A DNA stretch of 64,000 nt from Shinella sp. PSBB067 (lineage in GTDB: Bacteria > Pseudomonadota > Alphaproteobacteria > Rhizobiales > Rhizobiaceae). This document shows, piece by piece, positions 1 through 64,000 of the stretch (position 1 is the stretch's first letter; each line of letters opens with the position of its first letter). The position numbers were made by a program, and so were the translations under genes. The stretch lies in the NCBI RefSeq assembly GCF_016839145.1, contig NZ_CP069303.1, positions 3,162,001 to 3,226,000 on the forward strand, written 5' to 3'. The notes beneath the pieces are model-generated. The model did not search any database. It was not told the DNA's origin and saw nothing but the letters and a program-made list of their open reading frames with translations.

Positions 1-557
1 CGCGCGAACATCTCCAAAGCGCGGCATACGATCTCATCCTGCTCGATCTGATGCTCCCGGACGGATTGGGCATCGCCTTTCTCAAAAAGCTTCGAGCCGA
101 GGGCAGCGTGACGCCGGTCATCATCCTGACGGCGCTCGACCAGATCTCCGACCGCATCGCGGGCCTCGATGCCGGCGCCGACGACTACATGATCAAGCCG
201 TTCGATCTGTCGGAACTCTCCTCGCGGCTGAATGCGGTGGCGCGGCGATACAGCGGCAACCCGAATCCTCTCATCGAGATCGGCGACCTGCGCATCGATC
301 TCGCCGCCCGGACCGTGATGCACGGCGCGCGCCCTGTTGAGCTTACCGGTCGCGAATGGGCGCTGTTCGAAGCATTTCTGCAGCGGCCCGGCATCGCGAT
401 GACCAAGGCGCAGCTCGAAGATCGGCTCTATGCATTCGGCGCAGAGGTCGAGAGCAATACGATCGAGGTTCACGTCAGCAGACTGCGCAAGAAGCTCGGC
501 CACGGCGCGATCGATACGGTGCGGGGCATCGGGTATCGTCTTGGAACGGCAAGATGA
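1..557 (+). CDS. Response regulator, OmpR/PhoB family (5' end outside window)
   Basis: DNA-binding response regulator of a two-component system, cut by the window edge. The reading frame enters at base 3, so the start and the first receiver strands are missing. The phospho-acceptor Asp lies in LILLDLMLPDG (bases 45-47). The switch Thr is in VIILTALD and the conserved Lys in MIKPFD. The C-terminal half is a winged helix of the Trans_reg_C type (ELTGREWALF, NTIEVHVSRLRKKLG, VRGIGYRL). It ends in an ATGA overlap with the kinase gene, so the two are co-translated and probably cognate. The regulon is unknown; the MgtC-like gene downstream is a possible target. Confidence 0.93.
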   Translation, partial: REHLQSAAYDLILLDLMLPDGLGIAFLKKLRAEGSVTPVIILTALDQISDRIAGLDAGADDYMIKPFDLSELSSRLNAVARRYSGNPNPLIEIGDLRIDLAARTVMHGARPVELTGREWALFEAFLQRPGIAMTKAQLEDRLYAFGAEVESNTIEVHVSRLRKKLGHGAIDTVRGIGYRLGTAR

Positions 558-1882
558 AGCGGCCCAGGAGCCTGCAATGGCGGCTCTCGCTATGGCTGGG
601 GCTAGGGCTAACGGTGTTATGGGCACTTGCCGCGGTCGTGACCGCGCAGATGCTGCGCCACGAAATGGACGAGGTGTTCGACAGCGCCCTCGAAGAGACG
701 GCGCAACGCATCCTGCCGCTTGCGGCGATCGAGATCATCGGCCGCGATGCCGACGACACCGAACAGCGCGTTGCCACGCTCCGCCAGCACGACGAGTATT
801 TCACCTATGTCGTGCGCGATGCCGCGGGCAAGGTTCTGCTGCGATCGCACAGCGCCGATCTCGCGGCATTCCCGCCGTTTTCCGGAATGGGCTTTGCCAC
901 GACGCCGACGCACCGCCTCTACTCCGACGCGACCCTCCAGCAGAATCTGACCATCACCATCGCGGAGCCCCTGTCGCATCGCCGGATGACCGCCGGGCGA
1001 CTGTTGCTCGGGCTGAGCCTGCCGCTGGCCGTCATTGTCCCGCTCGGCTTGATCGGCATCTGGGTCATTGTCCGGCTGTCCATGACCCCGGTTCGGACCT
1101 TCCGCTCGCAGATCGAGGCGCGCGGCGGCGGTGATTTGACACCCATCGACGCGGAGGACCTGCCCTCGGAGATCGGCCCCGTCGCCAAAGCGGTCAACCA
1201 CCTCCTGGACCGATTGACGCGTACCTTGCAGGCCGAGCGCAGCCTGGCGGCCAAATCGGCCCATGAGCTGCGGACACCGGTGGCTGCTGCACTGGCGCAG
1301 GCGCAGCGCATGATCGCGCAAGCGCCGGACGACGCCACGCGCGAGCGCGCCGAGGATATGCAGACCGCCTTGCGGCGCCTTTCCCGCCTCACCGAGAAAC
1401 TCATGCAACTGGCGAGAGCCGAGGGCGGACGCCTTCTCGCCGAGGCGCCGGTCGAGATCGGCGCCATCCTGCGGATGGTTGTGAGCGAATTCGACGGGCA
1501 GGCCGAGACTGCAGGGCGCATCGACCTGACACTGCCAGACGCGCCGGTATTCGCAAGCATCGACGCCGACGCCTTCGCCATCCTGGCCCGGAACCTGATC
1601 GAAAACGCCCTCAAGCATGGCGTGCGGGACGAACCGGTCGCCGTCACCTTGTCGGCAGACGGCTGTCTGCGCGTCACGAACGCCGGCCCGGTCGTGCCTT
1701 CCGCAGTGCTTGCGCGGCTGAGCGAGCCCTTCGAGCGCGGTCAGGCTCTGGTGCGGGGGGCCGGCCTGGGGCTCGCCATCGCCCGGACCATTGCTGCCGG
1801 AACAAATGGACGGATAGAACTCCAATCTCCCGCAAGCGGCAGGATTGACGGGTTTGAGGCAAGGTTCTTCATAGACAAATGA
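554..1882 (+). CDS. Sensor histidine kinase
   Basis: Membrane sensor kinase of 442 residues. The start at 554 is the ATG overlapping the regulator stop. TM1 is at about residues 12-32 and TM2 at about 152-178, around a periplasmic domain of about 120 residues, followed by a HAMP-like linker. The phospho-acceptor His is about residue 237 in SAHELRTP. The ATPase domain shows the N box NLIENALKHG (about 348) and the G box GAGLGLAI (about 402). The usual DxG of the G1 box reads TNAGP, as in many QseC/TctE-like kinases. The stimulus cannot be read from the sequence; QseC/PmrB-type is only a general resemblance. Confidence 0.93.
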   Translation: MKRPRSLQWRLSLWLGLGLTVLWALAAVVTAQMLRHEMDEVFDSALEETAQRILPLAAIEIIGRDADDTEQRVATLRQHDEYFTYVVRDAAGKVLLRSHSADLAAFPPFSGMGFATTPTHRLYSDATLQQNLTITIAEPLSHRRMTAGRLLLGLSLPLAVIVPLGLIGIWVIVRLSMTPVRTFRSQIEARGGGDLTPIDAEDLPSEIGPVAKAVNHLLDRLTRTLQAERSLAAKSAHELRTPVAAALAQAQRMIAQAPDDATRERAEDMQTALRRLSRLTEKLMQLARAEGGRLLAEAPVEIGAILRMVVSEFDGQAETAGRIDLTLPDAPVFASIDADAFAILARNLIENALKHGVRDEPVAVTLSADGCLRVTNAGPVVPSAVLARLSEPFERGQALVRGAGLGLAIARTIAAGTNGRIELQSPASGRIDGFEARFFIDK

Positions 1883-1926
1883 TCATCGACATCGACGCCA
1901 GATGCTGAAAGGCAACTCGGGAGACC

Positions 1927-3192
1927 ATGGACACTGACGCCCTGCTCAGCCGCCTTGCGGTATCGCTTTCGATCGGTCTGCTGATCGGCCTGGAGCGTGG
2001 ATGGCGTACCCGCAACGAGGAAGACCATCTGCGCGCGGCAGGTCTACGAACGTTCGCGCTGACCGGTCTCACCGGCGGCATTACCGGCGCCCTGGCCCGG
2101 CAGTTCGACTCTGGCCTCGTGATCGGTCTTGTTTTCCTCGGGTTCACCGCGGCATTCGCCTCCTACCACTGGCTCGAAGCGCGGGCCGAGCGAAATTACA
2201 GCGCGACATCCGTCGTCGCCGGCATAGCCACGTTCCTGCTGGGAACGCTTGCCGTCGTCGGCGACCTTGCAGCCGCCATCGCCGGGGCTGTTGCCACGGC
2301 TGTGCTGCTTGCCCTGCGCGAGCCGTTGCATCGTTGGGTCGCGTCGCTGAGCTGGAATGAGATCCGGTCGGGCCTGACGCTTCTGGCAATGACCTTTCTC
2401 ATGCTGCCGATCCTGCCGAACAGGCCGGTCGATCCCTGGGGCACCGTCAATCCATATGAGATCTGGTTGCTGACCATCCTGATCGCCGCGGTCTCCTTCG
2501 CCGGCTACGTCGCCGTCCGCGTGTTCGGGGACCGGCTTGGCGTCCTGATGACGGCGATCGCGGGCGGGCTCGCCTCTTCGACAGCGACGACCTTGACGCT
2601 GGCAAGGCTTGCCCGCCGGCACCCCGAGTCCAGCACGCTGCTTTCCTGTGGCGTGCTTCTTTCCGGCTTGACCATGATCATCCGCGTTGCAGTCGTGGCG
2701 ACGGCCTTGAACCCAAGCTTGCTTCCGCATCTCAAATGGCCATTGCTCATCGGCGGTGGCGTGCTCGCCATCGGCGCCGGGCTCCTGCTGCTACAAAGTC
2801 GCGGCTCCTCCGAACAGCCGGAACTTACGATCACCAACCCGCTGGAATTGGCGCCTGCCCTGAAAATGGGGACACTCATCACCGTGGTCATGGTGGTGTC
2901 GCATCTGCTTCAGCAGTCGTTCGGGAATGCGGGCGTTCTGGTGACCGCCGCCGCTTCGGGCATCGCCGATGTGGATGCGATTTCGATCTCCATGGCCCGC
3001 CTGGCGTCGCATTCGATCGAGCCCGGTCTTGCGGCAGATGCGATCCTGATCGCCGTGGCCATGAATACACTTGTCAAAGCCGTGATGGCGGCATGGGTCG
3101 GAGGCTCAAGGATCGGCGGGCCCGTCAGCGCCCTTAGCGTGCTCGGCCTTGCGGCCGGCATGGCAGCGTCTCTGTATCTTGGCCGTTCGTGA
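1927..3192 (+). CDS. MgtC/SapB-type membrane protein with DUF4010 domain
   Basis: Polytopic inner-membrane protein of 421 residues. The N-terminal third is MgtC/SapB-like (SIGLLIGLERGW, then LRTFALTGLTGGITGAL). The rest, with about ten further hydrophobic segments, matches the DUF4010 architecture, including an Ala/Ser/Thr-rich stretch GGLASSTATTLTLARLARR. MgtC-like proteins are linked to Mg2+ limitation and acid stress, but the transported or sensed species of the DUF4010 branch is not established. A GGGAG ribosome site precedes the ATG. It starts 44 bp after the kinase stop, so read-through from the two-component operon is possible. Confidence 0.85.
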   Translation: MDTDALLSRLAVSLSIGLLIGLERGWRTRNEEDHLRAAGLRTFALTGLTGGITGALARQFDSGLVIGLVFLGFTAAFASYHWLEARAERNYSATSVVAGIATFLLGTLAVVGDLAAAIAGAVATAVLLALREPLHRWVASLSWNEIRSGLTLLAMTFLMLPILPNRPVDPWGTVNPYEIWLLTILIAAVSFAGYVAVRVFGDRLGVLMTAIAGGLASSTATTLTLARLARRHPESSTLLSCGVLLSGLTMIIRVAVVATALNPSLLPHLKWPLLIGGGVLAIGAGLLLLQSRGSSEQPELTITNPLELAPALKMGTLITVVMVVSHLLQQSFGNAGVLVTAAASGIADVDAISISMARLASHSIEPGLAADAILIAVAMNTLVKAVMAAWVGGSRIGGPVSALSVLGLAAGMAASLYLGRS

Positions 3193-3350
3193 ATTGAGGG
3201 GGAGATTGCGGCCGGGCATGCGGCCACACTCGGGCCTTGATGGGTCGGTCTGGTCGGCTGTAAGCGATGGTTTCGGGGAGAGTGGTGTCGCTGATCTCCC
3301 CGAAATCGGGTAATGCAAGCGGGGCAGCAAAACGCGGCCTCGCAGTCCCC

Positions 3351-3590
3351 TCACGCGTTGCGGAGCGATGCCACGATCTTGTCTTTTAACATCAGCCGCT
3401 GGCGGCGCAGATCGGCCTCGGCTGCTTCGGAAATGGCGTCGAGACGTGTCTCGGACCGATGAATCTTGTCGTTCACCGCGTCATATTCCGTCAAAACATG
3501 CGCAAACTCCGGGCTTTTCGCCTTCAGGGCATGAATGGCGTCCATCTGGTCTGGGAATTCGTCGCCAAGAGTGTGAGGTGTATTCGACAA
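3351..3590 (-). CDS. DUF465 (YdcH-like) small protein, TTG start
   Basis: Short helical protein of 79 residues of the DUF465/YdcH type, with the pattern EFPDQ..I..LK...PEFAHVLTEYDAVNDKIHRSE and a C-terminal LRRQRLMLKDKIVASL helix. The molecular function of the family is not known. The start is chosen as TTG at 3590 because a strong AAGGAG site sits 8 nt upstream and the family core begins soon after; no ATG gives a sensible N-terminus. It lies 35 bp downstream of the next minus-strand gene and may share its transcript. Confidence 0.75.
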   Translation of the reverse strand: MSNTPHTLGDEFPDQMDAIHALKAKSPEFAHVLTEYDAVNDKIHRSETRLDAISEAAEADLRRQRLMLKDKIVASLRNA

Positions 3591-3625
3591 GGTTCTTTCT
3601 CCTTTTCTGCAATTTCGCCCCGGCG

Positions 3626-4027
3626 TCAGGGCTTTTCGACGCGCGCGACCTGATAGGTGACAAACGCGCCTTCCCGCCCGACCGAGATGTATTCGCCAAG
3701 ACGGAAGCACTCCTCGCCCAGGCGGAAACCGATCTCGTCGTCCCGATCACCCGGCTCGTAATCGAAATACCACTGCCCGCCGGGCTTGCGCCGCAACAGC
3801 CCGATGCGGGCCGTCTTACCGTCCCGAAAATATCGGACGCGACAGGCGTCGCGAGATTTCTTCCATTCCAGCGGATCAAGGAATCCTTCGTGGTTGAGCG
3901 GAACCAGAAGATCATAGCCTTCTTCCCGATCTCCCTCCGGATGGTCTTTGCCGCGAGCGAGAACCAACCGCACGTGGTGGAAACTTGAGGGTAGTTCTTG
4001 TGCCTTGACCACGATCCGATCCTTCAT
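3626..4027 (-). CDS. Conserved hypothetical protein, 133 aa
   Basis: Unrecognised cytosolic protein, rich in predicted beta strands and charged residues, with no signal peptide or membrane segment. Aromatic and charged motifs (DPLEWKKSRDACRVRYF, GGQWYFDYEPGDRDDEIGFRLGEECF, written here as separated blocks) suggest a small beta-barrel fold. The ATG at 4027 follows a run of G (AGGGGGGAA) that acts as a ribosome site. It is the first gene of a likely two-gene unit with the DUF465 gene. No function is assigned. Confidence 0.65.
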   Translation of the reverse strand: MKDRIVVKAQELPSSFHHVRLVLARGKDHPEGDREEGYDLLVPLNHEGFLDPLEWKKSRDACRVRYFRDGKTARIGLLRRKPGGQWYFDYEPGDRDDEIGFRLGEECFRLGEYISVGREGAFVTYQVARVEKP

Positions 4028-4110
4028 TTCCCCCCCTGATACACCATTGGCAAAGGAACGTTCTTGATCTGGCGCAAGTGAGACGAGGCATGTGTTATCC
4101 GATGCCGGCG

Positions 4111-4276
4111 ACTATCCGGAACGGTCGAGATGGGCCTGCGTCAGGATGACCGCGCCGATCGCCGCAGGCTGAACCGGAAGCTTCTCCCAGTTAAGCTCGC
4201 GCAGGTTCTTGAGCCCCTGGAACAGCCCGCAGTCGATAAGGATGCGGTGGCGCGCCGAGCGATGTCAAAGTCAGCA
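4111..4276 (-). pseudogene. Remnant of a metallo-beta-lactamase-fold (beta-CASP/RNase-like) gene
   Basis: The minus strand from ATG 4276 reads MLTLTSLGA, the start of an MBL-fold RNA hydrolase. After a frame change it reads RILIDCGLFQGLKNLREL and AIGAVILTQAHLDRSG, then a stop at 4111-4113. Intact relatives have about 20-25 residues between these blocks and a THAHLDHSG zinc site. Here the first and last His are replaced (Q, R), the segment between is deleted, the frame is broken and everything after the zinc site is gone. It is a decayed fragment, not a working enzyme. Confidence 0.75.
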
Positions 4277-4343
4277 TCGGTGTCCCTTTGCGGTTTTTAG
4301 GACAGGGAAGGTCCGGCTGCCGCCCAATCAGCACTGGGTCCAA

Positions 4344-6323
4344 TCATGGTGTGGTGGGCGAGGTCGCCCGCGATCCGGACGTGCTGCCCGTTTGATCCTG
4401 GAACTCATATTGACGAGAATGGTGGAGATAGCCGTCGGTGGCGCGGATTCGGTCCGACAGGAGGCGTAGGCCATTCAGCACGACCAGAACGGTGCCGCCT
4501 TCGTGTCCGATCACCGCGAGCGGAAGCGGCAGGTCGAAGAACAGGCCGCCGGTCACAAGTACCAGCATGGCGCCGATCGCGAGGACGAGATTCTGTCGGA
4601 TGATGACGGCCGTCCGCCGTGCAAGCCGGTGCGCATCGGCCAGCTTCTTCATGTCTTCCGACAGCAGGGCGACGTCGGCGGCCTGCAGTGCGACGTCCGA
4701 CCCCGCCGCGCCCATGGCGATGCCGACGTCGGCGCGAGCCAATGCGGCGGCATCGTTGACGCCATCGCCGACGAAAGCGACCTTGCCATCACGCGCGAGG
4801 TCGCCGACCTGGAGCACCTTGTCCTGCGGCAGCATCTCGGCATGAACCTCGCCGGGCGCAAGGCCAAGTTCCGTACCGATGCGCAAGGCCACCGGCCTGC
4901 GGTCGCCGGTCATCATCACGATGCGGTTGACGCCACCGGCGCGAAGCGCGGCCAGCGCCGGGGCTGAGCTGGCTCTTGCTTCGTCCGCAACACTGACCGC
5001 CCCCAGAACGGTCGCACCGCGCCCAAGATAGACCACGGTCTGAGAACTGTCGGCGAGTTCACGGAACGCCGGATCATCGACGGAGGCGCCCATGTCCTCG
5101 ACGAGGTGAGCGTTGCCGGCCCATATCGGGCCGAAGGAATCGTAGCCGACGATGCCGGCGCTCGGATGCGACGTAACGTCCACGACCGCCACCGGCTCAA
5201 CGCCATGAACCAGGGCCTCACGACGGATGGCGGCAGCGATGTGATGCTCGGAATGCGCTTCCAGCCCGGCAAGGAGCGAAAGGAAACGGCGATCCTCACC
5301 ATCCAGGGCGACAATGCGCGTAACCTCTGCACGTCCATTGGTCAGGGTCCCGGTCTTGTCGAACGCGAAGGTATCGACAGCGGCGAGCGTTTCGAGCGCA
5401 CCGCCCCCCTTGAACAGCACGCCGCCTCGCGCCGCGGCGGAGAGCGCCGACAGGATCGCTGCCGGGACTGAGATGACGATCGCGCAGGGACTGGCGGCGA
5501 CCAGGAGTGTCGCGGCCTTGTAGAGGGCCTGTTCCCAGTCGCGGCCAAGCCAATAGAAGACCGCAAGGGCCAGAGCGGAGCCCAGCAGGACACCGACCGT
5601 ATAACGCTGGCCGAACCACGCGCTGAAGCGCTCGGACGGCGCCTTCGCTTCCTGCGCCTCGGTGACGAGCTGGATCATGCGCGCGATCGTGCTGTCGCCG
5701 ACCGTCCTGGTGACGGTCACGTCAAGGACCCCGTCAAGATTGACGGTCGCCTCGAAAACCTGCTCGCCCGGTTCCTTGGAGACCGGCATCGACTCACCGG
5801 TGATATTGGCTTCGTCGATTCCGCCACGGCCATGCAGGATCACACCGTCGGTCGGCACGCGTGCGCCCGGACGCAGCACCACCACATCGCCGACGGCAAG
5901 CTCCGCAGCAGGAACCTCCACCGTGGTCCCGTCCTCTCCTTTGCGGAAAGCCGTCTCCGGCCGGAGCGCCATGAGCGCCTCAACAGCCCTGCGCGCGCGT
6001 CCCAATGCCTGGTGCTCAAGCGTGGTCGACACGCTGAACAACGTCAGCAACACCGCGCCTTCGAACGGCGCCCCGACGATCGCCGCCGCCACGGCCGCGA
6101 CGACCATCAGAAGATCGATGTCGAGGATATGATCGCGCCACAACGCCGTCAGGGCGCTCCAGGTGGCGGGAAGCCCTCCGGCCAAATAGACCATCGCCAG
6201 ACCGGGAGATCTTAGAATGGAAAGGCCTTCCGCCGGCGGCCAGGTCCCGGCGACGGCCAGCATCATCCCGAGGACCGCAATTGCCGACATGACGGTCTGG
6301 AAATCGAGCGACAGACGTTTCAT
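4344..6323 (-). CDS. P1B-4-type heavy-metal translocating P-type ATPase
   Basis: Inner-membrane metal exporter of 659 residues. Visible landmarks are TGES (175-178, actuator), SPC in the transport helix (278-280), DKTGT with the phosphorylated Asp (322-326), GDGVNDAAAL and HEGGTVLVVLNGLRLL (HEGGT 607-611). The SPC plus HEGG(T/S) pair marks the P1B-4 group (CoaT/CtpD/PfeT), which exports Fe2+, Co2+ or Zn2+, rather than Cu+ pumps. The N-terminus has no metal-binding domain, as usual for the group. The HP motif reads EHHIA. The ATG at 6323 lies 2 bp after the VIT stop, so the two are co-expressed. The metal is inferred; context favours iron. Confidence 0.92.
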   Translation of the reverse strand: MKRLSLDFQTVMSAIAVLGMMLAVAGTWPPAEGLSILRSPGLAMVYLAGGLPATWSALTALWRDHILDIDLLMVVAAVAAAIVGAPFEGAVLLTLFSVSTTLEHQALGRARRAVEALMALRPETAFRKGEDGTTVEVPAAELAVGDVVVLRPGARVPTDGVILHGRGGIDEANITGESMPVSKEPGEQVFEATVNLDGVLDVTVTRTVGDSTIARMIQLVTEAQEAKAPSERFSAWFGQRYTVGVLLGSALALAVFYWLGRDWEQALYKAATLLVAASPCAIVISVPAAILSALSAAARGGVLFKGGGALETLAAVDTFAFDKTGTLTNGRAEVTRIVALDGEDRRFLSLLAGLEAHSEHHIAAAIRREALVHGVEPVAVVDVTSHPSAGIVGYDSFGPIWAGNAHLVEDMGASVDDPAFRELADSSQTVVYLGRGATVLGAVSVADEARASSAPALAALRAGGVNRIVMMTGDRRPVALRIGTELGLAPGEVHAEMLPQDKVLQVGDLARDGKVAFVGDGVNDAAALARADVGIAMGAAGSDVALQAADVALLSEDMKKLADAHRLARRTAVIIRQNLVLAIGAMLVLVTGGLFFDLPLPLAVIGHEGGTVLVVLNGLRLLSDRIRATDGYLHHSRQYEFQDQTGSTSGSRATSPTTP

Positions 6324-6325
6324 CG

Positions 6326-7021
6326 TCACACCGCCCGGCCGATCACGGAGCCGATCAATGCGGTCGAGGCCATCGCGACAGCGCCCCAGAACACCACCCG
6401 GATAGTCGGTTTCCAGATGCTGGCGCCGCCCGCCCGTGCCCCGATTGCGCCGAGGATGGCAAGACCGATGAGGCAAGCAAGGGACACGGTCCATGCAGCC
6501 GTTCCGGCCGGCGCAAGCAGGGCGACGATCAACGGCAAAGCCGCACCCGCCGCAAACGTGACCGCCGAGGTCAGCGCAGCTTGAACCGGTCTTGCCATCA
6601 CATGGCTCGCCAATCCGAGTTCATCCCGCGCATGGGCTTCGAAGGCATCCTTCGCCATCATCTGTTCGGCGACCTGCCGGGCCAGCTCTGGGGCCACGCC
6701 GCGCTGCTCGTAGATTGCCGCGAGTTCGGCCAACTCGGCCTCCGGCTGCGTCGCCAGCTCGTGCCGTTCCCGCGCCATGTCGGCTTCCTCGGTATCGGCC
6801 TGCGAACTGACCGACACATATTCGCCCGCCGCCATCGACATCGCCCCGGCCACCAGACCGGCAACACCGGCAACAAGGATCTCATGCGAGGCGTTGGTCG
6901 CCGCGGCGACACCGACGATCAGGCTCGACGTCGAGATCAACCCGTCATTGGCACCCAGTACAGCCGCCCGAAGCCAGCCTATCCGTTCGATGAGATGATT
7001 TTCCTTGTGAAGGGCGCGCAT
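6326..7021 (-). CDS. VIT/CCC1-family Fe2+/Mn2+ transporter
   Basis: Integral membrane protein of 231 residues of the vacuolar iron transporter family, predicted to move Fe2+ or Mn2+ out of the cytosol. It shows LRAAVLGANDGLISTSSLIVGV in TM1 (two adjoining blocks), GAMSMAAGEYVSVSSQ, a Glu-rich cytosolic insert (about 80-125) that binds metal in relatives, then three C-terminal membrane segments. The start at 7021 has a GGAG site. A frame extension to 7084 is possible but would put the start too close to the upstream iron control element. It is the first gene of the operon with the P1B-4 ATPase. Confidence 0.88.
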   Translation of the reverse strand: MRALHKENHLIERIGWLRAAVLGANDGLISTSSLIVGVAAATNASHEILVAGVAGLVAGAMSMAAGEYVSVSSQADTEEADMARERHELATQPEAELAELAAIYEQRGVAPELARQVAEQMMAKDAFEAHARDELGLASHVMARPVQAALTSAVTFAAGAALPLIVALLAPAGTAAWTVSLACLIGLAILGAIGARAGGASIWKPTIRVVFWGAVAMASTALIGSVIGRAV

Positions 7022-7379
7022 GAATGGTGCTCCGAGCAGTGATTGTGTGTGCAGCGGGATGATGCTGCGTCGACGCAACCTCATTCCGTGATGGAAGGAA
7101 AACGCAGAAAAATGTTCAGTTTAGAATTATTCTAACTAAAGGACTAATTCAAGATACAACCGGCCTTTGGAACCTCACTAGCCAACCACACGGTCTACGG
7201 CCATTGGGCGATCACCGGATCCCGGCAGGTCTGCGATCAAGACCAAGATCGCTCGCCCGCCGGACGACCCGGTGTCACCCACAGATAGACAGCTTCGAGG
7301 CTAAGCCTACTCGCAAGGCAACCATCGCTAGTCCAATTCCGTCTCCGGCGACGTACCGATGGTACTGCCATCGCCGAAG
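7022..7379. other. Intergenic region upstream of the VIT gene
   Basis: About 360 bp between the VIT start and the IS481 end. The part next to VIT holds the AT-rich promoter area with the iron control element. From about 7160 to 7379 no coding region, hairpin or repeat could be supported. Confidence 0.5.
7120..7136 (-). promoter_or_regulatory. Iron control element (Irr-box-like) upstream of the VIT gene
   Basis: Reads TTTAGAATTATTCTAAC, containing a perfect 7-1-7 inverted repeat (TTAGAAT, T, ATTCTAA). The known ICE of rhizobial and Rhodobacterales Irr is TTTAGAA-N3-TTCTAAA; this site matches all but the last base. It sits about 100 bp upstream of the VIT start, in a short AT-rich patch. Confidence 0.7.
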
Positions 7380-8376
7380 TGTAATCTTCTGAAGGGCGAT
7401 GAGACATCCTTGTTTGGATTATAGGCGTTCGCGGAGGATTTCGTAAGGTGCCTTTCCATTGAAAGCGCCATGCGGCCTTGCAAGGTTGTAGAACCTCTCC
7501 CATTCGCTGAGCTTTTGAACGAGGTCGGTGTCGTCTGTATATGACAAAAGCTGGTAGAACTCTTGATCATCAGTGCGGTGTGACCGTTCGACTTTTCCAT
7601 TTAGTTGGGGCGACGCTGGCTTGATATAGGCGTGCCGGATGCCCTGGTCTTCGACGTGCCAGTGGAATTTGGCCTGGAACTCGTGCCCATTATCGGTGCG
7701 CACTTCGCGAATGCGGAACGGGAATTTGGCGATTACGGTGTCGATGAAGTCTATGGCGTTGGCCTGGGTGTGGCGATCATAGACCTTCAAGGCCCGGATG
7801 CGGGTGGCATCGTCGATTGCCGTGTATTGGAAGCGCTTGACGACCTTGCCGTCAACGCCTTCAAATTTCAGGAATTTTACGTCGACCTGTATCTGATGCC
7901 CCGGCACGCGCTGCTCGTATCTCTGGGTATGGATTTTCCTAACACGCGTACCGCCGGGAAGCCGACTAAGCCCGTTCCGCTTCAGAATTCTATAGATGCA
8001 GGCGTCAGAGATGGTGATGGCATGGTACCGGCTCATATACCAGGAAATGCGCATCGGGCCGAGATGATATCTGGTGCGCAGATGCAAGACTTTCTCGATG
8101 ATTTCTGCAGGCTTCTGGTTAGCGGGATTTTTTGGTGCGGAGGATCAGTTCTCAAGCCCGGCCTCGCCATAGCGCTCGAAAGCCGATTTCCATCGATAGA
8201 AACTGGCTCTGCCAATACCGAAATAGCGGCAGGTTTGCGATACGTCACCGTGACGCTCGGCATGTTGAAGAACGCGCAGCTTATGTGAAACTTCCCGTCG
8301 GAATGTCATCATCGCGATTATCCTTGTGATCGAAAGTCAAAAACAAGGATGTCTCGAAGGTCCCTACTTTTCTACA
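7380..8376 (-). mobile_element. IS481-family insertion sequence, complete ends
   Basis: About 997 bp. The ends are imperfect inverted repeats that both start TGTA and, exactly 21 nt in, share GAGACATCCTTGTTT (left end from 7380, right end reading inward from 8376). One transposase gene fills the element on the minus strand. No clear target duplication is seen. The first 213 bp (8164-8376) recur in opposite orientation at 22582-22794 with about one base change. Confidence 0.85.
7419..8312 (-). pseudogene. IS481-family transposase with in-frame stop
   Basis: The frame opens at ATG 8312 with an HTH (VSQTCRYFGIGRASFYRWKS) and runs to YGEAGLEN. A TGA at 8145-8147 follows, and then the same frame continues to 7419 without a shift. 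The C-terminal part has the DDE integrase core: IQVDVKF, AIDDATR, the EVRTDNGHEF block, and E in LNGKVERSHRTDDQEF. A single C-to-T change of an Arg codon would explain the stop. Translation could restart at TTG 8087 but would lack the DNA-binding domain, so the element is probably not autonomous. Confidence 0.8.
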
Positions 8377-8378
8377 CG

Positions 8379-8410
8379 CCAGAACTACGACTATAATAGT
8401 CGTTCTTGGC
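8379..8410. repeat. Palindromic hairpin beside the IS481 end
   Basis: ACGACTA (8387-8393) and TAGTCGT (8397-8403) form a perfect 7-3-7 inverted repeat. The flanking CCAGAAC and TTCTTGG extend the pairing with one bulge. It lies 2 bp outside the IS end and could be the insertion target or an old terminator. Confidence 0.45.
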
Positions 8411-8489
8411 TTATTTTGCGAGCCAAAAGGCGCTGCTGGTTCCGTCGCTAGGGAGCGATCCAGTGAAACTGATTCGGTCGTTCTGAATG

Positions 8490-8517
8490 AAGGCCCCGAC
8501 CTTTGGGTCGGGGCCTT
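8490..8517 (-). terminator. Strong hairpin downstream of the DUF736 gene
   Basis: Perfect 12-bp stem AAGGCCCCGACC / GGTCGGGGCCTT with a 4-nt loop, 11 bp after the DUF736 stop. There is no U-run, so termination is inferred from position and stem strength. Confidence 0.65.
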
Positions 8518-8528
8518 GCGGGGGAGCC

Positions 8529-8855
8529 TCAGTCGGCGCGCCTGCCGTTGGGGCGGGACCAGATTAGCGAGAAGGTATCTTCGCCCTCGTCGTCGAAGAG
8601 GTTGGCGTAGATCGGGGCGTTGAAGCTCGGATCGTCGAGCTTGAGGCCCAGATAGTCGCGACCCTCGTTGGAGCGCTTGGACCAGGCGGCGCCGATCTCG
8701 GCGCGGCCGACCAGGACCCGGTGGCTGGGGGCGTTCTCGCCGGCGGCGCGCTGGTCGGGGACGATGCGCACGTTCTTGGCCTGGACGCTGAGGGTGACGA
8801 TGTCGCCGGTGAACTCGTTCGAGCCGGTCTTCTTAAAGGTGCCGATGGTCGCCAT
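8529..8855 (-). CDS. DUF736 family protein
   Basis: 108-residue soluble protein starting MATIGTFKKTGSNEFTGDI, with GRAEIGAAWSKRSNEGRDYL and a C-terminal NLFDDEGEDTFSLIWSR, the signature of DUF736. Its role is unknown. Copies are common on alphaproteobacterial plasmids and conjugative elements next to transfer and ParB-like genes, none of which is present here. It therefore looks like a stranded accessory gene. It is full length and followed by the hairpin at 8490. Confidence 0.9.
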   Translation of the reverse strand: MATIGTFKKTGSNEFTGDIVTLSVQAKNVRIVPDQRAAGENAPSHRVLVGRAEIGAAWSKRSNEGRDYLGLKLDDPSFNAPIYANLFDDEGEDTFSLIWSRPNGRRAD

Positions 8856-9364
8856 TGTAAATCTCCGTTTTCCGTTCCCGAGCCCGCACCATGCGGTCTC
8901 GATGGCGATCGGCAGGCCGGAGGCGATCGACGGCGCACCCCTTGCTCAGGGTCCCCGGCGCAGTTGCGCGCTGGGGGTGAGAATGGGGCTAGACAGCCAA
9001 GGAGGGCTTTCTTGTTGCGCGCGGAATGACGGCGCAGCCGGCAGGGGAAGAAAGTTTGACGCGGCTGTTGCGGCATAGGCGATCGAGGCGAAGCCGGTCT
9101 TCAGCCAGATCAGGCCATTGGAGAGACCGTTTGGAGCGATCGAGGCACGGTCAGACAACGGAGAAAATGGTGCCCTCCCGCACCGAAAAGCCGGCGCCAC
9201 GGCAGGGTTCAGCGGCTTCGTCTCCTCCCGCCAAGCCAACGTTGCTGCCTCCTGACCTCCCGTCGCCCTGAAAGAGATCGCCGCGCCGAATGTCCGGTGC
9301 CCCGCCAAGACATGGCTCTGCCCATACGGCGCTTCAGGGAGGTAATCGAGAACTACATAGGACT
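8856..9364. other. 509-bp stretch without a supported gene
   Basis: Lies between the DUF736 start and the stop of the short-chain dehydrogenase. Open frames exist on the minus strand, but they show no family motif, ribosome site or plausible protein composition. The promoter of DUF736 must be at its left end. Nothing else is recognised. Confidence 0.4.
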
Positions 9365-10138
9365 CTATTTCGTGGTGTAGCCGCCATTGACGAGAATCGT
9401 CTGGCCCGTCATCCACCAGCCGTCAGAGACCATGAAGCGAATATACGGGACGATGTCCTCAATGTCGGTGAGGCCGGTCTTCGAGTATCCCGACAGAGCT
9501 GCGGCGGTCTTATGGTAGGCGACGGCATCGGCGCCTTCGGCCGGATAGAAGAACGGCGTATCCATCGGACCTGGACCAATTGCCGTCACTGAGATGCCAC
9601 GCTCGCCGAACTCCTTGGAGGCTGCGCGGGTAAAGTGTTCGACCGGAGCCTTGGTGCCGGCATAGCTAGAATAGAAGGGCGTGAAGGCGCCGAGCAAAGA
9701 GGTGACGACCGTCACCAGCTTGCCGTTGTCGTTCAGGTGCTTGCCGGCTTCCTTGATGAAGAAGAAGGCCGTCTTGGAGTTGACGGCGCTCATCCCGTCA
9801 TATTCGGCCTCGCTGATCTCGACGATGGGCTTCTTCAGTACCTTGCCGACGGTGTTGATGGCGATGTCCGGACGGCCGATGGCGGCGACAGCATCGGCGA
9901 ACAGTTTCTCGACGGCCCCGGCGCTGGTCAGGTCGGCCTGGAAGGCCACCGCTTCCGCGCCCGCAGCCTTGACGGCGGCAACGGTCGCATCGGCATCCGC
10001 CTTGCTGGCGGCGCTGTTGTAGTGGATCGCAATGGCTTTCGCGCCATGGGCGGCGAGATCGCGGGCGATCAGTCCGCCGAGGTTCTTCGCCCCTCCGGCG
10101 ATGATGACGGTTTTGCCTTTGATGCTGTGATCGGTCAT
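9365..10138 (-). CDS. SDR-family NAD(P)-dependent oxidoreductase
   Basis: Classical short-chain dehydrogenase of 257 residues, cytosolic. The nucleotide-binding loop is GGAKNLGG near residue 15, a variant of TGxxxGxG. The catalytic Tyr and Lys are in SSYAGTKAPVEHF, with an upstream Ser in VVTSLLGAF. The NAG motif reads INTVG. The C-terminus FMVSDGWWMTGQTILVNGG is typical. The ATG at 10138 removes an unsupported N-terminal extension. Transcribed divergently from a LysR gene that probably controls it. The substrate is unknown. Confidence 0.9.
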   Translation of the reverse strand: MTDHSIKGKTVIIAGGAKNLGGLIARDLAAHGAKAIAIHYNSAASKADADATVAAVKAAGAEAVAFQADLTSAGAVEKLFADAVAAIGRPDIAINTVGKVLKKPIVEISEAEYDGMSAVNSKTAFFFIKEAGKHLNDNGKLVTVVTSLLGAFTPFYSSYAGTKAPVEHFTRAASKEFGERGISVTAIGPGPMDTPFFYPAEGADAVAYHKTAAALSGYSKTGLTDIEDIVPYIRFMVSDGWWMTGQTILVNGGYTTK

Positions 10139-10228
10139 GGACGGCCTCCTTTGCCGGGCTGCAATCGCACCGGCGACCGCTTTTGTTGAGCAACCATATC
10201 CGCTAGGATTGGCCAATAAAGCTGATCA

Positions 10229-10249
10229 TTCTGACATCACTTGTCAGAA
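10229..10249. promoter_or_regulatory. Palindromic operator between SDR and LysR genes
   Basis: Perfect 8-5-8 inverted repeat, arms TTCTGACA and TGTCAGAA, with a T-N11-A core inside, the usual LysR box. It is centred in the divergent promoter region about 100 bp upstream of the SDR start and 28 bp before the LysR start. Confidence 0.6.
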
Positions 10250-10276
10250 AATCAGCACAATTGGAGTTCTGACTGT

Positions 10277-11176
10277 TTGGACCGCGTCGATCTGTTCCGC
10301 ATGTTTGTGCGTGTCGTTGAATGTGCGAGTTTCACCCGCGCGGCCGACACGCTGGGCGTTCCGCGGTCCTCCGTATCGGCCGGCATTCAGGAATTGGAGG
10401 GACGGGTTGGGGCGCGGCTGCTACACCGCACGACCCGCAAGGTCTCCCCGACACAGGACGGCATCGCCTTCTATGAGCGCTGCCAGCGGGTCATCGCCGA
10501 CGTCGAGGATACGGAAAATCTTTTCCGGCAGACCGCCGCCAAACCGTCGGGCAAGCTGCGGGTCGATGTCCCGGGGCGGATCGGGCGTCTGATCATCGCG
10601 CCGGCTTTGCCCGGCTTCCTCGACAAATTTCCCGAGATCGACATCGACCTCGGCGTCACCGACCGCTCGGTGAACCTGGTCGAAGACAGCATCGACTGTG
10701 TGCTGCGTGTGGGGCCGCTCAACGACTCAGGCCTGATCGCGCGGCCTATTGGAAAGTTGCTACTGATCAACGTCGTCAGCCCAGCCTATGTGACGCGGCA
10801 TGGCACGCCAGGCTCTCCTGAAGATCTGGGAGATCACTGGGCGGTCAATTATGCTTCTCCGACCAGCGGCCGTGTTGAGGATTGGGAGTGGCTGGAGCAA
10901 GGGAAGCTGCATCGGGTTCCGTTGCGCGGGCGGGTCACTGTCAACAGCGCCGAGGCCTACATCGCCTGTTGCCTCGCAGGCCTCGGCATGATCCAGATCC
11001 CAGCCTATGACGTGAAACAGCATCTTGAGGCGGGAGAATTGGTCGAGGTGATGCCCGGCCATCGAGCCGAGCTGATGCCTATGACGTTACTCTATCCCCA
11101 CCGCCAGCACCTTTCACACCGGCTGCAGGTATTTGCCGATTGGCTTGAGACGCTGCTGAAGGACAAGCTCTTATGA
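10277..11176 (+). CDS. LysR-family transcriptional regulator
   Basis: 299-residue LTTR. The N-terminal winged helix is DRVDLFRMFVRVVE, SFTRAADTLGVPRSSVSAG and LLHRTTRKVSPTQDG. The C-terminal effector domain has the periplasmic-binding fold (LRVDVPGRIGRLIIAP onwards). The start is taken as TTG 10277, which gives the family's usual MDRVDLF N-terminus with a GGAG 10 nt upstream. An earlier TTG at 10241 would lie inside the palindrome. Divergent from the SDR gene, its likely target. The C-terminus HLSHRLQVFADWLETLL is complete. Confidence 0.9.
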   Translation: MDRVDLFRMFVRVVECASFTRAADTLGVPRSSVSAGIQELEGRVGARLLHRTTRKVSPTQDGIAFYERCQRVIADVEDTENLFRQTAAKPSGKLRVDVPGRIGRLIIAPALPGFLDKFPEIDIDLGVTDRSVNLVEDSIDCVLRVGPLNDSGLIARPIGKLLLINVVSPAYVTRHGTPGSPEDLGDHWAVNYASPTSGRVEDWEWLEQGKLHRVPLRGRVTVNSAEAYIACCLAGLGMIQIPAYDVKQHLEAGELVEVMPGHRAELMPMTLLYPHRQHLSHRLQVFADWLETLLKDKLL

Positions 11177-11393
11177 AGAGCAAAAGCCACCCGGGATCCG
11201 AAACGCCTGCGCTCAAGCGGTCCGGATGACCGAAGCGTCCTCGCCGATCATGCGTTAGAGGCAGTTTTTGCAGACGTCAGGATTACCGATCGGGCCAGAC
11301 GCGACTGGCAAAGATCATGGTGAGGCCGAACGCAGCGATCCTGATGAATTGCACGTTCATCTTCACAAAGGCCAACGACTGACCGGCGGGTTC

Positions 11394-12767
11394 CTAACCC
11401 CAGCTCCCGGCCGCCAGCCATTTGAGCGCGGACAGGCTTGGCATGAACAGATATTCGCCGCCCTTCATGACATTGAAAGTCTGCACACCGTCGATGCGCT
11501 TGCGCGCCGGCGCCTGCGGGATCGTGAACCGGCCATCATCCTCATGCAGGCCAACGATCGGATCGCGCTCTTCGCCAAGGTCGACGAAATTGCCTCGGTT
11601 GATCCACTCCTGCTGCATGAACTCGATCGTGTCGTAGGCACGCGCGCTGATGAAGATGAAGAACAGGCCGCGATCGCCGTTGGCATCGTCCTCAGGCCCC
11701 ACATCCTCGGAATAAACCGGCCCGAAGGTCGAGGAACGGCGAATGATGCGGTGGATGTTGACGTCGGTGAGCAGCGTCAACTCGGAATCGCGGGGATTGA
11801 GCCGTCGCATATGGCAGCCGAGCGGCACGACGCGGCCTTTGGGATCGTCCTTGAAGGTGAAGTCGTTGTTGCGCTGCGGATCGGCGCCGAGGTCGGGATC
11901 GTCGTGATCGTGCGCCAGCGTCAAGGGTGCGCCGGAGCGCCAGCGCCCGAACATCTTGGCGGCAAGGCGCTCGCGTTCCTCCGGCGTGTCGCCATGTGCC
12001 TTGAGGAAGGCGTTGAAGCAACCGACCCGGCTGTTATACTTGCGCATTACGACGAAGGTGCCGTTCCTTCCGAGAACCGCAGGCTCGGGCATGCCGAGCG
12101 GCTGGCCGTTCTCGCTCTCATAGCCGAGGATGAATTCGCCGGCCTTGATCGGCCGCTCCTCGCCTGGCAGCGGATCAACGCCGCTGCCCTCCACTGCGGG
12201 CTGGGAGATCGAATCCCGGAAACCGAACGGGTTTTTCGCGCCGTCCGGCGCGCCGAAGCGATGCTCGCCGAGCAAGGTGACGCCGCTGCTCCGGTCGAGT
12301 TCGGTGCGCGCCGTCGCCAGCGCCTTGTCGAGCGCATCATCGTCGACCGCGTAGATGGTCAGCGCGAGATGGCAGTTGCCCGGCTTGAACACGTCTTCCC
12401 AGTTTTCCGGCGCGTTGGGTCCGAAGTCGCGAAGCTGCTCCGCGCGTGCGGCCATGCCCTGCTGGAACGGGAGCGGAAAGGTCTTGAGCTGGGCGTCGGG
12501 AACGCCGAGCGCCTTCAGACCCTCGAAGCTGAGCGCAGCGCCGATCCAGAAATCGAGATCCTCGCTCCAATTGTCGGCCGAAGCGATATGCGGTGCCAGC
12601 CGGCCGAGAAGATTGCGGGCTCCCGCTGCCTCGTCGAAATGGAGCATGGCGTGAACGCCGACATAGGGTTCCGGCCGGCTTCTGAGGATCAGCGCCTGGA
12701 TGTCCTGCAGGTCGAGCGTGACGCTATCCCGCGAGAAGTGCTCTTTTAGTTTCTGAAGGATCGCCAT
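11394..12767 (-). CDS. DyP-type heme peroxidase
   Basis: Dye-decolorising-type peroxidase of 457 residues. The GxxDG loop reads GFRDSISQP, so the last Gly is Ser. The proximal heme His is in CHMRRLNPRDS and the distal Arg in VNIHRIIRRSS. The C-terminus FMQQEWINRGNF and GGEYLFMPSLSALKWLA is typical of the longer DyP branch. No Tat or Sec signal, so cytosolic. It uses H2O2 or organic peroxides to oxidise substrates. It is the last gene of a minus-strand operon, 3 bp after the unknown 203-aa gene, which follows a catalase-like gene. Confidence 0.9.
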   Translation of the reverse strand: MAILQKLKEHFSRDSVTLDLQDIQALILRSRPEPYVGVHAMLHFDEAAGARNLLGRLAPHIASADNWSEDLDFWIGAALSFEGLKALGVPDAQLKTFPLPFQQGMAARAEQLRDFGPNAPENWEDVFKPGNCHLALTIYAVDDDALDKALATARTELDRSSGVTLLGEHRFGAPDGAKNPFGFRDSISQPAVEGSGVDPLPGEERPIKAGEFILGYESENGQPLGMPEPAVLGRNGTFVVMRKYNSRVGCFNAFLKAHGDTPEERERLAAKMFGRWRSGAPLTLAHDHDDPDLGADPQRNNDFTFKDDPKGRVVPLGCHMRRLNPRDSELTLLTDVNIHRIIRRSSTFGPVYSEDVGPEDDANGDRGLFFIFISARAYDTIEFMQQEWINRGNFVDLGEERDPIVGLHEDDGRFTIPQAPARKRIDGVQTFNVMKGGEYLFMPSLSALKWLAAGSWG

Positions 12768-12770
12768 GGC

Positions 12771-13382
12771 TCAGCCCACCTTGTCCAGGAATTCGTTGAC
12801 GGCATGTTCGAGCCGTTGGAGCCGGCGCACATCGACGACGGTGACCTGCGGATTGGCGACGAACCAGCCGGCGGCGGTGATCTGATGCTCGGCGATGAAG
12901 TCCTTGACCTCGGGGCTGGCGATGCCCGGCCAGCCCTCGACCGAGGCGAAGATCAGGTCCATCAGATCGGGGATCTTGGTGGCGAAGTCGTTGATATAGG
13001 TGTCCCAGTCGCCGTCATAGGCGGTGGCGAACAGGATGCGGGTGTCGTTGTCGAAGAACACGAACCGCATGTTGTGCAGCGTGCCGACCTTCTGCGCCCC
13101 GTCGAAATTGCCGTTCACCAGCCCGAATATGCGTTTCAGCCGATCCGCGCCGCCGGGCTTGAGGTTGGCGATGGCGGTGAGCTCGGAGACATTGCCGGAC
13201 TGCGCGCCGACGCGACCGGCCGAGCCGGCTGTGCCCTTGAGGTCGGGATTATGCTTCGTCACCATCTGCTCGAGGGCGAGCTTGGCGAGCTGTGGCGCAT
13301 CGCCAACCACTTCCTCGATGCGGCGGCGGATGGCCTGCAAGCGGGTTTCATCGATCTGCGGGGTTTCTTCGGTCTCGGCCAT
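12771..13382 (-). CDS. Hypothetical protein between catalase-like and DyP genes
   Basis: 203 residues, soluble. The N-terminal half is helical (TRLQAIRRRIEEVVGDAPQL). The C-terminal half has LKPGGADRLKRIF, TLHNMRFVFFDNDTRILFATAYDGDWDTYI (written across a strand-turn-strand) and ITAAGWFVANPQVTVVDV. The FFDNDTRILFATAYDGDW pattern resembles the ferredoxin-like half-barrel of the DyP/chlorite dismutase superfamily, but no heme His is evident. It is coupled tightly to the DyP gene (3 bp) and follows the catalase-like gene by 40 bp, so it probably acts with them. Confidence 0.7.
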   Translation of the reverse strand: MAETEETPQIDETRLQAIRRRIEEVVGDAPQLAKLALEQMVTKHNPDLKGTAGSAGRVGAQSGNVSELTAIANLKPGGADRLKRIFGLVNGNFDGAQKVGTLHNMRFVFFDNDTRILFATAYDGDWDTYINDFATKIPDLMDLIFASVEGWPGIASPEVKDFIAEHQITAAGWFVANPQVTVVDVRRLQRLEHAVNEFLDKVG

Positions 13383-13422
13383 GGCTGGCCTCCTTTCGTG
13401 ATTGCGTGTGACGATCGGATCG

Positions 13423-14511
13423 TCAGTCCGGAATGACGTCGATGCTCGCCGGCTCGACGCGCGGTTGCGCGTTCATTTCGTGGCGGTAGCGGGTGGATCG
13501 TTCATAGGCGGCGATGCGCACGCGCATGATCGAGCCGAGTGGCTGATGATCGCGGATACCGTGCCAGGGATTGAACGACAGCACATCATCGCCGTAGACG
13601 CGCCGCGCCGGCGAATAGGCCTCCTGTGGCGGGATGCGCAGGGTCGCGATCGGCTGGTGCGGCGAAAGGTCTTCCGGCCAGAGCACGGCGGCGTCCTCGA
13701 CCGGCATCCTGTCGAGATCGGCACAGAGCTGAGCACGGAGCTGATACTCTGCGCCTTGCTCGCGGAAATGTTCAACCACCAGATCGCGCATGGTGGAATC
13801 CTCCACCGCGCCGACATCCTTGCCGGTCAGTGCACGGACGTTGTCGGAGAACGGCGCGGCACTGATCTTGGCGATATGGTCGCCGAAGCGGATCGCCGCC
13901 ATCGAATGATAGGTTTCGCCCAGCAGATGGTTAGTGTCGCGAGCGAGCCCGCGCAGCGTGGCGCCGGGCTCGACGCCGACCGCTTCGACTGCCGCCTCCA
14001 CGCCGCGCGCGACCCCAGCCATCGCTCGCTGGAGAAAGGCCGGGTTCTGGGCATTCTTCTCCAGAAGGCTGATGAGCTGGCGATATTTACCGATCGTGCC
14101 GAAGCTCAAGGTCGGGATGTTGACGAGCAGGAAATCCTGGTTGTGGCCCTGGTCTTCGGGGAGAAGCCGCTCGCCATCGACACCGATCACCTTGATCGCC
14201 ATGCCACGCGGCGCGGGAATGGTATCGGAGTGGATGTCGCCCGGCGCCGAAGAGAGGCGGATCACCACCGGATAGTTGGCGGGTCGGGCGAACAAGCCCT
14301 GGCGCAGATGCGAGGGCAGTTCGTGAACGATCAGTTCGCCCTTCAGGAACCCATGGCTTTTGGCATGGGCGTCGCGCACGGCGTGGCGATGACGCTCGAA
14401 GGCCCGCCGGTTGGTGGTGGCCATGATCTCGAGGATCTCGGCGGTCAGCCGCTCCTCGTCCTCGCCGAGAACCTCCACGTCCGGGGAATAGCCAATGTAG
14501 GTTTGAGCCAA
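13423..14511 (-). CDS. Catalase-family (small, SrpA-like) heme protein
   Basis: 362 residues, shorter than true clade 1-3 catalases. It keeps the distal His in RDAHAKSHGFLKGEL, FARPANYPVVIRLSS, the catalase core GMAIKVIGVDGERL and NQDFLLVNIPTLSF, and a C-terminal FNPWHGIRDHQPLGSIMRVR typical of catalase-related peroxidases. Such proteins act on H2O2 or on lipid hydroperoxides. It is the first gene of the operon with the unknown 203-aa gene and DyP, and is divergent from the TetR/oleate hydratase operon, sharing a control region with two palindromes. Confidence 0.85.
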   Translation of the reverse strand: MAQTYIGYSPDVEVLGEDEERLTAEILEIMATTNRRAFERHRHAVRDAHAKSHGFLKGELIVHELPSHLRQGLFARPANYPVVIRLSSAPGDIHSDTIPAPRGMAIKVIGVDGERLLPEDQGHNQDFLLVNIPTLSFGTIGKYRQLISLLEKNAQNPAFLQRAMAGVARGVEAAVEAVGVEPGATLRGLARDTNHLLGETYHSMAAIRFGDHIAKISAAPFSDNVRALTGKDVGAVEDSTMRDLVVEHFREQGAEYQLRAQLCADLDRMPVEDAAVLWPEDLSPHQPIATLRIPPQEAYSPARRVYGDDVLSFNPWHGIRDHQPLGSIMRVRIAAYERSTRYRHEMNAQPRVEPASIDVIPD

Positions 14512-14548
14512 GAGCGCTCCTTCACACTGAGATTTCGTTGCCCAGGAA

Positions 14549-14567
14549 CGATTTCGAGTCGAAATCG
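14549..14567. promoter_or_regulatory. 9-1-9 palindrome near the catalase-like start
   Basis: CGATTTCGA and TCGAAATCG around a single G, a perfect inverted repeat 38 bp upstream of the catalase-like start. Candidate operator for the adjacent TetR protein or another regulator. Confidence 0.55.
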
Positions 14568-14579
14568 CCGTTGATTTAG

Positions 14580-14595
14580 GATATCAGTTGATATC
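14580..14595. promoter_or_regulatory. 7-2-7 palindrome, probable TetR operator
   Basis: GATATCA, GT, TGATATC, a perfect inverted repeat about 70 bp upstream of the TetR gene and in the shared promoter region. TetR proteins commonly repress their own divergent promoter through such sites. Confidence 0.6.
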
Positions 14596-14666
14596 TGGTT
14601 TCACTGAGAACGCGGAACCTCCGAAAAGGTTTCGCACGTCTCGCCCGTTGGTTGGAGAACGAACCC

Positions 14667-15290
14667 ATGCCGCTTACGCGCAAGGCCACGCAGCGCCAGA
14701 CGCGGGACCGGCTGATCGCGGCCGCGCATTCCTCGATTATCGAGGAGGGGGTCGCTGCCATGTCGATTCGCAACATCTGCAGCGCCGCAGGGCATTCGCA
14801 GGGCGCCTTCTACTCGAACTTCGCCAGCAAGGATGATCTGCTGGTCGAGATCCTGCAAAGCCATATCCAGGACGAGGTCACACTGCTTCGCGACCTGGTC
14901 GCGCACTGCTCCGGCGACGATATCGAGGCGACGCTGCAGGTGCTGGCCGCGCGGCTCGCGAAGTTGGCCGACGAGGCACAATGGTCACTGCTCTCGATCG
15001 AATTGCAGCTCCATGCCCGGCGCGATCCGGCTTTCGCCGAGCGGCACCGGGAGGGCAAGGCGGCCTGCTATCGGATGTTCGGTGAGCTCGTCGCCGATCT
15101 GACGCAACGCTTCGCACTTCGTCCGGCCTTGCCGCCGATGCAAACCGGTATCGGTCTTTACGCGCTCTGGATGGGACTGGCGGTGCAGGGCGATGTCGAA
15201 GGCGCCATGCCGCGCGACGAGATGCTCGTCGGCTTCTTCCGCGCCATGGCAGGACTGGGTTCGTCGCATGAGGAGCAGGCGTATTCGTGA
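14667..15290 (+). CDS. TetR-family transcriptional regulator
   Basis: 207 residues. The HTH is at about residues 25-50 (AAMSIRNICSAAGHSQGAFYSNFASKD as a helix-turn-helix), followed by the ligand-binding helical bundle ending in FFRAMAGL. The ATG at 14667 has GGAG 9 nt upstream; an upstream in-frame TTG would overlap the ribosome site. Its stop overlaps the GTG of the thioesterase gene (GTGA), so it heads the oleate hydratase operon and probably represses it in the absence of a fatty acid or acyl-CoA ligand. The ligand is inferred from context. Confidence 0.9.
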   Translation: MPLTRKATQRQTRDRLIAAAHSSIIEEGVAAMSIRNICSAAGHSQGAFYSNFASKDDLLVEILQSHIQDEVTLLRDLVAHCSGDDIEATLQVLAARLAKLADEAQWSLLSIELQLHARRDPAFAERHREGKAACYRMFGELVADLTQRFALRPALPPMQTGIGLYALWMGLAVQGDVEGAMPRDEMLVGFFRAMAGLGSSHEEQAYS

Positions 15291-15784
15291 GCGGGATCGT
15301 GTCAGATCGTCGACGCATCGGCTGCGATGAGCACGGACACCCACTCGTCGGCGAGGTGGATGAGCATCGGCGCTTCCATATCCGCTTCCGCGCCCGGGAC
15401 GCCGACATCGACGAACTCGGCCATGTCAACAATGCGGTCTGGGTGACCTGGATTCAGGATGCGTCGGTGGCGCATTGGCTGACGGCCGCGCGGCCGCAGG
15501 ATCGCGACCGGTTCGTCGCGGTCGTGCTGCGCCATGAGGTCGACTATCGCGGCAATGTCCGGGCGGGAGACGAGGTCAGTGCGATCACCTGGGTCGTCCG
15601 AGCGCCGCGGGGTGCCCGCTATGCACGATGTGTCGAATTCCATGCCGAAGACGGCCGGACGATCGTCGCCTCGCTGACCCAATGGGCCCTGGTCGATCGG
15701 GAAACCGGCAAGCTGGCCCGCGTCCCGGTGGAGGTGGCGGCTCCGTTTCTAAGTGACGATACCGCGCAGAAGGAAATTGGATGA
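15287..15784 (+). CDS. Acyl-CoA thioesterase, 4HBT hotdog fold
   Basis: 165 residues with the hotdog core RFRARDADIDELGHVNNAVWVTW, where GHVNNAVW is the YbgC/4HBT signature with the catalytic acidic residue before it. Strands EVSAITWVVRAPRGARYARC and IVASLTQWALVDRETGK follow. It starts at GTG 15287 in a GTGA overlap with TetR and ends in an ATGA overlap with the next gene. It would hydrolyse an acyl-CoA, plausibly a hydroxy- or keto-fatty acyl-CoA made by neighbouring enzymes. Confidence 0.87.
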   Translation: MSGIVSDRRRIGCDEHGHPLVGEVDEHRRFHIRFRARDADIDELGHVNNAVWVTWIQDASVAHWLTAARPQDRDRFVAVVLRHEVDYRGNVRAGDEVSAITWVVRAPRGARYARCVEFHAEDGRTIVASLTQWALVDRETGKLARVPVEVAAPFLSDDTAQKEIG

Positions 15785-16647
15785 GCGATATCAGGAAAGT
15801 GGCGGTTCTCGGCACGGGAGTCCTCGGGAGCCAGATCGCCTTCCAGACGGCCTATAGCGGCTTCGATGTTGTCGCCTACGACATCAGCGAGGAAGCGCTC
15901 GAACAGGCGCGCGCACGGCTGGCGGCGCTCGTCGAAACCTACACGAACGAGGTGTCGGGCGCGGCTGGCGGCAAGGCGGCCGGGGCGCTCAAGCGGATCG
16001 CTCTGCTGAGCGATCTCGGCGCGGCCGTCGCGGACGCGGATCTCGTGATCGAGGCGGTTCCGGAGGTTCTTTCGATCAAGCAGGCGCTCTACGAGAAACT
16101 GGCGGGGCTCGCGCCGGACAGGACGATCTTCGCCACCAATAGCTCGACCCTGCTGCCGAGCGACCTGAAGGCTTACACCGGCCGACCGGACCGGTTTCTG
16201 GCGCTGCACTTCGCCAACAGCATCTGGAAGTTCAACACCGCCGAGGTGATGGGCACGGACGACACCGATCCGGCCGTGTTCGATGCCCTGATCGCCTTCG
16301 CCTCCGCCATCGGCATGGTGCCGATCCCGGTGCGCAAGGAGAAAGCGGGTTACGTCCTCAATTCGCTTCTGGTGCCGCTCCTGAACGCGGCCGCCGATCT
16401 GGCGGCCGGCGGCTATGCCGAGCCGGAAGATGTCGACAAGGTCTGGCGGATCGCCACCGGCGCGCCGATGGGGCCGTTCCAGATCTACGACATCATCGGA
16501 TTGAACACCCCCTACAACATCCTCTCGCATGGCGACGAGCATGCTCAGTCGCTCGCCGCCTGGCTGAAGGAAAACTACATCGACAAGGGCAGGCTCGGCA
16601 TCGCCTCGGGCGAAGGCTTCTACAGCTACAAGCCCTCCGCAGACTGA
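15781..16647 (+). CDS. 3-hydroxyacyl-CoA dehydrogenase
   Basis: 288 residues. The N-terminal Rossmann domain has VAVLGTGVLGSQIAFQ (GxGxxG at 11-16) and DLVIEAVPEVL. The catalytic His is in LALHFANSIW, with the NSS pattern in FATNSSTLLPS upstream. The C-terminal helical domain is KAGYVLNSLLVPLLNAA and GPFQIYDIIGL. It oxidises an L-3-hydroxyacyl-CoA with NAD+. Overlaps the thioesterase by ATGA and precedes oleate hydratase by 27 bp. Length and domains are normal. Confidence 0.92.
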   Translation: MSDIRKVAVLGTGVLGSQIAFQTAYSGFDVVAYDISEEALEQARARLAALVETYTNEVSGAAGGKAAGALKRIALLSDLGAAVADADLVIEAVPEVLSIKQALYEKLAGLAPDRTIFATNSSTLLPSDLKAYTGRPDRFLALHFANSIWKFNTAEVMGTDDTDPAVFDALIAFASAIGMVPIPVRKEKAGYVLNSLLVPLLNAAADLAAGGYAEPEDVDKVWRIATGAPMGPFQIYDIIGLNTPYNILSHGDEHAQSLAAWLKENYIDKGRLGIASGEGFYSYKPSAD

Positions 16648-16674
16648 TCCCAACAAGAAGAACAGGAGTTCGCC

Positions 16675-18441
16675 ATGCACTATAGCAGCGGAAACTATGA
16701 AGCCTTCGTGCGTCCCCGCAAGCCCGAGGGCGCCGACAAGAAGACGGCCTGGTTTGTCGGTTCGGGGCTGGCGGGGCTTGCCGGCGCGGCCTTCCTGATC
16801 CGCGACGGCGGCGTTTCCGGCGACCGCATCACCATCCTTGAAGAGCTGGAAATCCCTGGTGGCGCGCTCGATGGTCTGGACGTGCCCGAAAAGGGCTTCG
16901 TCATTCGCGGCGGCCGCGAAATGGAAGAACATTTCGAGTGCCTGTGGGACCTTTATCGCTCGATCCCCTCGCTGGAGATCGAGGACGCCAGCGTGCTCGA
17001 CGAGTTCTACCGGCTCAACAAGGACGATCCCAACTTTTCGCTCCAGCGCACGACGCAGAACCAGGGCCAGGACGTGCCCGACAAAGCGCTGTTGACGCTA
17101 AACGACAAGGCCCAGAAGGACCTGCTCTCGGTCTTCCTCGCGACGCGCGAGGAGATGGAGAACAAGCGTATCAACGAGGTCTTCGGCGAAGACTTCCTCA
17201 AAAGCAATTTCTGGCTCTACTGGCGCACCATGTTCGCCTTCGAGGAATGGCATTCCGCGCTGGAGATGAAGCTCTACCTGCACCGCTTCATCCATCATAT
17301 CGGCAGTCTCGCCGACTTCTCCTCGCTCAAGTTCAACCGCTATAACCAGTATGAATCGATGGTCCTGCCGCTGGTGAAGTGGCTGACCGATCACGGCGTC
17401 ACGTTCCGCTACGGCGTCGAGGTCACCGATGTCGATTTCGACATCCAGCCCGGCCGCAAGCAAGCGACCCGCATTCACTGGAAAGAGCGCGGCGTCGAAG
17501 GCGGCGTCGATCTCGGGCCAGACGATCTCGTCTTCATCACGATCGGCTCGCTGACCGAGAATTCCGACAATGGCGACCACAGGACGCCGGCGAAGCTCAA
17601 TGAAGGACCGGCGCCGGCCTGGGACCTGTGGCGCCGCATCGCCGCGAAGGATCCGGCTTTCGGCCGCCCCGACGTGTTCGGCGCCCATATCCCGGAGACG
17701 AAATGGGCCTCCGCCTCCATCACTGCCCTCGACGCCCGCATTCCGGCCTATGTCGAGAAGATCACCAAGCGGAACCCCTTTACCGGCAAGATCGTCTCCG
17801 CCGGTATCGTCACGGTGAAGGACTCGGCGTGGCTGCTGAGCTGGACGGTTCATCGCCAGCCGCATTTCAAGAAGCAGCCCAAAGATCAGATGATCGCCTG
17901 GTTCTACGCGCTCTTTGTCGATTGCCCCGGCGACTTCGTGAAGAAGCCGATGCAGGAATGCACCGGTGAGGAGATCACCCAGGAATGGCTCTATCACCTC
18001 GGCGTGCCGGTCGAGGACATTCCCGAACTCGCGGCATCCGGCGCCAGCACCGTTCCCACGATGATGCCCTATATTACCGCCTTCTTCATGCCGCGCCAGG
18101 CGGGTGACCGGCCGGACGTGGTGCCGGAGGGCGCGGTCAACTTCGCCTTCATCGGCCAGTTCGCGGAATCGAAGCAGCGGGACTGCATCTTCACCACGGA
18201 ATATTCGGTGAGAACCCCGATGGAGGCCGTCTACACGCTGATGAATGTCGAGCGCGGCGTGCCGGAGGTCTTCAACTCGACCTATGATATTCGTACACTT
18301 CTTGCTGCGATCGGTCCGCTGCGGGACGGCAAGGGCATCGATCTTCCCGGACCGGCCTTCCTGCGCAAGCCGCTGATGAAGAAGCTCGAAGGCACGGAGA
18401 TCGCCAAGCTGCTCGAAGAGTTCCATCTGATCGAGGAGTGA
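16675..18441 (+). CDS. ohyA: Oleate hydratase (FAD-dependent)
   Basis: 588 residues, the MCRA/OhyA family, which adds water to the cis-9 double bond of oleate and related acids to give 10-hydroxy fatty acids. FAD binding is at VGSGLAGLAGAAFL (28-41). The flexible active-site loop is RGGREMEEHFECLWD (78 onward), with the catalytic Glu. GSLTENSDNGDHRTP and QRDCIFTTEYSVRTPMEAVY are diagnostic. No signal peptide; relatives act at the inner face of the membrane. It is the last gene of the TetR-thioesterase-dehydrogenase-hydratase operon. Confidence 0.95.
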   Translation: MHYSSGNYEAFVRPRKPEGADKKTAWFVGSGLAGLAGAAFLIRDGGVSGDRITILEELEIPGGALDGLDVPEKGFVIRGGREMEEHFECLWDLYRSIPSLEIEDASVLDEFYRLNKDDPNFSLQRTTQNQGQDVPDKALLTLNDKAQKDLLSVFLATREEMENKRINEVFGEDFLKSNFWLYWRTMFAFEEWHSALEMKLYLHRFIHHIGSLADFSSLKFNRYNQYESMVLPLVKWLTDHGVTFRYGVEVTDVDFDIQPGRKQATRIHWKERGVEGGVDLGPDDLVFITIGSLTENSDNGDHRTPAKLNEGPAPAWDLWRRIAAKDPAFGRPDVFGAHIPETKWASASITALDARIPAYVEKITKRNPFTGKIVSAGIVTVKDSAWLLSWTVHRQPHFKKQPKDQMIAWFYALFVDCPGDFVKKPMQECTGEEITQEWLYHLGVPVEDIPELAASGASTVPTMMPYITAFFMPRQAGDRPDVVPEGAVNFAFIGQFAESKQRDCIFTTEYSVRTPMEAVYTLMNVERGVPEVFNSTYDIRTLLAAIGPLRDGKGIDLPGPAFLRKPLMKKLEGTEIAKLLEEFHLIEE

Positions 18442-18482
18442 ACAAAGACCGGAAGGCACGCGCGGCGTGTGAAAGGTGATGA

Positions 18483-20972
18483 ATGGCCGACGACGATCAG
18501 AAGAGCGAACGCGCCGCCGAGGTGACTGGGGCGCACGGCCATCATCACCATCATGAGCCGGACGGCGAAACGCCGTCCGGTCACGTCGACCATGATCCGG
18601 TCTGTGGCATGGTGGTCGATCCCGCCAGGACCGCTCACAAGGCTGAGTATGAAGGCGAGCGTTACGCCTTCTGCTCGGCCGGCTGTAAGGCGAAGTTCGA
18701 CGCCGACCCCGTGCATTATGCAGCACGGGTAGCGCATGCCGAGCCGCACCATGAGGGTGCTGCTACCCATGGCGATCATTCCCACCCTAGCCACACCCAT
18801 AGACTTGATCGCCATGAGCATCACCCCGTTGCGGCGTTAACGGCAGCCGTAACGGAGGGCACGATCTGGACCTGCCCGATGCATCCGGAAATCCGCCGGG
18901 ACGCGCCGGGCAGTTGTCCGATCTGCGGCATGGCGCTGGAGCCGCTGATCGCGGCGGCGGATGCCGGACCCAGTCCCGAACTTGCCGATATGACCCGGCG
19001 CTTCTGGATCGGCCTCGCGCTCGCCTTGCCCGTGTTCCTGCTGGAGATGGGCGGCCACCTGATCCCGGCGCTGCACCATCTGGTGCCGATGCACATCTCG
19101 ATCTGGATCCAGTTCGCCCTGGCGACGCCGGTGGTGCTGTGGGCCGGATGGCCGTTCTTCGCGCGTGGCTGGGCGTCGATCGTCAACCGCAGCCTCAACA
19201 TGTTCACGCTGATCGCGATGGGGACCGGCGTCGCCTGGGGATACAGCGTCGTCGCGACATTCGCGCCGCAGCTCTTCCCGCAGGCTTTCCGTGACGCTGA
19301 TGGCGCGGTCGCGGTCTATTATGAGGCGGCCGCCGTCATCACCGTGCTGGTGCTGCTTGGTCAGGTTATGGAGTTGCGCGCCCGGGAACAGACGTCCGGC
19401 GCGATCCGCGCGCTTCTCAATCTCGCGCCGAAGACCGCACGACGCATCGGGGCAGACGGTGTGGAAGAAGATGTGCCGGTCGAGGCGATTGCGATCGGCG
19501 AGCGGCTCAGGGTCCGGCCCGGGGAAACCGTGCCGGTGGATGGCGTGGTCGAGCAGGGGCGCTCATCGATCGATGAATCGATGGTGACCGGCGAATCCAT
19601 GCCGGTGACGCGCGTAGTCGGCGAAGCGGTCGTAGGAGGGACGCTGAATCAGACCGGCGCGCTCGTCATCCGGGCGGAAAAAGTCGGGCGCGACACGATG
19701 CTGGCTCGCATCGTCCAGATGGTCGCGGATGCCCAGCGCTCGCGTGCGCCGATCCAGCGCATGGCTGATCAGGTGTCGGGCTGGTTCGTGCCGGTCGTCA
19801 TCGCCGTAGCGCTGCTCGCCTTCGCGGCCTGGGGTGTATGGGGGCTAGAGCCGCGTCTGGCGCATGGCCTGATCGCGGCCGTTTCCGTGCTGATCATTGC
19901 CTGCCCCTGCGCGCTCGGGCTTGCGACGCCGATGTCGATCATGGTCGGTATCGGCAAGGGGGCGGCCGCCGGCGTTCTGATCAAGAACGCGGAGGCGCTC
20001 GAGCGGATGGAGAAGATCGATACTCTGGTGATCGACAAGACCGGGACGCTTACCGAAGGCAAACCGGCGGTGACCCGGATCGTCGCGGCGCCGGGATTTG
20101 TCGAGGAGATCATCCTGCGGCTGGCGGCAGGTGTTGAAAAAGCCTCGGAGCATCCGCTTGCGCGCGCGATCGTGGCGGCTGCCGAGGAACGAAAGATCGC
20201 CATCCCCGATGTCGCCGATTTCGACTCGCCGACCGGTAAGGGCGCGGTCGGCGTGATCGAGGGACGGCAAGTGGTGCTCGGCAGCACCGCCTTTCTCGCC
20301 GAGCATGGGATCGATACGGCGTCGCTCGCCGGGCAGGCGGATGAGTTGCGCCGCGACGGTGCGACGGCGATCTATATCGGGATAGGCAATGCCATCGGCG
20401 GCATCTTCGCCATCGCCGACCCGATCAAGGCGACCACGCCTGAGGCACTGAAGGCCCTGCATGCCGAAGGCATCCGCATCGTCATGCTGACCGGCGACAA
20501 TCGCACCACGGCCGAAGCCGTCGCCAGAAAGCTCGGCATTGATGAGGTCGAGGCCGATGTGCTGCCGGACCAGAAGGCGGCGGTGGTAGAGCGCCTGAAG
20601 GCGCAGGGCAAGGTGGTGGCCATGGCGGGTGACGGCGTAAATGACGCGCCGGCGCTCGCCGCCGCTGATGTCGGCATAGCCATGGGATCAGGGACCGACG
20701 TTGCCATCGAGAGCGCGGGGGTAACGCTGCTCAAGGGCGATCTCACCGGCATTGTCCGCGCGCGACGCCTGTCGCAGGCGACGATGGCCAACATCCGCCA
20801 GAACCTCGCCTTCGCTTTCATCTACAATGCGGCAGGCGTGCCGATCGCGGCGGGGGCGCTCTATCCCACGTTTGGACTGCTGCTGTCGCCGATCATCGCT
20901 GCGGCGGCGATGGCGCTGTCGTCCGTCAGCGTCATTGGCAATTCGCTGCGATTGCGCGCCTTGAAGATCTGA
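18483..20972 (+). CDS. Cu+-type P1B-1 heavy-metal ATPase with YHS and HMBD domains
   Basis: 829-residue metal exporter. The N-terminus has a His run, a YHS domain (DPVCGM 38-43, CSAGC 64-68), a second His-rich linker and an HMBD ([20 protein letters not shown], 131-150). The ATPase core shows TGES (369-372), CPC (474-476), DKTGT (518-522), [16 protein letters not shown] and a final YN/MSSS-type motif ([24 protein letters not shown]). CPC plus these helices marks Cu+/Ag+ export. It starts 41 bp after oleate hydratase, with AAAGGTG as ribosome site. The copA/silP label fits but the metal is inferred. Confidence 0.93.
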
Positions 20973-21044
20973 CGATCGGGCGATCCTCACCTAACGGCCA
21001 CTGCCACCCGCAAATTGTGCTGAAAGCAAAACCGAGCCGCCAAA

Positions 21045-21060
21045 CTTGAATGATCGTTCC
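21045..21060. promoter_or_regulatory. TetR operator copy 1
   Basis: CTTGAATGATCGTTCC, 20 bp upstream of the TetR start. Its core GAATGATCGTTC is a near palindrome (GAAYGATCRTTC). The same 16 bp occur inverted at 21668-21683. Confidence 0.75.
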
Positions 21061-21080
21061 AGAATCGCTATACATGGCTT

Positions 21081-21647
21081 ATGGCAAGACCTCGAGAATT
21101 CGATACGGATGCTGCCCTGGACGGTGCGATCGCCGTGTTCAGCGAGCATGGGTATGAGGGCAGTTCGGCGCAGATGCTCGTGGACGCCATGGGCATCGGG
21201 CGGCAGAGCCTCTACGCGGCCTTCGGCGACAAGTGGCAGCTCTATTGCGCGGCGGTGCGGCGCTACGGCATGGGCGAATGCGCGGCGCATTTCGAGGCGC
21301 TTCGCAGCGGCGCGCGCGCCATCGACGGGATTGCCGCCATGCTGCGCCATGTCGTGGAGACAGCGTACACGCCCTGTCTCGGCGTCGGCTCGACCTGCGA
21401 GTTCGGTGCCTCGCGGCCGGACCTGGTCGATATCCATGCGGCACTGGGCAGGACATTGCACATGGCCATCGTCGCCCGCATGTGCGACGCGCAGCGTGAG
21501 GGCGATGTTGCAGCCAGCCTCGATCCCGAGGCTCTCGCGCAATTCCTGATCGCCAATATCGCCGGGATCCGCGTCGCCGGGCGTGGCGGCGCCGACCGAT
21601 CAACCCTGGCTGCCCTGCAGGAGATGGTCATGCGCGCGCTGCGCTGA
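21081..21647 (+). CDS. TetR-family transcriptional regulator
   Basis: 188 residues. The N-terminal HTH (MARPREFDTDAALDGAI, GYEGSSAQMLVDAMGIGRQSLYAAFGDK in helix-turn-helix order) belongs to the TetR branch with MARPREFD starts. The C-terminal domain contains CEFGASRPDLVDIHAALGR, typical of regulators next to oxidoreductases, with one Cys in TYTPCLGVGSTC-like context. It lies 49 bp upstream of the quinone oxidoreductase gene, and identical operators flank it, so it represses both itself and the reductase. Confidence 0.9.
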   Translation: MARPREFDTDAALDGAIAVFSEHGYEGSSAQMLVDAMGIGRQSLYAAFGDKWQLYCAAVRRYGMGECAAHFEALRSGARAIDGIAAMLRHVVETAYTPCLGVGSTCEFGASRPDLVDIHAALGRTLHMAIVARMCDAQREGDVAASLDPEALAQFLIANIAGIRVAGRGGADRSTLAALQEMVMRALR

Positions 21648-21667
21648 CCCCTTTTTTGACCGATTGC

Positions 21668-21683
21668 GGAACGATCATTCAAG
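21668..21683. promoter_or_regulatory. TetR operator copy 2
   Basis: GGAACGATCATTCAAG, the exact reverse complement of the site at 21045, located 14 bp before the quinone oxidoreductase ATG and overlapping its leader. Confidence 0.75.
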
Positions 21684-21696
21684 ATAGGAGAAAGAC

Positions 21697-22677
21697 ATGC
21701 GAGCAGTAGTGATGACCGCGACCGGTGGCCGCGAGGTGCTGGAGCAGATCGAGCGACCGGAGCCTGTCGCCGGGCCGGGCGAGGCGCTGGTCGAGATCGC
21801 GGTTGCCGGGGTCAACTTCATGGATATCGGCGTGCGTCAGGGGATTGCCTGGACTGACATGCCCAATCCCAAGATCCTGGGCGTCGAAGGCGTCGGTCGA
21901 GTTCTGGCAGTCGGCGAAGGCGTCGAGGCTGTTCAGCCCGGCCAGCGTGTCGCCTGGGTCTATGCGCCCGGCAGTTATGCTGAGCGGATCGCGATCCCGG
22001 CAACGTCGCTGGTGCCGGTTCCCGATGCGGTCGACGATCGAACGGCGGCCTCGATCATGATGCAGGGGCTGACCGCCAGCCATTTCGCGACCGACTTCTA
22101 TCCGGTGCAGCCCGGTGATGTTGCCTTCGTTCACGCTGCGGCAGGAGGTGTCGGCCTGCTCCTGACCCAGATCATCAAGTTGCGCGGTGGCCGGGTGATC
22201 GGTCGGGTTTCATCTGAGGACAAGGTCGCCGTCGCCCGGGAAGTGGGCGCAGACCATGTCATTGTCGACACGGAAGGGCGATTTGCCGAAGAGGCGCTGC
22301 GCCTGACCGATGGAGAGGGCGTCCATGTCGTCTATGACGGATCGGGACCGACGACGTTTCAGGGGTCGCTCGACGTTCTACGCCGCTCTGGCACCTTTTG
22401 CTGGTATGGCCCGGTGCTGGGCGGTCCGGGGCCACTCGATATCATGAGCCTGCCCAGGAGCATCAAGATCGGCTACGCGGTCTTCTTCGATCACGTGCAT
22501 ACCCCGGTCCTTCGCAAGCATGCGGCGCAGCTCTTTCAGTGGGTCGCGGACGGCAAGCTCAAGGTCCGGATCGGCGGCGAATGTAGAAAAGTAGGGACCT
22601 TCGAGACATCCTTGTTTTTGACTTTCGATCACGAGGATAATCGCGATGATGACATTCCGACGGGAAGTTTCACATAA
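21697..22677 (+). pseudogene. Quinone oxidoreductase (zinc-type MDR), C-terminus replaced by IS sequence
   Basis: NADPH:quinone reductase-type MDR enzyme. The GroES-like domain (VAGVNFMDIGVRQG, PKILGVEGVGRVLAVGEGV) is followed by a Rossmann domain with HAAAGGVGLLLTQI. The native frame runs to LKVRIGGE, where relatives have about 25-30 more residues. At 22582 the IS481 end begins and the frame reads CRKVGTFETSL and on to a stop at 22677 inside IS sequence. The loss removes the last strand and helix of the fold, so activity is doubtful. The upstream operator and ribosome site (AGGAG) are intact. Confidence 0.85.
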
Positions 22678-22794
22678 GCTGCGCGTTCTTCAACATGCCG
22701 AGCGTCACGGTGACGTATCGCAAACCTGCCGCTATTTCGGTATTGGCAGAGCCAGTTTCTATCGATGGAAATCGGCTTTCGAGCGCTATGGCGA
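22582..22794 (+). mobile_element. IS481 5' fragment, 213 bp
   Basis: Starts TGTAGAAAAGTAGGGACC and is nearly identical to the right end of the element at 7380-8376 but in the opposite orientation. Similarity stops abruptly after GCGCTATGGCGA, within the transposase HTH region. The partial transposase frame from 22646 ends in unrelated sequence at 22828. Confidence 0.88.
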
Positions 22795-22920
22795 ACTTAA
22801 GGACGTTCGGACGTATGGCAGCCCGTAAAAAATGAGGGCATAGCAATCCAATCCTCTCGGATCACTTGCATCGGTATCGAACAGATTCGTTCCCGACATT
22901 GGGTAGACGCTCTCGTTTGG

Positions 22921-23136
22921 CTACCATTCGTGGTCCGGGTCGATGAGAAACACGGGTACATCGACTTTTGGTCCACCGGCCGCGCGCAGAAGTTCCACGC
23001 ATCTGTTGCGTTCTTGCTCGATTGCCTCGCAGATCATCTTGACGGGGTCTTTCTGGCCGCGGGCGAGGTGACGCGCCGCAATGGACCAAGCGGTTTGTTC
23101 CACGTCAGATCGAAAGACAGACGTCTTCTCCCGCAT
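22921..23136 (-). CDS. Small hypothetical protein, 71 aa
   Basis: Unrecognised. Starts MREKTSVFRSDVEQTAW and contains ARHLARGQKDPVKMICEAIEQERNR, a predicted amphipathic helix, and ends VFLIDPDHEW. An AAGGAG site lies 7 nt before the ATG at 23136, which is good support for translation. No neighbour gives a function. Confidence 0.55.
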   Translation of the reverse strand: MREKTSVFRSDVEQTAWSIAARHLARGQKDPVKMICEAIEQERNRCVELLRAAGGPKVDVPVFLIDPDHEW

Positions 23137-23608
23137 ACCCAAGCTCCTTCACAATTCGCCTACTAACCTACTCACCAGCCTTGCCCCAACCTTGGCATCG
23201 GCGGCGGATGTCTGCGGTCACGAATGATAAGGCGTGTTCTGCGAGGTTGTGGTCTGAGAAGCCGCCATTGCCTGACGTGCGTGGCGGGCATTGCCACCTC
23301 GCGCGGTCATCTGGCGAAAGATAACGGGCAGCCCGCCGTTTCGATGTGCTTCGACCATATCGATTCGCGCCGAACCACCCCGTTGCTGCAGAGCCTCCTC
23401 GAGCATACGTCGCTATCGACAGATCCAACGATACCCGTCCCGAAACGGGACCGTTCGATCGACTGCCTCAGGCCGATCAAGGAGTAGCGTGTTTCGACCG
23501 ACGAGATTGATTAACCTTGAAAACCCGCGTCCTTCATCGCTGCCGCACAAGTGCGCGACGGGGTGGTAGAAGCGAGTTGCTTCCTCTAACGCCGACGAGA
23601 ATTGAACG
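23137..23608. other. 472-bp stretch without a supported gene
   Basis: Between two small hypothetical genes pointing away from each other. A minus-strand frame around 23218-23406 has a protein-like stretch (MLEEALQQRGGSARIDMVEAH) but no ribosome site and an unconvincing end. Promoters for both flanking genes must lie here. Confidence 0.4.
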
Positions 23609-23809
23609 ATGTCCGATCCGACGTTACAACCTCCGACACGACCTGGGCCACAACGCCTGCAGAGTGTGATCGATGACCTGAACCGCGAGATCGTTCGGGC
23701 GCGCGCTACGGGCGAGCCGATTCGATTCGATCTCTATTTGGCAAGGCGCATTCTGGAAAGGGCGATGCGACGATGCGGATTTGACCCCGGTACGCCGTGG
23801 CGGTCTTGA
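23609..23809 (+). CDS. Small hypothetical protein, 66 aa
   Basis: Unrecognised. A Pro-rich start (MSDPTLQPPTRPGPQRL) is followed by a charged helix (SVIDDLNREIVRARATGEP) and LYLARRILERAMRRCGFDPG. The composition is credible for a real cytosolic protein. The ribosome site is weak (GACGAGAA). It stands alone next to the IS3 element. Confidence 0.45.
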   Translation: MSDPTLQPPTRPGPQRLQSVIDDLNREIVRARATGEPIRFDLYLARRILERAMRRCGFDPGTPWRS

Positions 23810-23964
23810 GATGACAACGTTTATTACTAATGTTGTACCTCACGCCTAAGCTCCTGCACGATATCCTCGCAGGTAGGGCACGGTTTACCGCCAGGCCGTT
23901 AATAGAGCTGGCTCGGTTTGTCTGAACAGTTTCGGGCGTGTTGCTAATTGGATTTCTGCCTCGA

Positions 23965-24795
23965 TTATGCCGCCACCATCATTGGTGCCAGCGCGTTGAA
24001 GTAGGCCCGATCCGGCGTCTGCCGGTCAAGGGATGAATGTGGGCGTCGGCTATTGTAAAAGGTCAGATATCTGCCAATGCCGACGCGGGCCTCGGACACG
24101 GTCTTGTAGGCGTGGAGGTAGACTTCCTCGTATTTGATCGAACGCCAGAGCCGCTCGACGAAGACGTTGTCCCGCCACGCACCCTTGCCATCCATCGAGA
24201 TGGCGATTTCCGCCTTCTTCAGCACCGCCGTGAAGTCCATCGAGGTGAACTGCGATCCCTGGTCGGTATTGAATATGTCGGGTTTGCCATAACGGGCCAG
24301 CGCTTCCTCGACTGCTTCGATGCAGAAGGCCGTTTCCATCGTAATCGATAGTCGCCACGACAGAACCCTCCGGCTGAACCAATCGACGACGGCGCAGAGA
24401 TAGACAAAGCCGCGTGCCATTGGAACGTAGGTTATGTCCATTGCCCACACCTGGTTGGGTCGGGTGACCGCCAGCTTGCGCAGGAGGTAGGGATAGATTT
24501 TGTGCCCAGACGCTGGTTTCGACGTGTTCGGGCGACGGCAAATCGCTTCGATGCCCATCTTCTTCATCAGCGTGGCGACGTGCAGCCGCCCGGTTTCCAA
24601 CCCTTCTCCTCTCAAGAGCCCTTGCAACATCCGACTTCCGGCAAACGGGTAGTCGAGGTGCAGTTCGTCGATCCGCCGCATCAAGGCCAGATCGCCATCG
24701 GACACTGGACGCGGTCGATAATAGACGCTTCCACGGCTGAAGCCGAGAAGCTTCGCCTGGCGCACGACGGATAGCTTGTGCTCGCGGTCGATCAT
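23965..24795 (-). CDS. IS3-family transposase OrfB (DDE)
   Basis: 276 residues. The N-terminal HTH_21 segment (VVRQAKLLGFSRGSVYYRPRP) precedes the rve integrase core: D in AMDITYVP, D in NTDQGSQFTS and E in VFVERLWRSIKYEE form the DDE triad. The end FYNSRRPHSSLDRQTPDRAY is standard. The ATG overlaps the orfA stop (ATGA at 24792-24795) after GGAAAGAA, so coupling or frameshifting gives OrfAB. It appears intact. Confidence 0.93.
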   Translation of the reverse strand: MIDREHKLSVVRQAKLLGFSRGSVYYRPRPVSDGDLALMRRIDELHLDYPFAGSRMLQGLLRGEGLETGRLHVATLMKKMGIEAICRRPNTSKPASGHKIYPYLLRKLAVTRPNQVWAMDITYVPMARGFVYLCAVVDWFSRRVLSWRLSITMETAFCIEAVEEALARYGKPDIFNTDQGSQFTSMDFTAVLKKAEIAISMDGKGAWRDNVFVERLWRSIKYEEVYLHAYKTVSEARVGIGRYLTFYNSRRPHSSLDRQTPDRAYFNALAPMMVAA

Positions 24796-25103
24796 TTCTT
24801 TCCGCCCAGCAATCCCGCCTTGCCGAGCGCACCGGATAAAAAATCGTTCTCCAGTGTCAGTTCGCCGATTTTGGCGTGCAGCGTTTTGACATCGACGGTC
24901 GGACCCGTTGGCTCCGCCTTCGTTTCATCGCCGAACACACCCGTCGCCCCCTCAAGGAGCTGGTCTTTGCATTGCTTGATTTGGTTGGCATGCACATCGA
25001 ACTGCTGGGACAACTCCACCAGCGTCTGCTCACCTCGGATGGCGGCGAGCGCCACCTTTGCCTTGAAAGCCGGGCTGTGGTTCCGGCGCGGTCGTCTCGT
25101 CAT
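24792..25103 (-). CDS. IS3-family transposase OrfA
   Basis: 103 residues from ATG 25103, which has an AGGAG ribosome site; an upstream GTG/ATG extension to 25124 would start inside the IS end. HTH: HSPAFKAKVALAAIRGE, LVELSQQFDVHANQIKQCKDQLL. The C-terminal leucine zipper region LHAKIGELTLENDFLSGAL dimerises it in relatives. Confidence 0.92.
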   Translation of the reverse strand: MTRRPRRNHSPAFKAKVALAAIRGEQTLVELSQQFDVHANQIKQCKDQLLEGATGVFGDETKAEPTGPTVDVKTLHAKIGELTLENDFLSGALGKAGLLGGKK

Positions 25104-25124
25104 GCTATCTCCTGTTCCCGGCAT

Positions 25125-25847
25125 CTAAGCCGAAGTCAGGTAGAAATTCCACTTATCCCCGCTGTGCAGATTTCCCGAGCCAGCTCTGTCGAGCAGAGCG
25201 GCGGTCATTTTGGCGTCGCCGAATACGGCGGGCCACTCGCCGAACGCCAGGTTTGTCGTGACGATGATCGAGGTCCGCTCGTAGAGCCTGCTGATCAGAT
25301 GGAAGAGGAGCTGGCCGCCGGCCTGAGCGAATGGGAGGTAGCCGAGTTCGTCCATGATGACGAAGTCGAGCCTGGTGATGAAGTCGGCCAGCCGCCCCTG
25401 CTTTCCGCTACGTGCCTCCGTCTCAAGCCGATTGACGAGGTCGACGACGTTGAAGAAGCGACCGCGTGCTCCGTTGCGGATCAGAGCACGAGCAAGGGCG
25501 ATGGACAAGTGGGACTTCCCCGTGCCGGTTCCGCCGACCAGAACGATATTGTGCTGCTCGGCGAGGAAGGCTCCTGTCGCAAGCTGGCGCACGAGCCCTT
25601 CGTTGACCGGCGTGTCGGTGAAGTCGAAGTCGTCGATGTCCTTGGCCAGCGGCAGCTTGGCGACGGTGATCTGGTATTTGATGGAGCGTGCTTGCTTCTC
25701 GGCGATCTCCGACTGTAGCAGGTCACCCACGATGCGCGGCGGTTCGTGCTGCCGCTTGATGCCGGAGGCCATGATCTCGTCATAAGCGCTGCGCATGCCG
25801 AACAGCTTCAGCGTGCCCATCATGTCGAGGATTTGGGATCGTTCCAT
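25125..25847 (-). CDS. istB: IS21-family helper ATPase IstB, C-terminus replaced
   Basis: AAA+ ATPase that helps IstA transposition. Walker A is [10 protein letters not shown] at about residues 105-113, Walker B is [12 protein letters not shown], with sensor region [13 protein letters not shown]. Native sequence runs to AALLDR. The last 20 or so codons ([19 protein letters not shown]) are encoded by the end of the inserted IS3 element instead of the usual His/Cys, TGNDS and basic tail. The function is therefore uncertain. It starts 1 bp after the istA stop. Confidence 0.9.
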
Positions 25848-27440
25848 ATCAGCTTGCCCTCCTGAGGCTGTCGTAACGCGCGCAATCGGCCAGAGGCTCG
25901 TGGGTCAGGCGAAGCGCATCGGGAATGGAAAGGATGGCGGCCGGCTGCGGATCACGCTTGCGGGCCAGGATGTTGATGATGACGGCAGCCGAGAACACGC
26001 CCTGATCGAGCGCCTCCTGGCAGGCCGCTTCGACGGCGGGGAGCCCGTCCAGGCCCACACATTCGAGGATCGACACCATCTGCCGGTCGCCGTCATGCAT
26101 GGACTTCAGCCGGCGGCGCACCTTCTCCATGGCGGCGGGCAAAACCCAGTCGTGGAATGGCGCACCGTTGCGCAGTGCTCCCGGCTTGCGGGTCAGGACT
26201 GGCACGTAATGCCAGGGATTATAGATCGTCTCGCCACGGCCGAAGCAGCGATCGTGTTGGCCGATCTCCACGCCATCCTGCCGGATGACGATGCGATCTG
26301 CATAGGCATGTATCTCGGCCGGGCGGCCGACTGCCGTGGATAGCACCGAGTATTTGTTGTTGTCGAAACGCACGAGGCAGGTCTTGCCGATCGAGGCCTG
26401 CACCGCGTGGAAGCCGTCGAACTTGCCGGGATAGCCGACCAGGTGCGGCCGTTCCCCATCGAACACCTCCCAGATCGTGCGCTCCGTTTGATCGACATGC
26501 TTATGGGCGCGGGCATAGCTGATGCACTTGTCCAGCAACCAGCCATTCAGTTCATCGTAGGACTTGAAGCGCAGCCGTGGCGTGAAGAAGCGTTCCCGCA
26601 CCAGGTTGACCTGGTTCTCGACCTGGCCCTTCTCCCACCCCGACGCCGGCGTGCAGGCCACCGGCTCGATCAGGTAATGGCTACACATCTGCAGGAAGCG
26701 GCGATTGTATTGTCGTTCCCTGCCGACGAAGACCGTCTCCACCGCCGTCTTCATGTTATCGTAGATGCCGCGCGTGCAGGCCCCGCCGAAGAACGCAAAT
26801 GCCCGGTCATGGGCATCGAAGACCATCTCCTGCGTCTCGCGCGGATAGGCTCTCACATACATCATCCGGCTGTGGCAGAGCCGGACATGCGCCACCTTTA
26901 CCGTCGTCGTCACGCCGTTCAGCACGACGATCTCGTGGCTCCAGTCAAACTGGTAAGCCTCGCCCGGCGCATAATAGAGCGGCACGTAGGCTTCCGCCGT
27001 AACCGAGCCGCGTTCCTTCGCCCAGGTTCGGGCGTAACGCCGGACGGTGTCGTAACCGCCCTCGTAGCCGAGGTCGCGCAAGTCCTCGAACAGCCGGATC
27101 AGTGTCAGCCGTTCGCGAGAGGATTTGGCCGCATTGGCGAGCAGCATTCCATCGAGCTGATCGCGCCAGGGGCCGAGCTTCGGCTGAGGTTGACGGGTCC
27201 GCTCGTACTTGAACTCCGTCTCATCGCTGCGCAGAACCTTCCGCACCACTTTCCGCGATACACCCAACTCCCGGCAGATCGCCTTGATCGTCTTGCCCTG
27301 CACACGGGAAAGCCGACGTATCTTCAGAATTGTCTCCACAACAAGCATCCAAATAAAAAGCCTCCAATGAAACCGGAGGCTGTTGTAACCCCATCGCAGA
27401 TGGGGGTCCCGTTTGGACGCCGATCACCCCATTTGCGGGG
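25183..27440 (-). mobile_element. IS21-family insertion sequence, truncated at its istB end
   Basis: Carries istA and istB. The right end around 27380-27440 has two copies of a GGGACCCC...ATGGGGT block (one GCAA, one CATCTGCG between), typical of the multiple terminal repeats of this family. The exact border is placed near 27440 by where the interrupted host gene resumes. The left end is missing beyond the IS3 insertion. Confidence 0.75.
25849..27348 (-). CDS. istA: IS21-family transposase IstA
   Basis: 499 residues, full length. The N-terminal HTH ([19 protein letters not shown] and [10 protein letters not shown]) is followed by the rve DDE core: D in [15 protein letters not shown] in [13 protein letters not shown] and E in [21 protein letters not shown]-terminal Mu-transposase-like domain ends at [11 protein letters not shown]. 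It lies 1 bp upstream of istB. Intact as far as can be seen. Confidence 0.93.
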
Positions 27441-28080
27441 TCCTTATTCCATGCCGAAACACACCCTGATGATCAACACCAGCCTGCTGGATGGCGCCGA
27501 TATGCCGAAGAGTTGGGCCGAACTCGCGGACCCCAAGTGGAACGGCAAGATCATCGTGGCCAATCCGAACAACAGTTACATGGGCTTTACCGTCTCCTGG
27601 GGACTGTGGAAGGCCCTCGACGAAAAAACCTACAAGACTATCGTCTCGAATCTCGTCGTGACGGAATCATCGTCCGGTGTCCAGAAGGCCGTCGCCATGG
27701 GCGAATATGCCATCGGCATCGGTTTTGAATGGAACGCCTACAACTACATTGCCGGCGGCCAGGATGAATTGAAGGTCGTCTATCCCGCGGAAGGCACCTT
27801 CCTCAGCACCGAGTATGCCGGCCTTGTGAAGAATGCGCCCGCCGGGGACGCGGCAAAGAAGGCAATCGACGTCCTTCTTTCGAAGGATACCCAGATCGAA
27901 CTCCTGAAGGTCGGGTTTCGCCGTCCGAGCCGGTCCGACATCAATGTGACCGACTATGTCCAGATGCCCGCGCTGGATACGATCAAGACCATTCCGATCG
28001 ACGAACTTGCAGCCGCCGACGCGCGCGAGGGCTTCCTCAAGGAGTGGGACGCGTTGCCGAAGGCTGGCGAGAGCAAGTGA
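27440..28080 (+). pseudogene. ABC transporter solute-binding protein, N-terminus removed by IS21
   Basis: The frame resumes after the IS21 end as PYSMPKHTLMINTSLLDG and continues KSWAELADPKWNGKIIVANP, MGEYAIGIGFEWNAYNY and KKAIDVLLSKDTQIELL to a stop at 28080. These are the middle and C-terminal lobes of a family 1/6-type (iron or thiamine-like, AfuA/FbpA-like) periplasmic binding protein. The signal peptide and about the first 130 residues are missing. It differs from the PotD-like protein at 42360, so it belongs to another, lost transporter. Confidence 0.8.
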
Positions 28081-28348
28081 GAAAATAACCCCGTTCCAGT
28101 CGGCGTCGCGCACAGGTTTTCCTATGCGCGACGCTAAGGTCCATAAGGGGTCAACATTCCGACCCGATTGACACCGGACGATCCTTGACGAAATGGCCAG
28201 CCTCGACGTCCAGGAGTACCAAAGGGCGGCACTCGAACAGATGAACTAGTGCGTTTGGCGGTGACAGGTTGCAAAAATCTGCCGCCGCCACTTCTTGGCA
28301 AGCAGTTGAAGCTACGACAACCTTTGCGGCGCTATGAAAGGTTGTAGT
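28081..28348. other. Intergenic stretch, nothing recognised
   Basis: Follows the truncated binding-protein gene. The original operon would have continued with permease genes, which are absent; no homology or repeat is visible. Confidence 0.35.
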
Positions 28349-28660
28349 ATGTCGGATAAAATCGAGCAGAAAGAGCCGTTGTCTTTGAAGGACTTTATCC
28401 GGGCAGAGGCAACGGCGCACGCCAGGCCGCTTCAGGACAAAGAGCGACGTCACTGGAAGACAAACCCTGTCAGCGGCGCGATATCAGGCCTTCTCATGGG
28501 TTCTGGCATGGCGGTACGGGGCGCTTCGGCGAGCCGACGTTATTTTACCGCGAGCGGAATGGCAATCGAAGGCATTGCGCGATCAGGCGCCGGCCGGGGG
28601 CATGATCGCACGCTTGAAGATTTCGTGCAGGAGCTTGACGAACCGGTCCACCGCCTGTGA
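28349..28660 (+). CDS. Doubtful small ORF overlapping the LysR 3' end
   Basis: Starts MSDKIEQKEPLSLKDFIRAEA with AAAGG 8 nt upstream. A central Gly/Met-rich stretch (GAISGLLMGSGMAVRG) could be a membrane segment. The last 26 codons are antisense to the end of the LysR gene. No family is recognised. It may be a 3'-truncated remnant or chance. Confidence 0.3.
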   Translation: MSDKIEQKEPLSLKDFIRAEATAHARPLQDKERRHWKTNPVSGAISGLLMGSGMAVRGASASRRYFTASGMAIEGIARSGAGRGHDRTLEDFVQELDEPVHRL

Positions 28661-29488
28661 ACGGGGAGCGTGCTCGGAAAGGACGATGGCAAAGTTGAAG
28701 GGGATGTCGGGCTCGAATTCGAGGATGCGGACGCCGGAATTCCTGAAGACCGCCGCCGTCAGCGGGTCCACCACACCGATGCCGAGGCCGCTTTCGACCA
28801 TCCGGCAGACGGCATAGGCCGACGTCGTCTCGACCCCGTTCTCGACCGGCACGCCAGCCTCCCGGCAAGCCGCCCTCATCGCGTGCCCGATGGAAAGATC
28901 CTCCGATATGCCGATGGTGCGTTCGCCCGCGAGATCCGCAAGGGCGATGCGCGGTCTTTCTGCCTTGGGGTGGTCCCTCGACAGGACGCATTTGCAGAAG
29001 GGCTTGTAGACGCGCTCCACGATGACGCCGGGGTAGTCGACGGGAAACGCCGCTATCCCCACATCGATCTGCTGGCTCGACACGAGCTCCAGCACCCGTG
29101 AGGACGCCTGGACCTCCAGCCTGATCTTGAGATCCGGGAAGCCCTCGTTCATGCGCACGACGGCCTCGGGCACCGCACCGAGTGAGGCGGCGGGGAAGGA
29201 CGCGATCCGCAGCCGGTCGTGCTTGAGGTTGGCGATGTCCCGGGCTGCGCCTTCGAGGCTTTGCAGGCCGTGGTAGACCCTCTGCACATGCTTGAAGAAC
29301 GCCTCGCCCTCCGGCGTCGGGATGATGCGCCCCGGAATGCGGGTGAACAGGCTGAAGCCGACGGACTGCTCCAGGTCCTTGATCAGCCGGCTGATCCCCG
29401 GTTGCGACACGTTCAGGAAATGCGCCGCGTCGCTGACGCTGCCGGCCAGCATGACCGCACGATAGGCCTCGACCTGATTGAACTTCAT
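28583..29488 (-). CDS. LysR-family regulator, OccR/NocR-like
   Basis: 301 residues. HTH: VEAYRAVMLAGSVSDAAHFL and VSQPGISRLIKDLEQ, then RIIPTPEGEAFFKHVQRVY. This N-terminus closely follows the opine regulators OccR and NocR. The effector domain contains VVERVYKPFCKCVLSRDHP and SAYAVCRMVESGLGIGVVD. It lies 108 bp downstream of, and on the same strand as, the amine oxidoreductase alpha gene, and is the best candidate regulator of the 15-kb catabolic operon above it. No signature of its binding site was found. Confidence 0.9.
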   Translation of the reverse strand: MKFNQVEAYRAVMLAGSVSDAAHFLNVSQPGISRLIKDLEQSVGFSLFTRIPGRIIPTPEGEAFFKHVQRVYHGLQSLEGAARDIANLKHDRLRIASFPAASLGAVPEAVVRMNEGFPDLKIRLEVQASSRVLELVSSQQIDVGIAAFPVDYPGVIVERVYKPFCKCVLSRDHPKAERPRIALADLAGERTIGISEDLSIGHAMRAACREAGVPVENGVETTSAYAVCRMVESGLGIGVVDPLTAAVFRNSGVRILEFEPDIPFNFAIVLSEHAPRSQAVDRFVKLLHEIFKRAIMPPAGA

Positions 29489-29596
29489 CCTTCACCCTCC
29501 AGTGCATCTTCTGTCGAAGCGAAACGCTTCATGTCGGACAATGCGATGGAACAGGACTTCGCCGCATGCCCGACGGATATCGCCTTTCGCAGAAGG

Positions 29597-30985
29597 TTAC
29601 GAGAACTCCACGTCGTTCGAAACGCCCTCCGTCTTCATGCGCGCCAGGGCATCCATCGGCAAGGGCCGGATCGGGGAACGGACATTGTAATAGCCGATCT
29701 CGTCATGGCTGCGCCCGGAGGCCGCCGCAAACAGCTCCGTCACCGTCAGCCCGCAATTGCGCCCCTGGCACGGCCCCATGCCGCAGCGGCTGAAGAATTT
29801 CGCCTGGTTCGGCCCGAGACACCCCGAGCCCGCAAGATCCGAGATCTCGCCCGCTGTCACGCTCTCGCATCGGCATGCGACGGTCTGCCTGTCGGGCAGC
29901 CTGAACCGGGCGGCGGGCCTGTAGAGCGCGTCGAGGAACGGCCGTATCGCATCGGCCTTCGAAAAGGCCCGGCCGAGCGCCGCCTCGGCGTTCCCGTCCG
30001 TCTTACGTGACAGGTCGGCCGCCGCCGCGAAAGCGGCAAGCCGCCCGCAGAGCCGCGCCGCATCGGCCCCCATGATTCGCGCATTGTCCCCCACCGCGTA
30101 GATGCCCGGAACGGATGTCCGCCAGTTGCGGTCGAGCCTGGGGAGGAAACACGCCTGCGCCTCGCTCCAGGCAAATTCGCAACCGAGATGCCTGAGGAGC
30201 TGCACATTCGGCACGACGCCGTGATGGAGGAGAAAGCAATCGGCGGCGATCGTTTCCGACCGGCCCGCCGCGGTGAACACGATGCACTCGGCCTTGCCCT
30301 CGCCGACGATCTCCAGGCTCTTCACATGGCGTATCCTGCGGGCGGAAATCTTCCGCAGCATCTTCAGCCCGTCGAGGATCTGCAGGAAACCCGCCGGCCC
30401 GAACCGGGCGTGGCGCACGGCCTTCCAGTAGTTCCGCCGCGGCGTCGTATCCAGGATCGCCTCGATATCCGCGCCGAGCCCGATGAGCTGGCTTGCCACG
30501 AGATAGAGAAGCGGCCCGCAGCCGGCCAGCACGATGCGCCCCTGCGGGATCGCGGCGCCGGCCTTCATGGCGATCTGCGCCGCACCGGCCGTCATGACGC
30601 CCGGCAGGGTCCAGCCGGGAACGGGGAATGGCCGCTCCATCGCCCCGGTCGCGACCATGATGGCCCCGGCCTTGAGCTCGCCGAGCTCGCCGTCACGCAG
30701 GTAGTGAACCACCTTGTCGGGCGAAACGTGCCAGACCGTCGCGTTGCAGCGGATATCCAGCCCCGCGTCGCGGACCTGCCGGACGAGAGCGCTGCCGCCC
30801 TGATAGGTCTTGCCGAGCACGGTCCGGACAATGGGGGCGAGACCGTCGACGTTGCGGTAGATCTGCCCGCCGGGCGACCCGTTGTCATCGAGGACAACCA
30901 CAGACAGGCCCAGCTCTCGCGCCTGGAGCGCTCCGGCAAGGCCGGCGGGCCCGCCGCCGACGACGAGCAGGTCACATCGTTCCAT
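29597..30985 (-). CDS. FAD/NAD-binding oxidoreductase alpha subunit, opine oxidase OoxA/HcnB-like
   Basis: 462 residues. The N-terminal FAD motif is DLLVVGGGPAGLAGAL, with SPGGQIYR. The NAD domain has GRIVLAGCGPLLYLVASQL, then GIYAVGDNARIMG. The C-terminus carries a BFD-like Fe-S segment: CRCESVTAGEISDL, CGMGPCQGRNCG. This is the large subunit of the OoxA/NoxA, LhpF and HcnB group, which feeds electrons from amine oxidation. ATG 30985 has AGGA 8 nt upstream; ATG 30994 is an alternative. It overlaps the 2Fe-2S subunit gene. Confidence 0.87.
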   Translation of the reverse strand: MERCDLLVVGGGPAGLAGALQARELGLSVVVLDDNGSPGGQIYRNVDGLAPIVRTVLGKTYQGGSALVRQVRDAGLDIRCNATVWHVSPDKVVHYLRDGELGELKAGAIMVATGAMERPFPVPGWTLPGVMTAGAAQIAMKAGAAIPQGRIVLAGCGPLLYLVASQLIGLGADIEAILDTTPRRNYWKAVRHARFGPAGFLQILDGLKMLRKISARRIRHVKSLEIVGEGKAECIVFTAAGRSETIAADCFLLHHGVVPNVQLLRHLGCEFAWSEAQACFLPRLDRNWRTSVPGIYAVGDNARIMGADAARLCGRLAAFAAAADLSRKTDGNAEAALGRAFSKADAIRPFLDALYRPAARFRLPDRQTVACRCESVTAGEISDLAGSGCLGPNQAKFFSRCGMGPCQGRNCGLTVTELFAAASGRSHDEIGYYNVRSPIRPLPMDALARMKTEGVSNDVEFS

Positions 30986-31268
30986 GGGCGTCATCCTGTC
31001 TTTTCACGATCATGCCGGCGCGCACGGCCGTCCTGCATGCCAGCACATCCCGGATGCCGTCGACGACGACGCGGCATTCGAAGCAGGCGCCCATCAGGCA
31101 ATAGGCAAGCCTGTCGTCGCCGGATACCGGATTGACGTTGAAACAGCCGATCCCCTGCTCCAGCAGGGTAAGCGCGAGCATCTCCCCGGCATGGGCCTGG
31201 ACGGGCCTGCCGTCGACCTCGATGGAAACGGGCGATGCGTTCATGTGGTCGAGCGATCGGAACTTCAT
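30972..31268 (-). CDS. 2Fe-2S subunit of the amine oxidoreductase (OoxC/HcnA-like)
   Basis: 98 residues with a plant-type ferredoxin fold close to the N-terminal domain of sarcosine oxidase alpha. The Cys ligands are in CLMGACFECRVVVDG and VLACRTAV. The N-terminus is VSIEVDGRPVQAHAGEMLALTLL. It overlaps the genes on both sides (ATGA with the DAO-type subunit, 14 bp with the alpha subunit), as expected for one heterotrimeric enzyme. Confidence 0.88.
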   Translation of the reverse strand: MKFRSLDHMNASPVSIEVDGRPVQAHAGEMLALTLLEQGIGCFNVNPVSGDDRLAYCLMGACFECRVVVDGIRDVLACRTAVRAGMIVKRQDDAHGTM

Positions 31269-32374
31269 GCGCGGCTCCGCGAAAAATGAGGCAGGCGGGC
31301 CTCCAGATCGTCGTCGGCGATCGCCTTGGCAAGGATCGAGGCATGCAGGGGCGCGAGCGTCACGCCGCTATGGACATTGAGGGCGAAGGCCCCGGCATGC
31401 GTCGGCGAGCGCAGGTAGCGCGGCACGCCGTCGTCGGTGAATGTCCTGAGCCCGCCCCACACCCTCAGCAGTTGCGCGCAGGCAAGGCCCGGGAAACAGC
31501 CGATCGCCTTTCTGGCGATGGCGGCCATGACCTCAGGCGTCGTTCCGGAATCGAAGCCGACCTCCTCGCGGGAATCGCCGAGGATGAAGCCGCCCTCGGG
31601 CATCTGCCGGATCGTGTGGGTCGGGAAATGCAGCATCCGGGGCAGTTTGCTCGTCACGAGGATCTGGCCGCGCACCGGGCGCACGTCCATGGAGATATCC
31701 ACCATCGCGCCGAGGCGGTTGTTGCCGAGCCCGGCCGCCAGCACCAGCTTGCCGCAGCTATGGGTCGAATGCGCCGTGGCGACTTCGAATCCGCCGCCGC
31801 TGCGGCGGATGCCGGTGACGGTATGGGAGTTGCGGTATTCCCCGCCTTCGGCGACGAAGGCGGCATTCACCGCGCGCAGCAGCAGCAGCGGATTGACCGC
31901 ACCGTCCTGGCGGCCGTAGCAGGCCCCGAAAACGAGGGGGCCGAGGCCAGGCATCGCCCTGTCCAGCTCCGGGCGGGCCAGCATCTCGTAGGCGCCGGGC
32001 ACCGGCAGGTCCGCATCGAACTGCCTTGCCATGAGCGCGCGGCGCGCCTCGAACTCCTCCTCCGACAGGCACAGGTAGAACGCCCCCCTGTCCTCCAAGC
32101 CGACATCGATCCCCGTCAGGTCCTTCAGGTAGAGGGCAAATTCCGGCCAGCACCGCGAGGCCTCCCGCGAAAGTTCGGCATAGGGCCGGACCTTGTGCCC
32201 CTTGGTCTGGACCCAGACCAGCCCGAAATTCCCGCGCGAGGCGCGGTGGTCGTCGTCCTCGCCGTCGAGGATGAGGACGGACAGCCCCTGCCGCCTGAGG
32301 CCGATCGCCGTCGCCGTGCCGACGAGCCCGCCCCCGACGACGACGATATCGTGGACCGTCCTACTCGGCATCAT
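31265..32374 (-). CDS. FAD-dependent oxidoreductase beta subunit, DAO family (OoxB-like)
   Basis: 369 residues of the D-amino-acid oxidase/sarcosine oxidase fold. FAD motif HDIVVVGGGLVGTATAIGL and, near the C-terminus, LRVWGGLRTFTDDGVPRYL and LNVHSGVTLAPLHA. It is the catalytic subunit that oxidises a secondary amine or imino acid in OoxB, LhpB and HcnC relatives. Start is the tandem ATG at 32374/32371, overlapping the HyuB stop by 14 bp. The substrate cannot be read from the sequence. Confidence 0.88.
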   Translation of the reverse strand: MMPSRTVHDIVVVGGGLVGTATAIGLRRQGLSVLILDGEDDDHRASRGNFGLVWVQTKGHKVRPYAELSREASRCWPEFALYLKDLTGIDVGLEDRGAFYLCLSEEEFEARRALMARQFDADLPVPGAYEMLARPELDRAMPGLGPLVFGACYGRQDGAVNPLLLLRAVNAAFVAEGGEYRNSHTVTGIRRSGGGFEVATAHSTHSCGKLVLAAGLGNNRLGAMVDISMDVRPVRGQILVTSKLPRMLHFPTHTIRQMPEGGFILGDSREEVGFDSGTTPEVMAAIARKAIGCFPGLACAQLLRVWGGLRTFTDDGVPRYLRSPTHAGAFALNVHSGVTLAPLHASILAKAIADDDLEARLPHFSRSRA

Positions 32375-34145
32375 GACCGTCGCGCGCCACCCGCTGCCAT
32401 GCCGCCGCACCGGCGGCCAGCCGGTCGCCGCCATGCAGAAGCCTGTCGACCCTGCCCGCACCGTAGACCTTTCGCGCCTGCGCGACGGAGACCTTTCCGT
32501 CGGCGATATCGTCGGCGATATCCTGGTCGCGCCGACCCGAAGGAAGGCCGTAGCCGCCCCCGCCGGGCGTTTCGATGCGGATGCTGTCGCCCGTGCTCAG
32601 GACGAGATTGGAGGTCTTGGAGCCGATATCCTGCTCGTCGGCCGAGCCGAAATTGAACCTGATCCGCGCACAACGTCCGGCATCGCCGCCGCCAAGGCCC
32701 GGCGCCGGATAGACATGGCCGTCCGAGCGGACCGAGAAGATGACGCCGTCCTGCGTCGCGGCGATCTGCCGGGCGATGCCGAGGCCGCCGCGAAACGTGC
32801 CGGCGCCGCCGCTGTCCTCGACCAGCGCATATTCGTCGACGAGCAGGCTGTACTCGTGCTCCAGCGCCTCGACCGGCAGGTTCGACGTGTTGGTGACATG
32901 AAGCTGGACGCCGTCCATCCCGTCGACCGAGGCGGTTCCGCCCGATCCGCCGCCGACGGTCTCCATGTAGACGTAGCTCGAGCCGTCGCCGCGATGCCCG
33001 GCAAAGCAGATTCCGGGAACGATGTCCTGCCCCGAGGCGATGCCGCGGTCGGCCGGCAGGATCTGTGCGAGCGCGCCGATGATGGCGCGCGCCACCTTGT
33101 TGGCGGTGATCGACCGCGCGCCGACGGCCGCCGGATGATGCGGGCTCACGATCGACCGCTCCGGCGTGACGATACGCAGGCACTGGAAGACGCCGTGATT
33201 GGGCATGAGGCCCGGGTCGATCATCATCTTGATGCAATAGACCACGGTGGCCTGGAGAGCATTGAACGGCACGTTCATGGCGCCCGTCGCCTGCCGGTCC
33301 GTACCGGTGAAGTCGAAGACGAGGGTTCCCTGCTCGATGCGCACGAGAGCCTGAATCTTCACCGCGATGTCGGTGACGCCGTCGTCGTCGAGATAGGCCG
33401 TGAAGCTCGCCTGCTTGCCTTCCAGCGGTGCGAGCCGGTTGCTCAGCCGCTGCCGGGTATAAGCCAGCATGTCGGAGACGATCGACGCGAACCGCCCGTC
33501 GCCGACCTGGGCCAGAAGCTCCTGCGCCATGACCATGCCGCGGTCGTTGGTCGCGAGCTGGACGCCGAGGTCGAGCTCGCGTTCCTCGGGATCGCGCGTG
33601 TTCACCGATACGAGGCGCAGAATGTCCCGTTGCAGCCGCCCCTCGGCCCGCAGGCGCACCAGCGGGATACGGATGCCCTCCTCGAAGATGGTCCGCGCCG
33701 TTCCGGAAATCGAGCCCGGGACCGCACCGCCTACATCCGAGTGATGGGCGATATTGGCGAGGAAGAACGCAATCCTTCCCTGATGGAAGACGGGCGAGAC
33801 GATCGTGATGTCGGGAAGATGGGTGCCGCCGGCCAGATAGGGATCGTTGCACATGAAGGCGTCGCCCTCACGGATGTCGGCGAGGTCGTATTCCTCCAGC
33901 ACGCGGGTCACGGCGCCGAGGGTGGAGCCGAGATGCAGGGGCGTGTGGTCGGTCTGGGCCAACACCCTGCCCTTCGCGTCGAACAGGCCCACGGAGCAGT
34001 CGCGCCGTTCCTTGACATTGGTGGAGAAGGAGGAGCGCACGAGAATGTGCAGCATGCTCTCGACGATCGCCATCAGCCGGTTGTTGTAGACTTCCATTGC
34101 GATCGGATCCGAAACGGTGTCGCGATCTGCGGCGGGATTTGCCAT
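32361..34145 (-). CDS. hyuB: Hydantoinase B/oxoprolinase-type subunit (HyuB)
   Basis: 594 residues. Family signatures are DPIAMEVYNNRLMAIVESM, SFSTNVKERRDCSVGLFDA, GDAFMCNDPYLAGGTHLPD and IAHHSDVGG, where the His/Asp residues bind metal and the cyclic amide. The C-terminus contains IETPGGGGYG. With HyuA it makes an ATP-dependent amidase that opens hydantoins, 5-oxoproline or lactams. The start is taken at ATG 34145, next to a GTG at 34148. It follows hyuA by 18 bp. Confidence 0.92.
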   Translation of the reverse strand: MANPAADRDTVSDPIAMEVYNNRLMAIVESMLHILVRSSFSTNVKERRDCSVGLFDAKGRVLAQTDHTPLHLGSTLGAVTRVLEEYDLADIREGDAFMCNDPYLAGGTHLPDITIVSPVFHQGRIAFFLANIAHHSDVGGAVPGSISGTARTIFEEGIRIPLVRLRAEGRLQRDILRLVSVNTRDPEERELDLGVQLATNDRGMVMAQELLAQVGDGRFASIVSDMLAYTRQRLSNRLAPLEGKQASFTAYLDDDGVTDIAVKIQALVRIEQGTLVFDFTGTDRQATGAMNVPFNALQATVVYCIKMMIDPGLMPNHGVFQCLRIVTPERSIVSPHHPAAVGARSITANKVARAIIGALAQILPADRGIASGQDIVPGICFAGHRGDGSSYVYMETVGGGSGGTASVDGMDGVQLHVTNTSNLPVEALEHEYSLLVDEYALVEDSGGAGTFRGGLGIARQIAATQDGVIFSVRSDGHVYPAPGLGGGDAGRCARIRFNFGSADEQDIGSKTSNLVLSTGDSIRIETPGGGGYGLPSGRRDQDIADDIADGKVSVAQARKVYGAGRVDRLLHGGDRLAAGAAAWQRVARDGHDAE

Positions 34146-34163
34146 CACACTTGTCCTCGGCGA

Positions 34164-36200
34164 TTACAATTCGATGATGAGGTTGCCGGCCGTGTCGACA
34201 TGGGCGACCTGGCCGGGGAAGATGACCGAGGTCGAGCTCATGTCCTCGACGATCGCCGGGCCGACGATCCTCGATGAAAGCGGGACGAGGTGGCGGGAAT
34301 AGACCGTCGCATCCACCCACTCCACCTGCGGATCGACGTAGAACCGGCGATGGCCGATGACGGCCTGCGCGAGCTCACCCTCCGGCTGCTCGACGGTGCT
34401 GCGGTCGGCCGCGGTCGCCGCCAGGCCACGGACCCGGAAATTGACGATCTCGATCGCCCGGCCCGCAAGCGCATATCCGTATTCGCGCTCGTGCGCCTCC
34501 TCGAAGGCGGCAAGGAAGCTGCCGGCATCGGGGTCGTCAGCCGCGATCCGCACCTGGACCTCGTGGTTCTGGCCGACATAGCGGGCTTCCAGGATGCTCT
34601 CGTAGCGGCGGCGGTGCGGCGGGATTTCCTCTCCCGCCAGCCAGCTTTCCGCATCGTCGCGCAGCTTGGCGATGATCGAGACGATATCGGCCCATTGCGC
34701 GTCGCCGAACCTGCAGATCCTGCTCTGGACGAAATCGAGGCTGGTGTCGGAAACGAGGATGCCGCGGGCGCACATCGTTCCCGGCTCGTTGGGCGCGACG
34801 ATGGTCTTGAGGCCGCAGTCGATCGCGGTTTCCACCGCATGCAGCGGACCCGCCCCGCCGAAGGTGACGAAGGAATAGTCGCGCAGGTCGATGCCGCGCT
34901 GCGTCGTGACGGAGCGGATGGCGCGCGCCATGTTCGAAACCGCGATGCGGATGATGCCGTAGGCCGCCTGCTCGACCGACAGGCCGAGCGGCCTTGCGAC
35001 CTTCTCCTCGATGACCCGCCACGCGCCCTGGTGGTCGACCGGCATGGCCCCGTTCAGGAGCGCCACTGGGTTCAGGCGGCCGAGCACGACATTCGCATCG
35101 GTGATCGTCGGTTCCGTTCCGCCCCTCATGTAGGCGACCGGTCCCGGCACGGCCCCGGCGCTGCGCGGGCCGACCTGAAGCCCGCCGGCATCGTCGATGA
35201 AGGCGATCGAGCCACCGCCGGCACCGATGACATGGATGTCGACCATCGGCGTCTTGACCGGATAGGTCGCGACCTCGCGGGTCGTCGTGAACTGGGGCTT
35301 GCCGCCGGAAATGACGGAGATGTCCGTGCTCGTTCCGCCGACATCGAAGGTGATGGCGTTGGGATGGCCGGCCTGACCGGCAATCGCGGCCGAGCCGATG
35401 ACACCGGCCGCCGGGCCCGAGAGGCACGTGCGCACGGGATAGCGCTTGACCGTCTCGATCGACATCAGGCCGCCGTTCGAATGGATGGTATAGGGCTTCG
35501 CGGTGATGCCGAGGCGGATGAGCCGGTCGACCAGCCGGTCGAGATAGAGTTCGAACTTCGGCCCCAGATAGGCATTGATCGTGGTGGTCGAGAAGCGCTC
35601 GTATTCGCGGAATTCGGGCAGGACGTCGCTCGACCGGCAGACGAAGGCGCCCGGCATCATTTCCCGGACGATCTCCTCCGCCCGAATCTCATGGCCGGGG
35701 AAGAGGTAGCTGTGCAGGAAGCAGATCGACACCGCCTCGACGCCGTCTCCCGCAAGACGCTCGACACCGCGGCGCAGCTCGCTTTCGTCGAGCTCCAGAA
35801 GGCATTCCCCCCGGGCGTTCACGCGCTCCTGCACCTCGATACGGTGACGGCGCCTTGCCAGCGGCTCGGGCTTGACGGAGCGGTAGTCGTAGACGTTGGG
35901 GCGCACCTGGCGCCCGATCTCCAGCACGTCCCGAAAACCCTTGGTGGTGATCAGGCCGGTCTTCGCGCCGCGACGCTCGATGACCATGTTGGTGCCGACG
36001 GTCGTACCGTGGCCGACGAAGCCGATATCCCCATCCCTGAAGCCGAATTTCTCCATCGCGCCGGCAATGCCGGTTTCGATCGCCTCGGACGGATCGCGCG
36101 GCGTGGAAGGCTCCTTGTAATACCGGATCGCTCCAGAATCCGAGTCGACGAAAACAAAATCGGTGAAGGTTCCGCCAACGTCAATTCCAACTCGTATCAT
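34164..36200 (-). CDS. hyuA: Hydantoinase A/oxoprolinase-type ATPase subunit (HyuA)
   Basis: 678 residues with the acetate/sugar kinase-like ATPase fold: IRVGIDVGGTFTDFVFVD at the N-terminus and ITFDVGGTSTDISVI as second phosphate loop, then FVTFGGAGPLHAVE. It phosphorylates the amide oxygen of the cyclic substrate so HyuB can hydrolyse it. MIRVG at 36200 is the family start; an extension to 36248 is not supported. It is separated from the aldehyde dehydrogenase stop by 164 bp, the largest internal gap of the cluster, so a second promoter is possible. Confidence 0.93.
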   Translation of the reverse strand: MIRVGIDVGGTFTDFVFVDSDSGAIRYYKEPSTPRDPSEAIETGIAGAMEKFGFRDGDIGFVGHGTTVGTNMVIERRGAKTGLITTKGFRDVLEIGRQVRPNVYDYRSVKPEPLARRRHRIEVQERVNARGECLLELDESELRRGVERLAGDGVEAVSICFLHSYLFPGHEIRAEEIVREMMPGAFVCRSSDVLPEFREYERFSTTTINAYLGPKFELYLDRLVDRLIRLGITAKPYTIHSNGGLMSIETVKRYPVRTCLSGPAAGVIGSAAIAGQAGHPNAITFDVGGTSTDISVISGGKPQFTTTREVATYPVKTPMVDIHVIGAGGGSIAFIDDAGGLQVGPRSAGAVPGPVAYMRGGTEPTITDANVVLGRLNPVALLNGAMPVDHQGAWRVIEEKVARPLGLSVEQAAYGIIRIAVSNMARAIRSVTTQRGIDLRDYSFVTFGGAGPLHAVETAIDCGLKTIVAPNEPGTMCARGILVSDTSLDFVQSRICRFGDAQWADIVSIIAKLRDDAESWLAGEEIPPHRRRYESILEARYVGQNHEVQVRIAADDPDAGSFLAAFEEAHEREYGYALAGRAIEIVNFRVRGLAATAADRSTVEQPEGELAQAVIGHRRFYVDPQVEWVDATVYSRHLVPLSSRIVGPAIVEDMSSTSVIFPGQVAHVDTAGNLIIEL

Positions 36201-36364
36201 TCCTGCATTCCCCGGCAAAACCGCTCGCGTCCAGACCGGACCCGGCATTCAAGCCTCTTCTGAATCAAACTGGCAGTAAGAGACCAAAAATAGAGCCGCG
36301 TAGCTCATACCAATTGGGTGGAAGCCGCCAAAAGTTTGATATCCTCGCCGGCTCCCTCTGCGTT

Positions 36365-37828
36365 TCACAGGCCCCGGGCCTCGATCCGCGTGTTGACGAG
36401 CCTGTAGTGAAGGTAGCTGTCCAGCCCGCGCTGGCCGCCCTCATAGCCGTAGCCGCTTTCCTTGATCCCGGAGAACGGCGTTGCTTCCGTGACGGTCGCC
36501 GTCGTGTTGACGAATACCCCGCCGGCCTCCAGCCGCCCGGTCATGCGGTCGATGCGCTCGGGCGATGCCGTGAAAAGATAGGCCGCAAGCCCGTAGGGTA
36601 GGCCGTTGGCGATCCCGAGCGCCTCTTCCTCGCCGTCGAACACGTGGATCGGCGCGAGCGGGGCAAAATATTCTTCACGCATGATGGCGCTGTCGAGGGG
36701 GGCCTCGACGATGACCGTGGGCTCGAAAAAATAGCCTTTCCGATCGAGGACCCTGCCGCCGGTGACGATCTTCCCGCCACGGGCGACGGCATCCTCGACG
36801 ACGGCTTGCGTCGCCCGCAACCGTCCGGCATGGGCGAGCGGCCCCATGTCGACCCGTTCCGCCAGACCGTCGGCGACGACGAGGGCCTCGGCACAGGCCG
36901 TGAAGACGGAAACGAATCGGTCGTAGGCAGGGCGCTCCACGAGAATGCGGCTCGGGGCGGTGCAGACCTGCCCCGCATTGGCAAATTTCGCGGCGGCGAT
37001 CTGCCTTGCCGCGACCTCGATGTCGCTGTCGGCGAAGACGATCGCCGCAGAATGGCCGCCCAGTTCAAGGCTCGCCGGCTTCACGCCGTCGGCGGCCAGC
37101 CGTGCCAGCGTCCTGCCGACGGGGATGGACCCCGTCAGCGAGATTTTCCCGACGACCGGTGCAGCGAGCAACTGGCTCGATATGTCGGCGGGCCGTCCGA
37201 AGAGCAGGCTGAGGTACCCGTCCGGCAGGCCTGCCGCCTGCAACGCGCGCACCAGTTCGACCGCTGCGCCGGGCGTCTCCTCCGCCGCCTTGAGGATGAC
37301 GGGGCATCCCGCGGCGAGCGCCATGGCCAGCTTGCGTCCGGCAAGGACGAGTGGAAAATTCCAGGCCGTGAACGCCGCGACGACGCCGACCGGCACTGGC
37401 CTCGATATGCGGCGTATCGGCTGGCCGCCGTCATCGAGCTCGATATCCTTCAGGTGCCCGGCCAGTCTGCCGAAGTAACGGAACAGGTCCACCACGCGAT
37501 CGACCTCGAGCCTTGCCTGCCGCAGGGGCTTGCCCTGCTCCAGGACGATCGTGAAGGCGATCTCGTCCGCTCTTCCGGCAAGAAGATCCGCGGCCCGGTG
37601 AAGGACCGCCCCCCGCGCGGACGCGGGGAACTCCATCCAGCCCGCGAAGGCGCGCGCCGCACAGGCCAGCGCATCGCCGACGATCGCCGGGGTGGCGGTG
37701 GGAAGCCTGGCGAGACATTCCTCCGTCGCCGGGTTCAGCACGTCGACCGGCGGTGAATCCGTCCGCGTCAGGAATTGCCGGCCGACGAAGAGGCCGAGCT
37801 GCGGGTAACGATAGCCCGAGGGCAGCAT
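36365..37828 (-). CDS. Aldehyde dehydrogenase, succinate-semialdehyde dehydrogenase-like
   Basis: 487 residues of the NAD(P)+ ALDH superfamily. Visible motifs are FTAWNFPLVLAGRKLAMALA, ILKAAEETPGAAVELVRAL, the catalytic Glu in SLELGGHSA and the catalytic Cys in NAGQVCTAPSR, with the C-terminal PFSGIKESGYGYEGG. The last block and overall similarity fit GabD-type enzymes that oxidise omega-semialdehydes to diacids. It follows the aminotransferase gene by 16 bp, consistent with consecutive reactions. Confidence 0.92.
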   Translation of the reverse strand: MLPSGYRYPQLGLFVGRQFLTRTDSPPVDVLNPATEECLARLPTATPAIVGDALACAARAFAGWMEFPASARGAVLHRAADLLAGRADEIAFTIVLEQGKPLRQARLEVDRVVDLFRYFGRLAGHLKDIELDDGGQPIRRISRPVPVGVVAAFTAWNFPLVLAGRKLAMALAAGCPVILKAAEETPGAAVELVRALQAAGLPDGYLSLLFGRPADISSQLLAAPVVGKISLTGSIPVGRTLARLAADGVKPASLELGGHSAAIVFADSDIEVAARQIAAAKFANAGQVCTAPSRILVERPAYDRFVSVFTACAEALVVADGLAERVDMGPLAHAGRLRATQAVVEDAVARGGKIVTGGRVLDRKGYFFEPTVIVEAPLDSAIMREEYFAPLAPIHVFDGEEEALGIANGLPYGLAAYLFTASPERIDRMTGRLEAGGVFVNTTATVTEATPFSGIKESGYGYEGGQRGLDSYLHYRLVNTRIEARGL

Positions 37829-37844
37829 GGTATTCTCCTGTCCG

Positions 37845-39230
37845 TCACGCGTAGCCGGCATGCTGCCCTACCATTTCGGCCGTTTCGGCAAGGGCGTCGG
37901 AAAAGCGGGTGAACATCTCGTCGACCTCGCTCTCCGTGATGATCAGTGGCGGGCAGAAGGCGATGGTATCGCCGATGGCGCGGACGATCAGCCCATGCTC
38001 CAGGCACCGCGCGGCGCAATAGGCCCCGACCTTGAGCGCGGCCGGGAACTGTGCCTTGCTTGCGGGATCGGGCGACATCTCGACGGCGCCCAGCAACCCT
38101 ACCCCGCGCGTGTCGCCGACGATCGGGTGCCCGGCAAAGCCGTCGATGCGCTTGAGGAAATGTTCGGAGACCTTCCTCGCATGGGCGAAGGTCGATCGCC
38201 TTTCGTAAATTTCCAGCGTCTTCAGCGCAACGGCGGCCGAGACGGGATGGCCCGAATAGGTGAAGCCATGGGCGAGCGCGCCGTATTTCTCGCTGCCGGC
38301 CATCAGCGGCTCCCATATCGACGGCGCGACGACGGCGGCCGAGATCGGCAGGTAGGCGGACGAGAGGGCCTTCGCCATGGTGATGACATCGGGCTTCAGG
38401 TCGTATGTCTGCGTCGCGAAGGCGTTCCCGGTCCGGCCGAAGCCGCAGATCACCTCGTCGGCGACGAACAGGATGCCGTAGGATTTCAGGACCTTCTGGA
38501 TCTTCTCGAAATAGCCGGCCGGCGGGGGAACGACACCGCCGCCCGCGATGACGGGATCGGCGAAGAAGGCCGCGATCGTATCGGGCCCCTCACGCTCGAT
38601 GACCTCGACGAGGTCCCGGGCGCAGCGTTCGGAGAACTGCTCCTCGCTCTCCCCCGGCAGGCCCTCGCGATAGTAGTCGGGGCACATGCACTTGACGAAC
38701 CGGTCGAGCGGCAGGTCGAAACCGGCATGGCAAGCCTCGAGGCCCGTCATGGACGCCGTCGCGATGGTGACGCCATGATAGCAGCGGCGCCGGGAGATGA
38801 TCTTCTTCCTGTCCGGCTTGCCGGTGATATTGCTGACATGCCAGATGAACTTGATGATGGTGTCGTTTATTTCCGAGCCCGAATTGGCGAAGAACACGCG
38901 CCCGTCCTCGATCGGCACCATGTCCTTGAGGCAATCGGCGAGCTCGATGGTCGGGCGCGGCGCCATGCCGTTGAAACTGTGATAGGTCGGCAGCGCCTTG
39001 AGCTGGGCGTAGGCCGCTTCCGCCAGTTCCGGCTCGTTAAAGCCGAGCGAGGTGCTCCAGAGGCCGCCGAGGCCTTCGATATAGCTGCGCCCCTCCTCGT
39101 CGGTGACGTAGATCCCGTGCCCGCTTTCGATGACGAGCGGGCCGTTCTGCTGGTGCGTCGCCAGATTCGTGTAGGGATGGATGAGGGCATTCTTGTCCAT
39201 CTCGGAGTACGACAGGTTCCTGGTGTTCAT
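37845..39230 (-). CDS. Class III omega-aminotransferase (PLP)
   Basis: 461 residues. PLP fold features are FFANSGSEINDTIIK, RRRCYHGVTIATASMTG, the Asp in LFVADEVICGFGRTG and the Schiff-base Lys in VITMAKALSSAYLP. The sequence groups with omega-amino acid:pyruvate and putrescine/GABA aminotransferases. It would convert an omega-amino acid to a semialdehyde for the next gene's product. Start at ATG 39230; 46 bp downstream of the permease stop. Confidence 0.93.
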   Translation of the reverse strand: MNTRNLSYSEMDKNALIHPYTNLATHQQNGPLVIESGHGIYVTDEEGRSYIEGLGGLWSTSLGFNEPELAEAAYAQLKALPTYHSFNGMAPRPTIELADCLKDMVPIEDGRVFFANSGSEINDTIIKFIWHVSNITGKPDRKKIISRRRCYHGVTIATASMTGLEACHAGFDLPLDRFVKCMCPDYYREGLPGESEEQFSERCARDLVEVIEREGPDTIAAFFADPVIAGGGVVPPPAGYFEKIQKVLKSYGILFVADEVICGFGRTGNAFATQTYDLKPDVITMAKALSSAYLPISAAVVAPSIWEPLMAGSEKYGALAHGFTYSGHPVSAAVALKTLEIYERRSTFAHARKVSEHFLKRIDGFAGHPIVGDTRGVGLLGAVEMSPDPASKAQFPAALKVGAYCAARCLEHGLIVRAIGDTIAFCPPLIITESEVDEMFTRFSDALAETAEMVGQHAGYA

Positions 39231-39276
39231 TTCTCTATCCCGCACTTTCTGATGTTAAGCATTGGATCGGCCGCGC

Positions 39277-40056
39277 CTAGCCGGCCACGCTCCTGTTCCT
39301 GGAGCGAAGCATGTGGATCAGGAGGCTGATGATGACCGTCCCAACGATGAGAATGAAGGCGGCCGAGGCGATCGTCGGGCTGATATTCTCGCGGATGGAC
39401 GAGAACATCTGCCGCGCGAGGGTCCGCTGGTTGGGCCCGGCGACGAACAGCGTCAGCACCACCTCGTCCAGCGACGTTGCGAAGGACAGCACCGCGCCGG
39501 AGGCGACCCCCGGCATGATGAGCGGCAGCGTGACGCGCCGGAAGACCACGAAGGGCGACGCGCCGAGGCTCGCGGCGGCCAGCTCCACGCGCTGGTCGAC
39601 ACCGCCGAGCGCGCCCCTGACGCAGATGAGGACGAACGGGGCCGCAAGCACGCTATGGGCGATGATCACCGCGGCGTAGCTGTCCGTGAGCCCCAGGCGC
39701 GGGATGAGCATCTGCAGGCCGATGCCGAGAACGACCGGCGGCACCACCATCGGCAGCATGAAAAGCGTCCTGAAACCGGAGGCGGAAAGCGACACGCGGC
39801 CGCGAAGGCCAAGCGCCGCGGCCGTGCCGAGGCTGGTGGCGAGCACCGTCGTGCCGATCCCGATGACGAGGCTGTTGTAGATCGAACGCCGCCATTCCTC
39901 GTTGATGACGAGCTCCTCGAACCATCGGAAGGACCAGGAAGGGACCGGATAGACGAGAAGCATGCTGGAGGTGAAGGCGAGCGGCAGGATCGCCACCAGC
40001 GGCCCCAGGAGGAAGCCCACCATCACGGTGGAGAAGATCGCCCTCGTCGCTCTCAT
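39277..40056 (-). CDS. ABC transporter permease, PotC-like
   Basis: 259 residues with six hydrophobic segments and the EAA loop ELAAASLGASPFVVFRRVTLP, which docks on the ATPase. The type is the spermidine/putrescine or 2-aminoethylphosphonate permease group. It overlaps the other permease gene by 4 bp (ATGA). Confidence 0.92.
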   Translation of the reverse strand: MRATRAIFSTVMVGFLLGPLVAILPLAFTSSMLLVYPVPSWSFRWFEELVINEEWRRSIYNSLVIGIGTTVLATSLGTAAALGLRGRVSLSASGFRTLFMLPMVVPPVVLGIGLQMLIPRLGLTDSYAAVIIAHSVLAAPFVLICVRGALGGVDQRVELAAASLGASPFVVFRRVTLPLIMPGVASGAVLSFATSLDEVVLTLFVAGPNQRTLARQMFSSIRENISPTIASAAFILIVGTVIISLLIHMLRSRNRSVAG

Positions 40057-41228
40057 GTGCGCCTCTCGGATGAGCCGGAAAGCCGCTCGTAGACGGCATA
40101 GAGGACGACCGTCACCGCCACGAGGATGAGGCCGAGGGCGCTCGCCATGCTCCAGTCGGCGGTGGATGTCGCGTAGAAAGCGATGAAGGAGGACAGCATC
40201 TGCTCTCCGGCGCCGCCGAGCAGAGCAGGCGTGATGTAGTAGCCGAGCGAGGAGATGAAGACGAGCAGTATCCCGGACGCCACACCGCGCGCGGACAGGG
40301 GCAGCAGCACGCGCAGGAAGGCGGAAAGCGGCGGCGCCCCCAGGGACGCTGCGGCCGGCATGAGGTTCTTCGGTATGGTGATGAGGACACTGTAGATCGG
40401 CAGGACCATGAGCGGGAGCTGGACATGCGTCATGGCGATGATGAGGCCGGTCCGGTTGAAGATCAGGGCGATCGGGCCGTTAATCAGGCCGACGGCCTGG
40501 AGCCATTCGTTGATGAGGCCCTTTTCCTGGAGGATGAGGAACCAGGCGGCCGTACGCACCAGAAGCGACGTCCACAGGGGCAGCAGCACGGCGCCGAGCA
40601 GCACCGCCCTCTGGAACCGCGACGCATAAGCGACGACGAGCGCATAAGGATAACCGAGCAGGACGCAGAAGAACGTGACGACCGCGCCGATCCAGAGGGT
40701 TCTGAAGAGAACCGCCCTGTTGACCGCCATATTGGCGTCCTGCTCGACGATGGAGCCGGCGCTGTCACGCTTCAGATCGACGGTCGCGAGGAGATAGCGG
40801 TCGGTGACCGGCTCCAGTGCCGTCGCAATCGCCTCCCAATAGGCCGGCTGCGACCACTTGCGATCAATGTCGAGCAGGTCGAGGGCGCCCGCCTGCTCGC
40901 CGGCCGCCCGGGTCGTCTTCGCCATCAGCGTGCGGAAGCCGGGCTGGATGCTGTTCAGCCTGCGGACCATGTCGCCGAGCGCCTGCTCGTCGTCCGAGGC
41001 CCTGAGGTCCTCGACGAAGGCCCGGAACACCTCGGGCCCGGGATGGCCCGTCCCATCCCAGCTTCCGATGACGGATGCTGTCCGTGGCAGGGCGCGGACC
41101 GCCGATGTGTCCGAGACCGAGAGCTTGAAGATGCCGGCGAGCGGGACGACGAAGAAGAGTGCCAGAAAGCAGAACAGCGGCGCCACCAGCAGGAATGCTC
41201 GGAGCTTTCGGCCTGAGGCTTGGGTCAT
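40053..41228 (-). CDS. ABC transporter permease, PotB-like
   Basis: 391 residues, longer than usual because of a periplasmic insert of about 130 residues after TM1 (residues about 45-180, with RTASVIGSWDGTGHPGPE and PVTDRYLLATVDLKRD). The permease core has LGYPYALVVAYAS and the EAA loop MPAAASLGAPPLSAFLRVLLP. Such inserts occur in putrescine-type permeases of alphaproteobacteria. Overlaps both neighbours by 4 bp. Confidence 0.92.
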   Translation of the reverse strand: MTQASGRKLRAFLLVAPLFCFLALFFVVPLAGIFKLSVSDTSAVRALPRTASVIGSWDGTGHPGPEVFRAFVEDLRASDDEQALGDMVRRLNSIQPGFRTLMAKTTRAAGEQAGALDLLDIDRKWSQPAYWEAIATALEPVTDRYLLATVDLKRDSAGSIVEQDANMAVNRAVLFRTLWIGAVVTFFCVLLGYPYALVVAYASRFQRAVLLGAVLLPLWTSLLVRTAAWFLILQEKGLINEWLQAVGLINGPIALIFNRTGLIIAMTHVQLPLMVLPIYSVLITIPKNLMPAAASLGAPPLSAFLRVLLPLSARGVASGILLVFISSLGYYITPALLGGAGEQMLSSFIAFYATSTADWSMASALGLILVAVTVVLYAVYERLSGSSERRT

Positions 41229-42334
41229 GGCGACACAACCTTGCAGTCCGCGGGGCGCATCGCGACCTCAACCTGCGCGCCCACCGGCCACTGGCGTTCC
41301 TTGCGGTCCAGGCGCGCATGGCAATGGCCGAGGGGACCGTCGAGCTGCACGCGGATATGGTCGCCCTGGTAGACGCTGTCGATGATGGTCATCACGACGC
41401 GGTTGCCGTCCGGAATGCCGCCGGCCCGGTCGTCTCCGAGACCGAGCCTTTCCGGCCGCACCGAGACGCAGACATCGCTGCCCGTCGCAACATCCGGCTC
41501 GCCCGAGACCTTCAGGACAGGGCCGCTCGACAGGCGGACGACATGACAGTCGTGCTCCCTGCCGATCACGGTTCCGTCCCACAGGTTCGTCTCCCCGATG
41601 AACCGGGCGACGAAGCGGGTCTGCGGATCGTCGTAGATGGCCTGAGGGGTTCCGACCTGGTCTATCCTGCCCTTGTTGAACACCGCGATCCGGTCGGACA
41701 TCGTCAGTGCTTCCGACTGGTCGTGGGTCACGAACACGATCGTCAGGCCCAGGCGGTTGTGAAGCGCCCGGATATCGAGCTGCATCTGCTCGCGAAGCTG
41801 CTTGTCGAGGGCGCCCAGCGGTTCGTCCATCAGGACCACCCCCGGCTCGAACACGAGAGCGCGGGCGAGCGCCACGCGTTGCTGCTGGCCGCCGGAAAGG
41901 CTGGCCGGCCTGCGATCGGCGAACGAGCCCAGCTGGACCATGTCCAGGGCCGATGTGACCCGCCCGGCGATATCCGATCGCGTCCTGCCGCGCATCTGGA
42001 GCGGGAAGGCGATGTTTTCCCCGACGGTCATGTGGGGGAAAAGGGAATAGTTCTGGAACACGACACCCATGTCGCGCTTGTGCGGCGGGATGTCGTTGAC
42101 CATGCGGCCATCGACCAGGATACGGCCGTCGGTCACATGCTCGAAGCCGGCCAGCATCATCAGCAGGGTGGTCTTGCCGGACCCGGAGGGGCCGAGGAGA
42201 CTCACGAACTCCCCATTCGCGATGTTGAGATCGAGGTTCTCGACCACGCGGAGCGAGCCATAGTCCTTGCTGACCTTGTCGAAAACGATACGGAAATTCA
42301 CCTGCTGACTTGCCTTTGTTTCCTGATCGATCAC
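41225..42334 (-). CDS. ABC transporter ATP-binding protein, PotA-like
   Basis: 369 residues. Walker A LGPSGSGKTTLLMMLAG, signature LSGGQQQRVALARAL, Walker B VVLMDEPLGALD, H-loop VFVTHDQSEAL, then a C-terminal TOBE domain (VCVSVRPERLGLGD) as in PotA/FbpC importers. It energises the two permeases. Placed 25 bp after the solute-binding protein gene. Confidence 0.94.
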   Translation of the reverse strand: MIDQETKASQQVNFRIVFDKVSKDYGSLRVVENLDLNIANGEFVSLLGPSGSGKTTLLMMLAGFEHVTDGRILVDGRMVNDIPPHKRDMGVVFQNYSLFPHMTVGENIAFPLQMRGRTRSDIAGRVTSALDMVQLGSFADRRPASLSGGQQQRVALARALVFEPGVVLMDEPLGALDKQLREQMQLDIRALHNRLGLTIVFVTHDQSEALTMSDRIAVFNKGRIDQVGTPQAIYDDPQTRFVARFIGETNLWDGTVIGREHDCHVVRLSSGPVLKVSGEPDVATGSDVCVSVRPERLGLGDDRAGGIPDGNRVVMTIIDSVYQGDHIRVQLDGPLGHCHARLDRKERQWPVGAQVEVAMRPADCKVVSP

Positions 42335-42359
42335 GGATCTCCCGTGAGGGACGCGGCCT

Positions 42360-43412
42360 TTACTGGGAGAGCCACGAATTGAACCGCTGCGTCAGGGCTT
42401 CGGAATTGTCGATCCAGAAGTCGATGTTCAGGGGGATCGCGCCTTCCAGGTTGACCGGGTTCGTCGTCAGGTCCTTCTTGATGCTCTCGGGAAGGGCCTC
42501 CGCAGCCTTCAGGTTCGGAATACCGACGGAGAAGTTCGGCGGGAAGTTGACCTGGTTCTCGGGCCGGCTTGCGAACTTGATGAACTCGAAGCCGAGATCC
42601 TTGTTCTCCGCGCCCTTGAGCACGACCCAGCTGTCGATCGCATAGATGCTCTGCGGCCAGACGAGCTTGTAGTTCTTGCCTTCGGTGTTGTTGATACCGG
42701 TGACGCGGCCGTCGTAGCTGGCGGTCATGGCGACCTCGCCGGACGCGAGGAACTGCACCGGCTGCGCGCCGGCTTCCCACCAGATGATGTCCGGCTTCAG
42801 CTCGTCCAGCTTCTTGAAGGCGCGGTCGACACCCTCCGACGTGGAAAGAACGTCATAGATCTCGTCCGCCGGCACGCCGTCCGCAAGCAGCGCAAACTCG
42901 AGATTATACTTGGCGCCCTTGCGCAGAGAGCGCTTGCCGGGAAATTTCGCCGTATCCCAGAAATCGGCCCAGCTCTTCGGACCATCCTTGAACTTGTCCG
43001 CGTCATAGGCGAGTGCCATCGACCAGACGGTCACGCCCGCGCCGCATTCGGAAACCGCGGTCGGAAGGAACTGGTCCTTGACGCCCATCGCGTCCCAGTC
43101 GAGCTTCTCGTAGAGCCCGTCAAGACAGCCGAGCACGAGTTCCTCCGCCTCGACCTGCACGACGTCCCAGTTGACGTTCCCGGACTTCATCTTGGCCTGG
43201 ATGACACCATAGCCGCCGTTCCAGCTGTCCTCGAGCACGGGCTTGCCGACCTTCTCGGAGAACGGCTTGAAATAAGCGATCCGCTGCGCATCCTGGCTGA
43301 CCCCGCCCCACGCGACGACCGTGAAGTCGCGGGCGAGGACGTTGCAGGATCCCGAGAGAATTGCGAGAAGTGCGCCGCCGGTCACGGCGAGTGAATGTAG
43401 GGCAGTTTTCAT
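42360..43412 (-). CDS. Periplasmic solute-binding protein, PotD-like
   Basis: 350 residues with a Sec signal peptide (MKTALHSLAVTGGALLAILSG, cleavage near ARD; a Cys in SGSC could also allow a lipobox reading). The mature part begins FTVVAWGGVSQDAQRIAYF, the polyamine/opine-binding family 1 pattern, with WDVVQVEAEEL and SWVVLKGAENKDLGFEFI. It selects the substrate of the cluster. It is first in the operon, with GGGGA before ATG 43412, and the promoter must lie in 43413-43835. Confidence 0.92.
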   Translation of the reverse strand: MKTALHSLAVTGGALLAILSGSCNVLARDFTVVAWGGVSQDAQRIAYFKPFSEKVGKPVLEDSWNGGYGVIQAKMKSGNVNWDVVQVEAEELVLGCLDGLYEKLDWDAMGVKDQFLPTAVSECGAGVTVWSMALAYDADKFKDGPKSWADFWDTAKFPGKRSLRKGAKYNLEFALLADGVPADEIYDVLSTSEGVDRAFKKLDELKPDIIWWEAGAQPVQFLASGEVAMTASYDGRVTGINNTEGKNYKLVWPQSIYAIDSWVVLKGAENKDLGFEFIKFASRPENQVNFPPNFSVGIPNLKAAEALPESIKKDLTTNPVNLEGAIPLNIDFWIDNSEALTQRFNSWLSQ

Positions 43413-43835
43413 AAGTTCCCCAGTTCTTCGTGAGCTAAATGCCGCGTCCATACGGCCAGCCATCCGACTCGGCAACGCTGCAAACGCAGGACTGCGTTGC
43501 CAGGCTCCGACAGGGCCTCGGCCATCCATATCCATGAAGGGCCAGTTCCCAATTCCGATGAGGCTGGACATATCGCATGGGAATTACAATCAGAAACGTG
43601 CCTTGCGCGCCCATACCAAGATGAAGGCGGGCGACCAATAATTGATATCCCGCGGGCAAGGTTCGTCGGCGTCGGGGGTCTCGCCAGAAACGTCCGCCCG
43701 CAAGCATCGGCGCCAGACGGTGGCCGGCCTGCCAGAGATCAAGCCCATGCCGCCGATGTCCGACCGGCGCCCGCTGTCGCCGTCGCCAGAGTTGAAGCGC
43801 ACACACGCGGCCGGTCTTTCGCGCACCAGCCAGCC
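43413..43835. other. Upstream region of the catabolic operon
   Basis: About 420 bp between the solute-binding protein start and the ScpB-like stop. It must contain the operon promoter. No gene, strong palindrome or terminator could be supported. Confidence 0.4.
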
Positions 43836-44543
43836 TTACCAGCCGCTCTCCTCGTGATCATCCTGCCGTGCCGGCGGCATGTTCGCCCCGACGGTGCCTT
43901 TGCCAAGCAATCCCGCATCCTCCAATGCCTCGATATCGGGCAGATCGCGCAGCGTCTCCATGCCGAAGGCGGAGAGGAACTGCTTCGTCGTGACGTAGCT
44001 ATAGGGCGCGCCCGGCGTCGGGCTGCGCGGGCCGGAGGCGAGGAAATTGGCGTTGCGCAGGCTGGCGATCGTGTCGCGGCTGACCTCCTTGCCGAAGATT
44101 TTCGACAGGTCGCCGCGGGTGATCGGCTGGAAATACGCAATCGCCATCAGCACCATGGCCTCGAAGTCGGAGAGCGCCGGCCCCGGACCGCGCGTCGGCG
44201 CCTGAGAGGCCCGGATCGCGGATGCGTAAGCCGAGCGGCTTCGGTGCTGCCAGCCGCCGGCGACGAAGACGATCTCATAGGGCCGGTCACGGAGTTCTTC
44301 CTGCAGGTCGTCGATCAGGAGGTCGATGCTGCAGTCCCTGCCGACGACACGGGTCAACGCCTCCCGGCTGACCGGCTCGGCCGATGCAAAAATCACGGCC
44401 TCGACGCGCAGCATCCATTCGCGCCAGCGGAGCTCCGGCGGCAGTTCGGCCAATTCTCGATCAAAGAGATGTTCATCTCCAGCGTTCGCTTGCCCAGTGC
44501 GCCCTTTACCATCCGGTGCTTTGGCTGCATTCGGTCCGCTCAT
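43836..44543 (-). CDS. scpB: ScpB-like segregation/condensation protein
   Basis: 235 residues of the ScpB/MukE-type tandem winged-helix family: LRVEAVIFASAEPVSREAL in the first domain, MVLMAIAYFQPITRGDLSKIF and YVTTKQFLSAFGMETLRDLP in the second. Chromosomal ScpB binds the ScpA kleisin and SMC in condensin. Here no ScpA or SMC gene is adjacent. It starts 1 bp after the DUF1403 stop, so it is likely an accessory paralog carried by the island. The tail DDHEESGW is acidic. Confidence 0.85.
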   Translation of the reverse strand: MSGPNAAKAPDGKGRTGQANAGDEHLFDRELAELPPELRWREWMLRVEAVIFASAEPVSREALTRVVGRDCSIDLLIDDLQEELRDRPYEIVFVAGGWQHRSRSAYASAIRASQAPTRGPGPALSDFEAMVLMAIAYFQPITRGDLSKIFGKEVSRDTIASLRNANFLASGPRSPTPGAPYSYVTTKQFLSAFGMETLRDLPDIEALEDAGLLGKGTVGANMPPARQDDHEESGW

Positions 44544-44544
44544 G

Positions 44545-45498
44545 TCACAGCCCATAGATCCGGAACGAAGCGCGGCCGGACAGTTCCCGCACGGCGCCAA
44601 AGCCTTCCAGCCGGTCGAACAGCCGGGTCGCCGCCCAGCGCGAGAGGCCGCTGCCCGGGGCCGAAGCCGGCACGGCATCGTCCTCAAGCAGTTTCGCGAT
44701 GACCGCGCCGGCGCCCCGGGTGCGGACCTTCGGCGCGGCGGCGACAAGCACATCCGCCCGGCGGGCGATTTCCGATGCCGAACGCAGCGCCGCGCCGGCC
44801 CCATCGATCAAGGCGAGGCAGACGGCCTGGGCAAAGGCCGGATCGCCCGGGCGCACGCGTCCCCTGCCCCCGAGCGTCTTGAAAGCCGGGCCGTAGCGCT
44901 CGGCCATCAGCAGCGGCACAGCAAAATCCCATTTCAGCATTACGGCGATCAGCCCATCGGCCAACGCCCACGCCAGCGGCTCGGCATCCGGGCGCGCGGC
45001 ACACATTGCCGACACGAGGTCCGCTGCGGCGAAGGGGGCCGGCCGCCCGGCCTGTAGCATCCTGTCGCCATGGTCTACGGCTTCGGCAAGCCGCTCATCC
45101 CAGACGAGGCCCAGCAGATCGGCCAGTTCCATCACGCTTTTCGTCGAAAAGCCGGGCTTTCGCGCAGAAAACCTCTTGGTGGCCAAGAACACCCGGCCGG
45201 CCGGATCGGGATCTTCACCGGCGGCGGTGAGCAAAAGCGCATCCCGCAACGCCGCCTCATCCTCGCTGCGGCCCGTCAGCCGGATCGCGGCGGCGGCGCA
45301 TTTCAGCGCCTGTCGCGCGCGCCAGCAACCGGCCCAAATCGGTGCAGCGCGGACAAGATCGTCCAGCGATTTCAAGGCGATGCCGGCGGCAAAGGCGGCG
45401 TCGAGGTCTCCCGGCTCGCGGCCGCGCGGCAGCGCCCAGCCGGGAATGTGCGGCAAGGGCGATGCGGGGACCGGAACGGAGATGACGCGCGAATCCAT
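44545..45498 (-). CDS. DUF1403 family protein
   Basis: 317 residues, Ala-rich and largely helical, no signal or membrane segment. DUF1403 features are [21 protein letters not shown] near the N-terminus, [20 protein letters not shown] and [19 protein letters not shown]. The function is unknown. The 1-bp gap to the ScpB-like gene indicates a functional pair. DUF1403 genes occur mostly on rhizobial plasmids and islands. Confidence 0.85.
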
Positions 45499-45916
45499 GC
45501 CGGGAAGACTACAGCAATCGTGCGGTTAATGCCACAAAGTGCCCATAAAACCGCACGGCTTGTCGAACCATTATAATGAACGATAAGATTGCCTTATCAA
45601 TCACTTACGTGATATTGAATCACCAATTCGCAGCTAAACTGGTCATACCTCCGAACACTTCAAGAAGCATAACGTCATCGATAATCTGAGACGATGATAC
45701 GGATCATTTGGCTCGGCAAACGGGAGCACCTCCTCCGAGATCATTGAATGGTCCTCCCCCTTTTATAGTGGGGTCGCCCGCATCTTCTTGCAAACGCCGT
45801 TTTGCAAAGTAATGGGGAGAGAGCGCAGAATATTAGACGACATCGTTTGCCGAGAGGATACCGGGCCAGGCAGATCGATCGCCTTAAAGGCGGCCTGGAT
45901 ACCGACAGGCGGCGTA
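45499..45916. other. Gap upstream of DUF1403 with one AAAC-N3-GTTT site
   Basis: AT-richer than its surroundings (45540-45700), probably holding the DUF1403/scpB promoter. AAACGCCGTTT lies at 45792-45802, a fourth copy of the palindrome clustered at 46312-46373. No gene is supported. Confidence 0.5.
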
Positions 45917-46258
45917 TCACTGCTGGTTCTTCCCGGCACGAGCCTTCCCATCGAGATGCCGCTTGATACGGAAGGGCCTGACCTCAGGCTCGTACTTTTC
46001 CGCCAGCGCTTCGAACACGGCCTCGCTCTCGCGAGCATCGAAGCCCTGGAGCGCCAGTTCGGCGACGATCTCATCGCAAAGCAGGCCGAGTATCGCGTCC
46101 CGTTTCCTCTTCTTCTTTGCAGTCACGATCATCTGCCAGAGCAGCGTGCGAGCAATATCGTCCCGGGTCGGCCGCTTTTGCGCCCGGGCATCGTCCCTCA
46201 CCTTCTGCTGGCGAACCCGCTGCTCGGCATTCCTCTGTCGTATCGATTTCCTGGCCAT
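45917..46258 (-). CDS. Hypothetical basic protein, 113 aa
   Basis: Unrecognised. It starts MARKSIRQRNAEQRVRQQK and is strongly basic in the first half (RDDARAQKRPTRDDIARTLL, VTAKKKRKRD), then helical with acidic residues (CDEIVAELALQGFDARESEAVFEALAEKYEP). Such a layout suits a nucleic-acid-binding adaptor. ATG 46258 has a GGAGACAGG-type site. It is flanked by AAAC-N3-GTTT palindromes on both sides, which may be its own operators. Confidence 0.6.
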   Translation of the reverse strand: MARKSIRQRNAEQRVRQQKVRDDARAQKRPTRDDIARTLLWQMIVTAKKKRKRDAILGLLCDEIVAELALQGFDARESEAVFEALAEKYEPEVRPFRIKRHLDGKARAGKNQQ

Positions 46259-46572
46259 ATGCCTGTCTCCTCTGTTGGAGACCCAGCCTCGCCGCCGGCG
46301 ATGCAAGCGACAAACCCAGTTTGCAAGATGCTGCATCCTCGCCCGCAAACGTCGTTTTCCGCAAACAGGGTTTACCTCTGAATCGCAGTTTCCTAGTCCG
46401 GTAACGCGGATTTCCTGCCGGGAATCGCGTCAGGGTAAATTGAGATGATGTGTCTCAAGGTGCCCGCAACCCGGCCCAGATCGCCCCAAATCAACCTGAC
46501 GCAGACCGACGTGCGGGCACAGCGCAATACCGCACCCACACGTCGATCCACCATGTCGGCAGAGTGTTTGGG
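46259..46572. other. Control region between the M41 gene and the 113-aa gene
   Basis: Contains the palindrome array at 46312-46373. The rest, 46374-46572, shows no gene. Confidence 0.5.
46312..46373. promoter_or_regulatory. Array of three AAAC-N3-GTTT palindromes
   Basis: AAACCCAGTTT (46312-46322), AAACGTCGTTT (46347-46357) and AAACAGGGTTT (46363-46373), each preceded by C or GC. All are perfect 4-3-4 inverted repeats, 54-115 bp upstream of the 113-aa gene. Spacings are 35 and 16 bp. Confidence 0.65.
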
Positions 46573-47316
46573 TCAGGCGACCCCGCCCTTTGCGTTCCCA
46601 ACCATCTCGCGCAACTCGTCACCCGACACGATCCCGACCGCGGCGAGGCGCCTTGCGATGTCGTGATGCAAGCCCCGATGCGCCTCCAGCAGTCTTCTCG
46701 CGATGGCTTCTGCTGCAACGAGCCGTGCATGGACCCGCCCGGCAAGGTCGCGATCGAGGGCCAGCTCGTTCATCGCCACGGTGGACGAGCGGTAAAGCAG
46801 CGGTTGATGGCCAGAGAAGCCGAGCCGTGTCTCCGCAGCGAGCGCCATGTCCGTCGCCCGCGCCAGATCGCTCTCATCTGCACCGCCAGCCCCCGCAAGC
46901 GTTTCGCCGAACAGCAACAGCTCCGCCGCCCGCCCGGCGAGGATCGCGGCCATCGCGTTCATCAGCCAGGTCTCGTTCTGCGGCAGACGACCGTTCGCGA
47001 CGGTTGCGACCATGCCGAGGCCGTGGAGACCGATGCTCGCAGCCTTCACCTCCGCAATGCCGGTCAACATGTAGACCAGCGCATGGCCTGCTTCATGCAC
47101 GCTCGCCCGCCAGCGCAGATCGTCGGACATCGCCGCCTGTCCATCGCGCAGGGCCGTTTCGAGATCGGTCCAAACCATCGCTCGTCCTTCGCGCCGCAGC
47201 TTGCGCCGCACTTCGCGAACGAGACGCTCGATATCGGCGCCCGTCCGGCCAAGGGCCAGCAATGCGAGCGGACGCAGGCCGTCCGGAGATGAAGAATGAC
47301 CGGCAACTTCAGTCAT
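46573..47316 (-). CDS. FtsH-like M41 zinc peptidase carrying the AAA lid helices
   Basis: 247 residues, soluble. Zinc site HEAGH in ASVHEAGHALVYML, third ligand Asp in GGADESDLARATDMA, plus VANGRLPQNETWLMNAMAAILAGR, as in the FtsH protease domain. Before it, LALLALGRTGADIERLVREV and RREGRAMVWTDL match the C-terminal lid of an FtsH AAA module. The ATG at 47316 overlaps the AAA gene stop by 8 bp (ATGACTGA), so the two chains are made together and probably form one protease. No membrane anchor. Confidence 0.82.
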   Translation of the reverse strand: MTEVAGHSSSPDGLRPLALLALGRTGADIERLVREVRRKLRREGRAMVWTDLETALRDGQAAMSDDLRWRASVHEAGHALVYMLTGIAEVKAASIGLHGLGMVATVANGRLPQNETWLMNAMAAILAGRAAELLLFGETLAGAGGADESDLARATDMALAAETRLGFSGHQPLLYRSSTVAMNELALDRDLAGRVHARLVAAEAIARRLLEAHRGLHHDIARRLAAVGIVSGDELREMVGNAKGGVA

Positions 47317-49339
47317 GACGGGGTCCTTTCTGTGCTTCGGGTTTGTAGGAGGGCTTGCGCCGCACGGGCGGTTTCCCATTTCTGGCCGGCTGCAAGCGCA
47401 GACGTCGCGGTGCGTTCGCCGTAGGCGCGGAAGCCAGCACCGCATCGAGATCGGAGCCGAGATGATGGCAGAGGATACCGACCAGGGCTTCCATATCCGG
47501 CATTGGAATCTCGACATGGGTTTCCAGCCGGCCGGAACGTAGCAGCGCCGGATCGATCCTCTCCGGAAGGTTCGTGGCCCCGACGACAATGATGCCTTCG
47601 GTCCTCGAAGCCCCGTCCAGCAGTTCGAGCATGCGGTTGATCAGCGACGCCCAGTAATCGTCGTAGTTTCTGCTACCGGCTCCCTGCCGCCTGCCGATAT
47701 TGTCGAGCTCGTCGATGAACAGAATGGCCGGCGCTTTCTCCCCGGCGACGGTGAAGGATGCCGACATGCGTTTCAGCACATCGCCGAGATAGCCGGGCTC
47801 AAGCCAGCGCGCGACCGATGTCGCCAGCAAGGGAACCTGGAGCGTGTTGCAGAGCGCCCGGGCGAAAGTCGTCTTGCCGGTTCCGGGCGGCCCCGACAAC
47901 AACAGCTTCGTCGTCATCTCGTCCCACCGCAGTTTTCCCTGCTTCCAGAGCAGCAGATCGGCCTTCAGATCGAGCGCCCAGCCGCGTGCGGGACCACAGC
48001 CGGCAAGCGTCTCGACGGACAGCGGACGATCCTTCGGGGACGGTGTTCCCGCCGCATCGACAGTGACCGTATCGCTATCGGGCGGGGTGACCGGCTCGAT
48101 CACGTCGATGCCGACATCCTGCGGCTTCTTCCTTCCGGCATTCCTTTGCGACGTCGTCTCGCTGGCCCGCCCTTTGCCAGACCTTTGCCTGCGGTGTCCG
48201 GTCTCCCTACCCTCCTTGTCCTCCTCTTCCTCCGCCGCAGTACGCTCGGCGAGCAGGGCAAGCACCGAGAGCGTCTGCTCGGCCGTCCGTCCCGGACGAA
48301 CCGCAAGCGCGACGTCGTCGAGCGTCAGGCCTTCCGGATCGAACACCATGTCGCCCATGAGCAGGAGACTTTGCTTCGGGGGAATGCCGCAGCAGACATG
48401 CAGCAACTCCGCGATCATCTCATGATCGATCCCGCCACATTCGAGGACGAGATCGGCGGTCTCGGTGACGATAGGCGTCAGGGCAAACCGCGTCTCGTCG
48501 GCAAGGAGGATCGGCGCGGGTTCGTCGAGAAGCGCCTGGCGGAACTGCTTGCGGATGTTCTGGTCGTCCGTGTTCTCCACGGCGATGCCTGACAGGGTCT
48601 TCATCCTGCGCCGGCTCACCGCAGACTGCTGCTGCCTGTATCGGCCGGACAGAGGATTATCGCGAAGCACGTCTTCGAGTGCCGCCCGGAACGGCAGGAG
48701 CAAGCCGTCCTCGAGCATCATGCCGAGGCAGAGTTCGAAGCGCGGCACGGGCGCCTTCAACAGGACAAACGGCGCTGAAGGACGCAGCGCCTCGATCAGC
48801 GCCGAGATGTCCGGAAGACTGGCGCCGACAGCGCGGGCGACCAGCAGCGCGACGGCGGCATGGACGGGATTGGGCGGCGGCAAATGCTCGCGAAGAAGGG
48901 CCGCGACATAGGGAAAGCCGATACCGGGCGCGGTACTGGCAGCCACTCCGCCTGCACGGCCCCGTCGAGCTTTCCTTCGCCTGCCCTTCGGCTGTTCGTC
49001 CGATGCGCCCACGGACCCGCATTCGAATGTCACAACCCCATCGACCGCATCCTCATCGGGGACAATGAAGGTAACGGGTTCATCGGCGCGTTGACGAGGA
49101 GGACGGCCCACGCCGATCATCCGCGCGACGGTCGCGCTATCCTGATCCGGATTGCCGGTCAGCAAATGCCACGCTTGATCGTTCACCTTCCAGGTCGTCC
49201 CTTTCCGCTCCTCGCCGCCGATGAAGGCGGAGGCCAGCAGCCCCGCATCGACCGCGCGCTCATAGAGAGCGAATACGCCGCGGCGGCGAAGGCGCTTCAG
49301 GAGATAGCGCGTCATACGATCCGTCAGCGTCTCCATCAT
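47309..49339 (-). CDS. AAA+ ATPase, FtsH-like, split from its protease
   Basis: 676 residues. The first 450 or so are unassigned, mostly helical, with a charged linker (EEEEDKEGRETGHRRQRSGK). The AAA domain has Walker A LLSGPPGTGKTTFARAL, Walker B APAILFIDELDNIGRR and the second region of homology IIVVGATNLPERIDPALLRSGR. It stops just after the large AAA subdomain and a short basic Pro-rich tail; the lid is on the next gene. No membrane segment. Start at ATG 49339 overlaps the stop of the 115-aa gene (ATGA). Confidence 0.85.
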   Translation of the reverse strand: MMETLTDRMTRYLLKRLRRRGVFALYERAVDAGLLASAFIGGEERKGTTWKVNDQAWHLLTGNPDQDSATVARMIGVGRPPRQRADEPVTFIVPDEDAVDGVVTFECGSVGASDEQPKGRRRKARRGRAGGVAASTAPGIGFPYVAALLREHLPPPNPVHAAVALLVARAVGASLPDISALIEALRPSAPFVLLKAPVPRFELCLGMMLEDGLLLPFRAALEDVLRDNPLSGRYRQQQSAVSRRRMKTLSGIAVENTDDQNIRKQFRQALLDEPAPILLADETRFALTPIVTETADLVLECGGIDHEMIAELLHVCCGIPPKQSLLLMGDMVFDPEGLTLDDVALAVRPGRTAEQTLSVLALLAERTAAEEEEDKEGRETGHRRQRSGKGRASETTSQRNAGRKKPQDVGIDVIEPVTPPDSDTVTVDAAGTPSPKDRPLSVETLAGCGPARGWALDLKADLLLWKQGKLRWDEMTTKLLLSGPPGTGKTTFARALCNTLQVPLLATSVARWLEPGYLGDVLKRMSASFTVAGEKAPAILFIDELDNIGRRQGAGSRNYDDYWASLINRMLELLDGASRTEGIIVVGATNLPERIDPALLRSGRLETHVEIPMPDMEALVGILCHHLGSDLDAVLASAPTANAPRRLRLQPARNGKPPVRRKPSYKPEAQKGPRHD

Positions 49340-49683
49340 GCATCCTCCCTCAAGAGGGACGCACAGAACGGGCGGTTTCCGGAAAGCCAGTCGCGGACCA
49401 TGCGGCAGGTCGGGTCGCCCTGATTGCAGAGCTCCAGCAGCCAGATGCGCAACTGCGGCGGCAGGCTGTCGAGGCATACACCCTTGCGGCGGGCAAACCG
49501 GATCGAAGCGCGCACGACCGCGGCGACATGCACGGCATGATCCTCGGACAGGGCGCTGTGCTCACCGGCGGATGCGACAGCAGCGGCAAATGCGGCCGCC
49601 CGCTCCTGCAACGACGGCGCCTTCATCGTCGACACGGTTCGCGGGATCGGGAAGGGAAGGACATTGGAAGTCGATTGCGTCAT
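49336..49683 (-). CDS. Hypothetical helical protein, 115 aa
   Basis: Unrecognised. After a Pro/Ser/Thr-rich start it is helical: LQERAAAFAAAVASAGEHSAL, HAVHVAAVVRASIRFARRKG, RIWLLELCNQGDPTCRMVRDWL. It overlaps the AAA gene by ATGA and follows the nuclease-like gene by 81 bp, so it belongs to the same operon and may be an adaptor. Confidence 0.65.
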   Translation of the reverse strand: MTQSTSNVLPFPIPRTVSTMKAPSLQERAAAFAAAVASAGEHSALSEDHAVHVAAVVRASIRFARRKGVCLDSLPPQLRIWLLELCNQGDPTCRMVRDWLSGNRPFCASLLREDA

Positions 49684-49764
49684 GGAAGACGTCTCCTCAT
49701 CGCCTGTCCAGGGGATCAGGCGTCAAAACAGTTTCAGCAAGGGAAGAAGGTGTGGCCTGGGCAA

Positions 49765-50649
49765 CTAGGGGCCGGCGGCCCGCGGCGCGCGCGCAAAGCC
49801 TATCGAGACGGGAAGCCGTGACCGGCTCCGAGTGTCCGTTCCGCAGACGTGGTCGCCATCGCAATGAAGCGTCGGCGCTTTCCGGGCATTGCCGGCGGAA
49901 GCATCCTGCCGACGGCTGGCCAGCACTGCCGACCAGTTCTCCTCGACCCGGTGCTGGAAGAGCTCGCGCAGATGCGCCATGGCTTCACCGGCTCCAGTGA
50001 CCTCGAGAAGGTGATCGAGATGGGAGAGCGGCCAGACGCCGCCGTCGATATCGGCGCGCTGGTTCTCGGCGTTGAGAATGACCACCCGGACTTCCTTCGC
50101 ATGAAGTCGGCGGTGTTCCTTATAGAGAAGGTCAGGAACGACCAGCGCCGCCGCCAGCATCCTGTTCTTCAGTTCGGCGATCCGGGCCAACTCGTAGGAG
50201 CCGAGGCTGCGCTTGACGTCGACCAGATGCGCGACCTCCGTCCGCCTGTTCAGGATCAGCAGGTCGGGCGTATAGGTCTTGCGCCCGCCGCTGTCTGCGT
50301 CGAGGCTGAGCGAGCGGTACAATGAGGGATCATTCATCTCGACCAGTTCGCTCGCCGCTTTCGTCACCGGCAGACGAAGATTCTGCGTCAGCACGACAAG
50401 GTCGGGATTGCGGCCGGCCACGAGGCCGATGCCGCGCTCCAGCAACTTGCCTTCGGCAGCCGGCACGGCGCGCAGTACAGACGTCACCTCCATCATGCCG
50501 GCATCGAGCGCCCGGCCGAGCATGTCGCGCGACAGACCCGTCGCGACGATCTCGTCGACGAGAGCCTCAAGGGACGGCAGCAGGACCGTAAGGTCGGCCG
50601 TGTGGGAATAGACGGACGTCGGCACGCCGCCATCGGTGTTCATGTTCAT
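49765..50649 (-). CDS. Hypothetical protein with PD-(D/E)XK-like motif
   Basis: 294 residues. The central region reads KTYTPDLLILNRRTEVAHL (PD at 128-129) and VDVKRSLGSYE (D144, K146), the spacing of a PD-(D/E)XK nuclease core, preceded by a conserved-looking helix with Glu (ASELVEMND). Around it are helices (RIAELKNRMLAAALVV). Start ATG 50649 has AGGAG about 7 nt upstream. It is the first gene of the split-FtsH operon. Nuclease activity is an inference from the motif alone; it could be a degenerate or structural relative. Confidence 0.6.
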   Translation of the reverse strand: MNMNTDGGVPTSVYSHTADLTVLLPSLEALVDEIVATGLSRDMLGRALDAGMMEVTSVLRAVPAAEGKLLERGIGLVAGRNPDLVVLTQNLRLPVTKAASELVEMNDPSLYRSLSLDADSGGRKTYTPDLLILNRRTEVAHLVDVKRSLGSYELARIAELKNRMLAAALVVPDLLYKEHRRLHAKEVRVVILNAENQRADIDGGVWPLSHLDHLLEVTGAGEAMAHLRELFQHRVEENWSAVLASRRQDASAGNARKAPTLHCDGDHVCGTDTRSRSRLPVSIGFARAPRAAGP

Positions 50650-51170
50650 TATCTCTCTCCTGTCGAAGGATCAGGATCGGCAGCCCCGCGATCGGCGGAC
50701 ACAGGTCCGCGCATGCGGAAACGATTTCCGCATCGGGCATCGCAGAACGGGCGATCGATTGCGTCAGCCGCGGGCGCGCGACATCGGCACGGAGCGGCGG
50801 GTTTCGACAGGAGGACGGAGAGAAGATGCTTCCACGCAGGAAGCGAAGCGGATAAGGGTCGACATAGCCGGTGGCCTTTCGTCAGAAGGTTTCTGGTCAG
50901 GCCCTCGTTCGGTGTTGGCGCACCGGCGGGGGCCGCTAAGTGTCTGCAGGGGTTTCGATTTCTGCGGACCTGACTGGCATAGCCCGGAGATTCTTTTCCG
51001 GCAAGCCGGCGGAACACATCCGGAACACACAGAGCTCCGGTATGGTTAACGCACGCGGGGCGCCTTGCGAATGACCGGCGCCGGCCATGCCTTCGCAGCG
51101 CGCCCTCCCGCATCCTCGGCAAGCCAGGCCCGGCCAGGCGGTGCGATCACGCCGCCGGCCGGCATCCGGG
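50650..51170. other. 521-bp stretch without a supported gene
   Basis: Lies between the nuclease-like start and the stop of the small basic gene. The operon promoter is expected near its left end. Open frames here lack ribosome sites and family features. Confidence 0.4.
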
Positions 51171-51344
51171 TCAAAGATAGCCGAGAGCGCGACGGAACTG
51201 GTCGGCCAACGCCTGAACCTGCTTTGCCCGCTCGGCCTCAAGCCTGCTCGCAGATCGCTTCTTTCCACTCGCAGTGCTTTTACTACTGCTATTTCCCTTT
51301 GCGACCGACTTTTTGCTCTGTTTACGCAATACTGTACTACTCAT
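51171..51344 (-). CDS. Small Lys/Ser-rich basic protein, 57 aa
   Basis: Starts MSSTVLRKQSKKSVAKG and is histone-tail-like for 30 residues, then SRLEAERAKQVQALADQF forms a helix. A GGAAGGA ribosome site precedes the ATG at 51344 by 7 nt. Likely binds DNA or RNA. It is divergent from the methyltransferase operon; two TTGTCAAC direct repeats (51408-51415, 51426-51433) lie in its upstream region. Confidence 0.55.
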   Translation of the reverse strand: MSSTVLRKQSKKSVAKGNSSSKSTASGKKRSASRLEAERAKQVQALADQFRRALGYL

Positions 51345-51619
51345 TTTCAATCCTTCCGGTTCCGCAGTCACATGCTGCAACATCAATGGTTCGGCAGGAA
51401 TTCAAGCTTGTCAACGATAAAATCATTGTCAACATTGAGTTTTTTCTCACAACCCTTCAAGCGGCTGGCAATCCAGGCGCTCGTGGCACTCTCGCGCCCT
51501 GTAAATAAAGAATTCCGCATCGCTCCTGCAAGATAATATAAAAATAATCTCATGAGGGGTTGTGCTTGCTAATTTTTGACGTTCTCATTTCCATAGAGCA
51601 AAAATTACGGAGCATCTAA

Positions 51620-51760
51620 ATGACACCAAGAACAACACCGAACCTTCCGGCCGAGTTCGAGCGGGCATGCAGGATCAGCAGGGAACGGAAGGTCCAATAT
51701 TACGGGAAGCTGCTCGTGCCGGGCGAAGACACAGCGACCTGTGAGCAGGAGTTCGCATGA
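51620..51760 (+). CDS. 46-aa ORF coupled to the cytosine methyltransferase
   Basis: Reads MTPRTTPNLPAEFERAC, then ISRERKVQYYGKLLVPGED and CEQEFA, ending in ATGA overlap with the methyltransferase start. CGGAG lies 7 nt before the ATG. The Lys/Tyr stretch RKVQYYGKLLVPGE looks like a real small protein. It may be a leader peptide for translational coupling or a small partner. No family is recognised. Confidence 0.55.
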   Translation: MTPRTTPNLPAEFERACRISRERKVQYYGKLLVPGEDTATCEQEFA

Positions 51761-52563
51761 CCTGCCTGCGCGTTCTCGATCTATTTTCCGGTGTTGGCGG
51801 CTTCAGTTTCGGACTGGAACGCACGGGCGGGTTCAGGACCGTCGCCTTCTGCGAGATCCAGGAGTTCCAACGCCGCATCCTATCAAAACATTGGCCCAAG
51901 GTACCCATCTATCATGACGTTCGAACACTCAACACCACCATCCTCCAGCGCGACGGGATCGCGACCGATGTCATCTGCGCAGGCTTCCCCTGCCAGGATG
52001 TCAGCATCGCCGGTAAAGGCCAAGGCATCGACGGGACGAGGACGGGGCTGTGGCGGGAGATCATCCGCCTTGCGGAAGAACTGGCTCCAAGGTTCATCAT
52101 CCTCGAGAACGTCTCCCAGATTCGCTCTCGCGGACTGGAACGCCTGCTCTCTGCACTCGATGCGATCGGGTATGATGCGGAATGGCATTGTATACCCGCT
52201 GCCCATGTTGGCGCGCCTCACCGTCGTGACCGTCTCTGGATCATCGCTTACCGGCAGGGCGACGCACTCGGTCCCGACACCTACTTCCTCGGACCATATC
52301 CGGCGCAAATGCACGTCGACGGAAGCGCTGAACTTCGAGACGAACAAGAGCGTGTCGCTGGATCGCTGGCTTGGTGGCATACCGAACCCGCCGTGGAGCG
52401 AGTGGTTGATGGGGCTCCCTCAAGACTGGACATTGCCCGGATAGGCGCCATCGGCAACGCCGTCGTGCCGTTCATCCCCCAGATGATCGGCAACGCCATC
52501 CTGCTCGCCGCCGGCTATCCGGGAACAACGGACCCGAACAATCACGAGGGACATGGAATATGA
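51757..52563 (+). CDS. DNA (cytosine-5) methyltransferase with frameshifted target-recognition region
   Basis: 268 residues as read. Motif I DLFSGVGGFSFGLE, motif IV GFPCQDVS with the catalytic Cys79, motif VI ENVSQ (117-121), motif VIII PHRRDRLWIIA and motif X GNAVVPFIPQ are all in one frame. Between VIII and X, about 52246-52436, the +1 frame encodes the family's expected sequence instead (VPTPTSSDHIRRK, then GGIPNPPWSEWLMGLPQDWT). Two compensating shifts therefore scramble about 60 residues including the target-recognition region, and sequence specificity is probably lost or changed. No restriction partner is obvious; the next gene is unknown. Confidence 0.85.
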   Translation: MTCLRVLDLFSGVGGFSFGLERTGGFRTVAFCEIQEFQRRILSKHWPKVPIYHDVRTLNTTILQRDGIATDVICAGFPCQDVSIAGKGQGIDGTRTGLWREIIRLAEELAPRFIILENVSQIRSRGLERLLSALDAIGYDAEWHCIPAAHVGAPHRRDRLWIIAYRQGDALGPDTYFLGPYPAQMHVDGSAELRDEQERVAGSLAWWHTEPAVERVVDGAPSRLDIARIGAIGNAVVPFIPQMIGNAILLAAGYPGTTDPNNHEGHGI

Positions 52564-53000
52564 TCATCGAGCACCATCATAACCAATATTGCGACGATGA
52601 TGTCGTCTACATCTGGATTGACGAGGCCCTGCCGCCTGATTTCGAGCGCCGTCTTCTCATGGAACTTCTCGCCCTGGCGGACCCGCACCGGTTTGGCTCG
52701 AGAGACGCTTCGGGGCGAAGGGACGAAAGCACTTACGCTGTCATAGAGGAGGAACTGCAAAGGGCGGCATACAATCGTGGAAGAGTTATCAGTTTCGATG
52801 AGGGGTACAGGTTCGACTATGTGGCCGGCTACCGCATCAAGGTGGAATATCTACCGTTCGGGCGGACCATCCTTGAAGGCAGCTGCCACATTCGTCGACG
52901 CAATCCCGGCATGCCGCGGGTCTCCTCGGCAGACTTCGATGGCATGTACGGCGATGGCGCGCTTGCTGGGGTGGTGGAGCGGGCGCTTGTGGCGCAATGA
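52560..53000 (+). CDS. Hypothetical protein after the methyltransferase, 146 aa
   Basis: Unrecognised, soluble. MIIEHHHNQYCDDDVVYIW, LPPDFERRLLMELLALADP and YRIKVEYLPFGRTILEGSC suggest an alpha/beta fold. Its ATG overlaps the methyltransferase stop by ATGA, so it is made with it. It does not show a nuclease motif. Confidence 0.6.
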   Translation: MIIEHHHNQYCDDDVVYIWIDEALPPDFERRLLMELLALADPHRFGSRDASGRRDESTYAVIEEELQRAAYNRGRVISFDEGYRFDYVAGYRIKVEYLPFGRTILEGSCHIRRRNPGMPRVSSADFDGMYGDGALAGVVERALVAQ

Positions 53001-53049
53001 TACCGGTTTTGCTATCAACCATAGTCCCCTCCGGAAGAAGAGAATTCAT

Positions 53050-53831
53050 CTAGGGCGTGTGGACGAATTTGAGCAAGCATAGGCCGGCGGCGAAGCTGAC
53101 GATCGAGCGGAAATTCCGTGCGGTCTTTTCGCATCGCAAAGCGACGCGCTTGAAGCGCTTGAGCCGCCCGAAGCCTTGCTCGATCCGAGCGCGCGCCTTG
53201 TAGAGCGTCTTGGCGAAGAAGGCCGGCGCGTTCTTCTCGTTGGCCTTGTGCGGGATCACCGGGGCGATGCCGCGAGCCCTGGCGGCGGCGCGATTGGCCT
53301 TGCTGGAATAGCCTTTGTCGCCCAGTGCGGCGCGTGGGGTGATGTCCGGCCCTATGTCGAGCAGGGTCTCGAAGCGGGTTGTGTCGGCAACCTGGCCGCC
53401 GGTCAGATCGAACGCGATGATGTCGCCCGAATTGTCCGCCTTGGCGTGGATTTTGGTCGTGAACCCGCCACGCGAGCGTCCGAGCGCCTGGCCTTGCTGC
53501 CTCCCTTTGCTCCGGCCGCCGAGACATGGGCGCGGACAATGGTAGAATCGAACATCTGGATCAAATGGGCCGATGCGCTCATCTCGGCCAGCGTGTCGAA
53601 AAAGGCTTCGAACACGCCGGCCTTGCTCAGCCGGTCAAAACGCTTCCACACCGAGTTCCAATGGCCGAAGCGCTCCGGCAGCGCCCGCCAGCGCACATTC
53701 TCCACCGTGAAGAAGTGCATCGCTTCCAGAAACAGCCGGTCGTCCGTGGCCTTGCGGCCCCGCCGGGGCAGGCAGGCCCGGAACACCTCCAGCGCGTTCG
53801 CCCAATCCGTATCCGTCATCTTCGTGGACAT
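53050..53831 (-). CDS. IS5-family transposase, two frames joined by frameshift
   Basis: The first frame (53831 to about 53480) has DRLFLEAMHFFTVENVRWR and the first Asp in LIQMFDSTIVRAHVSAAGAK. The second frame continues GGFTTKIHAKADNSGDIIAF, ALGDKGYSSKANRAAARARG (second Asp) and RARIEQGFGRLKRFKRVALR (Glu), ending at the TAG 53050-53052. The switch lies in a GGGAGGCAGCAAGG stretch near 53490, as in the programmed frameshift of IS427-group elements. Confidence 0.85.
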
Positions 53832-53926
53832 CGCCGACCTCCAAATCAGTCGGCAACCTATGAATCAGACCGGATTCGTCCCCGGAACCCCAAAACCTAT
53901 ACCTGAGTCAATTCGTCCACACGGCC
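53053..53926 (-). mobile_element. IS5-family (IS427-like) insertion sequence
   Basis: Inverted ends GGGCGTGTGGACGAATT and GGCCGTGTGGACGAATT (one mismatch) with a TA duplication on both sides (53051-53052, 53927-53928). About 874 bp. It inserted just downstream of the 146-aa gene. Confidence 0.9.
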
Positions 53927-54007
53927 TAAACATGACAAATATCCTGGCCCGACGCATACTTTACACAGGCAGGCTTCTCGGCACTCGCACGATCTGTCCA
54001 AGGCGCA

Positions 54008-55126
54008 TTACTTCAGCACTTTATTTATGGCTTCCGTCATCTGGCGTCCAAAACGTCCGCGCATCGGCTGCGCGGTCTTGTAGCAAAGCCTGCCGATATA
54101 TCTCGTCAGGTTCTGTTCAAAGTTGCGAGGAGAATTTCCGATCGCCGTGCTCAGTTCTGCATGATGCGGGTTCAGGAATTCATATATCAGGGAAGCGTAA
54201 ATCTTTTGGGGGCCGTGCAAGACAGGAAGCCCCGCCGGGCACTCAGCGCGGAGTAGATTGAATACGGGTTCGTGCCAGCTTCGGCGAAACGCCCGCTCCG
54301 CTTCGGGCTTCCACGGATATACCTCCTCAACATTCACCAACACCGGAAAATGCTTCATGATATCAGAAGCGCTGAACGTGATATTCGAGTAGGTGGGCGT
54401 CCCTTTAACCTCCAGAACGGTACCATATTCGCGATGGTAACCGAATCCAGCTTCCTCCCAGCATGGCGCCGGGATATTTATCTTGCTTGCATTCTCATAA
54501 AGTGGGAGTCCCCTTGCCTTTATTATACTTTCAGACAGAAGCCCAAATAATTTCGGAAATAGATCCTCCTTCATATAGAAAGATTTTAAATCTCCGTCAA
54601 AATCTCTAAATTCAAAATTTACGTGAGTACGGCGAAGGTGTTCAATCTTGTATCCTGATCGCCAGGACGATGACGATCTGCCCGGCATTTTACAACGGGA
54701 TATATTCCCCTTCTCGGAATATTCTCTGTTTGTCGGAACCCAAACCGTCGCGTGTTCATACGACGCATAAAAATGCCGCAAGACAGCAATCGGCGTTTTC
54801 CAATGCATCCATGCTGCCGCCATCTCCGGCGACCAACGCAACAATCTCGGATCATCAAGATCGAAGAGATACGGCTCGATGATGAGAGGATCAGGTCCCA
54901 GTATCCGCTGGTTGGCCTCGTCCGGGGTTATACGCCCCTCGCTAACGTCTTCGAGGGTTTTCCATAGATAGTCCATCCATTCCTCATCCATCCAGCTCCC
55001 GGAATAGGGAGGTTTCTGTCTACCGATAGGCGTGGGGGGCGGAAAGCACTCCCACGGGGAAACAGCAGAACACTCAATGCCTTCCATTACGGAGAAGTCG
55101 AAGGGCACATTACGGGCAGCCATCAT
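54008..55126 (-). CDS. Hypothetical protein, 372 aa
   Basis: Unrecognised, no signal or membrane segment, many aromatic residues. Blocks such as WMDEEWMDYLWKTLEDVSEG, MAAAWMHWKTPIAVLRHFYA, SYEHATVWVPTNREYSEKG and a C-terminal RYIGRLCYKTAQPMRGRFGR. Start ATG 55126 or 55123 after AGGA. Lower GC in the middle than its neighbours suggests foreign origin. It is divergent from the small HTH-like gene at 55417. No function can be assigned. Confidence 0.6.
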   Translation of the reverse strand: MMAARNVPFDFSVMEGIECSAVSPWECFPPPTPIGRQKPPYSGSWMDEEWMDYLWKTLEDVSEGRITPDEANQRILGPDPLIIEPYLFDLDDPRLLRWSPEMAAAWMHWKTPIAVLRHFYASYEHATVWVPTNREYSEKGNISRCKMPGRSSSSWRSGYKIEHLRRTHVNFEFRDFDGDLKSFYMKEDLFPKLFGLLSESIIKARGLPLYENASKINIPAPCWEEAGFGYHREYGTVLEVKGTPTYSNITFSASDIMKHFPVLVNVEEVYPWKPEAERAFRRSWHEPVFNLLRAECPAGLPVLHGPQKIYASLIYEFLNPHHAELSTAIGNSPRNFEQNLTRYIGRLCYKTAQPMRGRFGRQMTEAINKVLK

Positions 55127-55224
55127 CAATCCTCACTTACTGGAAGCAGGATGGGATGAAGGTACTAACGGACCGGCAACGGAAGTGCTTACCGAACCGT
55201 TTCCATAGAAATGCAATCAAAAGG

Positions 55225-55248
55225 CGTATGCATATGCGCATTTGCATG
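55225..55248. promoter_or_regulatory. ATGCAT-rich repeat in a divergent promoter region
   Basis: Contains TATGCATATGCGCATTTGCATG, overlapping palindromes ATGCAT, CATATG and ATGCGCAT and a second TGCAT. It lies between the 372-aa gene and the plus-strand gene at 55417. A possible operator, no more than that. Confidence 0.3.
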
Positions 55249-55416
55249 GAAATGGTGCATGACGCACTGAGCTAAATACCCAAGAGACTCTTCGGGGCGC
55301 TGGATTCCCGGCGATTCTCCGAGTTTCGCATTTGAGGCATTTGAGGCGGCCGATCAAACCAACCGATCCAGGATTTATGCGAAAAGGGCGGTGTCAGTAA
55401 CAGGAGGCACCGCGCC

Positions 55417-55857
55417 ATGAATAACACTGCCCTTAAAGCCGAATCGAAAACCTGCCTTCGGAACCGCACCAAGGTGGAATCCGCTGTTCTGAAGTATTAT
55501 AGCGTGACCCAACTGATGCCTACCAAGTCTGCCATCGCTCGGATGACTGACTTGAGCTACGGAACGGTAACTCGCTACTTTCCCTCGGCCGCACATGTGA
55601 AAGCGATTCTTCCTGATCAGGCCTTGATGAGCAAGACTGACGCTTTTCCGTCGCCGGTGAATTCCGTGGTGGTGCGCGTTATGGCCGACATGATGCGCAC
55701 CACCCTGCTCGCAATTCGCCAAGCCGCAGAACACTTCACCGCCGACGATGCTGCCAAACTCCTGGCATCGAGCTCCTCCGCTCCTCAGTTGGATGAGGCC
55801 GATAAGGCGTTCATTCTGGCCGTCACCCACGAACTCAAGTCGCTCGCGGTGAACTAG
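55417..55857 (+). CDS. Small HTH-like hypothetical protein, 146 aa
   Basis: After a basic start (KAESKTCLRNRTKVESAVL) the segment MPTKSAIARMTDLSYGTVTRYF has the look of a helix-turn-helix. The rest is helical (MADMMRTTLLAIRQAAEHF). AGGAGG lies 9 nt before the ATG. It precedes the 291-aa gene by 48 bp. Probably a regulator or DNA-binding accessory protein of the island. Confidence 0.6.
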   Translation: MNNTALKAESKTCLRNRTKVESAVLKYYSVTQLMPTKSAIARMTDLSYGTVTRYFPSAAHVKAILPDQALMSKTDAFPSPVNSVVVRVMADMMRTTLLAIRQAAEHFTADDAAKLLASSSSAPQLDEADKAFILAVTHELKSLAVN

Positions 55858-55905
55858 GCAGTTCACCGCCCCCCACCTCCATGTGTAATTTGTAGGAGAA
55901 ACCAC

Positions 55906-56781
55906 ATGCTTAATCTCATCACCAAACTGCTCGAGAAAGACCGCCTTTTCATGGCGCACCTCCCGTTGCCGCCGGACGAAGCCGCTAGCGTGCGGCGGAT
56001 GTCCCCCGACGCTGTGGCCAAGCTTGTAGACCCGGAGGTCTTCGAGTTCACCTGGGAGAATTCGGGCATCTTCGTCGATGCTGACGAGCTTACTCACTAC
56101 CCGAAGGTGTCCGAAAAAGAAGTCCAGGATGCTGTACAGTGCCCGGTTCCCCATGACAAAATCGTCATCCACACGCAGGTTACCCGCGAGGGCTTCAACA
56201 ATCCCGCGAGCTATATCTGGCATGTCGAGGCTACCGAGAACGGGTACATCGCGACGCCCTTCGTCTTTGCCGATCAGACGCTTTCGTATTTCGGGACGAC
56301 GCTGATCTTCGACCGCCGCTACACCAACCCTGATGGTAGCCCTGCTTTCGGCTGCCGCACGCCTGCCAGCCATCCCGTGATTTACGACAAGGAAGAGCTT
56401 CTGGAGCATCACTGCATGCTGCTGCGCTTCCTGCGCATCCTCTGCCTTCCGCAGGCGGTGATCGAAGAGATCGAACCGACTGCACAGCAGAATCGTGCAC
56501 GCGCGCGCCGCGGACGCCCCCCGCTTCCGCGGCGCCGTATCGTTCGTATTGCACCGGAAGCAATTCAGCGGATCGCATTGCCCGCTGAGAATGAGGGCAT
56601 CCCCGAGCCCAATGCCGTAGAGAATGCACGCGCCCCGGTCGTTGCACACCATCGCCGCGCTCATCTGCGCCGGCTTTCCTGCGGTCGCCTGGTCCGCATC
56701 CGCTCGTGCATCGTCAACGACCGCGGTCACGGCGCACTGCCGCCGCCGCAGGATTTTCATGTTGACGGGCCGCGTCATTGA
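55906..56781 (+). CDS. Hypothetical phage/island-type protein, 291 aa
   Basis: Unrecognised N-terminal two-thirds (LPPDEAASVRRMSPDAVAKL, FTWENSGIFVDADELTHYP). The C-terminus, HHRRAHLRRLSCGRLVRIRS and a final FHVDG, follows the His/Arg-rich pattern seen at the ends of many phage and prophage hypothetical proteins, placed before a CxV turn (SCIVND). AGGAG precedes the ATG. It forms a pair with the gene at 55417 and lies 108 bp before the recombinase. Confidence 0.6.
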   Translation: MLNLITKLLEKDRLFMAHLPLPPDEAASVRRMSPDAVAKLVDPEVFEFTWENSGIFVDADELTHYPKVSEKEVQDAVQCPVPHDKIVIHTQVTREGFNNPASYIWHVEATENGYIATPFVFADQTLSYFGTTLIFDRRYTNPDGSPAFGCRTPASHPVIYDKEELLEHHCMLLRFLRILCLPQAVIEEIEPTAQQNRARARRGRPPLPRRRIVRIAPEAIQRIALPAENEGIPEPNAVENARAPVVAHHRRAHLRRLSCGRLVRIRSCIVNDRGHGALPPPQDFHVDGPRH

Positions 56782-56889
56782 TCTTTCGACCGGGGGCTCC
56801 GGCGCGCGCTGAGAGATGCTATGCCTGCGGCCTGACCGCGGGCAACGCCCTCGCCCGAGTCCTGTTCCACCAATTTTCCGAGTCAGCCC

Positions 56890-58794
56890 ATGCCGAAGAA
56901 CGTCATCTTTTACGCCCGCTATTCGACGGACCGCCAGGACGAGCAGTCGATCGAGACGCAGATCGAACTCGGCCGCGCGCTTGCCGCCGAGCGCGGCTGG
57001 AACCTGGTCGAGATCTACGAGGACCGCGCCGTCAGCGGCACCAAGCTGAAGTCACGCCCCGGCATCCAGCAGGTGCTGCGCCGGATCAGGCAGCGCGACG
57101 TCGACATCCTGCTCTGCGTCTCCGTCGACCGCATCTCGCGCGACATGGAGCACAGCAGCGGTATCCTGAAGCAACTGCGCCATTACCGCGTGGAACTTTG
57201 GACCGTGCAGGCCAAGGCCCCCGTCGCCGACATCGAACTCGGCCTGCGTTCCATCATCAGCCATGACATGATCGAGCAGACCCGCTACCGCACAAGAGAA
57301 GGCATGAAGACGACGGTGCGGAAAGGCAAGGCCGCCGGCGGCATCGCCTACGGCTACCGCATCAAACTCGAATACGATGCGAAGGGCGATCGCGTGCCGG
57401 GCATGCGCGAGATCAACGAGGAAGAAGCCGAGATCGTCCGCTGGATCTACCAGCAATATGCCCTCGGCCGTTCGCCGAAGGAACTCGCCGTCGACCTGAA
57501 CAATCGCATGCCGCCGGTACCCGGCCCCAAAGGCGCCAAATGGCGCGACACAGCGATCCGCGGCCATCGCGACCGCGGCGCCGGCATCCTGAACAACGAG
57601 ACCTATATCGGCCGGATCGTCTATAACCGCCGCCGCTTCGACAAGAACCCGGAGACGGAGAGCAGGGAAGCCCGGCTTAACGACCGGAGCGAATGGGTCG
57701 TCGGCGAAGCACCGGAACTCAGGATCGTCGACGACGAGCTGTGGACCAGGGTCAAACGGCGCCAGATGGAGGTCGAGGCAAGCTTCAGCCAAACGACGAC
57801 GAACCGGCTGAACCGGGCGCACCGCCCGCAATATGTCCTGAGCGGCCTCCTCGAATGCGCCCACTGTGCCGGTCCCTACGCCGTCATGGCCAAGGACCGC
57901 TACGGCTGCACGAACCGCCAGAAGAAGCTACCCATCGATCATCTCGGCAATATCGTCTGCACGAACTCCAAGACGATCGCCCGTCAGGAACTCGAACAGC
58001 GCGTCCTCGACGCCATCCCCGACAACCTGCTCTCTACCGAGCAGATCACCACGATCCAGGACAGGGTGAACAAGCAGATGGCCGCAAGTCGCAAGGCCGG
58101 GGAACGGTCGAAGGACAAGCTCGAGGCCGGCCTGAGGGAAGCGACGCGCAAGCAGGAGGCCATCGCCAATCAGATCACCGAGCGCCTGCTGGCCGGACAG
58201 CCGAAGATCGATGCCTTCGATCGCATGCTCGACGAACTCCAGAAGCAGTGCGAAGCCATGCGGCAGGAACTCGACCATGTGTCGGCGAGGAAGAAGGCGG
58301 CGTTCAAGCCCTTCACCCTCAACCCGTCCATGTGCAACCTCATGACGAAGGCGCTGACCATGGCCGTACGCGCCGGCAATTCCGAGTGCGACGCGGTGAA
58401 GGAACAATTCAACATCGTGAGAGAGCTGGTCCAGAAGGTGGTCATTGCGCCCTCCCCCGACGGGAAGTCCGCGGACCTGACGATCCACGGCCGCCTGGCT
58501 TCGATCCTCGCCTCGATGAAGGCGTTCCACGAGCACAGCAAAGCCATGCGTGCGGATTTCGTCGACGACTACGCGCAGCGTTTAAAGGATGGTGAGCTGA
58601 AGGGACAGAAGGCGAAGCTGGACTTTGTAGCCCGCTTCCGGTCCGTCCTCGCTGAGGAGGAGGCGGACTGGAAGCGGTTACAAGTCTCAGTGGTTGCGGG
58701 GGCAGGATCTAATCTTTACTTGCTGCCCGAGCAAGTAAAGATGGTTGCGGGGACGGGCAGCCATCATAACTTGCTCTTCGAAACAGCTGCATAA
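56890..58794 (+). CDS. Large serine recombinase (resolvase/integrase family)
   Basis: 634 residues. The N-terminal resolvase domain has the catalytic Ser in FYARYSTDRQDEQSIETQ (Ser12) and VSVDRISRDMEHSS. The recombinase domain is GKAAGGIAYGYRIK and GAGILNNETYIGRIVYNRRR, and the zinc ribbon LLECAHCAGPYAVMAKDRYGC (written across the Cys pair) plus a later Cys. A coiled coil follows. It is the expected integrase of the island. The last 35 or so codons are in repeated, palindromic sequence that may come from an attachment site. Confidence 0.92.
   Translation: MPKNVIFYARYSTDRQDEQSIETQIELGRALAAERGWNLVEIYEDRAVSGTKLKSRPGIQQVLRRIRQRDVDILLCVSVDRISRDMEHSSGILKQLRHYRVELWTVQAKAPVADIELGLRSIISHDMIEQTRYRTREGMKTTVRKGKAAGGIAYGYRIKLEYDAKGDRVPGMREINEEEAEIVRWIYQQYALGRSPKELAVDLNNRMPPVPGPKGAKWRDTAIRGHRDRGAGILNNETYIGRIVYNRRRFDKNPETESREARLNDRSEWVVGEAPELRIVDDELWTRVKRRQMEVEASFSQTTTNRLNRAHRPQYVLSGLLECAHCAGPYAVMAKDRYGCTNRQKKLPIDHLGNIVCTNSKTIARQELEQRVLDAIPDNLLSTEQITTIQDRVNKQMAASRKAGERSKDKLEAGLREATRKQEAIANQITERLLAGQPKIDAFDRMLDELQKQCEAMRQELDHVSARKKAAFKPFTLNPSMCNLMTKALTMAVRAGNSECDAVKEQFNIVRELVQKVVIAPSPDGKSADLTIHGRLASILASMKAFHEHSKAMRADFVDDYAQRLKDGELKGQKAKLDFVARFRSVLAEEEADWKRLQVSVVAGAGSNLYLLPEQVKMVAGTGSHHNLLFETAA
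58690..58758. repeat. Direct and inverted repeats at the recombinase 3' end
   Basis: TGGTTGCGGGG occurs at 58691-58701 and 58742-58752. Between them CTTTACTTGCT (58714-58724) and AGCAAGTAAAG (58730-58740) form a perfect 11-5-11 inverted repeat. The repeats lie inside the recombinase frame. Possible recombination or termination structure. Confidence 0.55.
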
Positions 58795-58907
58795 CCTACT
58801 CGTGGGTGACCTATTGCGCGCTGTATCCGTCAATTTTTCGAACGGAAGCGACAACCTTCGCGGAGCAAATCGATGCGTCCAGTTTCATTACCCTGCCTGC
58901 GCCAGAG

Positions 58908-59876
58908 TTAAGTCCGAGCGAGCATAAGGTAGGCGAAGTAAGCTATGTAGCAACCGACAAATGCTGCCCCTTCGGCCCGCGACAGAGTTCTGCCCGTGAG
59001 GAAGGCTGGAACGCAAAGCACAGTTGCCGCAGCCATAACAGGAATGTCGACGGCGATGAGCGTTCTTTCCACGGTGATCGCTTCGCTCGGAACCAGCATC
59101 GTCAGCCCAAGAATGACTGCAATATTATAGACACTGCTGCCCAAAAGATTGCCTACCGCGATCTCGCGCTCATTGCGTACGGTCGAGACGATTGTCGTGA
59201 TCAGTTCAGGGCTCGATGTGCCGATTGCAACTATGGTCAGTCCGATAAGAGCTTCGGAGACCTCCAACCTGCGAGCAAGATCGGAGGATCCCCATACGAG
59301 CCAATCCGCGCCTATTGTGATGACCGCAATACCACCAATCATGACGGCGACGTTCAACCATCCGCTCCGCGGAGCGTCGCGCATCGGGCGTGGCAGGACT
59401 GGCAACTCTTTGTCGGGTGGCGAACTTCTTAAGCGCGCGCTTCGAACGACCAGGACGATATAGCCGATACCACCAAGCAGGAACACAAGGCCCTCGGCTC
59501 TCGACAGATAACCATCAGCTGCAAACACCCAGAACGCCAGTGCGGCGGCTATCATTGCAGGGAGTTCAAGCCCAACGGAGACCGGTTCCAAAACAACGGG
59601 CCGAGCGATAGCACATAGTCCAAGGATGAACAGCAGACCGAAGGTGTTGGTGCCGGCGATGTTCCCGACGACCAACCCTCCTTCTCCCGTCAACGCGGCA
59701 TTGATGCCCACCGCCAGCTCAGGTGTGCTTGTCCCGATCGCAACAAATGTGAGCCCGATGACGAGCGGGGATATGCTCAGCCGGCGCGCGAGCGTCGACC
59801 CGCTGCGCACCAGTATATCCGCTCCGCCGACCAAAGCGAGGAGGCCAAGCGCGCACCAGAGAATTGCGGCCGTCAA
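58908..59876 (-). CDS. Na+/Ca2+ (cation) exchanger, YrbG/CaCA family
   Basis: 322 residues, about ten membrane segments with the two alpha repeats: LVIGLTFVAIGTSTPELAVG and ALIGLTIVAIGTSSPELITT, each with the catalytic Glu of the GTS(T/S)PEL motif, plus GNIAGTN and GNLLGSS. It exchanges Ca2+ for Na+ or H+ across the inner membrane. The start is a TTG at 59876; no ATG fits the N-terminus. Convergent with the recombinase gene, separated by about 110 bp, the probable right border of the island. Confidence 0.92.
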   Translation of the reverse strand: MTAAILWCALGLLALVGGADILVRSGSTLARRLSISPLVIGLTFVAIGTSTPELAVGINAALTGEGGLVVGNIAGTNTFGLLFILGLCAIARPVVLEPVSVGLELPAMIAAALAFWVFAADGYLSRAEGLVFLLGGIGYIVLVVRSARLRSSPPDKELPVLPRPMRDAPRSGWLNVAVMIGGIAVITIGADWLVWGSSDLARRLEVSEALIGLTIVAIGTSSPELITTIVSTVRNEREIAVGNLLGSSVYNIAVILGLTMLVPSEAITVERTLIAVDIPVMAAATVLCVPAFLTGRTLSRAEGAAFVGCYIAYFAYLMLART

Positions 59877-59946
59877 GGCTTGTGTCTCTGCAGAAGCACC
59901 GGATATGCGGCAAGGCCTGCATGCCGCTCTATGACCACGCTCCGGA

Positions 59947-60609
59947 TCAGCCGATTTCGCCTAAGGGCTGGATATATGTCACCGAAAGATGATCCGGGAA
60001 CTTCAGCGCTGTTTTAATAGCTTCGCGGTCCACCGTACCGAGGAGGCATGTGCCGAGCCCTTCGGCAGCGCAGAACAGATAGACGTTCTGGGCCATGATG
60101 GCTGAGTTGACGCGTGCGGCGATAACCAGTTCTTCGGGCGCAGACTTGGCCAGGTCACCGGCGGCAGCGGCAAGTTTCTCGGCATCAGAGACATAGATCA
60201 GCACCACGGGCGCCCTGCGTACGAAAGCCGTGGGGCTGACATCCGCGCGAATATCTGTATCGGCCACTTTGTTGAGAGCGTTTGCCACGGGGTCGTAGAG
60301 ACTGACGCCATCTTCCAGCGCGACGTAGATATCGACGTTCTTCGCACCGTGCCAGGCGGGCGCTGTGCGTCCATCACCGTCCGCGCGGTTGACACCATTG
60401 GCCGCCCACAGTGCTTCGAGCACCTTTTCGCGCGCAACGTCACCACGCCCGAAGCGCTTGGTAGAGCGGCGCTGTTTCAGGGCTTCCTGCACGGAGACGG
60501 TTGCAGCGCCGCCGGAGGCCACCTGCGCATTGGCTGTCCCGACGATACCTGCGGACGCTGCCGCACTGGTTCCTGCGAGAAACAATCTTCTGGAGAGCTG
60601 TCGTGTCAT
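59947..60609 (-). CDS. Nitroreductase-family protein with Tat-like signal
   Basis: 220 residues. The N-terminus [16 protein letters not shown] is a twin-arginine-type signal, so the protein is probably exported folded with its FMN. The core RRSTKRFGRGDVAREKVLEAL and AAEGLGTCLLGTVDREAI is the nitroreductase/SagB-like FMN fold. ATG 60609 is chosen because the Tat signal begins there. It is the last gene of the nqr operon, 31 bp after the CBS gene. Its substrate is unknown. Confidence 0.87.
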   Translation of the reverse strand: MTRQLSRRLFLAGTSAAASAGIVGTANAQVASGGAATVSVQEALKQRRSTKRFGRGDVAREKVLEALWAANGVNRADGDGRTAPAWHGAKNVDIYVALEDGVSLYDPVANALNKVADTDIRADVSPTAFVRRAPVVLIYVSDAEKLAAAAGDLAKSAPEELVIAARVNSAIMAQNVYLFCAAEGLGTCLLGTVDREAIKTALKFPDHLSVTYIQPLGEIG

Positions 60610-60640
60610 GATATCGGTCCTTTTCTTTTCCGGGGCTTTG

Positions 60641-61036
60641 TTATGTCCACTGCCGTGAAAGGGCGTTGAGGACGTCGGTACGGCTGATCTGGCCGACAAG
60701 TCGGCCATGGCGGGTGACGGGGAACCGCCGGTACGAGCTTGCGACAAAGCGCTCACACGCTTCGACGATGTCGATACCCGCATCGAGCGTCTCGAGTTCG
60801 GTGCTCATATAGTCGGCGACACTGCCACCCCATTGTTTGTAGTAGGAGGCGTTGAGTGCGGCCTTCAGGCAATCGCGTTTGGACAGAACGCCGACGAGAT
60901 CGCCGGCGCCGTCGATGACGCATGCACCCGACACGCCGTTTTGCATGAGCACGGACACGGCCCGTACTATCTCCATGTCCGGCGTTAGCGTGATCAGGTC
61001 CGTGCGCATATGATCGGCGACCGTGTCGAGTTTCAT
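60641..61036 (-). CDS. CBS-domain protein
   Basis: 131 residues comprising two CBS motifs (MRTDLITLTPDMEIVRAV, VIDGAGDLVGVLSKRDCL; MSTELETLDAGIDIVEAC, PVTRHGRLVGQISRTDVL), a Bateman module that binds adenine nucleotides. It overlaps nqrM by 4 bp. Possibly senses energy charge for the Na+-NQR. Confidence 0.9.
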   Translation of the reverse strand: MKLDTVADHMRTDLITLTPDMEIVRAVSVLMQNGVSGACVIDGAGDLVGVLSKRDCLKAALNASYYKQWGGSVADYMSTELETLDAGIDIVEACERFVASSYRRFPVTRHGRLVGQISRTDVLNALSRQWT

Positions 61037-61194
61037 GTCCCGCTTCCTTCGGATCGTTCGCAAGCATGGCATTTGCCGCCGCAGGCCGCGCCGCCGCACG
61101 ATCCCTTGAGCGGTGCGCGGCCGGCAAAAAGGCCGGCGGCCAGCGCGAGCATGGCAAGCCCGGTCAGAAGAACAGCGGCGAAAATGGTCTGCAT
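61033..61194 (-). CDS. nqrM: NqrM, Na+-NQR maturation protein
   Basis: 53 residues: an N-terminal membrane helix (MQTIFAAVLLTGLAMLALAA) and a Cys-rich tail KGSCGGAACGGKCHAC with the four or five Cys of NqrM, which delivers iron for the Fe centre between NqrD and NqrE. Its place right after apbE and nqrF is the standard nqr order. Start ATG 61194 matches family length. Confidence 0.9.
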   Translation of the reverse strand: MQTIFAAVLLTGLAMLALAAGLFAGRAPLKGSCGGAACGGKCHACERSEGSGT

Positions 61195-61198
61195 GGCT

Positions 61199-62173
61199 TT
61201 ATGCCCTCCCCTGGTCGATGAACAACCTGTTGGCTCTGGCCTTAAGACCTCCCGCCTCGCGAAGCAGATAAAGCGCGGGCAGACGGTTGGCGGAGGCGAA
61301 TGCAAGGCCGCCTTCAGGACCCATTACCAGAAGGGCGGTCGCAAACGCGTCGGCCTCCAGCGCTGTCGGGGCCAGAACGGAAACCGAGGCGACGCTGTTG
61401 CGAACCGGCTCTCCGGTTGCGGGATCGATCGTATGACTGTAGCGGCGGCCCGCGATCTCATAGGCATTGATCGCATCGCCCGAGGTCGCCATCGCCACGC
61501 CTGTCAGGGGAAGCGTCGTGTGGACACCGGTGCGAAGCGGGTCCGCAATGCCGACGCGCCATGGACGGCCGTCAGGGCGCGCACCGAAACCATAGACTTC
61601 GCCACCCACCTCGATCAGGAAACTCGGCAGCCCTTGATCTCTCAGGTGTCCTGCAAGCCGGTCGACGGCGTAGCCCTTGGCTATGCCGCACAGATCGAGC
61701 GAAAGTTCCGGCTCTGCTTTGGAGAGGCCTTCGGCACTGACGGCAAAAGCGGTGTAGCGACCGGACCGCCCGGCAGCGATCGGCCCGAAACCGTAACGAT
61801 GGACAGCGGGCCCGACGGCCGGATCGAACGCGCCGCCGGTCAATCGCGCAATCTCGAGTGCCTTGCTAGCAACCGTCCGAAGCGGCTCGGAGGCTGCGAA
61901 CGGTGTGATTTCCGAACGGCTGTTGAAGCGCGAAAGCTCCGAACCCGCACGAAACGGGCTCATCGAATGATCGATCCCGGCCAGTAAGTGCCGGAGATCC
62001 GCGCCAATCTTGCGGGCATCGGCATCGGCCGGAACGGTGACCTGCCATCGTGTGCCGAAAGCGCGCCCGGAGATGCGCGTGAGATCATCGGCACCGGCTC
62101 GGGCCAAAGACGGCAAGGACATCAGTCCGGCCAGGGCTCCCAGTCCAAATACGATCTCGCGCCTTGTCGTCAT
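61199..62173 (-). CDS. apbE: ApbE, FAD:protein FMN transferase
   Basis: 324 residues with an N-terminal export signal (MTTRREIVFGLGALAGLMSL). ApbE features: GRAFGTRWQVTVPADAD, LDLCGIAKGYAVDRLAGHL and SHTIDPATGEPV with TSGD before it. It attaches FMN covalently to Thr of NqrB and NqrC in the periplasm. It lies 4 bp after the nqrF stop and 4 bp before nqrM. Confidence 0.94.
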   Translation of the reverse strand: MTTRREIVFGLGALAGLMSLPSLARAGADDLTRISGRAFGTRWQVTVPADADARKIGADLRHLLAGIDHSMSPFRAGSELSRFNSRSEITPFAASEPLRTVASKALEIARLTGGAFDPAVGPAVHRYGFGPIAAGRSGRYTAFAVSAEGLSKAEPELSLDLCGIAKGYAVDRLAGHLRDQGLPSFLIEVGGEVYGFGARPDGRPWRVGIADPLRTGVHTTLPLTGVAMATSGDAINAYEIAGRRYSHTIDPATGEPVRNSVASVSVLAPTALEADAFATALLVMGPEGGLAFASANRLPALYLLREAGGLKARANRLFIDQGRA

Positions 62174-62177
62174 GCTC

Positions 62178-63398
62178 CTAGATCCCGAAATCGTCATTGA
62201 AGATGCTCTCGCTCTCCACACCGCATTCATCGAGCATCGCGTAGATGGCCTCGATCATGAGCGGAGGGCCGCACAGATAATATTCGCAGTCCTCCGGCGC
62301 CGGGTGATCCTTCAGATAGGCGCGGAAGACGACATCATGGACAAAGCCTAACTCACCGTCCCAGGGGTCGTTTCTGGCTGGTTCGGAGAGGGCTGGCACC
62401 CAGCGGAAGTTCTCATGACGCCGGGCAAGCTCGTCGAATTCGTCGGCGTAGAACAGTTCGCCACGGCTTCGCGCGCCGTACCAGAAGCTGATCTTGCGGC
62501 GGCTTCCCTGACGCTCGAGCATGTCCGTTATGATGGCGCGCAAGGGCGCCATGCCGACGCCGCCGCCGATAAACACCATCTCGCGCCCGGTATCCTGCGC
62601 CCCGAAGTGACCATACGGGCCCGCCACTTCGATCGGGTCGCCCTCGCGCAGACCGAACAGCCATGACGAGACGATGCCGGGAGGTGCATGCGGTTTGGCT
62701 GGCGGTGGCGTGGCCAGACGGATGTTGAGCACGATCATGCCGACATCCTTGGGTCGGCTGGCAACCGAATAGGCGCGAGAGACGGGCTGAGGGCTTTGCG
62801 ACGAGAGCTTGTCAATTCCGAGTTTTTTCCATTCGGCGGCATGCTGCGGTTCAAGCGCGATGCCGGAGAAGTCGAGACGATAGGCCGGTGCGGTGACCTG
62901 CACGAAATTGCCCGCACGAAAGTCGAATTCCGCGCCCTCCGGCAAGGCGAGCACGATTTCCTTGATCAAAGGCGTGACACTGCGCGACGATGCCACGCGG
63001 CAGTTCATCGTGGTGATGCCGAGCACCTCGTCCGGGACGGTGACGGCGAGGTCGTTTCGCACCACGATCTGGCAGGCGAGCCGCATTCCAGCCCGAACGT
63101 CGGCAGGAGAAAGCCGGGCGCGTTCCGTCGGCAACGGCTCTCCCGTACCCGTGACGCCGCTGACGCGGCACAGGCCGCACGTTCCCGCGCCGGCGCAGCC
63201 CGAGGGCACGGCGATGCCGTTGGAATTCAAAATATCGAGAAGCTTGAAATTCGCCAGAGCGCCAATCTCACGCCCGCCGTTAACGGTGACCGCCACGGGT
63301 CGCGACGGCAGCAGATACTCCCGAACCTTATGGACAACGGCTGCCAGCGCGACGAGCAGCAAGGAAATGAAGCCGATGCCGAGCAGGATCTCCGTCAT
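62178..63398 (-). CDS. nqrF: NqrF, Na+-translocating NADH-quinone reductase subunit F
   Basis: 406 residues, full length. One N-terminal membrane helix ([20 protein letters not shown]), a 2Fe-2S ferredoxin domain with [14 protein letters not shown] and a fourth Cys in [12 protein letters not shown] binding at RAYSVASRP and NADH binding at [14 protein letters not shown]. It takes electrons from NADH into the Na+ pump. ATGA overlap with nqrE. Confidence 0.96.
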
Positions 63399-63997
63399 AG
63401 CACGCGCACTCCCACAAAGGCGGAGAACGCCATGGACAGGAGACCGGTGACGATGAAAGCAATGCCGAGGCCCTGCAATCCTTCGGGGACATTGGCATAG
63501 CGCAGCCTCTCGCGGATCGCCGCGAGCGCGACGATGGCCAGCGCCCAGCCGATCCCGGTGCCGATCCCATAGACCGTGCTTTCAGTGAGATCATATTGCC
63601 GCTCGACCATGAACAGACTGCCGCCGATAATGGCGCAGTTGATGGCGAGCAGCGGCAGGTAGATGCCAAGCGCGCCGTAGAGGGCGGGCACGTAACGATC
63701 GAGCAGCATCTCGATGATCTGCACCATCGCCGCGACGATGCCGATGAAGGTGATCAGCCGCATGAAACCGAGATCGACATCCGGCAGCCCCATCCACGCG
63801 AGCGCCCCGGCACTCAGGATATAGGCGTGCAGCAGGTAGTTCACCGGCACGCTGAGCGATTGCACGACGATCATCGCAACACCCACGCCGAAGGCTGTTT
63901 CCACGCGCTTGGAGACGGCGAGGAAGGTGCACATGCCGAGGAAGAAGGACAGCGCGAGGTTTTCTTCGAAAATGGAGCGCTGGAACAGTTCGATCAT
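63395..63997 (-). CDS. nqrE: NqrE, Na+-translocating NADH-quinone reductase subunit E
   Basis: 200 residues, six membrane helices; begins [20 protein letters not shown] with [18 protein letters not shown], the NqrE pattern; the Cys in LGMCTFL ligates the NqrD/E iron centre, its partner Cys being in [14 protein letters not shown]. The start ATG is at the window edge; nqrA-D should follow outside. Confidence 0.96.
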
Positions 63998-64000
63998 GTC

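Follow-up and report, generated by a model that had tools for sequence, protein, structure and literature searches.

A chromosomal twelve-gene operon of Shinella sp. PSBB067 that probably serves the catabolism of an opine-type compound and its lactam

Twelve genes of this soil bacterium, a relative of the rhizobia, all on the minus strand between positions 28583 and 43412 of the window (the whole 64,000-nucleotide stretch of contig NZ_CP069303.1 that was analysed), probably form a self-contained chromosomal operon that breaks down an opine-type compound and its lactam, the compound being most likely an N-substituted glutamate. An earlier note on this DNA had proposed an operon of lactam type that includes a trimer of the opine oxidase kind and a LysR regulator resembling NocR, and these parts of its interpretation stand. 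Its view that the coupling of HyuAB to the trimer is unusual is not supported, and neither is membership of HyuAB in the caprolactamase equivalogs. The operon sits on a contig of 4,605,385 bases and not on a Ti plasmid, in which it differs from the rideopine catabolic region (RIC). The named genes were all present on the minus strand, as follows:

42360..43412, minus strand: solute-binding protein, SBP_bac_8, related to GABA and opine binders (Pfam, nearest solved chains)
41225..42334, minus strand: ABC transporter ATPase with TOBE_2 domain (Pfam)
40053..41228, minus strand: ABC permease, PotB/PotH-like, under equivalog cut-offs (Pfam, NCBIfam)
39277..40056, minus strand: ABC permease, PotC-like, under equivalog cut-offs (Pfam, NCBIfam)
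37845..39245, minus strand: class III omega-aminotransferase, PRK06105 subfamily (643 bits against a cut-off of 517)
36365..37861, minus strand: aldehyde dehydrogenase, succinate-semialdehyde/aminobutyraldehyde dehydrogenase-like, under curated cut-offs (Pfam, NCBIfam)
34164..36248, minus strand: HyuA-type ATP-binding lactamase subunit (Pfam, NCBIfam, motifs, tree)
32361..34148, minus strand: HyuB-type metal-binding lactamase subunit (Pfam, NCBIfam, metal-site alignment)
31265..32371, minus strand: opine dehydrogenase beta subunit, DAO family, OoxB/NoxB-like (Pfam, comparisons, motifs)
30972..31268, minus strand: opine dehydrogenase gamma subunit, 2Fe-2S ferredoxin-like, 98 aa (comparisons, motif)
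29597..30994, minus strand: opine dehydrogenase alpha subunit, Pyr_redox_2 and SO_alpha_A3/BFD-like domain (Pfam, comparisons, motif)
28583..29488, minus strand: LysR-type regulator, 35% identical to NocR (Pfam, NCBIfam, comparison)

From upstream to downstream, the intergenic gaps are 25, -4, -4, 31, -17, 116, 15, -11, -4, -23 and 108 bases, with overlaps at 6 of the 11 junctions. The Pfam scores were well over the cut-offs (Hydantoinase_B 541 bits, Aldedh 469, Aminotran_3 286, DAO 193), which excludes chance as the source of the family assignments. The open reading frame of the binding protein reaches 43571, and the start is most likely its Met54 at base 43412, ahead of a stretch that by eye resembles a signal peptide. 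The DAO subunit begins with the ATG at 32371, and HyuB ends at 32361. A 117-aa open reading frame at 30991-31344 was rejected as the 2Fe-2S subunit, as it lies in another frame and matches no Pfam or NCBIfam family; the true frame is 30972-31268 (98 aa).

The assignment of the three-subunit enzyme to the opine oxidase type was borne out, and the trimer classifies as a member of the flavin opine dehydrogenase family on three grounds: its sequence (38-44% to NoxB/OoxB), the order of its genes and its motifs. The beta subunit shares 44% identity with the annotated OoxB and 38% with NoxB, the alpha subunit 39% with NoxA and the gamma subunit 43% with NoxC. The genes are in tandem in the order beta-gamma-alpha expected of the Odh/Nox/Oox family, with ends overlapping by 4 and 23 bases. 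The beta subunit carries the FAD motif GxGxxG at 13 and, at 303, RVW as the R-x-W FMN motif, corresponding to RQW in NoxB and RTW in a pTiS4 copy, and the gamma subunit has the CX4CX2C...C pattern of a 2Fe-2S protein at 57, like NoxC and SacF. A CxC...C motif is also present in the trimer and agrees, with the R-x-W FMN and ferredoxin cysteine motifs, with the available text of PMC4575208, where the wider family takes in D-hydroxyproline and L-proline dehydrogenases and HCN synthase. The nearest opine type for the beta subunit was not separated by branching in the DAO tree, which omitted up to 22 rows (those dropped by name being Achromobacter and Bordetella copies). Octopine_DH (PF02317) had no match in the host, but neither had it in any of 14 control genomes, so the negative carries no information. 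The regulator was NocR-like as proposed, NocR being its nearest relative among five Ti LysR proteins.

HyuA contains the ATP motifs DVGGTFTDF, GAVPGP and DVGGT (reference motifs: PMC8453981). HyuB D50, H110 and H136 line up with the metal-site residues D41, H99 and H124 of CapB, and the fourth metal residue, D113, aligns with a CapB Asp that we count as 102, against D101 in the reference list. The CapA and CapB NCBIfam equivalogs scored 556 and 213 bits, far under their cut-offs of 1000 each, so the caprolactamase identity was dropped. Searches with HyuA scored 814 bits for a pTiS4 copy, 805 for a pTiChry5 copy, 515 for N-methylhydantoinase and 412 for caprolactamase. Among copies of known setting, the nearest to HyuA are those in Ti-plasmid opine regions (55% identity), and HyuB is 53% identical to a pTiS4 HyuB. 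Phylogenetic tree analysis, using 43 of 67 rows (Achromobacter and Bordetella copies being those dropped by name), grouped HyuA with the 55% pTiS4 and pTiChry5 copies (SH-aLRT 100) and placed the pTiC58, pTiEU6, Tun198 and second pTiS4 copies outside this group. The host has six HyuA paralogues, two of them too short for the tree.

These scores bear on a plain lactam pathway, in which HyuAB, the omega-aminotransferase and the semialdehyde dehydrogenase would degrade butyro-, valero- or caprolactam while the trimer acts as an accessory on another substrate. The chain 6g4b, which we take to be the P. jessenii aminotransferase, is among the nearest solved relatives of the aminotransferase (502 bits). 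All three enzyme types equal those of the P. jessenii caprolactam cluster, a HyuAB-type lactamase, an omega-aminotransferase and a semialdehyde dehydrogenase, as far as the available part of PMC6061476 describes it; the operon differs in that its HyuAB falls under the CapA/CapB cut-offs, and that text mentions no opine dehydrogenase trimer for the cluster. Together with the overlap of HyuB with the trimer genes and the repeated occurrence of HyuAB and trimer side by side, this makes a plain lactam pathway quite unlikely.

The joining of HyuAB to the trimer, which had been called unusual, occurs on pTiC58, pTiEU6 and pTiS4, and all three trimer genes are present at 36 of 52 related HyuA loci, which are mainly from Achromobacter and Bordetella and hence not independent; the idea of a unique pairing was abandoned on these grounds. 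By the thresholds used, the trimer was absent at the other 16 loci and at 8 of 9 further HyuA loci, one of these with a distant trimer. A close aminotransferase or dehydrogenase was found at none of the 61 loci (best 25%, 32%, 28%), some of which end at contig edges, indicating that most relatives of HyuAB manage without these enzymes. A role of HyuAB in opening opine lactams has already been proposed in Ti-plasmid papers (PMC6733357 and PMC8554961, in their available text). What is distinctive here is that an omega-aminotransferase and an aldehyde dehydrogenase are joined to the HyuAB-trimer core; the parts are of known kinds, and we found no published description of this gene combination.

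At E <= 1e-250 HyuA was found in none of 100 relatives, a threshold that also misses the 55% copies; at 1e-190 HyuA was found in 4 of 296 other genomes of the family and 6 of 384 other genomes of the class. With a Mesorhizobium HyuA as query, 393 other family genomes gave no match at 1e-260. Protein relatives were taken as the best 120 of 2906 (HyuA), 2158 (aminotransferase) and 5117 (DAO), of which 119, 120 and 120 entered the contig comparison. Among the matches listed, relatives in Mesorhizobium sp. M4A.F.Ca.ET.022.05.2.1 (HyuA 75%, aminotransferase 72%, DAO 65%) share the same longest-contig size, 30400, and HyuA and aminotransferase relatives also agree at 185218 (Mesorhizobium MAG) and 33046 (JGI). 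The equal contig sizes suggest that each of three contigs, two from Mesorhizobium and one from a metagenome, carries the two genes together; just 2 of the nearest HyuA clusters (98%, 75%, 73%, 73% and 73%) match the contig size of a listed aminotransferase. A plasmid search at the DNA level returned partial matches only, the longest covering 11% of the query and lying in transporter genes. No hyu or trimer genes are annotated in the surroundings of the transporter and aminotransferase matches in Shinella and Burkholderia, and the Sinorhizobium record carries no annotation.

From the gene content and order, the families of the parts and the recurrence of HyuAB with the trimer, we infer the substrate class, every catalytic step and their order. 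The ABC importer would bring in the opine and/or its lactam, and HyuAB with ATP would open an N-substituted 5-oxoproline-type ring to a secondary-amine diacid. The FAD/FMN/2Fe-2S trimer would oxidise the C-N bond to an imine, whose breakdown would release a 2-oxo acid or glutamate on one side and an amine or aldehyde on the other. The omega-aminotransferase and then the aldehyde dehydrogenase would convert the omega-amine half to a carboxylic acid for central metabolism, and the LysR protein would turn the operon on. Since ring opening of an N-substituted lactam itself yields the secondary amine for the trimer, a substrate with separate cyclic amide and oxidisable amine groups, as the earlier note had supposed, is not required. 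Substrates of the aminotransferase and dehydrogenase are not readable from sequence; we read the amine half, at best, as an omega-amine. Two opines with such a half are candidate, unproven substrates: rideopine, built from 2-oxoglutarate and putrescine, and saccharopine (with pyrosaccharopine), built from glutamate and lysine. Rather doubtful, and offered tentatively, is the wider proposal that the whole route for an omega-amine opine of rideopine or saccharopine/pyrosaccharopine type and its lactam is encoded here on a chromosome, away from Ti plasmids, with HyuAB as an undescribed family of ATP-dependent N-substituted 5-oxoproline hydrolases that takes part in opine breakdown in bacteria ranging from Rhizobiaceae to Achromobacter, Bordetella and Pseudomonas.

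The nearest solved relatives of the binding protein are of GABA and opine type, with a spermidine/putrescine protein sixth and 4eq7 titled 'polyamine'. It retains an Arg and an Asp equivalent to R205 and D228, which belong to the Pf622 GABA site in the available text of PMC12999171; the aromatic residues of its pocket are not those of Pf622, and 1 of 5 aligned relatives (4i1d) has Thr in place of the Asp. Identity to Ti Pot-type binding proteins was 22-25% only. This nearness to GABA-type binders, and the JGI name 4-aminobutyrate-pyruvate transaminase carried by some aminotransferase relatives among the matches listed, would suit a route for N-alkyl lactams in which HyuAB opens an N-alkyl-pyrrolidinone, the trimer strips the N-alkyl group, and the aminotransferase and SSADH-like enzyme take GABA to succinate. 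A comparable N-methyl-2-pyrrolidone system, nmpABCDEF, encodes a hydrolase of HyuAB type in nmpAB, an amino acid oxidase in nmpC and a succinate-semialdehyde dehydrogenase in nmpF, with neither a trimer nor an aminotransferase mentioned in the available part of PMC12866759; the likeness was judged from gene content only. We regard such a route as unlikely, given that the trimer, LysR protein and HyuA all point towards Ti-plasmid opine regions and that the Mesorhizobium relatives make a man-made solvent an improbable driver.

Opines that cyclise to lactams include nopaline, succinamopine, leucinopine and rideopine, and the available literature describes the opening of the ring as spontaneous or goes no further than to propose an enzyme; in the pyronopaline paper the interconversion is spontaneous, and neither hydantoinase nor oxoprolinase is named in the main text. 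pTiC58 nonetheless has HyuAB adjoining noxA/C/B. As all the steps are gathered in one compact chromosomal operon, it offers a direct way to test what HyuAB does in the use of opines, and the operon would suggest that opine use is a broader soil trait and not a Ti-plasmid speciality.

Of the Ti regions compared, pTiS4 226-248 kb gave the top scores. It shares HyuAB, opine dehydrogenase genes and a LysR gene, and after its ABC importer the trimer genes run DAO, 2Fe-2S, alpha as they do here; it differs in lying on a Ti plasmid, in a second, split trimer set around HyuAB, in a RidA gene, and in having no annotated aminotransferase or aldehyde dehydrogenase in the stretch. The available text of PMC8554961 assigns a second pTiS4 region, near T-DNA3 and missing from pTiAB2/73, to vitopine, and we take 226-248 kb to be this region. 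The operon might degrade a vitopine/heliopine-type opine (pyruvate + glutamine), in which case the aminotransferase and dehydrogenase would act on another substrate unrelated to it; HyuA, HyuB, DAO, 2Fe-2S and alpha proteins all score highest against this stretch among the Ti proteins compared, although pTiChry5 HyuA is level in identity and OoxB is level for DAO. This assignment appears very unlikely to us, because it leaves the two enzymes without a role, though the aminotransferase seems to accompany HyuA in Mesorhizobium contigs, and because the DAO tree does not separate opine types. On pTiChry5, HyuAB adjoins a SIS-domain protein and fructoselysine 6-kinase.

For the favoured reading, an N-substituted glutamate with an omega-amine half, a counterpart in content is the RIC proposed for pTiS4, pTiAB2/73 and pTiCA75/95 (available text of PMC8554961 and PMC10410297), which we identify with pTiS4 98-131 kb. 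This stretch has the same set of enzyme types, namely HyuAB, a class III aminotransferase, succinate-semialdehyde dehydrogenase, a FAD oxidoreductase and ABC importers (three, one annotated spermidine/putrescine). It differs in using both strands, in an N-formylglutamate amidohydrolase and in having no annotated 2Fe-2S/alpha trimer genes. Identities to the operon are those of distant relatives and not of orthologues (HyuA 40%, aminotransferase 31%, dehydrogenase 34%, oxidoreductase 24%), so the match with RIC is one of content, not of descent, and a firm assignment to rideopine was dropped. We also rejected the idea that RIC is the pTiS4 region carrying the 55% HyuA, since the HyuA that has aminotransferase and SSADH genes around it is the 40% copy at 123 kb. 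In the rideopine-type plasmids pTi932 and pTi1078, RIC lacks hydantoinase genes altogether according to the available text of PMC10410297, which makes HyuAB dispensable for some RICs. The pTiC58 noc region shares HyuAB beside the noxA/C/B trimer and a LysR regulator, and the pTiEU6 sac region shares HyuAB, the trimer, a LysR regulator and also a Pot-like importer, at lower identity to the operon (HyuA 34-36%, DAO 37-38%). The released half is handled in these two regions by arginase with ornithine cyclodeaminase, or by asparaginase; as Ti opine regions thus encode enzymes for the released half, the half released here would call for the aminotransferase and the aldehyde dehydrogenase.

The operon runs on the minus strand from position 43412 down to 28583 of the window, in this gene order:
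solute-binding protein
ABC transporter ATPase
permease
permease
class III aminotransferase
aldehyde dehydrogenase
HyuA
HyuB
DAO-family (beta) subunit
98-aa ferredoxin-like (gamma) subunit
Pyr_redox_2/SO_alpha_A3 (alpha) subunit
LysR regulator
Six of the eleven gene junctions overlap, and the remaining spacings are 15-116 bases. The contig is 4,605,385 bases long, and the operon was therefore taken as chromosomal rather than Ti-plasmid-borne. A literature search that reached a minority of subscription journals found no chromosomal operon of such make-up.

Mobile elements in the window comprise an IS21 pair (25125-27348; istA 25849-27348, istB 25125-25847), another integrase (23965-24795) and a large serine recombinase (56890-58794). 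Within 25125-28080, the IS21 pair adjoins a plus-strand reading frame whose 3' part matches SBP_bac_6 from profile position 58 onward only, so a second binding-protein gene was seemingly cut by the element. Upstream of the operon, 43836-49477 encodes a ScpB-like protein, a DUF1403 protein, and an AAA ATPase and a Peptidase_M41 protein whose two frames overlap, possibly a split FtsH-like pair. Genes for a nitroreductase-family protein, ApbE and a Fer2/FAD/NAD-binding reductase lie at 59947-63398 (minus strand). Two P-type ATPases lie at 4344-6494 and 18483-20972, of which the latter has YHS and heavy-metal binding domains. That part of the window also encodes a sensor kinase and an MgtC/DUF4010 protein, perhaps forming a metal-handling island with them.

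The features that can be tested in sequence place the oxidoreductase trimer in the opine dehydrogenase family. Identities of its beta subunit are 44% with the annotated OoxB of an octopine Ti plasmid, 43% with a pTiS4 copy, 38% with NoxB and 37% with SacE; those of the alpha subunit are 43% with pTiS4, 39% with NoxA and 38% with SacG, and the gamma subunit shares 43% with NoxC. Counterparts of the motif and cofactors described for a purified Pseudomonas putida enzyme of this family are present in the window trimer (PMC4575208). No other trimer of this kind was found in the host genome, the next DAO matches being at 25-30%, and the DAO tree left open the placement of the window copy among the Oox, Nox and pTiS4 copies.

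HyuAB retains conserved ATP and metal motifs. Of the Ti copies compared, pTiS4 (226-248 kb) and pTiChry5 came closest to the window HyuA (55% identity each), followed by Tun198 (46%), the second pTiS4 copy (40%), pTiEU6 (36%) and pTiC58 (34%). Its bit score was 814 against pTiS4, versus 515 and 412 for the solved relatives N-methylhydantoinase and caprolactamase. In a HyuA tree with long branches and no bootstrap, the window copy grouped with pTiS4, pTiChry5 and 30 further rows (SH-aLRT 100); this group excluded pTiC58, pTiEU6, Tun198, the other pTiS4 copy and all four of the host paralogues placed in the tree. In addition to the window copy, the host genome has six HyuA matches, seven in all.

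HyuAB and an opine dehydrogenase are a recurrent pair, and the earlier note's view that coupling a HyuAB route to such a trimer is unusual did not hold. In the nopaline region of pTiC58, HyuA and HyuB (31704-35699 of locus L079) are flanked by noxB and a LysR gene, adjoining noxA/C/B. On pTiEU6, HyuAB and the trimer are accompanied by asparaginase and a Pot-like importer. On pTiS4, HyuAB has the 2Fe-2S/alpha genes on one side and a DAO gene on the other, and a complete trimer lies some 13 kb away. Among 52 loci found in public genomes by HyuA alone, mostly from Achromobacter and Bordetella and thus not independent, HyuB occurred in 51 and the full trimer (DAO and alpha matches of at least 38%, 2Fe-2S detected) in 36, in several arrangements; it was missing in 16, a few of them on short contigs. 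Nine further HyuA loci gave one trimer at 41-43% (L095), one distant trimer at 28-35% (L093) and none in the other seven. In the host genome itself, HyuAB of locus L005 adjoins a weak DAO match (26%).

Acidic conditions turn nopaline, succinamopine and leucinopine into cyclic forms. Pyronopaline is a NocT ligand consumed via the noc pathway; its interconversion with nopaline is drawn as spontaneous, and the main text of that paper makes no mention of a hydantoinase (PMC4192606). The pTiC58 HyuAB proteins are natural candidates for the pyronopaline ring-opening enzyme. HyuAB has been proposed for the succinamopine lactams on pTiEU6 (PMC6733357) and linked to the rideopine lactam in AB2/73 (PMC8554961). 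On pTiChry5 (11962-17646 of locus L061), HyuAB precedes genes for a SIS-domain protein and for fructoselysine 6-kinase. This set would suit deoxyfructosyl opines in their oxoproline form, and a kinase and deglycase route may there serve an oxoproline-type Amadori opine instead of a flavin dehydrogenase. The ring in the nopaline, succinamopine, rideopine and deoxyfructosyl-opine cases would be an N-substituted 5-oxoproline. One simple logic would thus apply: HyuAB would open the ring, the former ring nitrogen would become a secondary amine, and the trimer would oxidise that amine. However, the rideopine-type plasmids pTi932 and pTi1078 are reported to be without hydantoinase genes (PMC10410297).

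The best solved relatives of the binding protein were 4eq7, two GABA-sensor chains, 4i1d and MotA, followed by a spermidine/putrescine protein and an agropine protein. We take 4eq7 to be the GABA-binding Atu4243. The alignment places an Arg and an Asp at R205 and D228 of Pf622, whose D228 is reported to bond the GABA amino group (PMC12999171); among aligned relatives the Arg is conserved in 5/5 and the Asp in 4/5. Several aromatic pocket residues differ from Pf622. This pattern is consistent with a class of ligand, zwitterionic amino acids or opines apart from GABA, rather than with one particular compound.

The freed half of the substrate would be handled by an omega-aminotransferase plus an aldehyde dehydrogenase, and should therefore be an omega-amine such as putrescine, lysine or GABA. 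This enzyme set was absent at meaningful identity from the 52 loci and the nine others (best 25% for the aminotransferase, 32% and 28% for the dehydrogenase). Among the matches listed, relatives of HyuA (75%), the aminotransferase (72%) and DAO (65%) were all named Mesorhizobium sp. M4A.F.Ca.ET.022.05.2.1, each with a longest contig of 30,400 bases. HyuA and aminotransferase relatives likewise had common longest contigs of 185,218 bases (73% and 75%, a Mesorhizobium MAG) and 33,046 bases (57% and 59%, JGI). Comparison of 119 x 120 longest-contig sizes for the HyuA and aminotransferase matches listed yielded these three exact matches only, with 23 unequal pairs within 0.5%. Exact equality at such sizes is unlikely by chance, and the HyuA-aminotransferase association seems not to be one-off, although equal longest contigs are indirect evidence of gene adjacency. 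Other near HyuA clusters (98%, 73%, 73%) had no partner among the aminotransferase matches listed.

Rideopine as substrate agrees with both the gene content and the published proposal of a rideopine catabolic region (RIC). Identity between the RIC-like proteins and those of the window is only 24-40%, however, and rideopine is described as a D-glutamate derivative (PMC10410297). By contrast, the Ti copies closest to the window HyuA belong to regions that we associate with vitopine and chrysopine-type opines, which derive from L-glutamine. Saccharopine is common in fungi and plants; it would suit the aminotransferase, the dehydrogenase and the L-configuration together, and is a candidate on general chemical grounds. 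With distant RIC proteins and a D-form on one side and general chemistry on the other, we commit to a substrate class, not to a compound. For the freed half, the RIC of pTi932/pTi1078 is reported to carry spuC- and gabD-like genes (PMC10410297). Other Ti regions carry arginase and ornithine cyclodeaminase (noc) or asparaginase (sac) for it, whereas in the window operon this half would be served by an omega-aminotransferase and an aldehyde dehydrogenase.
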